DNA from: Candidatus Methylomirabilota bacterium
Lineage (GTDB): Bacteria; Methylomirabilota; Methylomirabilia; Methylomirabilales; 2-02-FULL-66-22
Length of the DNA stretch: 42,413 nt
Direction: 5' to 3'
Assembly: GCA_016209735.1 (NCBI GenBank)
Contig: JACQVN010000051.1
Span: 1-42,413 of the forward strand
In this document: positions 1-42,413 of the stretch, one piece after another
Numbering within the stretch: the first letter of the stretch is position 1
Layout of the letters: the number at the start of each line of letters is the position of its first letter
Program-made: the position numbers and the translations under genes
The notes under the pieces: model-generated
Told to the model about the DNA's origin: nothing
The model's database searches: none
The model's input: the letters and a program-made list of their open reading frames with translations, nothing else

Positions 1-453
1 ATAACGTCAAGGGAAATACGGCATTCCATGGCCATTTATTCGTGACTATTTCGGGATTTCGCGGAGACCCCCCGCGAAATCATTGAGGTTTTCGCCTGTG
101 GAGGCCTGAAATCCGCTTACCCACCTTGGAAGTCGGGCTAGCTCATTAATATCCGCCCGACGCCATGGTTCTCCGACGGTTCTCGCCGGGGTTCACCGAC
201 TCCCCCAGAGACGCCCAGCCGCGTACATTCCACCTCGATGCAGTGTTGGCTAGCAGGAGCCAAGGAAGCCTCCTGTGCGGGATGGGGTGGACAAGCTCTC
301 GATGTGTGGCAATTCCGCCCTCTCTAGTCGAGGATTTCCCCCCCGTGGAATCGGGCTTCCCCGACTGATCGGCCTTCCCTTATGGCTTTATCCTGGCAAG
401 TCGCACGCGGGATCATTTTGGTCCTGTTAATGAGATCGAGAAAGGAGAACGAG
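1..453. other. Non-coding stretch with two hairpins
   Basis: I see no convincing gene in this stretch. Positions 55-81 form a perfect 10-bp hairpin (GATTTCGCGG, 7-nt loop, CCGCGAAATC), and GTCGGGC near 132 can pair with GCCCGAC near 155. Neither is followed by a T-run, so they are terminator-like at best and could end a gene lying before the window. The short open frames here lack family features. The following gene has its Shine-Dalgarno sequence at 443-447. Confidence 0.4.
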
Positions 454-2769
454 ATGAAACGGAGATGGATGTTGGCCACGCCCTTGCTTGGCCTGGCGCT
501 GCTCTGGGCGATCGGAGCGTCGGCGCAGACTCTCACTCCCCCCACGCCGCAGTTCGGCTTCACGGGGTTCATTCAGGAGGCGACCCTTGATACGGCGGGC
601 GCCATCTGCACGCCACCCATTGACCCTGGAACCGGGCTGCCGGCCGACCGGCTCCGGGGGGGCACCATGACGGTCAACGGCATCAAATTGATCGTCCCCT
701 GCAACAGCATCGTCCAGTTGCCGGCGGCCACCATGACCTGGGGCGACCTGTTCGACCCCGCCCAATCGGCGCCGGTCGGCAGTTACATTGGCGCTCCCGC
801 CCTCCCGGTTCCAGCGAACCCGGTTGTCCCGAATGTGAAGACGGGCCTCGCGCTGGCAGATAACCCCATGCCCTTCCCCTCGTTCGCGGTGAACGTCAAC
901 GGGAACGTGGTGGGGAAACATGGGGTGGCCCCCTACCCGAGCCTCGCCGGGCTCGGCATCCCGGACGGCACCGATCGCTACGTCGTCGGGCTGATCGTCC
1001 CCATCACGCAGCAGGACCTGAACGCCACCTCGGGGCTCGTCAGCTCCATCGACTACGGGATCGGCGCGTTCCGCGTCGGCGGCATCCCGAACGACCCGAA
1101 CTGTGCGGTCATCACGTCGCCCCTCTGCAGCGGGGCCCTGGTGCAGTTCAACGACCCGGTGGGGCGCTGGGGCCTGGCGCACAGCCCCGATCCGCGCTTC
1201 AGCGGGGACACCGAGAACGTGACCATCCATGTCTCCACGGGCATCCCGCTGTGCATCCCCCGGGTGGCGCCCCCCGCGACGGACCCCCTCTGCCCGCTGA
1301 AAAACCGGCCCCTGAACGGGGACCCGCGCTTCCCCGTCGACCCGTTCCTGCCGCCCGGCGTCCCCCTGAAGATCTTCCAGATGCCGACGCCGGCTTTGGC
1401 GGATGCGGATCCGACGCTCCCCGACCCGCGGCAGCAGGTGCCCCTGATGGTCGGGGATCAGGTCATCTACGCGGGCACGCTCTACAAGATCGACCCCTTG
1501 AAGACGCTGGTCGACGGCGTCACCCCCGACAACACCGCGGCGAACACGTACATCTCCGCCCACACGGTGGACGACGTCATGGAGATCACGACCACGCCGG
1601 GCGTCCCGCCCGCCTACGTCTTCGTCGAGGGGTTCCTGATCGGCGCGAATGGCGCCGCCCGCCCGGGCCTCCTCCAGGAGGCGTCCACGCGCCTGACCGT
1701 GGTGGGGTTCACCACCGACCCGACCCGGCTGGTGGAGATCTACGCCCGGGACGTCAACCCCTGTACCGGCCAGCAGTCGCTGCGCCTGCTCGCCACCACC
1801 GACCCGGCCACCCAGCCGTTCCGGACCCGCTTCGTGCACCGCGTCAACGGCGGGCTGTTCATGCCGCCGACCCGCATGTACACCATGCGGAGCCAGAATC
1901 AATTCACGGATCCCTTCACGGGAGAACGAATCGAAACGCTCGTGGGCAACGGGATCGTCGCGGGGGAGTTCAGCCTGCCCAACTTCGAGTACGTCTTCCC
2001 CGAGAACCACCGGTTCGGCGATCCGCTCGTCCCGTTCAACTTCCAGGACCTCCCCTTCCTCGCCCAGGGCGAGGGACCGCTGGAGGGCTTCGGGAGTGCC
2101 TCCCCGATCGTGGGACAACTCGCTCCGTGGCCCGGGAACCCCGCCCCGACCCCGGTGAACTGCGCGACGTTCGGGGCGACCCCCGTCGTCAACGCCGGCC
2201 CGGATATTGCCGTGAGCGCGGGCGCGACCGTGACCCTCACCGGCAGTGTCACCTGGGATGCCAACAGCAACCCCTTCACGCAAACGACGTTGTGGACGCA
2301 GGCGGCCGGGGCGCCGGTGACCCTGACGAACGCCGCTTCGCTGAGCGCGAGCTTCACGGCGCCGAACACGCCGCAGGCGCTCACTTTCGCGCTGGCGGCG
2401 ACGGACGACATCGGGACCGGCAGCGATACGGTGAACATCACGGTGTTGGCGCCGACGGAGACCATCCAGTTCACCACGGCGATCTGGAACGTCCAGCGCG
2501 GCCGGCGGGGCGGCTTTGGCAGGCTCCAGGTGACCGCCACCTCCAGTGACCCGACCGCCATCCTCTCGCTCTCGGAAACCGCGGTGGATGGCTCCGTCAC
2601 CAACTGGGGCGCGGGGACCAAGAGCCCGGCCAATCCGACCATCTCCAACTGGATCGAGCTGCGAGGCGCCGCCCAGCCCTTCAGCCTGACCATCACGGCG
2701 ACCAAGGGGGGATCGGCGACGGTCACCTGTGGTGGCGTGGACCTCCGGGGCCGCGTGACCTGCCCGTAG
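454..2769 (+). CDS. Secreted protein with C-terminal PKD/Ig-like region
   Basis: This is a 771-residue exported protein of unknown function. The start at 454 is chosen because AGGAG lies 6 nt upstream and the protein then opens with a clean Sec signal peptide ([19 protein letters not shown], cleavage near ASAQ, residues 23-25). The open frame extends further upstream, but that extension adds only a non-signal leader. The first ~570 residues are Pro- and Gly-rich with scattered cysteines and match no family I know. Around residues 575-675 the text [20 protein letters not shown] and a following TDD..TGSD..NITV stretch look like a PKD/REJ-type beta-sandwich domain. The last ~100 residues form another beta-rich block ending in two cysteines. 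It precedes a two-haem peroxidase and a multicopper oxidase on the same strand, so it may be an extracellular partner or structural protein of that system; this is inference. Confidence 0.8.
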
Positions 2770-2803
2770 GTATGGCTTCGTGCCAGCGGGCAGCAGACAA
2801 GCA

Positions 2804-2855
2804 CCCCTCACCCGCGCCCTCTCCCCCAGGAGTGGGGGAGAGGGTCGGTGAGGGG
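2804..2855. repeat. Intergenic palindrome (CCCTCTCCCCC type)
   Basis: CCCTCTCCCCC at 2817-2827 pairs with GGGGGAGAGGG at 2834-2844. Outer arms CCCCTCACC and GGTGAGGGG extend the palindrome. Palindromes of this composition are commonly scattered between genes in many high-GC genomes. It lies between the secreted protein gene and the peroxidase gene and has no T-run, so a role as terminator is uncertain. Confidence 0.75.
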
Positions 2856-2909
2856 GGGCCGAAAAGGGTGCAAGCGGTCAAACCCATCGCGCGACAGGAG
2901 GATCAGGAG

Positions 2910-5018
2910 ATGAACCCCCACTGGACAGCAAATCGGACCGGACCCCGCGGGCGCGGCCGGCGGGCGGCGGGGACGCTATTGCTGGCGGTTGGCCTGGCCG
3001 GGGCGATGCTCGCGCCGGGGCCGACCTGGGCGGCCAATCCCGCGGCGCCCCCGTCCCTGAAGACGATCCCGGTCCCGCAACCCCCGAACCTGAGCCAGTT
3101 CGTCAAGAACCACGCCGCCGCCATCCGGCTGGGCAAGGCCCTGTTCTGGGACATGCAGGTCGGCAGCGACGGGGTCCAGGCGTGTGCGAGCTGCCACTTC
3201 CACGCCGGGGCCGACCGCCGGTTCAAGAACGTGGTGAGCCCCGGCCTCCTCGGGGGCGACACCACGTTTCAGGTGGTGGATCCCAACGGAACCCTCAGCG
3301 CGGCGATGTTCCCGTTCAGCCAGTTCGTCGACCCGAACGACCGGACCACGGCGATCATCCGAGACTGGAACGATGTCGTCTCCTCCCCGGGGGTGTATAA
3401 CACCACGTACGTCGGCCAGCCGCTCCAAGGCGCGGTGGAACAGGGGATCCCCGTCCCCGACCCGACGGGGTTCAGTGTCCATGGCGTCAACGTCCGGCGC
3501 GTGGAGCCGCGTAATACCCCCTCCGTGATCAACGCGGTCTTCAACTTCGCGAACTTCTGGGATGGACGCGCCAACAGCACCTTCAACGGCGAGAATCCCT
3601 TCGGGGACGCGGACCCGAATGCCGGGGTCTGGGTGAATGCCGGCGGGTTGGTCAGTAAGGTGCGGGTCCGCATTCCCCTTGCCAGCCTGGCCTCCCAGGC
3701 CGTCGGGCCGCCCGGCAGCGACTTCGAGATGTCCTTCGCCGGGCGCACTTTCCCAGAGATCGGCAAGAAGCTCCTCAACCCCAGGATCGTCCCGCTGGGC
3801 AAACAGCTTGTCCACCCCAGGGACAGCGTGCTGGGTTCGCTTGCGAAGTCCGGGATCGACCGGAGAGGCCGGGTGTCCCGCGGAAACGGGCTCAACACGA
3901 TGTATGCGGCGATGGTCGAGGCCGCCTTCCACGACCAGTACTGGAATTACGGGGGGAGCATCACGCTGCCCCAGGGGACCTACACCCAGACGGAGGCGAA
4001 CTTCGCCCTCTTCTTCGGCCTCGCCATCCAGCTTTACGAGGCCACGCTGGTCTCCGACGACACGCCCTTCGACCGCTTCCAGGAGGGCGACGCCAGCGCA
4101 ATGAGCCCGAGCGCCCAGGAGGGGCTGAACATCTTCCTGGGCTTCAATGATCCGGGCGGCGTCGGGGGCAACTGCATCGCCTGCCACTCGACCGCCACGT
4201 TCAGCAATGCGTCCGTCATGCACATTGGCGAGACGAACTTCGGCGCCAGCCTGCCCGAGGGACTCATCGAGCGCATGATCATGGGGGACCTGGGCGGCGC
4301 GTGGTACGACAGCGGGTTTTACAACATCGGCGTCCGGCCGACCGGCGAGGACCTGGGCCGGGGCGGGACCGACCCGTTCGGCAACCCGCTCTCCTTCATC
4401 GATCGTGCGCTGTTGGCGTTCAACGGGCAGAGCGGCCAGCTCAGTTACGATCCGTTTGCGACGGATCCCCCCGGAGTCCTGCTGTTGCCCTGCGGCGCCA
4501 ACGATCCCTTCGGCCGGGTGTGCCCTTCGGACCAGCGGGTCGCCACGAGAGGCGCCTTCAAGACCCCCGGGCTGCGAAACGTGGAACTGACGGGCCCGTA
4601 CATGCACAACGGCGGCGAGGCCACCCTGATGCAGGTCATGGACTTCTACGGGCGGGGCGGGAACTTCTTCGAGGCCAATCTGGCCGAGGTGGACGCGGAC
4701 ATCCAGCCCCTGTTCGGGCTGAATCCGAATCCGATCCTGCAGCCGGGCAACCTGGCAAATCCGAACGGAGGCGCCGTCGCCGAGGCCAACCAGAAGAAGG
4801 TGATCGACTTCATGCTGGCCCTCACCGACGAGCGCGTGCGCTGGGAGCAGGCCCCCTTCGACCATCCCTCGCTGGCCGTCCCGAACGGCGCGAGGGTGCT
4901 GCGGCACCGGGCCAGCGACGAGATGCTGGTCCTCCCAGCCGTCGGGGCCGATGGCCGGGCCGCCCAGGGATTGCCGCCGCTCGGGACGTTCCTGAATCTG
5001 AGTCCCTACCAGCCGTAA
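2910..5018 (+). CDS. Two-haem cytochrome c peroxidase/MauG-like protein
   Basis: This 702-residue exported c-type cytochrome belongs by motif to the CCP/MauG superfamily, which reduces peroxide or modifies proteins using two covalently bound haems. Haem motif 1 is C92-A-S-C95-H96 and haem motif 2 is C422-I-A-C425-H426. The family-typical stretch [19 protein letters not shown] follows haem motif 2, and its His is the usual ligand or active-site position. A signal peptide ([21 protein letters not shown]) follows a twin-Arg-rich start; the start at 2910 has AGGAG directly upstream and CAGGAGG a little further. It is about twice the length of classical CcpA, with a ~250-residue insertion between the haem sites, as in the longer MauG-like paralogues. 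It lies between the secreted protein and the multicopper oxidase. Substrate unknown. Confidence 0.88.
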
Positions 5019-5092
5019 ACGCCGATGGCCGGGCGCCTGGGAGCGGCGATGCCGCCCGATGGCGCGGTCGTGGCCGAGATAGGAGGAACGCA

Positions 5093-7087
5093 ATGAAAGC
5101 GCCAGAACCGCCGACTTGGAGTCGGCGAGACCTGCTCAAGTTGGGGCTCATGTCGGGGGCCGCGACTCTCATCGGCACCAGAGGCCTCCGCCCCGCCCCG
5201 GCCCTCGGCGCGCAGTGCTACGCCGAAGCCTTCCCGACCAGTCCGTTTGTCCTCAGTCCCTTCACGGATCCGCTTCCTATCCCGCCGGTGCTTGCGCCCT
5301 CGAACCCGCGGACCTGGCGAGACCCCAGGACCCGCGCCCTGGCCCCGCCGGGCCCGGGCACCGGCCAACAGGACTCGGATGGGGGGACGCATCAGGTCTG
5401 GACGAGTGACCTGGGGTTGCCCGATCCCATCTGTTATCGGATCCCCTTGCAGGTGCGAGAGCACGCGTTCACCACGTCCCTGGTCCTGCCCATCAACGCG
5501 AGCGGCGTCGAGGTGATCCCCCCGGATGGGATCCGGGGCCCCCGGAGCCTGCCAGCCAGCACCATCTACGGCTTCAACGGCACGTTCCCGGGGCCCCGGA
5601 TCAATGCCCAGTACGGCCGCCCGGTCCTCGTCCGCTTCGAGAATCACCTGGACGAAAATCCGCTGAACCTCGATCGCCAGGACTTCGGGGCGCCCGACTG
5701 GGCGTTCCTCACCCACCTCCACAACGGGCACACCGCGCCCGAGAGCGACGGCAATCCCCACTATAAGATCGACGGCTACCGGCCGAAGGAGTGGTGCGAC
5801 AACCTCTATCTCAACTGGCCGGCGGGTGGCGATGCGAGAAACATGCAGTCCTTCTTCTGGTTCCACGACCACCGCATGGACCATACCGGGGCCAACGTGT
5901 ACAAGGGGATGGTCGGCCTCTTCCCCATCTACGACCCTGCCATCGACTCGGGGGACGAAATCAACCGGAGGGGGTTGCGCCTGGCCGGCGTCCGCCGCAA
6001 CAACCGGGACGGGACCTTCAGCGTGGACTACGACATCCCGCTCGCCTTCTATGACTGCTGTCTGGACGATGGGGTCACCCCCCACCAGGACTGCCATAAC
6101 GGCAGTACCGGCACCCATCCCGAGTGGTGGGGGAAGACCTTCTTCCAGCATTTCCCCAACCACGGCTTTGTGGGCGACATCTTCACGGTGAACGGGGTGG
6201 CGTACCCGGTCCTCCATGTCAAGCGGCGCAAGTACCGGCTCCGCTTCCTGGACGCCTCCATCGCACGGATCTATGAGTTCAAGCTCATGCAGGGGACCGT
6301 GACGCCGGCCCCGGGGACGCAGGGGCAGTACCAGCTCCCCGATGGGCAGCAGTGCATGCGCTTCACCCAGATCGCCAGCGAGGGGGGGCTCCTGCCCGCA
6401 CCCATCGTCCGCGACGCCTTCCCGCTCTGGCCCGCCAAGCGGCGCGAGGTGATCGTGGACTTCACCCGATACATGGACGGGACACCGACGCACCCGGGGG
6501 ACGAGATCTACCTCACGAACGTCCTCCAGATGACCAACGGGCGCAAGCCGAACGAACCCAGCGACCCGGACTACGACCCGAACTACAAGGTGCCGGTCCT
6601 GAAGTTCGTGGTGGGCGGCCTCGCGCCGGATCGCAGCATGATTCCCAGGACGCTGCGGCCCCTCGTCCCCCTGCCCCCGCCCTCGGTCCTGCTGAACCTC
6701 CCCCACCGGAGGTTCAGGATGGAGCGAAGCGGTGGCTTCAGTGAGGAGACCGAGTGGCTGATCAACGGCCTCCCCTTCGACCCCCTGAACTCGCTCGCCT
6801 ATCCGAAGTGGGGATCCGAGGAGGTCTGGACCATCGAGAACGGCGGCGGCGGCTGGGTCCATCCGCTCCACATCCACGAGGAGGAGCATCGCGTCATCGC
6901 GCGGAGGGACAGCTCGAGAGCTCACCCAGATGATACCTCCAAGGAGGATGTGGTGGCGCTGGACCCCGGGGAGGAGGTGGATATCTACCGGCACTTCCGA
7001 ACCTTCGTGGGCCCGTACGTCTGTCATTGCCACAACCTGGCGCACGAGGACCACGCCATGATGTTCGGCTGGACGATCGTGCCGTAA
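5093..7087 (+). CDS. Tat-exported multicopper oxidase
   Basis: This 664-residue periplasmic or secreted oxidase couples one-electron oxidation of a substrate (phenols, metals or bilirubin-like compounds in known relatives) to reduction of O2 to water. All four copper-binding motifs are present: H208-L-H210-N-G-H213, W-F-H258-D-H260, H590-P-L-H593-I-H595, and H645-C646-H647 with H651 and M656. The last set gives the type 1 copper a Met axial ligand. The N-terminus has a Tat signal (SRRDLLKLGLMSGAATL), which fits export of a folded, cofactor-loaded protein. The start at 5093 has AGGAGGA 6 nt upstream; the open frame continues far upstream inside the previous gene, which is chance. It lies 74 nt after the peroxidase gene, probably in one operon. 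The length and the HLHNGH form resemble CotA/bilirubin-oxidase-like enzymes rather than CueO; the substrate cannot be told from sequence. Confidence 0.93.
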   Translation: MKAPEPPTWSRRDLLKLGLMSGAATLIGTRGLRPAPALGAQCYAEAFPTSPFVLSPFTDPLPIPPVLAPSNPRTWRDPRTRALAPPGPGTGQQDSDGGTHQVWTSDLGLPDPICYRIPLQVREHAFTTSLVLPINASGVEVIPPDGIRGPRSLPASTIYGFNGTFPGPRINAQYGRPVLVRFENHLDENPLNLDRQDFGAPDWAFLTHLHNGHTAPESDGNPHYKIDGYRPKEWCDNLYLNWPAGGDARNMQSFFWFHDHRMDHTGANVYKGMVGLFPIYDPAIDSGDEINRRGLRLAGVRRNNRDGTFSVDYDIPLAFYDCCLDDGVTPHQDCHNGSTGTHPEWWGKTFFQHFPNHGFVGDIFTVNGVAYPVLHVKRRKYRLRFLDASIARIYEFKLMQGTVTPAPGTQGQYQLPDGQQCMRFTQIASEGGLLPAPIVRDAFPLWPAKRREVIVDFTRYMDGTPTHPGDEIYLTNVLQMTNGRKPNEPSDPDYDPNYKVPVLKFVVGGLAPDRSMIPRTLRPLVPLPPPSVLLNLPHRRFRMERSGGFSEETEWLINGLPFDPLNSLAYPKWGSEEVWTIENGGGGWVHPLHIHEEEHRVIARRDSSRAHPDDTSKEDVVALDPGEEVDIYRHFRTFVGPYVCHCHNLAHEDHAMMFGWTIVP

Positions 7088-7108
7088 GGCCCCCAGCCCG
7101 AGGCCCCC

Positions 7109-7145
7109 GGGCCCCCCGGGGCCAAGGCGCCGGGGGGGCCCCTTT
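7109..7145 (+). terminator. Terminator-like hairpin after the oxidase gene
   Basis: GGGCCCCCCGG at 7109-7119 pairs with CCGGGGGGGCCC at 7130-7141, followed by CTTTG. The stem is very GC-rich with only a three-T tail. It begins about 22 nt after the oxidase stop codon and is the likely end of the 454-7087 transcript. Confidence 0.5.
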
Positions 7146-7184
7146 GCGACTGTGGAAACGAACGTAGTGCGATGAACGCAGATA

Positions 7185-7446
7185 TTTCACCACGGAGACA
7201 CGGAGGTCACGGAGGATAAAACCCTGGCCCGAGATTCCGCATCTCGCCAAGGCGCAAAGATCGCCAAGACGGCCACTCAGAATGAGGGCTCGAAAGGGCA
7301 AGGAAGGGGCCATCCAAGATGGGCGGTTCCATGAAAGATTCTGGCCTTCCTTTTCCACCGCAGGCGGATTGGCGTCTTTGCGAGAGACAGATTCTTTCGG
7401 TTCGTGGTTAAGGCATTCTCCGTGTACTCCGTGTCTCCGTGGTGCA
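7185..7446. repeat. Long nested palindrome of CACGGAG repeats
   Basis: The left end reads TTTCACCACGGAGACACGGA with further CACGGAG units to 7215. The right end (7418-7444) is its reverse complement, CTCCGTG units ending TCTCCGTGGTG. Inside, CTCGCCAAGGCGCAAAGA (7243-7260) faces an inverse partner GGCGTCTTTGCGAGAG (7371-7386). The result is a ~260-bp element with two nested inverted arms and a unique centre. A shorter relative is at 25557-25656, and CACGAAG versions occur near 21420-21440 and 24710-24960. I see no coding function. This element fills most of the 457-bp gap before the RND adaptor gene. Confidence 0.75.
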
Positions 7447-7544
7447 ATTGCATTGTCTCGAATGAATCTTCTGGTGATGAAGGGCGGTCTGGTGATCCAT
7501 GGCTTCCTCTCCGTGGGGAGGGGTGAGGGGACGAGGGAACTCCT

Positions 7545-8975
7545 ATGAAGAAGGCGACGCACGCCCTCCTGCTCTGCCTGGTGATGGCCGGGGTGTTCCT
7601 GGCCGGGGGCTGGTATTACCAGCAGGGCGCGAACAAGGCCGAGCCTGGCGGCGTGCGCAAGATCCTCTCCTATGTGGATCCGATGCACCCGGCGTATCCA
7701 TCTGACAGGCCCGGGATCGCGCCGGATTGCGGCATGGAGCTGGTGCCGGTGTACGAGGACGGGAGCACGAGCGCGGCGGGGAGCAGCGCGCAGGGATCTC
7801 CCCGGACCGTGCCCCTCAGCCTCGAGAAGCAGCGACTCCTCGGCGTGCGGGTAGTATCCGTGGAGCGGGCCGCCGGCACCCAGACGCTTCGCCTCCTCGG
7901 CCGGGTCGCCCCGGACGAGACGAGGCTCTATCGCCTCAATGCCGCGGTGGACGGCTGGGTCCGGGAGGTCGCACCGGTGACGACCGGCAGTCGCGTCGAA
8001 AAGGGCCAGTGGCTCGCCACCTTCGCCGCGTCGGATCTCTTCGTGTCGGCGCAAGCGTTGGTCTTCGCGCTGACCGCCGTGGAGCGCCTGGCGCGAAGCG
8101 GCCAGGAGAGCCCGGCGGTGACCAATCCCACCACATCGAATTTCCAGCAGCGGATCGAGAAACTGCAGAGCCTGGGGATGTCCGCCAGCCAGATCGAGGA
8201 GATCCGACACACGCGGGAAATCCCTCAGGGCATCAAGGTCTTTGCCCCTGCTGCGGGTTTCGTGCTGGCGCGAAACCTCTCGGACGGCCAGAAGTTCGAA
8301 AAGGGCGCGGAGTGGTTCCGGCTCGCTGACCTGGGTCGGGTCTGGATCGTGGCCGACGTCTTCAAGAGCGAGGCCAAGCATCTGCGGCCAGGCACGCTGG
8401 CCCGGGTGGCGCTGCCCGACGATCCCGAGGTCATCTTCCAGGCCCGGGTCAGCGACATCCTCCACCCGTTCGACGTCGGCACCCAGACGCTCAAGGTTCG
8501 CCTGGAGACGGAGAATCCCCAGCACCTCCTGCGTCCGGACATGTTCGTCGACGTGGAGCTGCCGGTCACGCGACCCCCCGCCCTGTCCGTCCCCGTGGAC
8601 GCGGTCGTGGACTCGGGGGTCCAGAAGACGGTTTACGTCGTCAAGGAGGAGGGGCGCTTCGAGCCGCGCCGGGTGGTGACCGGCTGGCGTCACGGCGACC
8701 GGGTGGAGATCGTGCAGGGGCTCACGGTCGGGGACCGGGTCGTTCTCTCCAGCGCGTTCCTGCTCGATTCCGAGAGCCGGGTGAAGGCGGCGGCGACCGG
8801 GCTCTCCGGCGAGTCCCCGGCCCGTTTCGCCCGGCAGGCCGCTCCACCCGCGCCCGCGGTCGGGAAGCGCCCGCGGGAGGTCGGATGGCAGGTCCCCGGC
8901 CCCGCAGCCTCGGCCCACGCCGGCCACGGACATGAGACCCTCCCGGTCACCGCCGGGGGCCACAGGCATCCGTAG
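7545..8975 (+). CDS. RND efflux periplasmic adaptor with heavy-metal-binding domain (CusB-like)
   Basis: This 476-residue membrane-fusion protein resembles the CusB/HlyD_D23 group, which links an inner-membrane RND pump to an outer-membrane channel for Cu/Ag or other metal export. After an N-terminal membrane anchor (residues ~7-22) comes a short heavy-metal-binding domain with the hallmark YVDPMHP and PDCGMELVP (residues 43-68). The adaptor core follows: lipoyl-like and beta-barrel segments such as GWVREVAPVTTGSRVEKGQW and LADLGRVWIVADVF. The C-terminus ends in a His-rich tail, HAGHGHETLPVTAGGHRHP, which may bind metal. No CusA-type pump or CusC-type channel gene is nearby, so it is an orphan adaptor here. 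It lies after the multicopper oxidase but is separated by a terminator-like hairpin and a repeat. Shine-Dalgarno is weak (GAGGGAA). Confidence 0.88.
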   Translation: MKKATHALLLCLVMAGVFLAGGWYYQQGANKAEPGGVRKILSYVDPMHPAYPSDRPGIAPDCGMELVPVYEDGSTSAAGSSAQGSPRTVPLSLEKQRLLGVRVVSVERAAGTQTLRLLGRVAPDETRLYRLNAAVDGWVREVAPVTTGSRVEKGQWLATFAASDLFVSAQALVFALTAVERLARSGQESPAVTNPTTSNFQQRIEKLQSLGMSASQIEEIRHTREIPQGIKVFAPAAGFVLARNLSDGQKFEKGAEWFRLADLGRVWIVADVFKSEAKHLRPGTLARVALPDDPEVIFQARVSDILHPFDVGTQTLKVRLETENPQHLLRPDMFVDVELPVTRPPALSVPVDAVVDSGVQKTVYVVKEEGRFEPRRVVTGWRHGDRVEIVQGLTVGDRVVLSSAFLLDSESRVKAAATGLSGESPARFARQAAPPAPAVGKRPREVGWQVPGPAASAHAGHGHETLPVTAGGHRHP

Positions 8976-9202
8976 CCCGCGCCATGCTCCGCTCCGAGGG
9001 CGAGGCAGGCGACCCCCTCGCGTACGGGCAACCAGCGCCACGCGGCTGCCCTGGCGAAGGGCTGGTGGAAAAAGCTCCATGGCGGCGCACACCCGTGAAG
9101 GGATCTCTGCCCGAGGGGGCCGGGCCGCCGCCGCCCGCGTCGCGACTCTGCGGCGCCCGCGCACCCCCGCGACGAACTTGGAACTCCCCAGATTGCGCTC
9201 GG

Positions 9203-9679
9203 TCAATAGACCGCGTCTTTCGGAACGGTGGTCGTGGCAATCAGCCTCCTCCCCCCTCCTCCAGCCGCCGTATCCCCATAAAACCAGACATACCTGACAT
9301 CAGCATTCAACTCATACCGCCATTCTTCCACCAAGCTCCCGGACGGAACCAACCCAGATAACGCTTCCTGCGGACCGAAGAAGGGGCCATCCGGCATGAC
9401 AAACTCTAGCTTCTCGTCAGGCTCACCCAAAGCGTCTCTGACTTCTTGCCGGGTAAGACCTGCTGCAAGCTCAGCACGAGGAATTTGAGCGCTCAAGCAC
9501 TCGGCCATCAGCAGGGTCAAGATGGCGAGCGGAAGGGCGATTCGCCACAAATCCTTTGTGAAGACAGCGCGTGCTGGTGAGTGATGGTAGGCGAATGGCA
9601 GGAACAGGGCGGCAATTCCAGTCATGCCCACAACTGCGCGCAAGCGGTGAAGAATCGAGTGATGTATGGGCAGTCTCAT
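9203..9679 (-). CDS. Small membrane protein with SmpA/BamE-like tail
   Basis: This is a 158-residue protein of unknown function. The start MRLPIHHSILHRLRAVVGMT is preferred over a longer frame (to 9748) because the longer N-terminus would run back into the attC-like palindrome. Two hydrophobic segments are visible, VGMTGIAALFLPFAY and RIALPLAILTLLMAECLSA. They are followed by a soluble part, GLTRQEVRDALGEPDEKLEF, then EEWRYELNADVRYVWFYGD. The GxTRxEVRxxLGEPD..W.Y....V.F.GD pattern resembles the small SmpA/OmlA/BamE fold, but there is no lipobox. The gene starts about 18 nt downstream of the attC-like site on the same strand, the position expected of an integron cassette gene. Base use is less GC-biased than in the flanking operons. 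Confidence 0.6.
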   Translation of the reverse strand: MRLPIHHSILHRLRAVVGMTGIAALFLPFAYHHSPARAVFTKDLWRIALPLAILTLLMAECLSAQIPRAELAAGLTRQEVRDALGEPDEKLEFVMPDGPFFGPQEALSGLVPSGSLVEEWRYELNADVRYVWFYGDTAAGGGGRRLIATTTVPKDAVY

Positions 9680-9696
9680 CGCGTTCGCAATTCTCC

Positions 9697-9795
9697 GCCT
9701 CAACGGGGCGGCGGCTGAACCGCACCCCGTCGCCTGCGGCGGGGCCAAGCTCCAGTGCGCAGCGCAGGGGGTGTTGGCCGCAGCCGCTGTTAGCG
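9697..9795 (-). other. attC-like imperfect palindrome (possible integron recombination site)
   Basis: On the minus strand this ~98-bp stretch begins GCTAACAGCGGCTG and ends CAGCCGCC..CCGTTGAGGC. The outer core-like boxes (CTAAC and GTTGAGG) and inner boxes (GCGGCTG and CAGCCGC) are mutually complementary, and the centre can fold further. This is the architecture and size of attC (59-base element) sites. The core boxes deviate from the RYYYAAC/GTTRRRY consensus at one or two positions each. The stop codon TAA of the preceding broken gene overlaps the first core box, as is typical for cassettes. No integrase and no second attC is visible in the window. Confidence 0.4.
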
Positions 9796-10044
9796 CACCG
9801 CCGTTGAGGAATGAGCAAAAGACCGGTTAAGCACGCGCACTGTTCCCGGAGGGAAATCGACAAGCAGAAAGCGGTCGGCTCCATAGAGATAGTCTTCACC
9901 GCTCTCGTCGATCACTCGGAGATCTCCGTCTTACTCGGCTTCCTTGTCGGAAAGCACTCGATAGATCTTGTGCGGCTCAAGAGACGCAGGATATCCGGAG
10001 TTGTCGATGCACACCGCAAATCGTGTTCGTGTCGGCATGGCCAT
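9790..10044 (-). pseudogene. Small conserved-type gene broken by an internal TAA
   Basis: Reading the minus strand from ATG at 10044 gives MAMPTRTRFAVCIDNSGYPA..HKIYRVLSDKEAE, then an in-frame TAA at 9933-9931, then DGDLRVIDESGEDYLYG..RFLLVDFPPGTVRVL and a final TAA at 9792-9790. The two halves are in the same frame and read as one 84-codon protein of a common small hypothetical type (CIxNxGYPASLExxKIYR..KDGxLRVIDESGEDYLYP). A single substitution of a Lys codon to TAA would explain the break. GGGAG lies 8 nt before the ATG. Alternatives are a sequencing error or stop readthrough. Neither half is long enough to be found by length alone. The gene runs straight into the attC-like site. Confidence 0.65.
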
Positions 10045-10300
10045 GGTGAGCTCTCCCGGAGGTAACGCTTGCGAAGTTGGACGGCGGCGCAAGACTCAGG
10101 TACCAGCTATGGAGATTGTATCGGAACCCGGGGGCCGAGGGAAGGGGGTTGTCTCCGCCAGCCCCCAGGATGCGTGCCGGACCACGAGGGGCCTGCAGAG
10201 GCAGCGAGGACAACCCCTGCCCCGAAACGTACGGCGGAACCCGCGACGTGCATGGCCCATCTGTCCCGCCCTGGAATCGGGGTGCTACAGCGTGCGGCGC

Positions 10301-10486
10301 CTAGGTCTCGACGCCGAGGGGGTCCTGGACGTGGAGGGTAGCGCAGAAGGCCCAGAAGGTTCCGGGGGCGGCCAGGCCCGCGACGCTGCCCGCGAACCGG
10401 AGCTCTCCCCGCTCGAACGCCTGCTGTAACCCGGCGAGGACCTTCCCACAGAAGACCCGGGCCAGCGCCCGCACCTTAAGGGGAGC
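10301..10486 (-). pseudogene. IS91-family transposase remnant
   Basis: About 60 codons on the minus strand read LKVRALARVFCGKVLAGLQQ then AFERGELRFAGSVAGLAAPG and TFWAFCATLHVQDPL before a stop at 10301. This matches the characteristic V..LSR.FR.KFL..L..A...GELRF.G..A.LA.P..F...L..LR..DW segment of IS91-type (Y2, DDE-lacking) transposases. The upstream zinc-binding and downstream VVYAKPPFGGPE parts are absent. It is therefore a decayed internal fragment, consistent with past insertion in this island. Confidence 0.55.
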
Positions 10487-11151
10487 CCGATTGGAACCAC
10501 TACCTCCAGTCGTGCCCCAACAGCAGGAGGGCAACACCCGGGTGCGCGGGAACGGCGGGTCAGACCGGTTGAACTCAACCGCCCTGCCTGTGGTGCCGCA
10601 CGCAGACGGAGAGCGCCCGAGATACGCCACCAACACGGGGCGTTGCCGGGTACGCCAAGTTATCCTCGCCTCTATTCCGCCATGCAGAGACAGGGAGCGC
10701 CCTGCCCCCCAAGATCTCCGCGCCGCGTGACGAAGTCCGTCCGGTCTTGGTCGCCCCAGGGGCCGACCTGCCGGTCCAGACCCGGGCCCCTGACCTGATG
10801 GACGACGCCGGTCGTAGATTCCGGCCGAAGGAGGGAACCGAAGATTGCGACAGAAGGGTGGAAGCGAAAACTCCGGAGACAGTGCAGAAAAGCATCGAGG
10901 CCCGGCTGGCGAGGCATACTGTCACCCAGACAAGCATATCGTTAATACTGCTCCAACGTCCCACATGACAAGGCGGCCCGACGAGGGCGGGACGCCGCCG
11001 CGGAATGCCAGAGCCTCCTGGAACCGTAAAGCCACTCAAGCCGCGATGTCCCCCATTATAACGCTCAGAGCGGAGTTGCGGCTCCGAACCTGGGGAGGCT
11101 CTGCTGTGCCACGAGCCCTCCGGCCTCAATCCTGGGCGCCTGCCTTTCCTC
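10487..11151. other. Gene-free, decayed stretch
   Basis: No open frame here has a recognisable domain, a plausible Shine-Dalgarno sequence and sensible codon use together. The stretch between the IS91 remnant and the promoter of the TctC gene looks like degraded island DNA. The interval 10045-10300 on the other side of the remnant likewise shows nothing beyond some short direct and inverted G/C tracts. Confidence 0.5.
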
Positions 11152-11181
11152 TTGACACTCGCCTCCGATCCACCGGATACT
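11152..11181 (+). promoter_or_regulatory. Candidate sigma70-type promoter for the TctC-PrpD pair
   Basis: TTGACA at 11152-11157 is a perfect -35 box. GATACT at 11176-11181 (18-nt spacer) is a fair -10 box. It would leave a leader of about 150 nt before the start at 11340. No operator could be recognised. Confidence 0.45.
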
Positions 11182-11339
11182 CTCCCCCACCTCAGCGATG
11201 AGGCAGGCCGGGAGGCCTCGCAGCCCGAGGTCGGGCCAGCAGCCCCGGGTTGAGCGACCTTGCTGTCCGCAGGAGCTGCAATCGTGATGTGCCCGCGAAA
11301 AGTCCACGCCAAACATCCAGACAAGAACGGGAGGGGCAG

Positions 11340-12368
11340 ATGATTATGCGAAAGGTACTCTTGGGCATCATGTTCGTTGCCGTACTCGGAATGGGCTTGT
11401 CCCACATCGCTCGCGCGATGGCGGCTGCGCAGGACAAAGCGGGCGGTGCGGCAAAGACGGAGGCCATCGACTTCCCCTCCCGGCCCGTACGGCTCGTCGT
11501 GCCATTTCCGCCGGGCGGCGGCTCCGACGTCATGGCACGGCTTCTCAGTCGCGGCCTCACCAACAAGCGCGGCTATGTGGTGGCCATCGATAACCGCGGC
11601 GGCGCGGGCGGTATCATCGGTTCGGAGGTTGTGGCAAAGGCGCTGCCGGACGGTTACACGCTGGTTCTCGCGAACAACACCACACACGTGATGGCCGTCG
11701 CGCTCAGAAGAAAGCCGCCCTACGATCCTTTGCGCGACTTCACGCCGATTTCGATGATCACTGAAGCGCCGATGGTGCTTGCCACCTCGAAGACCCTTCC
11801 GCCCCGAACTATTGCCGAGTTGATCTCATACGCGAAGAGTAAGCCGGGCGAGCTCAACTGGGCGACTGGCGGGAGAGCCACTCAGACACATCTTGCGATG
11901 GAGGTATTCCTCGCCAATGCGGGTATCAAGGCTGCACACATTCCATATAAGGGTACCGGTCCGGGGTTCACCGCACTCATGAGCGGGGAAGCGCAAGTCA
12001 TGTTTGTCAATATTTCGGCTGCCTTGCCGTACGTGCAGAGCGGGACCATACGCGCACTCGGAGTGATGGGCGCCAAGCGCTCTGCGCTGCAGCCCGACAT
12101 TCCGACGATTGGCGAGTCTGGCGTCCGCGGGTTCGATACCAATATGTGGTTTGGCGTGCTGGGCCCTGCAAAACTTCCCGCCGCTATCGTGCGGAAGCTG
12201 CATGAAGATATTGTCGCGGCCATACGCGACGATGAAATCAAACAGCTACTGACGAGGCAGGGCGCCGAGGCGATCGGCAGCACGGCCGAGGAATTCGCCG
12301 CGTCGATCAAACGCGAACTGGATCAGTTGCGTCCCATCGTCGAGAAGCTCGGCCTCCACGAAGAGTAG
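11340..12368 (+). CDS. TctC/Bug-family periplasmic binding protein
   Basis: This 342-residue extracytoplasmic solute-binding protein belongs to the tripartite tricarboxylate transporter receptor (TctC/Bug) family, which binds small carboxylates and related compounds in the periplasm. A signal peptide spans residues ~1-30 (RKVLLGIMFVAVLGMGLSHI then ARAMA). Family signatures include FPSRPVRLVVPFPPGGGSD, NRGGAGGIIGSEVVAKALPDG, YKGTGPGFTALMSGEAQ and GVLGPAKLPAAIVRKL. The start at 11340 follows GGGAGGGG; an alternative ATG lies two codons later. TctA/TctB membrane subunits are absent, which is usual for Bug orphans. It precedes an MmgE/PrpD enzyme by 57 nt, so it may capture or sense that enzyme's substrate. 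Codon use is less GC-rich than in the surrounding chromosome, suggesting acquisition. Confidence 0.9.
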   Translation: MIMRKVLLGIMFVAVLGMGLSHIARAMAAAQDKAGGAAKTEAIDFPSRPVRLVVPFPPGGGSDVMARLLSRGLTNKRGYVVAIDNRGGAGGIIGSEVVAKALPDGYTLVLANNTTHVMAVALRRKPPYDPLRDFTPISMITEAPMVLATSKTLPPRTIAELISYAKSKPGELNWATGGRATQTHLAMEVFLANAGIKAAHIPYKGTGPGFTALMSGEAQVMFVNISAALPYVQSGTIRALGVMGAKRSALQPDIPTIGESGVRGFDTNMWFGVLGPAKLPAAIVRKLHEDIVAAIRDDEIKQLLTRQGAEAIGSTAEEFAASIKRELDQLRPIVEKLGLHEE

Positions 12369-12425
12369 AAGTATACCGAGGCATCTGAAGGCCGGTATGC
12401 GTCCAAATGTCAGAAAGGGGATCTT

Positions 12426-13799
12426 ATGATTCAGGATCAGACAGCCAAGCGGCTGGCCGAGTTTATCACTGGCCTTCGATATGAGGACATTCCGGGAAAG
12501 ACGTTGGAAAAGGCTAAACAGTTTGTTCTGGATATCGTACGCCTCGCAGTGTTGTGCTCAGAGCTGCCATGGGGCCAGCGCACCCGTGATGTGTTTGCAC
12601 AGATCGGGGGGAAGGAGGAAAGTACGCTTCTCGGCTTTGGAGACCGCTTGCCCGCCATCAATGCCGCGTACGTTAACGGCACGACTGCGCATGGGCTGGA
12701 AAACGACGACACCCACGTAGGCGCGATCAACCATCCCGGCGTTGCAGTTGTTCCGGCGGTGTTGGCCGTAGCCGAGCGAGAAGCTCTGGGCGGAACGGAG
12801 CTCCTGAGAGCAATGATTGTGGGATATGAAGTGATGATCCGGCTGGGAGTGGCACTGCAGCCTTCGCTGATGCGCGATCGGGGTTTTCATTGTACATCCG
12901 TCATGGGACACTTTGGCGCCGCAGCAGGTGCGGCAAACCTGTTGGGGCTATCGGCAGAACAGACAGCACATGCCTTGGCATACGCCGCCGCTTACGCGTC
13001 CGGGCTCCATAATTATACGTATGGCGGAATGATAAAGCACCTCCACGCCGGCAAGGCAGCAAAGGGTGGAGTAGAGGCGGCTCTTCTCGCGGCGGCGGGC
13101 CTTACCGGACCTCGAAGGATCTTCGAGGGGAAGAACGCATTCTGTAATGCGTACGCGGAACATTACAACGTAGACGCAATTACCGCGGGCTTGGGCGAGG
13201 AGTGGCGGACTCTCGAGGTACATCTCAAGCCTCATTGCACAAGCCGACACATACAGTCTTCAATTGAAGCGGCAGCAATCATTGCGTCAGAGCACGACCT
13301 CCACCCTTCGAGCGTCGCATCCATTGAAGTGCGCACTTCACCGGAGGGACAGAGTGTCTTGTCCACCGTGGCGCCGGTAGACGTTTTCGAGGTACTGGCC
13401 AGCATCCCATTCGCGGTGGCAACGGCCCTTTTCAAGGGCGGCTCGCGTACGCTCAAGGAATTTGTGCTATTCGAGGATCTCATGAAAGCAAGAGAGAATC
13501 CTGAAGTGCGATCCCTGGCAGAGCGCACTCATGTGCTACCCGACTCCGATTTCAGTTATACGAAGGGAGATTCAGAGGTTACCATTCAACTGAAGGATGG
13601 GAAAACACACACCAGGCGTGTCGACATTATTCATGGGAGCCCGGAGAATCCCTTCACCGCGCAGGAAGTCTATGATCGATTTGTCGCGCAGGCAGGGTCC
13701 GTGCTACCCAGGGAGCGAATGGTGGAGGCCGCCGACCTCATTTATCGCCTGGAAGCTGTGAAGGATGTCAAAGAAGTAACCCGTATGCTCCAGCGATGA
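12426..13799 (+). CDS. MmgE/PrpD family protein
   Basis: This 457-residue cytosolic enzyme is of the 2-methylcitrate dehydratase/cis-aconitate decarboxylase (MmgE/PrpD) superfamily; members dehydrate, decarboxylate or isomerise small polycarboxylates. The family hallmarks are visible: HGLENDDTHVGAINHPG near residues 91-107, the helical GHFGAAAGAANLLGL segment, MIKHLHAGKAAKGGVEAALL, and EVHLKPHCTSRHIQSSIEAA (family K-x-Y/H-P-x-C...). Length equals the family norm. AAAGGGG lies upstream of the ATG at suitable spacing. Only the TctC-like protein is adjacent; the other methylcitrate-cycle genes (prpB, prpC) are absent, so propionate catabolism should not be assumed. Codon use, with frequent A/T third positions, differs from the neighbours and points to horizontal transfer together with 11340-12368. 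Confidence 0.9.
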   Translation: MIQDQTAKRLAEFITGLRYEDIPGKTLEKAKQFVLDIVRLAVLCSELPWGQRTRDVFAQIGGKEESTLLGFGDRLPAINAAYVNGTTAHGLENDDTHVGAINHPGVAVVPAVLAVAEREALGGTELLRAMIVGYEVMIRLGVALQPSLMRDRGFHCTSVMGHFGAAAGAANLLGLSAEQTAHALAYAAAYASGLHNYTYGGMIKHLHAGKAAKGGVEAALLAAAGLTGPRRIFEGKNAFCNAYAEHYNVDAITAGLGEEWRTLEVHLKPHCTSRHIQSSIEAAAIIASEHDLHPSSVASIEVRTSPEGQSVLSTVAPVDVFEVLASIPFAVATALFKGGSRTLKEFVLFEDLMKARENPEVRSLAERTHVLPDSDFSYTKGDSEVTIQLKDGKTHTRRVDIIHGSPENPFTAQEVYDRFVAQAGSVLPRERMVEAADLIYRLEAVKDVKEVTRMLQR

Positions 13800-13886
13800 G
13801 GGCAAAGAGCGTTGAGTTGTTGAAGGCTATTTCACCGCAGACCAAATGTTGGCGTGATGGGGGACGCCCTTCACTAACTCAGAATC

Positions 13887-14894
13887 TCACTTCACCAGCT
13901 CATACTGATTCGCTCGGGCGATCGCCTCGCCTCGCTGGACGGCGTAGCCGATCCCGGATGGGCTCAAGTGAAGCCGGCGCGCCAGGGTGGTGAGGGGCAA
14001 GTCCAACTCCCGGACGGCCCAGAAGCAGAGCAGGCTGCGGGCCGTCACCTTTCGGGGTTGACGACCTTTGGCCATCACCTCCTGCGGCTCCATCCGGCAA
14101 AGCTCCGCCACACGCGCGACCACGCGGGCGAAGTCCACCCCTTGGCGTTGCAGTGCGTACTGTCGTGTGAATTGCTCGTTCGCCTGGGCGAGGATCGCCT
14201 CGACGAAATCGGTGTCGCCCAAGATCCGCTCATCCCCCATGACCGGTGTCTCCCGCCTGCCCCGGTGCTGCGTCACCGCCGCCCACCCACCGAGGCTGCG
14301 CATCAAGCCCCCGCCTACGAGGTCCGGCCGCCGGCCCTGTGGGATCCCGGCGCTCACGAAGGCCGCATAGGCAGCCCGAGCGCGCCCTTTCTTCTGTCCG
14401 AAGTATTGCAGCACGGTGGCCGTGGCCTGCCAGGGCCGGAGGAACTTTCCCAGCAGGGCGCTCTGCCCACAGTACGGGTACCGGTTCAACTCGGGCATAC
14501 TGGCGACGATCCTCGCCCGTAGAGGGTTCAGATGGATATAGCGGACGAGCTCCAAGAGGTAAGGCTCCTCCTGGCACACCACGGACTTGTAGCGGTTCTG
14601 GAAGAGCACGCCGCGCCTTTTGTGGCGGCGATTGAAACGCACCGCATAGCCGGTCAGCACGCGTCGCATCAGGGTCGCCAGTGGCCTTGTCCCTGTCCGC
14701 AGGAGCAAGTGAGCATGATTGGGAAGGAGAGCCCAGGCATAGCAGGCGGTCTGAGTGGCGACGAGGTGACGTGCGAGGCGGGCCAGGAAATCCTCGCGGT
14801 CGGTGTCATCCCGGAAGATGGTCCGCCTCTCGATGCCTCGGATCATAATGTGGTGCAGGACGCCGGGTGCGTCCAGCCGCCTTCCGCGTGGCAT
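13887..14894 (-). CDS. Y1 (REP-associated) tyrosine transposase
   Basis: This is a 335-residue HUH-superfamily single-strand transposase of the Y1_Tnp/RAYT group. The N-terminal ~180 residues carry the family pattern: PGVLHHIMIRGIERRTIF, YAWALLPNHAHLLLRT with the metal-binding H-x-H, RRGVLFQNRYKSVV, and YLLELVRYIHLNPLRA containing the candidate catalytic Tyr. The C-terminal ~80 residues (VVARVAELCRMEPQEVMAKG to ARRLHLSPSGIGYAVQRGEA) look like the DnaA-like/helix-turn-helix DNA-binding region found in a subset of these proteins. The start at 14894 follows GGAGGGG; the longer frame upstream lacks the conserved beginning MPRGRRLDAPGVLHH. RAYT proteins are normally domesticated single-copy genes that act on REP palindromes rather than on their own ends, which is relevant to the hairpins listed below. 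Confidence 0.9.
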   Translation of the reverse strand: MPRGRRLDAPGVLHHIMIRGIERRTIFRDDTDREDFLARLARHLVATQTACYAWALLPNHAHLLLRTGTRPLATLMRRVLTGYAVRFNRRHKRRGVLFQNRYKSVVCQEEPYLLELVRYIHLNPLRARIVASMPELNRYPYCGQSALLGKFLRPWQATATVLQYFGQKKGRARAAYAAFVSAGIPQGRRPDLVGGGLMRSLGGWAAVTQHRGRRETPVMGDERILGDTDFVEAILAQANEQFTRQYALQRQGVDFARVVARVAELCRMEPQEVMAKGRQPRKVTARSLLCFWAVRELDLPLTTLARRLHLSPSGIGYAVQRGEAIARANQYELVK

Positions 14895-14961
14895 GGTCCC
14901 CTCCAATACTGTCGCTGTTGGCCCAAGGTAACTGAATTGCTTACGGGCGTCCCCCAGCTTC

Positions 14962-15432
14962 TCATGGGACGGCAAGCGGGGCCAGGGCATCCGTCGGCCG
15001 GATGCGCCCCAGGAGGAGGGACACGGTCGAATCGCTCGGTCCTTTGGTGCCCACCAGGTTCATGCGGTCCTCCGACAGGGTGAGGGTCAGGTGGACGGGG
15101 TGGTCGACGTGGATGCGACCGTCCGGCAGGACCTTGGCGCGGAGCCGCATCGACCCCGGGGTGACAGACCCCTTCTTACCCTCGCCCCACGCGAGGAGGA
15201 CGGTGGCCCACTCCGGATGTTGTTGCTCCACCACCATGCGGCTGGGGATTTGCCCGTCCCACACCCCCTCCCAGACCCCGGAGAGGCCGCTGGTCTCGCT
15301 CGCGAGGGCTGGCGAAAGAGAAGCAATCCTGGTCTCAGCCATGGTGGCGTGGTGGTCAGGGAGAAGCCCATCGAACGTGATTCCTCCCAGGAAGAGCACT
15401 GCGATCATCATGGCGACCGCTCGGAATGTCAT
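14962..15432 (-). CDS. Small exported protein of unknown function
   Basis: This 156-residue protein starts MTFRAVAMMIAVLFLGGITF, a convincing signal peptide or anchor, preceded by AAGGAGG with 5-nt spacing. The mature part is beta-rich: GLSGVWEGVWDGQIPSRMVV, then LRAKVLPDGRIHVDHPVHLT and LTLSEDRMNLVGT. The W.G.W.G..P..M.VE pattern recalls small lipocalin-like or 'extracellular sugar-binding' hypothetical proteins, but I cannot name the family. It lies between the transposase and the response regulator gene with its own upstream spacer, and is probably transcribed alone. Confidence 0.65.
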   Translation of the reverse strand: MTFRAVAMMIAVLFLGGITFDGLLPDHHATMAETRIASLSPALASETSGLSGVWEGVWDGQIPSRMVVEQQHPEWATVLLAWGEGKKGSVTPGSMRLRAKVLPDGRIHVDHPVHLTLTLSEDRMNLVGTKGPSDSTVSLLLGRIRPTDALAPLAVP

Positions 15433-15695
15433 GGCAGCCTCCTTTTCGCTTCGCAGAGGGTCGATACCCCGCGGCTGGCCGCGCATCTCCTCACCGCGCC
15501 CTCCCCCCGGGTCGTCGCCTCAGGCGGGTGGGGGAGAAGGGGAGCGACCGGCAGGGTCTCTCCGATCAACTTGCCCCGATTTGCGTGAAAGCAGGTCGCG
15601 TGCCATCCCGGCCGCCGACTAGGGTTCCTGGTTTCGACGGGTTACGCTCCCGGGGGGACCCGGAGCGAGTATCCGAAGGGATACATCCGTATCAC

Positions 15696-15725
15696 CTGGT
15701 TTTTGCGCTGACGCGCAAAAACCAG
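15696..15725. repeat. Hairpin repeat A, copy 1
   Basis: CTGGTTTTTGCGC, loop TGAC, GCGCAAAAACCAG: a perfect 13-bp stem. On the minus strand it begins one nucleotide after the TGA stop of the response regulator gene (15729-15727). Five more copies are at 20791, 21169, 21467, 22306 and 34211. Confidence 0.9.
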
Positions 15726-15726
15726 C

Positions 15727-17106
15727 TCAGGAACCGCTTCGATTGGGTTCGCGGATGCCCATTTCCTTGAGCAGGCGCGAGAGGTAGGTGCGCTGGAGGC
15801 CGAGGGCATCAGCGGCCCGACTCTGGTTCCCGCCCGTCCGGGCCAGGGCGTCCTGGAGGAGCTGCCGCTTGAACTGTAGGACGGCTTCGTGATAACTCCC
15901 GAGGCTGGCCGCAGCCACGGCAGTGCCGGCAACCGGCTCGAAGATCGGCAGATCGTGCGGCTGGATTTCGGGCTCGGTGGACAGCGTGACGGCCCGCTCG
16001 ACGGCGTTCTCCAGTTCCCGCACGTTCCCCGGCCAGTCGTGCCGGGCGAGGAAGGCCATGGCCGCCGGCGAGACCGGCTTCGGCAACCGGCGAAGCTCGG
16101 CGCTGTACTTCTCCATAAAATATTGGACGAGCGACCCGAGGTCCTCCTTTCGCTCCCGGAGCGGGGGCAGCGTTAGCTTGACCACGTTCAGGCGGTAGTA
16201 GAGGTCCTGGCGGAACGTTCCCTGCTTCAGGAGCCGCTCCAGGTCGGTGTTGGTCGCGGCGACGAAGCGGAGGTTGCCGCGCAGAGTCCGGGTCCCGCCG
16301 ACCCGCTCGAACTCCTGCTCCTGGAGCAGGCGGAGGAGCTTCGCCTGGAGGGCCGGCCGGATGTCCCCGATCTCGTCCAGGAAGAGGGTGCCGCCCTCCG
16401 CCAGCTCCACCTTCCCCCGCTTGAGCTGATACGCCCCCGTGAAGGCGCCCTTCTCGTGGCCGAACAGCTCGCTCTCCAGGAGTTCCTCGGAGAGGGCCAC
16501 GCAGTTCACCACGACCAAGGGGCGCTCCTTCCGCGGGCTCCAGCGATGGATGGCGCGCGCCAGGATCTCCTTGCCGGTCCCGCTCTCCCCGCGAATCAGG
16601 ATGGTGGCATTGCTGGCGGCAGCCTGCTGCGCGGTGCGGACGACCTCCAGCATGGCGGGACTTCCGCCGATGAGCGGGCGATCCAGGCCGCAGAGCTCCG
16701 TCTGGAGCCGGGCGTTCTCCTCGCGCAGGGCGCAGCGCTCCAGCGCCTTGTTGATCACCACCTCCAGGTGGGCGGGGTCGAGCGGCTTGGGGATGAAGTC
16801 GTAGGCGCCGGCCCGCATGGCCTCCACCGCCTTCTGGGGGGTCCCCCAGGCGGTGATGACGATGACCGTGGTCTGGATCCCCTCGCTCCGGATGGTCTCC
16901 AGGATCTCCAGACCGCCAAGACCGGGGAGCTGCAGATCGAGCAGCGTGACCGGTGCAGGCTCCTGCCGGAGGGTCCGCAGCGCCTCCTGCCCGTCCGCGG
17001 CGCAGGTCACCTGGAAGCGCATGAGGCGGAGCCGGTCGGAGAGTAGCTCCAGGATGTCTGGGTCGTCGTCCACGACGAGGATGCGATACCGCTCGTGATC
17101 GGCCAT
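15727..17106 (-). CDS. Sigma54-dependent response regulator (NtrC/AtoC type)
   Basis: This 459-residue transcription activator has three domains. The receiver domain (1-120) carries the acidic pocket DDD13-15, phospho-acceptor D57 in LLDLQLPG, and the conserved Thr/Lys region ITAWG..KP. The sigma54-interacting AAA+ domain (~145-375) has Walker A GESGTGKE at 173-180, the sigma54-contact motif GAFTGA at 220-225, Walker [10 protein letters not shown] and the RLNVV/PPLRER sensor region. A Fis-type helix-turn-helix (~415-450) contains [21 protein letters not shown]. The protein should activate sigma54 promoters after phosphorylation by the adjacent kinase. Its ATG follows the kinase stop by 2 nt, so the two are translationally coupled. 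Hairpin repeat A abuts its stop. I found no clear sigma54 promoter (TGGCAC-N5-TTGC) in the window. Confidence 0.95.
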
Positions 17107-17108
17107 GG

Positions 17109-19214
17109 TCAGACGCTCCGTAGGCTCTGGGGCACGGTGGGGGTAAGCGCCTCGGCGGCGGGGAGCGTGAAGGCGAACCGGCTGCCGTGCCCCAGCCGGC
17201 TCTCCACCCAGATGCGGCCTCCCATGAGCTCGATGAGGCTCTTGCTGATGGCCAGGCCGAGACCGGTGCCCTGGGCTTTCGCGCGGCCATGGCGCCTGAC
17301 CTGATGAAACTTATCGAAGATGGCGTGCAGCTCCTCGGCGGGGATACCTTCCCCCGTGTCCTCGACGGCGATCTCGATGAACTGCTGGGGAGCAGAGGAG
17401 CCGGGGGGCAGGGGGGAATTCTCCTCCGCCCCTCCGCTCCCCTGCTCCTCTGCCAGGCGTGCAGCCACGGTGACCCGTCCCCCCACAGGCGTGAACTTGA
17501 TGGCGTTTCCCACCAGGTTGGTGAGGACCTGAAAGGTCTGGTCCCGGCCGGCCACGGCCCGCAGGGAGCGGTCGGCGGATGCGTCGGACAGCTCCAAGCC
17601 CTTCTCGGCGGCCACCGGGCGCAGGCTGTCCAGGACGTCCCGCAGGAGAGAGGCCACGGGAATCGTCTCGGGGAGGACGTGGACACGCCCGGCCTCGATC
17701 CGGGAGAGGTCGAGCAGGTCGCTGATGAGCCGGGTGAGCCGCTCCGTGTTGCTGCCGATGCGAGACAGGTACTGCCGCACGGGATCGGCGATCTCGCCGG
17801 CGACCCCATCCGCCAGGTTCTCCACGGACATCCTGATGGCGGTGAGGGGGGTGCGAAGTTCGTGGGAGACGTTGGACACGAATTCCGATTTCAGCCGGTC
17901 GAGTTCCTGCAGCCGCTCGTTGGCCTTGGAAAGCTCCGCGGTACGCTGGGCAACCTTGATCTCCAAGCTTCGGGTCAGCTCCTCGATCTCGCGATAGGCC
18001 ATGGCGTTGGCCAAGGCGACGGCTGCCTGGTCGGCCAGGCGCTCCAGGACCTCCTGCGCCAGCGGCAGGAAGGGGCCGTCCTGCCATCGGCCGACGGCCA
18101 GGACGCCCAGGCAGCGCTCCCGGACCCGGATGGGCACCAGGACGAGCGCATGCACCTTCTCCTCGGCGAGAACCCGCGTCTCGGCCGGATCATCGGTGGA
18201 GAGGGCGGGGCAGAGGAGCCAGGGGCGGCCCTCGGCGAGCACCCTTCCGGTCCAGCCGAGGCCGGGTCGGATCGTCCAGGATCGAACCGCTTTCCCGACA
18301 GTGCCCGTGTGGGCCAGGACGGCCGCAGGCTTCCCCTCCTCCTCACAGCAGACCAGAAAGGCGAGATCGCCGCGGATGAGTCGACGGGCATGGTGGACCA
18401 GGGTGTCCAGCACGGTCCGCAGGTTGAGGGAAGAGGAGAGCTCCCGGTCGAGCTGGAAGCGGACCTGGAGGGACTCGGCCATACGGTTGAAGGCGTCGGC
18501 CAGCCCGCCGATCTCATCCTGGCGGGCCACCGAGATCCGGCGGCCCAGATCCCCGCGCGACAGGGACTCCGCGCCTTCGGCCAGGGCCTGAATGGGCGCC
18601 GCCAGACGCCGAACATGGACCCGCACCCAGAACAGTCCCCCCGCCAGGGTCAGCAGGCCCAGGGCCAGGATCGCGTTACGTGTCCGCCGCAGGAGCCGCG
18701 CCTCGTTGGCAAAGGAGATCCCGATCCGGGCCACGGCCCGGCGCTCGTTGAGCACCAAGACCGGCGTGGTGAAATCGTGTACCGGCTCGCCGCCGGAGCG
18801 GGTCTCCTGGACCATCGGCTGGGTGGCGGCGAGGGCCCGCCGCGTCACGGGATCGTGGAAGATTCTCCCGGTGCTCTCCATCCGGCTGTGCATGAGCGCC
18901 TTGCCGTTCAGGTCCAGGATCATGGCGTAGCGCATCTCCGGCTGCCGCACCAGGCTCCGCACCAGCTCCCGCAGGGCCAGAAAATCCTCGGCCAGCACGG
19001 CCTGGACGCTGCTGAAGGCAAAGATTCGCACCAAGCTGAAGCCCTTCTCCTGGGTGGTGCGGTGGAGGGCGGCCTCCTGGATCATGAGGACGACCGTGAG
19101 GAGCAGGCCGAAGAGGGCGGTGATCAAGGTGACGATCTGCAGCGTGAGACGCGCCTGGAGGCGCCAGCTCCCGTACCACTCGCCGATGCGACGCACCACG
19201 CCCATCCCGGTCAT
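17109..19214 (-). CDS. Membrane sensor histidine kinase with HAMP and GAF domains
   Basis: This 701-residue kinase is the expected partner of the downstream regulator. Order of parts: TM1 (~22-45, IVTLITALFGLLLTVVLMI), a ~130-residue periplasmic sensor region, TM2 (~175-195, NAILALGLLTLAGGLFWVRV), HAMP (LAAPIQALAEGAESLSRGDL), a GAF domain (~270-410), a coiled-coil linker, then HisKA with phospho-acceptor H451 in SNVSHELRTPL. The HATPase domain has the N box (TNLVGNAIKF), G1 (VEDTGEGIP), F and G2 (GTGLGLAISKSLIELMGG) boxes. The start at 19214 lies 2 nt after the binding-protein stop (TGA-GG-ATG), implying coupling; the longer frame upstream is overlap with that gene. The arrangement suggests that the binding protein feeds the sensor region; this is inference. 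Confidence 0.93.
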   Translation of the reverse strand: MTGMGVVRRIGEWYGSWRLQARLTLQIVTLITALFGLLLTVVLMIQEAALHRTTQEKGFSLVRIFAFSSVQAVLAEDFLALRELVRSLVRQPEMRYAMILDLNGKALMHSRMESTGRIFHDPVTRRALAATQPMVQETRSGGEPVHDFTTPVLVLNERRAVARIGISFANEARLLRRTRNAILALGLLTLAGGLFWVRVHVRRLAAPIQALAEGAESLSRGDLGRRISVARQDEIGGLADAFNRMAESLQVRFQLDRELSSSLNLRTVLDTLVHHARRLIRGDLAFLVCCEEEGKPAAVLAHTGTVGKAVRSWTIRPGLGWTGRVLAEGRPWLLCPALSTDDPAETRVLAEEKVHALVLVPIRVRERCLGVLAVGRWQDGPFLPLAQEVLERLADQAAVALANAMAYREIEELTRSLEIKVAQRTAELSKANERLQELDRLKSEFVSNVSHELRTPLTAIRMSVENLADGVAGEIADPVRQYLSRIGSNTERLTRLISDLLDLSRIEAGRVHVLPETIPVASLLRDVLDSLRPVAAEKGLELSDASADRSLRAVAGRDQTFQVLTNLVGNAIKFTPVGGRVTVAARLAEEQGSGGAEENSPLPPGSSAPQQFIEIAVEDTGEGIPAEELHAIFDKFHQVRRHGRAKAQGTGLGLAISKSLIELMGGRIWVESRLGHGSRFAFTLPAAEALTPTVPQSLRSV

Positions 19215-19216
19215 CC

Positions 19217-20776
19217 TCAGCGGAGCTCCACGGTCACCAGCTTGTCCTGGGGCTGGCCGTACGTGTTCAGGGCGAGGCCTTTCACCCGGGTGCTGATCGC
19301 GGCGATATTGATCTGGTGGAAGAGATACAGGCCCGGGGTCTCCTCGGCGATCAGGCGCGCCACCTCTCGGTAGAGGCCGAGGCGCCGCGACTCTTCCATG
19401 GGGGTCCGCGCCTCCTGGAGGAGACTGTCCACCTTCGGATGGGAGAAGCGGCCCAGGTTGTCCGCCGAGTCGGACTGGAACATGCCGACGAGGAAGCGCG
19501 CGGGATCGGGGGTACTCACCGCCCACTTATAGAGGTAGAGGTCGTGCGCGCCCCTCTTTCGCTCCGCGTGGAACTCTTTCCAACTGGCGACCCGGACCTC
19601 CTGGGTGGCGATCCCGATCTTCTTCAGATAATCCTGGACGGTGCGGACGACCTCCGACCAGAGCTCCGAGGGGTTGAAATAGAGCAGGCGGAGGCTGAGA
19701 CCGTCCCCCGCGCCGGAGTCCTTGAGGAGGGCGCGCGCCCGCTCGGGATCGTAGGCGGGCTGGGAGACGGCGGGGTCGAAGCCGTCGCACCCCGGCGGGA
19801 GAGGCCCCCTGGCGGCGATCATCGCCCCCCGCCCGAGAATGGCGGCCAACCGCTGCCGGTCCACACCCCTGACGATCGCCTCGCGAATCCGGCGGTCTTT
19901 GAGGGCGGGGCGCTCCACCTGCATCCCCAGGAACATGGTGTTGAGGGCGCTGACTTTCGCGAGATTGATCCCCGGACTGGCGGACATCTTCTCCAGGAAA
20001 TCCGGCGACACGCCGTACAGCAGGTCGAACTCCCCCTGCAGCATCCGCTCCATGGCCTCCTCGTTGTTGTCCAAGGACACAAAGCGCACTCCGCCGATTC
20101 GCGGCCGCCCGGGCCAAGCCTCCGGGAACGGCGCCAGCGCGATCCGCGCCCCCTCCCAGCGGTCTAGCCGGAATGGGCCGGTCCCCACGGGTGCCCGGGA
20201 CAGGTCGCCGCCCTGCGTGCGGAGGGCCTGGGGACTCACGATCTTCACCAGGGCAAACTGCAGGGGCCGGGCAAAGCGGGTGGTGATGACCACCGTGCGG
20301 GGGGTCGGGGTCCGGATCTCCTTGACCCAGTCCCCCAGGATGCGCTCGTAGACGTTGGGCGGAGTCTGACCGTAGAACGGAGAGGTGCGGAGGTATTGCC
20401 GCTCGTAGCTGGCCTTCACGGCGGCGGCGTTCAGGAGACTCCCATCGTGGAAGCGGACGTTCCGACGCAGCGTGAAAGTGGTGGACAGGCCTCCGGGGCT
20501 CTCCGTCCACCGCTCGGCCAGCGCCGGGAGCATCTCGGTTCCGGCCGGGGAAAGCTGCGTGAGGGCGTCGTAGAGGAGCCACATCACCTGATCGTCCTGG
20601 ACCCGGCTGCTCTTGGCCGGGTCCAGGGAGGCGGGCTGGCTCGGCAGCCACTGGACGAAGGTCCGATCCTCGGCGCGGCCCGGCGGGGCCGCCGAGCCGA
20701 GGAGGAGTCCCAGGGCGAGCAGGGAGAGGCTGAGCGAGTGGCATCGCGCCTTCCTGGAGAGGGATGGAGTTTCCAT
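19217..20776 (-). CDS. Family 5 (peptide/nickel-type) solute-binding protein, orphan
   Basis: This 519-residue periplasmic binding protein is of the SBP_bac_5 (DppA/OppA/NikA) family. A signal peptide spans residues ~10-36 (CHSLSLSLLALGLLLGSAAP). Family features follow: PASLDPAKSSRVQDDQVMWL, LYDALTQLSP, a W-rich TFTLRRNVRFHDGSLLNAAA segment, VGTGPFRLDRWEGARIAL and YDPERARALLKDSG. The start at 20776 is fixed by AGGAGG with 8-nt spacing, itself directly abutting hairpin repeat A. No permease or ATPase genes (dppB-F) are present; the gene is instead coupled to a kinase and a response regulator. It may thus serve as the ligand-sensing subunit of the two-component system rather than for uptake. 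Ligand unknown: peptides, nickel-haem complexes and sugars are all bound by relatives. Confidence 0.92.
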   Translation of the reverse strand: METPSLSRKARCHSLSLSLLALGLLLGSAAPPGRAEDRTFVQWLPSQPASLDPAKSSRVQDDQVMWLLYDALTQLSPAGTEMLPALAERWTESPGGLSTTFTLRRNVRFHDGSLLNAAAVKASYERQYLRTSPFYGQTPPNVYERILGDWVKEIRTPTPRTVVITTRFARPLQFALVKIVSPQALRTQGGDLSRAPVGTGPFRLDRWEGARIALAPFPEAWPGRPRIGGVRFVSLDNNEEAMERMLQGEFDLLYGVSPDFLEKMSASPGINLAKVSALNTMFLGMQVERPALKDRRIREAIVRGVDRQRLAAILGRGAMIAARGPLPPGCDGFDPAVSQPAYDPERARALLKDSGAGDGLSLRLLYFNPSELWSEVVRTVQDYLKKIGIATQEVRVASWKEFHAERKRGAHDLYLYKWAVSTPDPARFLVGMFQSDSADNLGRFSHPKVDSLLQEARTPMEESRRLGLYREVARLIAEETPGLYLFHQINIAAISTRVKGLALNTYGQPQDKLVTVELR

Positions 20777-20790
20777 GGCTCGCACCTCCT

Positions 20791-20816
20791 GGTTTTTGCG
20801 CTGGCGCGCAAAAACC
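20791..20816. repeat. Hairpin repeat A, copy 2
   Basis: GGTTTTTGCGC, loop TGGC, GCGCAAAAACC: an 11-bp perfect stem. On the minus strand the 3' arm runs straight into the AGGAGG Shine-Dalgarno of the solute-binding protein gene. Confidence 0.9.
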
Positions 20817-20827
20817 CAATGGTCATT

Positions 20828-20869
20828 CCCGCACTGTTCGCCAGACGTGCTCGCGAAGAATGCGGGCTA
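20828..20869. repeat. Hairpin repeat B, copy 1, providing a TAG stop
   Basis: On the minus strand TAGCCCGCATTCTTCGCGA opens the element; the other arm, at 20828-20842, matches at 12 of 15 positions. The TAG is the stop codon of the 96-residue protein gene. Copy 2 at 33122-33165 has the same relation to asd. It lies 12 bp from hairpin A copy 2. Confidence 0.85.
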
Positions 20870-21157
20870 GACGCCGTTCCCCCCGTCTTCGAACTCGAAG
20901 GAGACGGTCTTGCTCATGCTTTGCGCAAAGCGGTCGAGGTCGGCGCGCCGGAGCTTGCCGGAGATCTCGATGGTCACCTTCACGCTCAGCCGGTCGTGGG
21001 GGGTCTTCTCCAGGCGATCGATCCCGTCGGCCCCGCGCAGCACTCGCGGCTTCACGTCGTCTCCGTAATAGGGCGGCGTGAGTACCTCCTGCGCGCCCCC
21101 GGCCCCCTGGCCCTTCTTGATCGCGTAGCGCACTCCCCGCTTCTTCACGGATGTCAT
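20867..21157 (-). CDS. Conserved-looking 96-residue protein
   Basis: This small soluble protein has no recognised family. It starts MTSVKKRGVRYAIKKGQGAG and continues with VLTPPYYGDDVKPRVLRGAD, then LSVKVTIEISGKLRRADLDR and FAQSMSKTVSFEFEDGGNGV. The C-terminal half alternates in the manner of a small alpha/beta fold. The start is set by AGGAGG 5 nt upstream, which abuts hairpin A copy 3; the stop TAG is the first three bases of hairpin B copy 1. It lies 90 nt before the solute-binding protein gene on the same strand and may be co-transcribed with the sensor operon. Conserved Shine-Dalgarno and codon bias argue that it is real. Confidence 0.65.
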   Translation of the reverse strand: MTSVKKRGVRYAIKKGQGAGGAQEVLTPPYYGDDVKPRVLRGADGIDRLEKTPHDRLSVKVTIEISGKLRRADLDRFAQSMSKTVSFEFEDGGNGV

Positions 21158-21168
21158 GGGCTCCTCCT

Positions 21169-21196
21169 GGTTTTTGCGCGTGGGCGCGCAAAAACC
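21169..21196. repeat. Hairpin repeat A, copy 3
   Basis: GGTTTTTGCGCG, loop TGGG, CGCGCAAAAACC: a 12-bp perfect stem, extendable by one T-A pair. On the minus strand CC of the 3' arm is followed at once by AGGAGGAG, the Shine-Dalgarno of the 96-residue protein gene. The flank AACTGG on the plus side is shared with copy 6. Confidence 0.9.
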
Positions 21197-21300
21197 AAAC
21201 TGGTGGGACAATGAATTTCTTGCACAGGCCCTCCGAACAGTCTCATCAAAGGCACGCGTGATGGGATGGCACCCTGGCAATTCGGGTCGTGTTCCATGCA

Positions 21301-21442
21301 ACCACAATTGATGCGAACAAGGTCCCTCGTAGGGGAGGGGTTTATCCCCTCCCACCTCAGCGCATGGTAGGAAGAGCGCCTCCCGTGCGAAAAGCCCCTC
21401 TAAACCTCCTCTTCGTGTCCTTCGTGCTCTTCGTGGTGAATG
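21301..21442 (+). repeat. MITE-like element, copy 1
   Basis: It begins ACCACAATTGATGCGAACAA and contains the internal hairpin GGGGAGGGGTTTATCCCCTCCC (in two arms around TTTA). It ends in CTTCGTG units and TTCGTGGTGAAT. A diverged copy in opposite orientation is at 24710-24844, and alignment by eye shows the same blocks in the same order over the whole length. It fills most of the 324-bp gap between the 96-residue and HExxH genes. No coding capacity. Confidence 0.8.
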
Positions 21443-21466
21443 CTCCGGGCTACTGCCTTTCAGTTT

Positions 21467-21497
21467 TGGTTTTTTGCGCGCTCAGCGCAAAAAACCA
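21467..21497. repeat. Hairpin repeat A, copy 4 (holds a stop codon)
   Basis: TGGTTTTTTGCGC, loop GCTCA, GCGCAAAAAACCA: a 13-bp perfect stem, one T longer than the other copies. On the minus strand the HExxH gene reads through the first arm as Gly-Phe-Leu-Arg and stops at TGA in the loop (21484-21482), so the repeat supplies both the last codons and the stop. Confidence 0.9.
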
Positions 21498-22084
21498 GCG
21501 GGGAGATTCGCGCAGGTCGGCGGCATATTCTGCGCCGTAAAACCACCGAGACTCCTTCCCTGATAGTCCATGATTTGCGGGGGCGTCCGATGCGTATCGA
21601 GGTAAATCCAGCGCCCTCTCATGTTGTAGAGGCGGAAACTTTCCCAATCTCCGCCATCGGGAGCCGTGGCCCCATCCAGCTCGAAGAGCAGCCACTCGAA
21701 CGCCTCCGCGTCCAGCTCCGAGCCGCACAGGACATGCACGAGCTCGTGGAGCAGCACCGCCGCCACCCGTCGGGTGCCCATGACGCGCTGTTCTCGGAAC
21801 GTGCGCTCACAGATCCAGATGCAGGCGGCCCCCGTGTACGCATAGGGACCTTCGTCGACCGGCGTGCCCCGGCCGATCCATGGATCGTAGCTCAGCCAGG
21901 CGTGCGGCGGGCAGGCGGCCGCAAAGCCCGGATCGGCTGTAGCGGCGACCATGCCGTCCAATCGCCGGAAGAGGTCCGACGGGATGTTGCCGCTCTTGGC
22001 AGGCAGCCTGGTCCCCATCTCGCGGACCGCGTTCTCCAACTCTGCCTTCTGCGCGGAGGGAATCGCCGGGTCATACGTCAGCAT
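21482..22084 (-). CDS. Predicted zinc-metallopeptidase-like protein (HExxH)
   Basis: This is a 200-residue protein with the zinc-peptidase signature LLHELVHVLCGSELDAEAFE (H-E-L-V-H), followed by acidic residues that could provide the third ligand. Other visible parts are CPPHAWLSYDPWIGRGTPVD, GAACIWICERTFREQRVMG and FRLYNMRGRWIYLDTHRTPP. There is no signal peptide or membrane segment from the start MLTYDPAIPSAQKAE at 22084 (GAGG upstream); the longer frame to 22219 begins in Pro/Arg-rich spacer. Exact family and substrate unknown; a minimal metallopeptidase domain or an inactive relative are both possible. Its last codons and stop lie inside hairpin A copy 4. Confidence 0.7.
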   Translation of the reverse strand: MLTYDPAIPSAQKAELENAVREMGTRLPAKSGNIPSDLFRRLDGMVAATADPGFAAACPPHAWLSYDPWIGRGTPVDEGPYAYTGAACIWICERTFREQRVMGTRRVAAVLLHELVHVLCGSELDAEAFEWLLFELDGATAPDGGDWESFRLYNMRGRWIYLDTHRTPPQIMDYQGRSLGGFTAQNMPPTCANLPAGFLR

Positions 22085-22305
22085 GGCAGCACCTCTGGAA
22101 CGGCGGGAGGAAAGACGGCGCGGGCAGGGGGCGGGCGGGTGCCCGCACGCTGGCGCCCCCGCCGGAGCGAAGGGTGGCGAAGGCGGGTGGGGTCTGGACC
22201 AGGGAGACGATCCGGACACATGCCGGTCCCCCGCGGAACGTGAGCGGCTCTGAGACTCGACGTGCAGACTATACCCGAAAGTAGGGCGGGGGTGTCAACG
22301 GAATT

Positions 22306-22329
22306 GGTTTTTGCGCGCCGCGCAAAACC
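22306..22329. repeat. Hairpin repeat A, copy 5
   Basis: GGTTTTTGCGC and GCGCAAAACC around a short GCC loop; one A is missing in the second arm, leaving a bulge. It lies just upstream of the putative recA promoter, in a 337-bp spacer whose other notable content is GC-rich short palindromes (22110-22200). Confidence 0.8.
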
Positions 22330-22343
22330 CAGGGGCGATTCAG

Positions 22344-22372
22344 TTGACTTCAGGGGAGAAATCACGTAGCCT
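22344..22372 (+). promoter_or_regulatory. Candidate recA promoter
   Basis: TTGACT at 22344-22349 and TAGCCT at 22367-22372 with a 17-nt spacer form a plausible sigma70-type promoter about 50 nt before the recA start. I see no recognisable LexA box of the E. coli, Bacillus or alphaproteobacterial type around it, so SOS control cannot be claimed. Confidence 0.4.
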
Positions 22373-22421
22373 TCTTCGTTCAAGTGCGATGCGCCGGACT
22401 GCGCGAACAGGAGATGCGATC

Positions 22422-23480
22422 ATGGCGGAGACAGTGCGAAAAGGGCCGGCGGTGGCCAAGGAAGACCGCAAGGAGCGGGACAAGGCGCTCGACCTGGCGA
22501 TTTCCCAGATCGAGAAACTCTACGGGAAGGGCGCCATCATGCGGTTGGGGGTCTCCGGGGCCCTCGTCCCCGTGGCGGTCATTCCCACGGGCGCCCTGGA
22601 GCTGGACTATGCGCTGGGGATCGGCGGCATCCCCCGCGGCCGGGTGATGGAGATCTTCGGCCCCGAGTCCAGCGGGAAGACGACGCTGGCCCTCCACATG
22701 CTGGCCGAGGCGCAGAAGCGAGGCGGGTCGGCGGCCTTCGTGGACGCCGAGCACGCCCTGGACGCCAAGTATGCCCAGACCCTGGGAGTCAACATCGACG
22801 ACCTCCTGATTTCGCAACCGGACACGGGGGAGCAGGCGCTGGAGATCACCGAGGTCCTGGTCCGGAGCGGCGCCGTCGACATCATCGTGATCGACTCGGT
22901 GGCGGCTCTGGTTCCCCGGGCGGAGATCGAGGGGGAGATGGGGGACTCCCTCCCCGGCCTGCAGGCGCGTCTCATGTCCCAGGCCCTCCGGAAGCTCACG
23001 GCGGCCATCAGCAAGTCCAAGACCTCCGTCGTCTTCATCAACCAGATCCGCGAGAAGATCGGGGTGATGTTCGGCAACCCGGAGACCACGACGGGCGGCC
23101 GGGCCCTGAAGTTCTATGCCTCGGTCCGTCTGGACATCCGCCGCATCTCGGCCATCAAGGACGGGGAGGAGGTGGTGGGAAGCCGGGTGAAGGTCAAGGT
23201 GGTCAAGAACAAGGTCGCGCCCCCCTTCCGCGAGGCGGAGTTCGACATCATCTACGGAGAGGGAATCTCCCGCCTGGGGAGCCTCGTGGATCTCGGCGTC
23301 GTCCACAAGGTGGTGGAGAAGAGCGGGTCCTGGTACGCCTACGGCGGGGAGCGGATCGGGCAAGGCCGCGAGAACGCCAAACGGTTCCTGCAGGAGAACG
23401 CGGCCATGGCGGAGGAGATCGAGGGAAAGCTGCGGGCGGCGCTGGGCCTGACGGCGCCCGCGGAGGCCGAGGCGCAATAG
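22422..23480 (+). CDS. recA: DNA recombination/repair protein RecA
   Basis: This 352-residue recombinase forms filaments on single-stranded DNA, catalyses homologous strand exchange and triggers SOS cleavage of LexA-type repressors. Walker A is GPESSGKT at residues 80-87. Other signatures are [40 protein letters not shown], the L1/L2 DNA-binding region [19 protein letters not shown], and [15 protein letters not shown]. The C-terminal tail is short and Ala/Glu-rich. The start at 22422 has AGGAG with 8-nt spacing; the open frame extends to 22311 without support. recX lies two genes downstream, and hairpin A copy 5 lies in the leader region. Confidence 0.98.
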
Positions 23481-23481
23481 G

Positions 23482-23540
23482 CGGCAACCGGGCGATTGGG
23501 CAATTCGGCCACTGGGCCACTGGGCGACTGGGCAGCCGGG
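23482..23540 (+). repeat. Short degenerate tandem repeat (GGGCRAYTGGGC)
   Basis: The spacer between recA and pilT consists of near-repeats of an 8-10-base unit: GGCGATTGGG, CAATTCGGCC, ACTGGGCC, ACTGGGCG, ACTGGGCAG. It is not coding. It resembles the low-complexity spacer after ilvB at 42059-42152 in style but not in sequence. Confidence 0.6.
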
Positions 23541-23558
23541 AGAGAAAAGGGCGTGGTA

Positions 23559-24704
23559 ATGGATCTGGCACAGCTCCTCAGATTCGCCGTTGAGCGGAAG
23601 GCGTCCGATCTCCACCTCAAGGTGGGAACCCCGCCGGTCCTCAGGATCGACGACCGTCTGGTGGCCATGCCGGACCAGCCGCGGCTCTCCCAGGATACCA
23701 TCATGGCCGTGGCCTCCGCCATCCTGAATCCGAAGCAGTTGGAGCGGTTCAAGGAAAGGAGCGAGATCGACCTGGCCTACAGCGTGCCGAACCTCGGCCG
23801 GTTCCGCGTCAACATCTTCCAGCAGCGCGGCATGGTCGGCATCGTGCTGCGCGTCATTCCGATTCGGATCCAGACCATCCCCGAGCTGAACATGCCCCCG
23901 GTCCTGGAGAAGCTGGCGCTGGAGCCGCGCGGCATGATCCTGGTGACGGGGACGACGGGATCCGGGAAGTCCTCGACCCTGGCGGCGATGATCGACCACA
24001 TCAATGCCAACCGGTCCGGGCACGTGCTGACCATCGAGGATCCCATCGAGTTCCTCCACCGGGACAAGCGCTGTCTGATCAATCAGCGGGAAGTCGGGGC
24101 CGACACTGCCTCCTTCAGCGAGGCGCTGCGGAGCGCGCTTCGCCAGGATCCGGACGTGATCCTGGTGGGGGAGATGCGGGACTACGAGACGATCTCGACC
24201 GCCCTGGTGGCGGCGGAGACCGGTCACCTGGTCCTCAGCACCCTGCACACCCTGGACGCCACCGAGACGGTCAACCGGATCATCTCGGTGTTCCCCCCCT
24301 TCCAGCAGAAGCAGATCCGGCTGCAGCTCGCGGCCGTGCTCAAGGGGGTGATCTCCCAGCGTCTGATCCCGCGGGCCGACGGCAAAGGGCGGGTGCCGGC
24401 GGTGGAGGTCTGCGTGGTCACCGGGACGGTCCGGGAGTGCATCATCGATCCCGACAAGACCAGGACTCTCGCGGACGTCATTGCCGCCGGCGTGAGTCAG
24501 TACGGGATGCAAACCTTCGACCAGTCCCTGATGGGCCTGTACCGGAAGGGGCTGATCACCTACGAGGAGGCGCTCCACTGGTGCAGCAACCCGGATGACT
24601 TCACCCTCAGGGTGCGGGGAATCGAATCGTCGGCGGATACCACCTGGCAGGCGGCGAGCCCGGGGGACCCGCCCGCGGACATCCCGGGGATGACCCGCTT
24701 TTAA
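23559..24704 (+). CDS. pilT: Type IV pilus retraction ATPase, PilT/PilU family
   Basis: This 381-residue cytoplasmic secretion-type ATPase drives pilus retraction in relatives. Signatures: N-terminal KASDLHLKVGTPPVLRIDDR, Walker A GTTGSGKS (131-138), the Asp box TIEDPIEFLH, Walker B DPDVILVGEMRD and the His box LVLSTLHTLDA. The C-terminal GLITYEEALHWCSNPDDF is typical of PilT-like proteins encoded beside recA in several phyla. ATG at 23559 follows AAAAGGG; the frame extends upstream into tandem-repeat spacer. No other pilus gene is in the window. Its place between recA and recX suggests co-transcription rather than a shared function. PilU cannot be excluded from sequence alone. Confidence 0.92.
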   Translation: MDLAQLLRFAVERKASDLHLKVGTPPVLRIDDRLVAMPDQPRLSQDTIMAVASAILNPKQLERFKERSEIDLAYSVPNLGRFRVNIFQQRGMVGIVLRVIPIRIQTIPELNMPPVLEKLALEPRGMILVTGTTGSGKSSTLAAMIDHINANRSGHVLTIEDPIEFLHRDKRCLINQREVGADTASFSEALRSALRQDPDVILVGEMRDYETISTALVAAETGHLVLSTLHTLDATETVNRIISVFPPFQQKQIRLQLAAVLKGVISQRLIPRADGKGRVPAVEVCVVTGTVRECIIDPDKTRTLADVIAAGVSQYGMQTFDQSLMGLYRKGLITYEEALHWCSNPDDFTLRVRGIESSADTTWQAASPGDPPADIPGMTRF

Positions 24705-24709
24705 TCTGG

Positions 24710-24844
24710 ATTATTCACCACGAAGCACACGAAGAAGAGGCATAGATGGGCCTTTCGCACTCCACACACTCTCCCTACAATGCGCTGAAGCGGGAGGGGA
24801 TAAACCCCTCCCCTACGGAGGACCTTGTTCGCGTCAATTGTGGT
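24710..24844 (-). repeat. MITE-like element, copy 2, with flanking CACGAAG arm
   Basis: Begins ATTATTCACCACGAAG, carries the same GGGGAGGGG..TTTA..CCCCTCCC hairpin as copy 1 and ends CGCGTCAATTGTGGT, i.e. inverted relative to 21301-21442. A further CTTCGTG-rich arm at ~24925-24953 (ending TTCGTGGTGAGC) is the reverse complement of the CACGAAG start, so the whole 24710-24955 stretch forms a larger palindrome. It fills the 286-bp gap between pilT and recX. Confidence 0.8.
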
Positions 24845-24990
24845 GGCGTCGGGGCGGGCTTCATGCCCGCCCGCTTCCCGAGGGTGAGGGTCGGGACCGG
24901 TTTTCCGTCCGTCTCCGCTTCGTGATCTTCGTGTGCTTCGTGTGCTTCGTGGTGAGCTGGGACTTTCGTGAATAACGCAGGGTAAAGGCC

Positions 24991-25548
24991 ATGGAGCGCG
25001 AAGGAGCGGCGAGGGGTTGGCATGGCCCAGGAGGCTCCACCGGCCAGGGGGCGGAAGGGACCGCAGGCGAGACGGACCCCTCCGGGGCGTGGGAGGCCGC
25101 CGTCGCGCTTCTGGCCATGCGGGCCCGGAGCAGCGAGGAGCTCCGCCGTCGCCTGCGGCAACGGCGCTTCTCCCGCGAAGAGATCGAGGCCGCCATCGCC
25201 CGGCTGACGGCCGCGGGCTATCTGAACGATGCCGCCTTCGCCCTGCAGTGGGCGCTGGCCCGCCAGGCGCGGCAGGGGCTGGGGCCGGCCCGGCTGGCGC
25301 GGGAGCTAAAGGCCAAAGGGGTCGGCGACGGCGAGGTCGCTGCCGCGCTGGAGTCGCTCAGGGGCGAGCGGGATGAGCGCCAGGTGGCGGCGGAGGCGGC
25401 GGCGCAGCGGATGAAGGGTCTGCGCGGACTGCCGGCGGAGGCGGCGCGGCGCCGGCTGGCGGCCTCTCTGGAGCGGCGGGGATTCTCGGTCGAGGTGATC
25501 CTCGACCTCTGCCGCCAGCACTTTCCCTCCGTCGCGGACACGGACTGA
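24991..25548 (+). CDS. recX: Regulatory protein RecX
   Basis: This 185-residue protein modulates RecA by capping its filaments. After a variable Gly/Glu-rich N-terminus (~1-30) come the helical RecX repeats: AWEAAVALLAMRARSSEELR, RRLRQRRFSREEIEAAIARL, GYLNDAAFALQWALARQARQ, GLGPARLARELKAKGV and a third repeat ending GFSVEVILDLC. Length fits the family. The start at 24991 has a modest Shine-Dalgarno (AAAGG); a start a few codons later would not change the domain. The gene follows recA-pilT on the same strand but is separated from pilT by a MITE-like element. Confidence 0.9.
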   Translation: MEREGAARGWHGPGGSTGQGAEGTAGETDPSGAWEAAVALLAMRARSSEELRRRLRQRRFSREEIEAAIARLTAAGYLNDAAFALQWALARQARQGLGPARLARELKAKGVGDGEVAAALESLRGERDERQVAAEAAAQRMKGLRGLPAEAARRRLAASLERRGFSVEVILDLCRQHFPSVADTD

Positions 25549-25556
25549 GCCCGAAG

Positions 25557-25656
25557 ATTTCACCACGGAGACACAGAGGCACGGAGAAAGACTCGGGCGG
25601 GATTGAAGCAGTCCGTAGTATCCTCGGTGGCCTCCGTGCCTCCGTGGTGAATAATC
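25557..25656. repeat. CACGGAG-type inverted repeat
   Basis: The left arm starts ATTTCACCACGGAGACACAG; the right arm ends CCTCCGTGCCTCCGTGGTGA. The arms are complementary over ~25 bases around a ~50-bp centre. It is a short relative of 7185-7446 and occupies most of the recX-alaS gap, so an RNA hairpin would form between these two reading frames. Confidence 0.8.
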
Positions 25657-25710
25657 CGGAGTGAGGCGGCCGTCGGGAAACGACGACTCCCAGCGGGGCT
25701 AGAACAGCGA

Positions 25711-28395
25711 ATGCCAATGCGAGCCATGACGGGCAGCGAGATCCGGAGCGCCTTCCTGGACTACTTCCAGGCGGAGGGGCACCGCGTGGTGGCGAGCTCC
25801 TCACTCGTGCCCACGGCCGATCCCAGCCTCCTGTTCACCAACGCCGGGATGGTCCAGTTCAAGGATGTGTTTACGGGCAAGGAGCAGCGGCCGTACTCCC
25901 GGGCCGTGACCGCGCAGAAATGCGTGCGGGCGGGGGGCAAGCACAACGACCTGGAGAACGTCGGGCGCACCGCCCGGCACCACACGTTCTTCGAGATGCT
26001 GGGGAACTTCTCCTTCGGCGACTACTTCAAGGAACGGGCGATCGATCATGCCTGGACCTTTCTCACGGGGCGCCTCGGGCTTCCCGCGGAGCGGCTGTGG
26101 GTGACCATCCATGAAGGCGATGCCGCCCTGGGCGTCGGACCGGACGAGGAGGCCGAGCGCCTCTGGCTGCGCTATGTGCAGAAGGAGCGGATCGTCCCCT
26201 GTTCCACCAAGGACAACTTCTGGCAGATGGGGGATACCGGGCCATGCGGGCCGTGCTCCGAGATCGTCTACGACCAGGGGCCGCGGATGGGCTGCGGGCG
26301 GCCGACCTGTGCGGTGGGCTGCGACTGCGACCGGTACCTGGAACTGTGGAACCTGGTCTTCATGCAGTTCGAGCGGAGCCTTGAGGGCGTCCTGACACCG
26401 CTCCCCAAGCCAAGCATCGATACGGGCGCGGGGCTGGAGCGGTTGGCGGCGGTGCTCCAAGGGGGGCGGAGCAATTTCGACACCGATCTCTTCCGGCCGA
26501 TCATCGGGGTGGTGGAGGAGCAGTGCGGCGCGCGATACGGAGCGAGCGTGCAGGCGGCCGTCTCCATGCGGGTCATCGCGGATCACGCCCGGGCGACGGC
26601 TTTCCTGGTGACGGACGGCGTCCTCCCCAGCAACGAAGGCCGGGGCTACGTCCTGCGGCGGATCATGCGCCGGGCGCTCCGCCACGGCCGGATGCTGGGC
26701 CTGGAGGAGCCTTTCCTGGCGGCCGTGACGGGCCGGGTTGCGGAGCTGATGCAGGAGGCCTATCCGGAGCTTCAGGAGGCCCGCGACCACGTGGCGCGCG
26801 TGGCACAGGGGGAGGAGGAGCGGTTCGGCCACACCCTGAAGGTCGGCCTGCGCCTGGTGGATTCCCTGTTGGAGGCGCAGAAGGGGGCCGGCTCCCGGAC
26901 CGTGCCGGGGGCGGAGATCTTCAAGCTCTACGACACCTACGGCTTTCCCCTGGATCTTCTGCGCGACATCGCCGGGGACCAGGGCTTTGCGCTGGACGAG
27001 GCCGGGTTCGAGCAGGCCATGGAGGAGCAGCGGGCCAAGGCGCGCGAGTCGTGGGTGGGCTCCGGTGAGGTGGAGATCCCTGCCAGCCTCAAGGCCTTGG
27101 CCGATCGCCTCCGCGTCGAAGCGTGCTGGCATCACAGCCTGACCGAGGAGGCCAAGATCGCGGCCATCCTCGCGGGCGAGGGTCGGCAACCGGCGGAGCT
27201 GCTCCGGCAGGGAGAGACGGGCGAGCTGGTGCTCGATCGGACCCCCTTCTATCCCGAGGCAGGCGGCCAGGTCTCTGACGGCGGGCGGATCACCACCCGG
27301 GACGGCGCGCAAGCCGAGGTGATGGCGGTGCACCGCCCGACCCCCAATCTGGTGCTGCATCGAGTCCGGGTGAAGCGGGGATCCCTGCGGGCCGACGCGA
27401 CGGTGACGGCCGAGGTCGAGGCCGGCCGGCGCAAAGCCACCGCCAAGAACCACACGGCCACCCACCTCCTGCACGCCGCGCTCCGACAGGTGCTGGGAGA
27501 TCATGTGAAGCAGGCCGGCTCCCTGGTGGCCCCGGATCGGCTGCGGTTTGACTTCAGCCACTGGAGCCCCCTGGCGCCGCAGGAGATCGACCGGATCGAG
27601 CGGCTGGTGAACGAGCAGATCTGGGAGAACCGTCGGGTCGGCACGGAGGAGAAGGCGCTGGACGATGCCGTGAAAGGGGGGGCCATGGCCCTCTTCGGGG
27701 AAAAGTACGGCGAGCGCGTCCGCGTGGTCACGGTGGATGGCTTCAGCCAGGAGCTGTGCGAGGGCACCCATGTCCAAGCCACGGGCGAGATCGGTCTCTT
27801 CAAGATCGTGAGCCAGGGAGGGGTGGCGGCGGGGGTGCGGCGGGTGGAGGCCGTGACCGGGCCGGGCGCGTACCTTTACGTGAAGCAGGAGGAGCAGGTC
27901 CTGGCGGAGGCCGCCGCCCGGATCAAGGCCCGGCCGCTGGAGCTGGCGGAGAAGGTGGAGAGGCTGACGGAGTCGAGCCGCGACCTGGAGCGGGAGAATC
28001 AGCGGCTCAAGGCCCGCCTGGCCGGCGGGGTGCTGGAAGAGCTCCTGGCGGGCAGCCGAGATGTGAACGGAGTCCGCGTGGCCGCCGGCCGGGTGGACTC
28101 CCTGGACGCCAAGGGCATGCGGGAGCTGGGGGATCGCGCGCGCGCGCGACTGGGGAGCGGGGTGGTCGTCCTGGTCGCGCAGGCCGAGGGTCGGGTCCTC
28201 TGGCTGACGATGGTGACCACGGACCTCGCCGGGAAAGTGCACGCCGGACGCCTGGCCCGGGAATTGGCGGCGGTCACGGGCGGCGGGGGTGGTGGCCGGC
28301 CAGACATGGCAGAGGCCGGGGGGAAGGATCCCTCCCGGATCCCCGAGGCCTTGGAGAGACTTCCCGAACTGGTGAATCGGCAGTTGAGCAGTTGA
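25711..28395 (+). CDS. alaS: Alanyl-tRNA synthetase
   Basis: This 894-residue class II synthetase attaches Ala to tRNA-Ala and edits mischarged Ser/Gly. The catalytic core (1-~460) shows FTNAGMVQFKDVFTG, KCVRAGGKHNDLENVG, HHTFFEMLGNFSFGDYF and DTGAGLERLAAVLQG. The editing domain has the zinc ligands of K-NHTATHLLH (HxxxH) and CEGTHVQATGEIG. The C-terminal coiled coil and C-Ala domain end in GGGGGGRPDMAEAGG. The true start is uncertain: ATGs lie at 25711, 25717 and 25726, none with a strong Shine-Dalgarno, and the family usually begins near MTGSEIR (25726). It follows recA-pilT-recX, a common chromosomal order. Confidence 0.97.
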   Translation: MPMRAMTGSEIRSAFLDYFQAEGHRVVASSSLVPTADPSLLFTNAGMVQFKDVFTGKEQRPYSRAVTAQKCVRAGGKHNDLENVGRTARHHTFFEMLGNFSFGDYFKERAIDHAWTFLTGRLGLPAERLWVTIHEGDAALGVGPDEEAERLWLRYVQKERIVPCSTKDNFWQMGDTGPCGPCSEIVYDQGPRMGCGRPTCAVGCDCDRYLELWNLVFMQFERSLEGVLTPLPKPSIDTGAGLERLAAVLQGGRSNFDTDLFRPIIGVVEEQCGARYGASVQAAVSMRVIADHARATAFLVTDGVLPSNEGRGYVLRRIMRRALRHGRMLGLEEPFLAAVTGRVAELMQEAYPELQEARDHVARVAQGEEERFGHTLKVGLRLVDSLLEAQKGAGSRTVPGAEIFKLYDTYGFPLDLLRDIAGDQGFALDEAGFEQAMEEQRAKARESWVGSGEVEIPASLKALADRLRVEACWHHSLTEEAKIAAILAGEGRQPAELLRQGETGELVLDRTPFYPEAGGQVSDGGRITTRDGAQAEVMAVHRPTPNLVLHRVRVKRGSLRADATVTAEVEAGRRKATAKNHTATHLLHAALRQVLGDHVKQAGSLVAPDRLRFDFSHWSPLAPQEIDRIERLVNEQIWENRRVGTEEKALDDAVKGGAMALFGEKYGERVRVVTVDGFSQELCEGTHVQATGEIGLFKIVSQGGVAAGVRRVEAVTGPGAYLYVKQEEQVLAEAAARIKARPLELAEKVERLTESSRDLERENQRLKARLAGGVLEELLAGSRDVNGVRVAAGRVDSLDAKGMRELGDRARARLGSGVVVLVAQAEGRVLWLTMVTTDLAGKVHAGRLARELAAVTGGGGGGRPDMAEAGGKDPSRIPEALERLPELVNRQLSS

Positions 28396-28469
28396 ACCGC
28401 CGGTACCAGCGGCCATGCCGTTGGTGCCGAGAGGACGCAAAGAAGCGCTCGCGGAGCGGCGGGCAGGTC

Positions 28470-28566
28470 AAAGGGGGGCGAGGGCTGCCTGCGCCAAGCG
28501 ACGCGCCTGTCTGCCGCGTCGGCACAAGCAGGCGGCAGGCAGGGGGGATTTCATCCGGCGGACGTG
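28470..28566 (+). repeat. Half copy of hairpin repeat C carrying an inserted palindrome
   Basis: AAAGGGGGGCGAGG (28470-28483) and GGGGATTTCATCCGGCGGAC (from 28544) are contiguous in the copy at 31919-31980, but here they are separated by ~58 bp. The insert runs from GCTGCCTGCGCC to GGCGGCAGGCAG and is itself an imperfect palindrome. The left CCCCCC arm of repeat C is missing. Thus one repeat family has inserted into another. It lies in the 262-bp alaS-psd spacer. Confidence 0.75.
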
Positions 28567-28657
28567 TTGCGTAAACAACATTGGGGGTAAGCCGGCAGCG
28601 ACAGCAGTGGCGGCCGGCCGGGCTTTTACTTGAGCCGGACTCGCTTCGGTGCTATAT

Positions 28658-29320
28658 ATGACTGAGCTCCGCGAGACGCGCCGATATCGCCTGCCTATCG
28701 AGCGGGACGGCCTGGTTTTCGTCCTGCCCGCGGTGGGGATGAGCGCCCTGCTCTTCCTCCTGCGTTTTCCGTGGGGGGGGACGGGCGTCTTGCTGCTGGC
28801 GGCCTTCGTGGCCTACTTCTTCCGGGACCCGGAGCGAGAGATTCCGCCCGGGGAGCGATTGGTGCTCTCCCCGGCCGACGGGCACGTGGTGGCCATCAAG
28901 CCCTTTCCCGATTGGCGGGGGGCGTTCGGCGAATCCCTGGTTCGGGTCAGCATTTTCCTGTCGGTGCTGGACGTCCACGTCACCCGGGCGCCGCTCTCGT
29001 CGCTGGTGAACGCGGTGACCCACCGGCCCGGTCGATTCAAGGCGGCCTGGGCCGAGGAGGCGTCGGAGGCCAACGAGCAGACGCTGATCCACTTCGCCTC
29101 CCCGGACGGTGACGTCTGGGTGAAGCTGATCGCCGGCCTCCTGGCCAGGCGGATCGTTTGCCGGATCGGACAGGGGCAGAAGGTTGGCGGTGGGGAGCGG
29201 ATCGGCCTGATTCGCTTCGGGTCGCGCGTGGACTGCATCCTGCCGGCGACGGCCGAGCTGAAGGTACGCCGCGGGCAGGCGGTGCGGGGCGGGCTGACAG
29301 TCCTGGCGATCATCCCCTGA
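28658..29320 (+). CDS. psd: Phosphatidylserine decarboxylase (short, PSD-B-like)
   Basis: This 220-residue membrane-associated pyruvoyl enzyme converts phosphatidylserine to phosphatidylethanolamine. It is the short form found in Rhizobium-like and many other bacteria. Visible: two hydrophobic N-terminal segments (GLVFVLPAVGMSALLFLL and GVLLLAAFVAYFF), FFRDPEREIP, SPADGHVV, FLSVLDVHVTRAP and the self-cleavage site RFGSRVD (residues 186-192), whose Ser189 becomes the pyruvoyl group. ATG 28658 is used; an in-frame GTG lies three codons earlier, and neither has a clear Shine-Dalgarno. It is followed 37 nt later by pssA, which makes its substrate, so the two form a phosphatidylethanolamine operon. 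Confidence 0.95.
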   Translation: MTELRETRRYRLPIERDGLVFVLPAVGMSALLFLLRFPWGGTGVLLLAAFVAYFFRDPEREIPPGERLVLSPADGHVVAIKPFPDWRGAFGESLVRVSIFLSVLDVHVTRAPLSSLVNAVTHRPGRFKAAWAEEASEANEQTLIHFASPDGDVWVKLIAGLLARRIVCRIGQGQKVGGGERIGLIRFGSRVDCILPATAELKVRRGQAVRGGLTVLAIIP

Positions 29321-29357
29321 CGGGCGGATGGCCGGCGGGGTCGGGAAGGGAGAGGCC

Positions 29358-30170
29358 GTGACGAAGGGAACGGGGAGGGCGGCACCGGGGGCAATTCGGC
29401 GGCGGGTGAGGCGGGGCGTCTATCTGTTGCCCAGCAGCCTCACGCTGGGGAATCTCTTCTGCGGTTTCTACGCCCTGATCGCCATCTACAACGACGAGTA
29501 TCTGGCCGCGGCCATTGCCATCATGCTGGCGGAAGTCTTCGACGTCCTGGACGGGGCCGTGGCCCGCATGACAGGCGCCACGTCCGACCTGGGGATTCAG
29601 CTCGATTCGCTGGCGGACCTCGTCTCCTTCGGGGTGGCGCCGGGCATGCTGGCGTATGTCATTGCCCTGAAGCCCTTCGGGATCATCGGGGGATTGGCCG
29701 CCTTCGGGTTCGCCGCCTGCGGGGCCTTCCGCCTCGCCCGCTTCAACGTGCAGACGCATATCCTGGACAAACGCTATTTTGTCGGATTGCCGATTCCGGC
29801 GGCCGCGGCGGCGGTTGCCACGTTCGTGCTGTTCATGAAGGAGTCCGCGGCGGTGGTCATCTCCGGCCGGGTGCTCGTCCCGGCCGAAGTGGCCTCCGCC
29901 GGGGTCTTGCTTGGGGTGTACCTGCTGGGGTTCCTGATGGTGAGCCGGATTCGCTACCGCAGCCTGAAGGGACTGGAGGTGCGGCGGCGGCGGCCCTTCA
30001 CCATCCTGACCACCCTGCTCCTGGTGCTCTTGATCGTGGCGTCCCACCCCAGCCTGTTCCTGTTCCTGGCCTTCGTGGGATACGCCCTGTCGGGGCCGGT
30101 GCGGATACTGCCCATCTGGCGTAGACGACACCCGGCGGAATTGAGCGAACACCCGGCGCCCGGGAAGTAG
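29358..30170 (+). CDS. pssA: CDP-diacylglycerol-serine O-phosphatidyltransferase
   Basis: This integral membrane enzyme makes phosphatidylserine from CDP-diacylglycerol and Ser. The CDP-alcohol phosphotransferase signature D-G-x2-A-R-x8-G-x3-D-x3-D is complete (D65, G66, A69, R70, G79, D83, D87, counted from the GTG start). About seven hydrophobic segments follow, as in the family. I chose GTG 29358 because GGGAGAGG precedes it at good spacing; an upstream ATG at 29328 without Shine-Dalgarno would add ten residues. It is directly downstream of psd and 33 nt before leuA. The C-terminal ~20 residues are basic and cytosolic. Confidence 0.94.
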   Translation: MTKGTGRAAPGAIRRRVRRGVYLLPSSLTLGNLFCGFYALIAIYNDEYLAAAIAIMLAEVFDVLDGAVARMTGATSDLGIQLDSLADLVSFGVAPGMLAYVIALKPFGIIGGLAAFGFAACGAFRLARFNVQTHILDKRYFVGLPIPAAAAAVATFVLFMKESAAVVISGRVLVPAEVASAGVLLGVYLLGFLMVSRIRYRSLKGLEVRRRRPFTILTTLLLVLLIVASHPSLFLFLAFVGYALSGPVRILPIWRRRHPAELSEHPAPGK

Positions 30171-30203
30171 GGGCGCCCCGCATACGTGAAGGGGGAGACA
30201 AGC

Positions 30204-31751
30204 ATGGCCGAGCGGATTCTTATCTTCGACACGACGCTGCGCGACGGCGAGCAATCGCCGGGTTACAGCATGAACACCAGGGAGAAGCTGGAACTGGCCC
30301 GCCAACTGGCCCGCCTGGGGGTGGACATCATGGAGGCGGGATTTCCCGTCGCCTCCGAGGACGACTTTGAAGCCGTGAAAGCGGTCGCCCAGCAGCTCCG
30401 GGGGGGGCCCATCATCGCCGGGCTGGCCCGCGCCAAAGACATCGACATCGATCGCGCCTGGGAGGCCCTGAAGCACGCGGAGCGGCCGCGCATCCACACC
30501 TTCATCGCCACCTCCGAAATCCACCTGAAGTACAAGCTGAAGTGCTCGCCCGAGGAGGTGCTGGAGGCGACGGTGGCCGCGGTCAAGCGGGCCAAGGGCT
30601 ACACCGCGGATGTGGAGTTCTCGCCCGAGGACGCCCACCGGACCGACCAGGAGTTCCTCTGTCGGGTGGTGGAGGCCGCCATCAAGGCGGGGGCCACGAC
30701 CATCAACATTCCCGACACGGTTGGCTACGGCGTTCCCTGGGAGTTCGGGGAGCGCATCCGCAATCTGATGAATCGGGTGCCGGGCATCGAGCGGGTGGTG
30801 GTCAGCGCCCATTGCCACAACGACCTCGGCCTGGCGGTGGCCAACTCGCTGGAGGCCGTTCGGGCCGGCGCTCGCCAGGTGGAGTGCACGATCAACGGGA
30901 TCGGGGAGCGGGCGGGGAATGCGGCGCTGGAAGAGCTGGTCATGAGCCTCAGGACCCGACGGGATTTCCTGGGGTTCGATACCAATATCCGGACGGAGGA
31001 GATCTACCGCACCTCCAAGCTGCTCCAGTCCATCACGGGGGTGAACGTCCAGCCCAACAAGGCCATCGTGGGCGGCAACGCCTTTGCCCACGAGGCGGGC
31101 ATCCACCAGCACGGCGTGCTGCAGAAGCCCATGACCTATGAGATCATGACCCCCGAATCGGTGGGGGTTCCCAAGAGCCGTCTCATCCTGGGCAAGCACT
31201 CGGGACGGCACGCGTTCAAGAAGCGGCTGGCGGAGCTGGGGGTGGAGCTCACGGAAGAGGATCTGGGGAAGGCCTTCGTGCGCTTCAAGGCCCTCTGCGA
31301 CCTGAAAAAAGAGGTGTTCGACGAGGACCTGCTGGCCCTGGTCGAGGACGAAGTCCTCTCCGCCGGCGAGACCTACGCCCTGGAGCACCTCCAGTTCACC
31401 GGCGGGACGAACATCATCCCCACCGCCACGGTCCGCCTGCGCATCGGCGGGGAGGTGGTGCAGGAATCGGGCTGGGGCGACGGACCGGTGGATGCGGCCT
31501 ACAAGGCCATCGACCTGGCCACCAAGATCCCCGGGAAGCTCCTGGAGTATCAGATTCGCGCCGTCACGGCGGGGAAGGACGCCATGGGCGAGGTGACCGT
31601 GGTGGCGGAGATGAACGGGCAGCGGGTCGTGGGACGGGGAAGCTCCACGGATGTCATCGAGGCCAGCGCGCGGGCCTACCTGAACGCCATCAACCGCGTG
31701 GCGGCTCGCGGCGGGTCCGGCGCGCGAACCCTGCCCGACACGACGCCGTGA
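30204..31751 (+). CDS. leuA: 2-isopropylmalate synthase
   Basis: This 515-residue cytosolic enzyme condenses acetyl-CoA with 2-ketoisovalerate, the first step committed to leucine. The N-terminal DRE-TIM barrel has [15 protein letters not shown], the metal-binding [13 protein letters not shown] and [16 protein letters not shown] later segment, [15 protein letters not shown], and the C-terminal allosteric LeuA dimer domain (from ~370; [39 protein letters not shown]) are both present. That fits a full-length, leucine-inhibited bacterial LeuA rather than homocitrate or citramalate synthase, although those relatives are close. GGGGGAG lies 6 nt before the ATG. No leader peptide or T-box is visible. 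asd lies downstream after a repeat-filled spacer. Confidence 0.95.
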
Positions 31752-31798
31752 CGGGGGAAGAACGATAGCGACAGGGACAGCGAGAGGCAATCCGTTCG

Positions 31799-32067
31799 CT
31801 GTCGCTGTCGGATTTCGCTGTCGACGCTGGCGGCGGTTCAAGGTGCGGCGGTTCAAGGTGCTGCGGTTAAACCCAATAGTGTTCACATCGCCTCGGACAC
31901 AGGTGCCGGCGTTCGAACAAATCCCCCCAACCCCCCTTTACCAAAGGGGGGCGAGGCGGGATTTCATCCGGCGGACGTGGTAAGGAAAGAGCATTGCGGT
32001 TAAACCGTGAACGTCGAACCGTGAACCGCGTGCCCCTGTCGCTGTCGGATTTCGCTGTCGACGCTGG
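31799..32067 (+). repeat. Pair of 32-bp identical direct repeats in the leuA-asd spacer
   Basis: The sequence starting CTGTCGCTGTCGGATTTCGC at 31799-31830 recurs without change at 32036-32067, and both copies are followed by a related GG.GGTTC.AGG flank. A weaker inverse, GATAGCGACAGGGACAGCGA, precedes copy 1. Between the copies lie hairpin C (31919-31964) and a GAACCGTGAAC tandem motif near 32005. This spacer of 350 bp holds no gene. Confidence 0.8.
31919..31964. repeat. Hairpin repeat C, copy in the leuA-asd spacer
   Basis: AAATCCCCCCAACCCCCCTT and the complementary AAAGGGGGGCGAGGCGGGAT around a TACC loop. Other copies are at 34263-34309 and 38018-38063, with a half copy at 28470. This copy shares the downstream tail CATCCGGCGGACGTG with the half copy. 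Confidence 0.85.
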
Positions 32068-32101
32068 CTGGGGTTCGAGGCGCGGAGGGGAAGGAGCCTG
32101 G

Positions 32102-33124
32102 ATGCCGAAGGACGGATACGTGGTGGCCGTGGCCGGGGCGACGGGGGCGGTCGGTGAGGTGATGTTGCAGGTCCTGGAGCAGCGGAAGTTCCCGGTCCGG
32201 AAGCTTCTGGCTCTGGCTTCGGAGCGCTCCGTGGGGAAGCGGCTCCCGTTCTCTGGGGAAGAGGTCCGGGTCGAAATGCTCACCCGAGACGCTTTCAAGG
32301 GGGTGGACATCGCCCTCTTTTCCGCCGGTGCCGGGCGGAGTTTGGAGTTCGCGCCGGCGGCCTGGCAGGCGGGGGCCGTGGTGGTGGACAACAGCTCGGC
32401 CTTCCGGATGGATCGGGAGGTGCCGCTGGTGGTGCCGGAGATCAACCCCCATGCCATCGCCCTCTATACCCAGCGGGGCATCATCGCCAATCCCAACTGC
32501 ACCACCATCGTCACGCTGATGGCCCTGGCGCCTCTGCACCGGTTCAGCCGGATCAAGCGCGTGGTAGCCTCCAGCTACCAGGCCGTGTCCGGGGCGGGGG
32601 CCAAGGCGCTGGAGGAGCTGAAACAGCAGGTGCGGGCCTGGGCCAGAGACCAGCCGCTCATGGTCGAGGTGTTCCCGTACCAGATCGCCTTCAACGTGCT
32701 CCCCCACATCGACGTTTTCCAGGAGAACGGCTACACCAAGGAGGAGATGAAGCTGGTCCACGAGTCCCGGAAGATTCTCGAGGATCCGGCCATCCTGGTG
32801 TCTCCCACCACGGTGCGGGTGCCGGTCTTCACCGCCCACTCCGTATCGGTGCACGTCGAGACGGAGCAGAAGATTCCTGCGGCCAAGGCCCGCGAGCTGT
32901 TCTCCGCCTTCCCGGGGCTTCAACTCCTGGACGATCCTGCCGCCAAGCAGTACCCCATGCCGCTCTACGCGGCGGGGAAGGACGACTGCTACGTGGGACG
33001 TATCCGGGAGGATCTGGCGGTCCCCAACGGCCTGAACTTCTGGGTCTGCGGCGACCAGCTCCGGAAGGGCGCGGCGCTCAACGCCGTCCAGATCGCCGAG
33101 GTGCTGGCGGAGCGCTACCTCTAG
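32102..33124 (+). CDS. asd: Aspartate-semialdehyde dehydrogenase
   Basis: This 340-residue cytosolic enzyme reduces aspartyl phosphate to aspartate semialdehyde with NADPH, feeding lysine, threonine, methionine and diaminopimelate synthesis. The nucleotide-binding start VAVAGATGAVGEVMLQVLEQ, the active-site Cys133 in NPNCTT, SSYQAVSGAGAKALEEL and the C-terminal VCGDQLRKGAALNAVQIAE are diagnostic. AAGGAG lies 5 nt before ATG 32102; the longer frame upstream covers repeats. The TAG stop is the start of hairpin repeat B copy 2. Domain order and length are normal. Confidence 0.96.
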   Translation: MPKDGYVVAVAGATGAVGEVMLQVLEQRKFPVRKLLALASERSVGKRLPFSGEEVRVEMLTRDAFKGVDIALFSAGAGRSLEFAPAAWQAGAVVVDNSSAFRMDREVPLVVPEINPHAIALYTQRGIIANPNCTTIVTLMALAPLHRFSRIKRVVASSYQAVSGAGAKALEELKQQVRAWARDQPLMVEVFPYQIAFNVLPHIDVFQENGYTKEEMKLVHESRKILEDPAILVSPTTVRVPVFTAHSVSVHVETEQKIPAAKARELFSAFPGLQLLDDPAAKQYPMPLYAAGKDDCYVGRIREDLAVPNGLNFWVCGDQLRKGAALNAVQIAEVLAERYL

Positions 33125-33165
33125 CCCGCATTCTTCGCGAATACAGCCCGCGAAGAATGCGGGCT
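33122..33165 (+). repeat. Hairpin repeat B, copy 2, providing the asd stop
   Basis: AGCCCGCATTCTTCGCG (33123-33139) and CGCGAAGAATGCGGGCT (33149-33165) make a perfect 17-bp stem with a 9-nt loop, followed by TAATAAAACC. It could act as a terminator although there is no T-run. The asd TAG at 33122-33124 belongs to the repeat, as at copy 1 (20828-20869). Confidence 0.9.
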
Positions 33166-33414
33166 TAATAAAACCTCAAGGGATAAGTGACCAAGGACGG
33201 ATGAGGGGTCGCTGGTGCATTTCGACGGCGCACCCGTCCTGGCGGACGGACGTGGTGCCCACCACCATTGGTCATCACCCCCCCGCCGGGAACGGTCATC
33301 GCTCATTTGCATTCAGAGGATTCACGTATCCTTCGAGGATAGTCCGGACGGTGTCACCCGCGGGGGAAGCCAATACGACGCCGACCGGGGGCCGCCTTGC
33401 AGCAGAGGAGAGGG

Positions 33415-33445
33415 ACGCCCGGCGAGCCTGCCGCTCGCCGGGCGT
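33415..33445 (+). promoter_or_regulatory. Strong hairpin upstream of truA
   Basis: ACGCCCGGCGAGC, loop CTGCC, GCTCGCCGGGCGT: a perfect 13-bp stem ending 28 nt before the truA start and followed by CTGGCCTTTGG. It could be an attenuator or a terminator for an upstream transcript. The rest of 33166-33414 shows no gene or recognisable element. Confidence 0.45.
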
Positions 33446-33473
33446 CTGGCCTTTGGTCGCGGAGCCTGGAGGC

Positions 33474-34208
33474 ATGCGGCGGTTCAAGCTGGTCTTGGAG
33501 TACGACGGGAGCGCCTACCACGGCTGGCAGGTGCAGCCGGGATTGCCGACCATCCAGGGGGTCCTCGAATCCTGCTTGGGCCGATTCGGCGGGGGGCCGG
33601 TGGCGGTGCGGGGGGCGGGGCGAACCGACGCCGGGGTGCACGCCTTGGGGCAGGTGGCCAGCTTCGATGCGGCGCTCCGCCTGGCGCCGGCTGCGCTCAC
33701 ACGGGCCTTGAACGCGAGCCTGCCGCGGGACATCGTGGTGCGGCGGGCCGAGGAGGCGCGGCCGGACTTCGACGCCCGGTTCTCGGCCCGCTCCAAGACC
33801 TACCGCTACACGCTGCTCAGGCGGGAGACCCCCTCCGCCTTGGCGGCTCGCACCGCCCTCTTCGCGCCGACCCCATTGGATTTTGAGGCGATGGGGGCGG
33901 CGGCCAAGGAGGTGGTGGGAACGCACGATTTCTCCGCCTTTCGCGCGGGGACATGCGGTGCCCGTTCCCCGGTGCGCACGGTCTTGGCGGCCGACTGGCG
34001 GCAGGAAGGGGATTTCTGGCACTTCGAGGTCACGGCCAACGCCTTCCTGCAGCACATGGTCCGCATTCTGGTCGGCACCATGCTGGAGGTGGGGCGCGGG
34101 CGGAAGCGCCCGGACGCCATGGGGGAGATCCTGGCGGGGCGCGATCGTCGGCGGGCAGGGAAGACAGTGCCGCCGCACGGGCTGTGCCTGGTAGAGGTGA
34201 ATTACTGA
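33474..34208 (+). CDS. truA: tRNA pseudouridine(38-40) synthase
   Basis: This 244-residue enzyme isomerises uridines 38-40 in the tRNA anticodon stem. The catalytic Asp52 lies in [59 protein letters not shown] and [20 protein letters not shown] are the other family motifs. The start at 33474 begins the canonical [16 protein letters not shown] occurs at 9-nt spacing, and the open frame upstream to 33201 is unsupported. Hairpin A copy 6 follows the stop by 2 nt. Confidence 0.96.
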
Positions 34209-34210
34209 TC

Positions 34211-34239
34211 TGGTTTTTGCGCTGGTCGCGCAAGAACCA
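34211..34239. repeat. Hairpin repeat A, copy 6
   Basis: TGGTTTTTGCGC and GCGCAAGAACCA around TGGTC, with one mismatch. It starts 2 nt after the truA stop. Downstream AACTGG is shared with copy 3, showing that the repeat unit extends beyond the stem. Confidence 0.85.
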
Positions 34240-34262
34240 AACTGGAAAGGATTCTCTGCACC

Positions 34263-34309
34263 AAGTCCCCCCACCCCCCCTTTGCGAAAGGGGGGCGAGG
34301 GGGGATTTC
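34263..34309. repeat. Hairpin repeat C, copy upstream of leuS
   Basis: AAGTCCCCCCACCCCCCCTT and AAAGGGGGGCGAGGGGGGAT around TGCG, followed by TTCGGGTGGGGGAC. It lies 37 nt before the leuS start in the truA-leuS spacer, 24 bp after hairpin A copy 6. Confidence 0.85.
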
Positions 34310-34345
34310 GGGTGGGGGACACGGAGTGAGGAGCGGAGGGTATGT

Positions 34346-36958
34346 ATGCCACGGGGCTATGACTTCCAGCGGATCGAGGCGAAATGGCAGGCGCAGTGGG
34401 AGGCTGCCGAGGCTTTCGCCGTCCGCGAAGATCCGGCCAGACCCAAGTACTACTGCCTGGAGATGTACCCCTACCCGTCGGGCAAGATCCACATGGGCCA
34501 TGTCCGCAACTACACCATCGGGGACGTGGTGGCCCGCTACCTCCGGATGCGGGGCTACAATGTCCTGCACCCGATGGGCTGGGACGCCTTCGGCTTTCCG
34601 GCGGAGAACGCCGCCTTCGAGCACGGGGTGCATCCGGCCCGCTGGACCCTGGACAACATCGCCTACATGAAGTCGCAGCTCAAGCGCATGGGCTTCTCCT
34701 ACGACTGGGCGCGGGAGGTGACCTGCTGCCTGCCCGACTACTACCGCTGGAACCAGTGGTTCTTCCTCCGGCTCCTGGAGCGCGGATTGGCCTACCGCAA
34801 GCAGTCGCCGGTGAACTGGTGCGATCGCTGCCAGTCGGTCCTGAGCAACGAGCAGGCCGAGGGGGGGGTCTGCTGGCGGCACACCGAGACGCCGGTGGCG
34901 CAGAAAGAGTTGTCGCAGTGGTTCCTCCGCATCACCGCTTACGTGGAGGAGCTCCTGGCGGACGGGGAAAAGTTGGCGGGCTGGCCGGAACGGGTCCGCG
35001 TCATGCAGCGGAACTGGATCGGGAAGAGTGTGGGGGCGGAGGTGGACTTCGCCCTGCAGCGGGGGGGAAGCCTGCGCATCTTCACCACGCGGCCCGACAC
35101 GCTGTGCGGGGCGACCTTCATGGTCCTGGCCCCGGAGCATCCCCTGGCGCTGGAACTCTCCCGGGGCACGTCCCAGGCGGAGGCGGTGGCGGCCTTCGTG
35201 GCGCGCATGCGCCAGACCGACCGGAGCCTTCGGACCGACGCGGCCGCGGAGAAGGACGGCGTCTTCACGGGAGCCCAGGCCATCAACCCGCTCACGGAGG
35301 AGCCGATCCCCATCTGGGTGGCGAACTTCGTCCTCATGGAGTACGGCACGGGAGCGATCATGGCCGTGCCGGCCCACGACCAGCGCGACTTCGAGTTCGC
35401 CAGGAAGTACGGCCTGCCCATCCGGCTGGTGATCCAGCCCGATGGGTCCGACTCCCTGGACGCCGCGCCCATGGAGGCGGCGTACGAGGGGGAGGGGCGG
35501 ATGGTGCACTCCGGCCGGTTCGACGGGCTGGCGAGCCAGGCGGGGAAGGAGGCCGTCTGCGACGCCCTGGAGCGGCAAAGGATCGGCCAGCGCGCGGTGA
35601 ATTACCGCATCCGGGACTGGCTGGTCTCCCGGCAGCGGTACTGGGGGACCCCGATCCCCGTGATCTACTGCGACGCCTGCGGGATCGTGCCGGTGCCAGA
35701 CAGGGACCTGCCCGTGATCCTGCCCCCGGACGTCGAGATCACCATGAGCGGCGGCTCTCCCCTGGCTCGGGTGGAGACGTTTGTGAAAACCGCCTGTCCC
35801 CGCTGCGGCGGCCCGGCGCGACGCGAGACCGACACCATGGACACCTTCGTGGACTCCTCCTGGTACTTCCTGCGCTTCACCTCCGCCCGGGAGACGGCGC
35901 GGCCAGTGGATCCCGCCAAGGTCGGCTACTGGATGCCGGTGGACCAGTACATCGGCGGCATCGAGCACGCAGTGCTCCATCTGCTCTACGCCCGCTTCTT
36001 CACCAAGGTCTGCCGGGACCTCGGCCTCACGGCCGTGGGGGAGCCGTTCAGCAACCTGCTGACCCAGGGGATGGTGTGCAAGGAGTCCTCCCGCTGCCCG
36101 GAGCACGGCTACCGCCTTCCGGCGGAGGTCGACAAGGCGGGCCGCTGCACGACCTGTGGGCTGCCGGTGGAGGTCGGCCGGACCGAGAAAATGTCGAAGT
36201 CGAAGAAAAACGTCGTCGATCCGGACGAGCTGCTGGCCGAATACGGGGCCGACACCATCCGGCTCTTCTCCCTCTTCGCCGCGCCGCCCGAGAAGGACCT
36301 GGAGTGGTCGGACGACGGGGTCCAGGGGGCGTTCCGCTTCCTCAACCGGATCTGGCGGCTGGTGGACGAGCGGCCGGAGCTCTTGCGGGCGGCCGAGGGA
36401 AAGCGCTGGTCGGCGGGCCAGCCGGAGGAGGCGGTGCGCTCCCTGCGACGCGCGACCCACCAGGCCATCGGCAAGGTGACGCGGGACCTGGAGGACGCCT
36501 TCCATTTCAATACCGCCATTGCCGCCCTGATGGAGCTCGCCGGAGCGCTGGTCCGTTTCCTGGACCAGCTCCCCCCGGGGAGTGCCGCGGCGGACGGGCC
36601 GCCGGATCGGCTGCTGGCCTTCGCGGAGGCGGTCCGCGCCCTGGTGGTGATGCTGGCCCCCTTCGCGCCCCACGTGGCGGAGGAGCTCTGGGAGAGCCTG
36701 GGGGAGAGCGAGAGCATCTTCCGGCAGCGCTGGCCCGAGGCCGACGCCTCCCTGGCCATGGAGGAGGCGCTGGAGATCGTGGTGCAGGTGAACGGCAAGG
36801 TGCGGGGACGGCTCCAGGTGCCGCGGGGAACGCCGGAGGCGGCGCTCAGGCGCCTGGCGCTGGAAGAGCGGCGCGTGCGGCAGTGGATTGAGGGACGCAC
36901 GGTCCACAAGCTGGTCGTGGTTCCGGACAAGCTCATCAACATCGTGGCGGGTTCCTGA
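34346..36958 (+). CDS. leuS: Leucyl-tRNA synthetase
   Basis: This 870-residue class I synthetase charges tRNA-Leu. The HIGH motif is H49-M-G-H52 within [25 protein letters not shown] is K615-S619 in [17 protein letters not shown]. The connective editing domain contains the Thr-rich [20 protein letters not shown] and the [19 protein letters not shown] signature of post-transfer editing. A zinc-type Cys cluster is visible (CDACG, CPRCG), and the anticodon-binding and C-terminal domains are complete ([11 protein letters not shown]). GGAGGG lies 5 nt before ATG 34346. The stop is 3 nt before lptE. Confidence 0.98.
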
Positions 36959-36961
36959 GGA

Positions 36962-37516
36962 ATGAGGGAGATGAGGCATCGCCTCTTCGGTTGGCCGGAC
37001 GGGCGGCGGACGCTTCTTCGCGGCGGCGGTCTGCTGCTGGTCGTTTTCCTGGCGGCCGCCTGCGGCTATCACCGGCCGGGCCGGCAGGACCCGTCCCGGC
37101 CGGTGCCGACCGTCCATCTGCTGGCCTTCAGCAACGATACGTTCCGCCCGGGCCTGCAGGGAGCGGTGGTGGCGGCCATCCAGCGACAACTCCACCTGGA
37201 CGCCCGCATTCCCTTGGTGGAGGCGGGCCGGGCAGATCTCATCCTGGCGGGCCGGGTGTCGGGGTACGGCGTGGAGGCGCTGGCCTTCGACCAGTCGGAC
37301 ATCGGCCGGCGCTTCCGCGTGCGAGTCGTGGCCACGCTCTCGGCGCGCAGCCGAACGGAGGAGCGGGTTCGCTTTCAGGAAGAGTTCTGGGGAGAGGCGT
37401 ATTACACGGCCGCCGACACGGTCCAGGCCGTGCGGGCATCCGAGGAGGAAGCGGTCCGCCGCGCGGTTCAGGACCTGGCGACGCGGGTGGCGGCGCGCCT
37501 TCTCGAAGAGTGGTGA
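36962..37516 (+). CDS. lptE: LPS assembly lipoprotein LptE-like
   Basis: This 184-residue predicted lipoprotein would plug the LptD barrel that inserts lipopolysaccharide in the outer membrane. A lipoprotein signal ends in the lipobox LAAAC with C34, followed by GYH, the classic CGYH start of mature LptE proteins. The rest is the small alpha/beta LptE fold: TVHLLAFSNDTFRPGLQGAV, a region of outward-facing beta strands, and a C-terminal helix AVQDLATRVAARLL. The position directly after leuS (3 nt) is the classic leuS-lptE arrangement and supports the call. holA, which often follows, is absent here. The stop abuts the convergent rpsT stop with no base between. Confidence 0.88.
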   Translation: MREMRHRLFGWPDGRRTLLRGGGLLLVVFLAAACGYHRPGRQDPSRPVPTVHLLAFSNDTFRPGLQGAVVAAIQRQLHLDARIPLVEAGRADLILAGRVSGYGVEALAFDQSDIGRRFRVRVVATLSARSRTEERVRFQEEFWGEAYYTAADTVQAVRASEEEAVRRAVQDLATRVAARLLEEW

Positions 37517-37795
37517 TTACTTTGCCGCGGAGCTGCGCGCCTGGTTCAGCCGCCGGGCCAGGCGGGACTTGTGCCGGGCCGCGACGTTCTTGTGCAGGAT
37601 CCCCTTGCTGACCGCGCGGTCAATGACGGGAGTCGCCTCGGCCAGGGCCGCGGCGGCGGTCTCGACGTTTCCGCCGGCAAGCGCGCTGCGCACCCGCTTG
37701 ATCCCGGAGCGCAGCTTGCCTTTGGCGGCGCGATTCCGGCGCGTCCGGCGCTCGGTGCGGCGGAGATCCTTCTCCGAGGACTTGATGATCGGCAT
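37517..37795 (-). CDS. rpsT: 30S ribosomal protein S20
   Basis: This 92-residue basic protein binds 16S rRNA early in small-subunit assembly. The start MPIIKSSEKDLRRTERRTRR and the helical SGIKRVRSALAGGNVETAAA, DRAVSKGILHKNVAARHKSR, LARRLN are family hallmarks; length is normal. AAGGAG lies 8 nt before ATG 37795; the longer frame to 37966 is not S20 sequence. It is encoded opposite to lptE and murJ, and its TAA touches the lptE TGA, so the two convergent messages lack an intergenic terminator. Confidence 0.96.
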   Translation of the reverse strand: MPIIKSSEKDLRRTERRTRRNRAAKGKLRSGIKRVRSALAGGNVETAAAALAEATPVIDRAVSKGILHKNVAARHKSRLARRLNQARSSAAK

Positions 37796-38017
37796 GCCGG
37801 CGACTCCTTTCGGGCGCGTGACGCCTGGGCGCCCCGCGGAAACTCGGCATTTGTAGAGGAGCGGGGCCGGAATGTCAAGGACTTTCGAAGCGCCCGCGGC
37901 CGGCAGTCGGGTGGGCATAGGCGTCCGGCGGGTGGTTGAGCGCCTGCCGACGTATCCCGCGGGCAACGGGCGACGCGAAGGTCCGAGTCTCCCGGGAGAT
38001 GTGCTCGCCGCTCAACC

Positions 38018-38063
38018 AAATCCCCCCATCCCCCCTTTGCAAAAGGGGGGCGAGGGGGGATTT
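38018..38063. repeat. Hairpin repeat C, copy upstream of murJ
   Basis: AAATCCCCCCATCCCCCCTT and AAAGGGGGGCGAGGGGGGAT around TGCA, followed by TTCGGGCGGACGGG. It lies in the 316-bp divergent spacer between rpsT and murJ, 48 nt before the murJ start. The rest of that spacer shows no recognisable gene. Confidence 0.85.
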
Positions 38064-38111
38064 CGGGCGGACGGGACCGACTGCGCCACAAGGGCCGAGC
38101 GCTGATTGCCC

Positions 38112-39698
38112 ATGGCCTCTCCCGTTTCCCAGATCGCCTCTGCCGCCGGCATCGTCAGCGCAGCAACCCTGCTGAGCCGCCTCCTGGGTTTCGTCCGGGA
38201 CATGGCCATCGCCTGGCTCTTCGGCGCCGGGATGGCGGCCGACGCCTTCTTCGCGGCTTTCCGGCTGCCCAGCACGTTCCGGGAGCTCCTGGGGGAAGGC
38301 GCCCTCTCGGCCGCCTTCATCCCCGTCTTCACCCGAACGGCAACCCGGGATGGGCGGCCGGCGGCCTGGGGGCTGGCTTCGCGGGTCATGGGAACCCTGG
38401 CGATGGTCCTGGGGGCCGTGACCGCGCTCGGGATGCTTTTCGCGCCCGAAATTGCCGCCCTCCTCACCCCGGGATGGGCGAGTGAGCCAGAGAAGCTGGC
38501 GCTCACCGCGAAGCTCCTTCGCATCATGTTCCCCTACCTCTTCCTGGTGGGCCTGTCGGCCTTGTTCATGGCGATCCTCAACTCCCTGGGGCACTTCCTG
38601 ACCCCCGCGCTCGCCCCCGCCATGCTGAATCTGACCATGATCGCAGTTGGCCTGTGGATCGCCCCACGTATGCCGGATCCGGCGCTGTGGCTCGGCGGAG
38701 CGGTGGTGGCGGGTGGCCTGGGCCAGCTTCTGATCCAGATTCCGCCGGCAGTGGCCCGCGGCTGGCGGGGCGCCGTGCAGATCGCCCCCCGCGATCCGGG
38801 GGTCCAGGAGATCGCTCGCCTCATGTTGCCGGGGGTGGGCGGCCTCGCCGTCACTCAGGTGAACGTGTTCGTCGGCATGGTGCTGGCCTCCTTCCTCGCC
38901 GAGGGGAGCTTGGCGGCCCTCCAGTACGCCTTCCGGCTCGTCCAGTTCCCCATCGGGGTCGTGGGGGTGGCCATTGGCACGGCGGCCCTGCCGGTGATGG
39001 CGGCAGCCGTGGCGCGGGAGGCCCGCGAGGAGATGCGGCGCTCGCTGACCGAGAGCCTCCGCCTCGGGCTGTTCCTCGCCCTGCCGGCCATGGCCGGCCT
39101 GATCGCCTTCCGGGAGCCCATCGTCCACGCCCTCTATGAGCGGGGGGCCTTCGACCGGTCGGCCACGCTTCTGGCAGCGAATGTCCTGACCGGATACGCC
39201 GTGGGCCTCGGATTCTACGTCAGCAACCGGATCCTGGCGCCGGCCTTCTACGCCATGCGCGACACCACCACCCCGGTGCTGACGAACTCGCTGTCGGTGG
39301 CGCTGAATATCGCCGCGAGTCTCTTCCTGATGGGTCCGCTCGGGGCCATGGGGTTGGCGCTGGCTACGGCCATCGCCTCCTGCGGAAACTGCATCGTGCT
39401 TTGCGGCTGTCTGCGCCGCCGCATGGGGCGAATGGGCTTGACGGCCATCGGCCGCGGGAGCGTCCGGATCATCCTGGCCTGCCTGCCGCTCGTCCTGTGG
39501 AGCCTCCTGGCGCAGCGCTGGTGGTCCATCGTGGCGATGCCGGGGACGTTGGCCAAGGCGGCCCTCCTGGCCCTCCAGCTTGCCGTGGCGGGCGGCCTGT
39601 TCCTCGCGACAGCCGCCCTCCTGCGCTGCGAGGAGCTGCGCTGGCTCCGCGAGACGCTCTCCCGCCGGACCGCCCGCCGCCGCGCCAGCCCCGACTGA
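38112..39698 (+). CDS. murJ: Lipid II flippase MurJ
   Basis: This 528-residue MOP-superfamily membrane protein moves lipid II across the inner membrane for peptidoglycan synthesis. The N-terminal SAATLLSRLLGFVRDMAIAW, GAGMAADAFFAAFRLPSTFR and LLGEGALSAAFIPVFT are the strongly conserved MurJ/MviN blocks. Fourteen or so hydrophobic segments follow, and RNRILAPAFYAM-type text (SNRILAPAFYAMRDTTTPV) marks TM10. ATG 38112 is preferred over TTG 38106; no strong Shine-Dalgarno is seen. Transcription probably starts in the spacer containing hairpin C. Confidence 0.95.
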   Translation: MASPVSQIASAAGIVSAATLLSRLLGFVRDMAIAWLFGAGMAADAFFAAFRLPSTFRELLGEGALSAAFIPVFTRTATRDGRPAAWGLASRVMGTLAMVLGAVTALGMLFAPEIAALLTPGWASEPEKLALTAKLLRIMFPYLFLVGLSALFMAILNSLGHFLTPALAPAMLNLTMIAVGLWIAPRMPDPALWLGGAVVAGGLGQLLIQIPPAVARGWRGAVQIAPRDPGVQEIARLMLPGVGGLAVTQVNVFVGMVLASFLAEGSLAALQYAFRLVQFPIGVVGVAIGTAALPVMAAAVAREAREEMRRSLTESLRLGLFLALPAMAGLIAFREPIVHALYERGAFDRSATLLAANVLTGYAVGLGFYVSNRILAPAFYAMRDTTTPVLTNSLSVALNIAASLFLMGPLGAMGLALATAIASCGNCIVLCGCLRRRMGRMGLTAIGRGSVRIILACLPLVLWSLLAQRWWSIVAMPGTLAKAALLALQLAVAGGLFLATAALLRCEELRWLRETLSRRTARRRASPD

Positions 39699-40178
39699 CC
39701 ACGGCAATTCTACCGCAGAGCCGCAGAGGCGCAGAGAGGACGCCTGGATCGACACGGCGGCTAGACCTCGCCGACGTTGGGCCACTCGGTCTTGGGTTTG
39801 CGACGCTCAGTGCCCCCGAGCGTGGGGCAACCGATAGGTCTCGACGCTGCAGGCCGTTGCCCGGGAATATCCCCCGGGGACGCGGCTCTCATTCCACAGG
39901 CCAGAATAGGGGGCCCTGCCACTCTTGTCACCTTCTGTTCAGATGGTGCGCTCCCCCGGCGCTTTGTATGGTGTATCGGGGCCCTCGGGCGGTCCGGCCG
40001 TCGGCTCGCTCCGCTGTTGGGGGTCGCACCGCAGTCGGTGTACCGCGCCGCGGCGCGCGGGGCCGAGTGGGCTGCGGCGTGGGCCCCTCTCCTCAAAAGG
40101 TGATAAATGTGGCAGTGTCCCCTGCGGCGATTTCATTCCCCCGCTGGATGCCCGCAAACCCGAAACTCGTTGAGTTAA
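39699..40178. other. Long spacer before ilvB, largely without genes
   Basis: It opens with a half CACGGAG-like motif (TACCGCAGAGCCGCAGAGGC, 39711-39730). The only coding trace I can support is the transposase-tail remnant at 39951-40103, listed separately. No tRNA, riboswitch or leader peptide rich in Ile, Leu or Val was found. Confidence 0.45.
39951..40103 (+). pseudogene. C-terminal remnant of a transposase-like DNA-binding region
   Basis: Fifty codons read LPRRFVWCIGALGRSGRRLA, PLLGVAPQSVYRAAARGAEW, AAAWAPLLKR before TGA. The pattern A..LGxSG..LA..LGVxPxSVYRAxxRG is the helix-turn-helix tail seen in Y1 transposases; the intact gene at 13887-14894 has the analogous ARSLLCFWAVRELDLPLTTL..LHLSPSGIGYAVQRGE. 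No catalytic domain precedes it, so it is a decayed fragment. Chance similarity of a high-GC frame is possible. Confidence 0.35.
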
Positions 40179-40207
40179 TTGACGCTCCGGCGATGGTGTG
40201 ATATCAA
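40179..40207 (+). promoter_or_regulatory. Candidate ilvB promoter
   Basis: TTGACG at 40179-40184 and TATCAA at 40202-40207 with a 17-nt spacer form a good sigma70-type promoter in an unusually AT-rich pocket, ~110 nt before the ilvB start. The adjoining GATATCAATATCG is a small inverted repeat that could be an operator. Confidence 0.45.
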
Positions 40208-40315
40208 TATCGCTTTGAGTAGCCACCCCTAGAGCCCATGGCGGGCAGGCCGGGTGGCACGTTCGCGACGAACGCCTCGCGGGCGATCCTCGCGGGGTTC
40301 GCGGGAGGGAGTTTC

Positions 40316-42049
<1,734 letters not shown>

Positions 42050-42058
42050 CAGGGAATA

Positions 42059-42152
42059 CAATGGGGCAATACAGCAATGAGGCAATGACGAGTGAAGCAA
42101 TGACCAATGACCAAATCCCAATGACCAATAACCCAGTGGCAATGACCAATGG
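42059..42152 (+). repeat. Degenerate tandem repeat (CAATGACCAATGAC)
   Basis: The units GGCAAT, CAATGA and AATGACCAATGACCA recur about ten times, ending CAATGACCAATGG. Low-complexity spacers of this type occur between genes in many bacteria. It follows the ilvB stop by 9 nt. Confidence 0.7.
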
Positions 42153-42285
42153 AGCGCAAGCGTTCAGCTTTCAGCCCTTAGCGGTCAGCCAACCACGGGC
42201 ATGCAGGCGGATGCTCCGAGGACAGCCATCACGCATGCCACGGTCCTTCTGTCACCCCTGGGCGTCCGCTGAGAGCTGAGAGCCT

Positions 42286-42413
42286 GTGAAAGAATCGCTT
42301 GCTGAAATGGTCGTGAACCGCGAAGCCGGGGTGATGCTGGGCGGAAACTCGCTGGCGGACCGGCAATCCGACCGGAAGCGCGGAATCTCCGGCTCGCTGC
42401 CGGGGCACCGTAG
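42286..42413 (+). other. Possible start of a gene cut by the window edge
   Basis: From GTG 42286 an open frame runs to the window end (VKESLAEMVVNREAGVMLGG, NSLADRQSDRKRGISGSLPG). I recognise no family and the Shine-Dalgarno is weak, so it may equally be spacer. The stretch CCGGCAATCC...GCCGG near 42360-42405 can fold on itself. Confidence 0.2.

Follow-up and report, generated by a model that had tools for sequence, protein, structure and literature searches.

The nearest known kind of element to the one described here is the MITE, a non-autonomous DNA transposon. In Coxiella burnetii, QMITE2 is a non-coding element of <250 bp with terminal inverted repeats (TIRs) of 23–29 bp, direct repeats of 7–9 bp and about 50–80 copies; it lies mostly in intergenic and 3′ regions, and its truncated copies resemble REPs (PMC5896051; PMC10969869). 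The Chunjie MITE of Geobacter uraniireducens, as described in a review, is 235 bp long and has dozens of intergenic copies, conserved TIRs and direct repeats, and many partial copies (PMC10969869). For the REPs themselves, a GTAG or CGTC tag is part of the definition (PMC3733652). Here, we describe a family found in a 42,413-nt stretch of DNA (the window), which is contig 42 of a 1.69-Mb, 62-contig, 68.7%-complete assembly. The hairpins of this window are very probably the TIRs of a MITE that has spread between the genes of one Methylomirabilota (NC10) lineage. The kind is well known; the family is new, and its hairpin ends are unusually well preserved. In the literature searched, we found no earlier description of the family, nor of any MITE in Methylomirabilota (NC10).

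All six stems reported by the first-pass annotation are present in the window. Allowing ≤1 mismatch, the arm motif matched 12 times, corresponding to the two arms of each of the six hairpins, vs 0.57 matches expected; the maximum in 100 shuffles was 3, and none reached the observed number. As RNA, the six hairpins have folding energies of −13.5 to −22.7 kcal/mol, with z values vs shuffles of −3.3 to −6.9. The features are as follows:

15696–15725: solitary hairpin, CTGG...CCAG, 1 nt beyond where the minus-strand gene (15727–17106) for an NtrC-type response regulator ends
20790–20817: solitary hairpin; its left edge adjoins CACCTCCT, the AGGAGG of a minus-strand solute-binding-protein gene with its start near 20776
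21168–21498, minus strand: single rearranged element in reverse orientation; window copies 3 and 4 are its two ends
21168–21197, minus strand: right-end hairpin of this element
to about 21297, minus strand: conserved inner part of this element, next to the right-end hairpin
about 21298–21450: foreign middle of this element
21467–21497, minus strand: left-end hairpin of this element
22305–22331: solitary, slightly decayed hairpin; the recA start lies 91 nt downstream
34211–34264, minus strand: truncated element, consisting of a right-end hairpin (34211–34239) and about 25 bp of right inner flank

The first-pass annotation had counted six separate copies, and those at 21169 and 21467 turned out to be the two ends of one element. 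Its profile matches lie on the minus strand (hmm 121–253 = 21297–21166, E 6e-36; hmm 3–46 = 21497–21451, E 3e-7), and its middle has been replaced. The other four hairpins of the window are remnants. The one at 34211–34264 matches hmm 190–252 (E 1e-8) and begins 2 nt past the stop (34208) of truA, a gene assigned by PF01416. The hairpin at 21168 directly adjoins the AGGAGG of a minus-strand gene, and the one at 22305 precedes the likely recA promoter (TTGACT). The gene-edge details given earlier are correct for the copies that were checked.

A second repeat family also occurs in the window, with a CCCCCCTTTG..CAAAGGGGGG palindrome within AAATCCCCCC...GGATTTC, at 31871–31999, 34262–34309, 38009–38064, and 28541–28586; it was found at L050:3666–3812 as well (L numbers denote individual sequence stretches). 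According to BLAST, all six same-genus genomes have many copies of it. One of its copies comes directly after the truncated element at 34211–34264.

When the surroundings of the copies were compared, the sequence around the hairpins proved conserved and polar. The element is ~246–250 bp long (TGG...CCA) and consists of two hairpin ends and a ~180-bp interior. Two inverted hairpins, 217–223 bp apart, bound each full element, and the interiors are alignable, with a mean column identity of 88%. Each hairpin end has the form TGGTTTTTGCGC-loop-GCGCAAAAACCA, and the TIRs read TGGTTTTTGCGC...AAAAACCAAACT at both ends, each of them being itself a near-perfect palindrome. Outside both ends lies CC/GG, and inside are AAACTGAAAGGCA at the left end and AAACTTGGTGGAGCA at the right end. 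A minority type of element has a second right end without hairpin, reading inward TGAATTTTGCACCGCCGTCCGATTTACC, which matches the terminal repeat in part (TGAATTTTGCACC). The earlier description of loop drift needs correction: the loops, of about 3–7 nt, are not freely drifting and are mostly TG(n)nC when read inward from the element end. A search with the interior only, which is blind to the stem, recovered 28 places in the assembly, of which 18 were near full-length, as well as three places in genome G004 and four in G006 of the same genus; nearly all of these places have hairpins at their ends. Internally deleted copies (about 78–110 bp) and one-ended copies are the source of most solitary hairpins. 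With a length of <500 bp and copies that differ by indels, the element was judged non-coding. A structured RNA in the interior was rejected, as the fold of the whole element had no net covariation support (term +0.61) and no match to the element was found in Rfam. An 825-bp interval between two hairpins (L040:7972–8790), considered as an element with cargo, holds the 5′ end of a pdxA-like gene and is not one element.

Evidence for mobility comes from target duplications and empty sites. In flank pairs compiled by hand, with the element bounded by TGG...CCA (or ...TCA), the agreement between left and right flanks was clear at length 9 alone, where it was 0.485 vs 0.361 in shuffled pairings (z 5.6, 0 of 20,000 shuffles as high). 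At lengths 7 and 8, z was 2.3 and 1.9, and lengths 5, 6, 10, and 11 were non-significant; the first two-ended set had likewise shown its peak at n = 9 (z 3.2). The best duplication was found in L022 (= L070), with 9/9 positions (GGAGGGATC), followed by 8/9 in L024 (= L073), L051 (= L072), L071, and L088. Altogether, several copies have 7–9 of 9 positions matching; many duplications are decayed, and many elements have no recognisable duplication. The target is approximately GG-N5-CC, and the flanks favour GG....CC. The element is absent from all of six same-genus genomes at three sites, i.e., L050:3009–3296, upstream of recA and downstream of truA, and the hairpin of the 15696 site is absent from the two readable relatives. 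One insertion at the end of the same gene is apparently common to G006 (L204) and G003 (L205), and therefore some copies are old. Of the features by which a MITE is recognised, short length, TIRs, a 9-bp target duplication and dispersed copies with empty sites were found.

At L046:3018–3290 and in L204 (G006:C179), the flanks are inverted instead of direct (CCAATGACC / GGTCATTGG); in L046, 9 of 9 positions are inverted, and each flank is formed by the stop end of one of two convergent genes. At L050:3009–3034, an extra, variant hairpin (TGTTTTTGCGC...GCGCAAAAACA) has displaced the final codons and the stop of a gene, which thereby has a new C-terminus and stop. This gene is intact in the relatives, and the version of one relative ends in ...KIVRFRG-stop.

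As a count of the window, the six-copy family of the first-pass annotation was correct; as a family size it was too small. In the assembly, a strict pattern identified 47 perfect copies; the reversed control gave no match. A profile search gave at least 66 hits in the same assembly, and in the same genus it gave 16 in G004, 19 in G006, and 6 weak ones in G003, all being scores of a model (R1) whose pairing structure was one column off, which is usable as a sequence profile and partly counts the palindrome on both strands. Among 99 genomes including its own, the strict pattern occurred only in its own and in three further members of the genus, with six copies in G004 and one each in G003 and G006. 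The profile search of the other 94 genomes returned no hits. Hairpin-bearing genomes of the genus are recorded as Candidatus Methylomirabilota MAGs (JACQVO, JAPLLC) and as a bacterium MAG (JAKPQH), and the distribution is patchy within this one genus. Exact hairpins in Spirochaetaceae, Rhodobacterales, Clostridia, Bacillus, and others lacked both the interior and the inner flanks and were taken as chance or unrelated palindromes. In two Rhodobacterales MAGs (L027:6889–6912, L031:5103–5128), the same perfect stem directly follows a common ...GAAGACTGGTAA, without the element interior; this conserved hairpin has identical arms but is probably unrelated.

Movement of the element presumably occurs in trans, through a DDE-type transposase whose gene lies elsewhere and which would bind the ends and paste the element into staggered cuts of 9 bp. 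Truncated and internally deleted copies leave solitary hairpins behind. A transposase with matching ends was not found in the 68.7%-complete assembly or in three relatives. There are no IS21, rve, or DDE_Tnp_1 genes in this incomplete assembly, and those of the relatives lack the ends of the element. Candidates for an autonomous partner among IS21, rve, DDE_Tnp_1, and Y1_Tnp were rejected, as none carries these ends, and the same was the case for candidates sought by patterns of the second right end and by distant BLAST against plasmids. Against the MITE reading stand, foremost, this lack of a matching transposase, then the elements without recognisable duplication, the two with inverted flanks, and the low divergence of the arms.

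Placement was measured on 40 stretches selected for holding copies, using a simple codon-usage gene caller instead of a standard annotation. Of 80 hairpins in these, 78 are intergenic, vs 25% expected (P 5e-44), and 45% of the intergenic ones are ≤20 nt from a gene edge vs 19% of random intergenic positions. The distances peak at 3 nt after stops and at 9–15 nt before starts, and 15 hairpin edges directly adjoin a Shine-Dalgarno sequence with its start codon. All types of gene border are occupied (36 head-to-tail in one direction and 16 in the other, 9 convergent, 8 divergent). We infer that intergenic tolerance and target choice at Shine-Dalgarno and stop/CC sites explain this placement. Insertions within genes would be lost, so that the element accumulates between genes, and the GG-N5-CC target resembles both the Shine-Dalgarno sequence (GGAGG) and sites in which a stop codon is followed by CC, which would favour accumulation at gene edges. 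The 9-bp duplication generated upon insertion in GGAGG... would rebuild the Shine-Dalgarno sequence on the side of the gene, and TGA-CC or TAA-CC would supply the other half of the target. Insertions at Shine-Dalgarno sequences would be nearly harmless because the duplication restores the signal, which offers a simple, testable reason for the gathering of small elements at such sites and at stops. Transcribed hairpins at message ends would be a by-product, of which some may since have become useful. The putative host functions considered in the first-pass annotation, stabilisation of message ends or spacing of translation, are not needed to explain placement.

What the MITE reading leaves to explain is how well the arms are kept. 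In the correct register, 97.2% of cells were paired and 8 cells were changed on both sides vs 0.7 in shuffles, with slid registers scoring worse, and in the set selected by its interior, for which the stem was not used, the arms differed from the consensus in 3.3% of cells vs 13.3% in the interior and had 1.6% vs 4.4% private changes (odds ratio 0.35, P 3e-4); as related copies inflate these compensatory and divergence counts, the evidence for upkeep stays suggestive. Compensating stem changes, claimed earlier for the window, thus hold genome-wide but not for every stem: the 22306 copy has one unpaired position and the 34211 copy a G·U pair. The compensatory changes and the low arm divergence support selection on the hairpin, as had been proposed, or some other upkeep. 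In an active lineage, recognition by the transposase keeps the arms alike; the arms are better kept than is expected for a dead MITE. Most target duplications have decayed but the arms have not, which hints that inserted copies are maintained, whether through selection or through template-switch repair of palindromes. That the hairpin ends are actively kept by mRNA-edge selection or palindrome repair, whereas body and target duplications decay, is a possible but rather doubtful reading. If it is true, the element leaves behind a genome-wide set of near-perfect hairpins at gene edges. Hairpins so well kept amid decayed surroundings offer a testable case of exaptation or palindrome repair. For each of the conditions that the first-pass annotation named as refuting its observation, namely few copies, random placement and non-compensatory changes, the outcome favoured the observation.

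Exaptation would mean that solitary copies are selected as stabilisers of mRNA 3′ ends, as weak terminators or as 5′-leader elements. The compensated changes and low arm divergence agree with this, the hairpins are stable as RNA, and the likely common old insertion in G003 and G006 retains most of its stem beside a stop codon. However, much of this pattern also results from transposase recognition in the active lineage, copies occur at all kinds of gene border, and most sites are not common between species. When tested as intrinsic terminators, the hairpins had their T tract in the 5′ arm and their A tract in the 3′ arm, with outer flanks starting with GG; without a U tract after the stem, they are not intrinsic terminators. 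We regard exaptation as possible, yet rather doubtful, and grade any host role of the hairpins equally low. Alternatively, the arms could be kept paired by template switching during replication, a repair of quasi-palindromes in which one arm is copied onto the other. This yields paired double changes and paired insertions, such as the extra T-A pair at 21467; however, it keeps the arms alike to each other but not between copies, and the arms are conserved between copies too. We consider this explanation unlikely.

A REP-like mobile element was one of the options offered by the first-pass annotation. Mobility is right in kind; rather than a REP, the family is a MITE of the TIR and target-duplication type with hairpins as terminal repeats. 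A REP/BIME family, spread by a RAYT (HUH Y1 transposase) acting on single-stranded hairpins, would account for short intergenic palindromes that often form inverted pairs, and the assembly does contain three Y1_Tnp (IS200/IS605-type) ORFs of 171–358 aa (L038:2561–3592, L039:3513–4589, L040:3268–3783). Yet neither foot of the hairpin bears a GTAG or CGTC tag, the consensus feet being ACC-T and A-AAnTTG, and the Y1 genes are not flanked by hairpins: in L038 and L039 a 3-kb surrounding contains none, and in L040 the hairpin is about 4 kb off, as far as the incomplete assembly extends. HUH transposition makes no target duplication, whereas 9-bp duplications are present here. We excluded REPs because of the missing tag and the lack of hairpins around the three Y1 genes, and regard this origin as very improbable. 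An operator for a host transcription factor, which a near-perfect palindrome in the intergenic DNA of one genus might suggest, is the least credible reading, given loops of varying length that leave half-site spacing unfixed, many copies after gene ends, duplicated targets, and homologous ~180-bp interiors that refute it as the sole explanation and leave only a secondary role possible.

Among the known systems, Correia (NEMIS), ERIC, and RUP elements resemble the MITE described here as small intergenic mobile repeats whose RNA hairpins can affect neighbouring messages. Their usual description is of simple TIRs and TA targets, whereas in the present element each TIR contains a palindrome and the target is 9 bp long. 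GTAG/CGTC REPs and BIMEs with RAYT have in common with the present hairpins that they are gene-adjacent palindromes of 20–40 bp with compensatory stem variation and inverted pairs (PMC3733652); in contrast, the present family has no such tag and no hairpin-flanked RAYT but has 9-bp duplications and a long common interior. Here, solitary REP-like palindromes and the full-length transposon from which they derive are visible within one genome. Chunjie is similar in size, intergenic copies, TIRs, direct repeats, and partial copies, but has another host and sequence, and the cited account does not describe a hairpin inside a single TIR (PMC10969869). QMITE2, for which no relation by sequence is claimed, corresponds to the present element in size class, TIRs, direct repeats, copy number, placement, and REP-like truncated copies. 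It differs in containing a GTAG REP, a tag that the present element lacks, whereas here each TIR is a hairpin and the target is GG-N5-CC.
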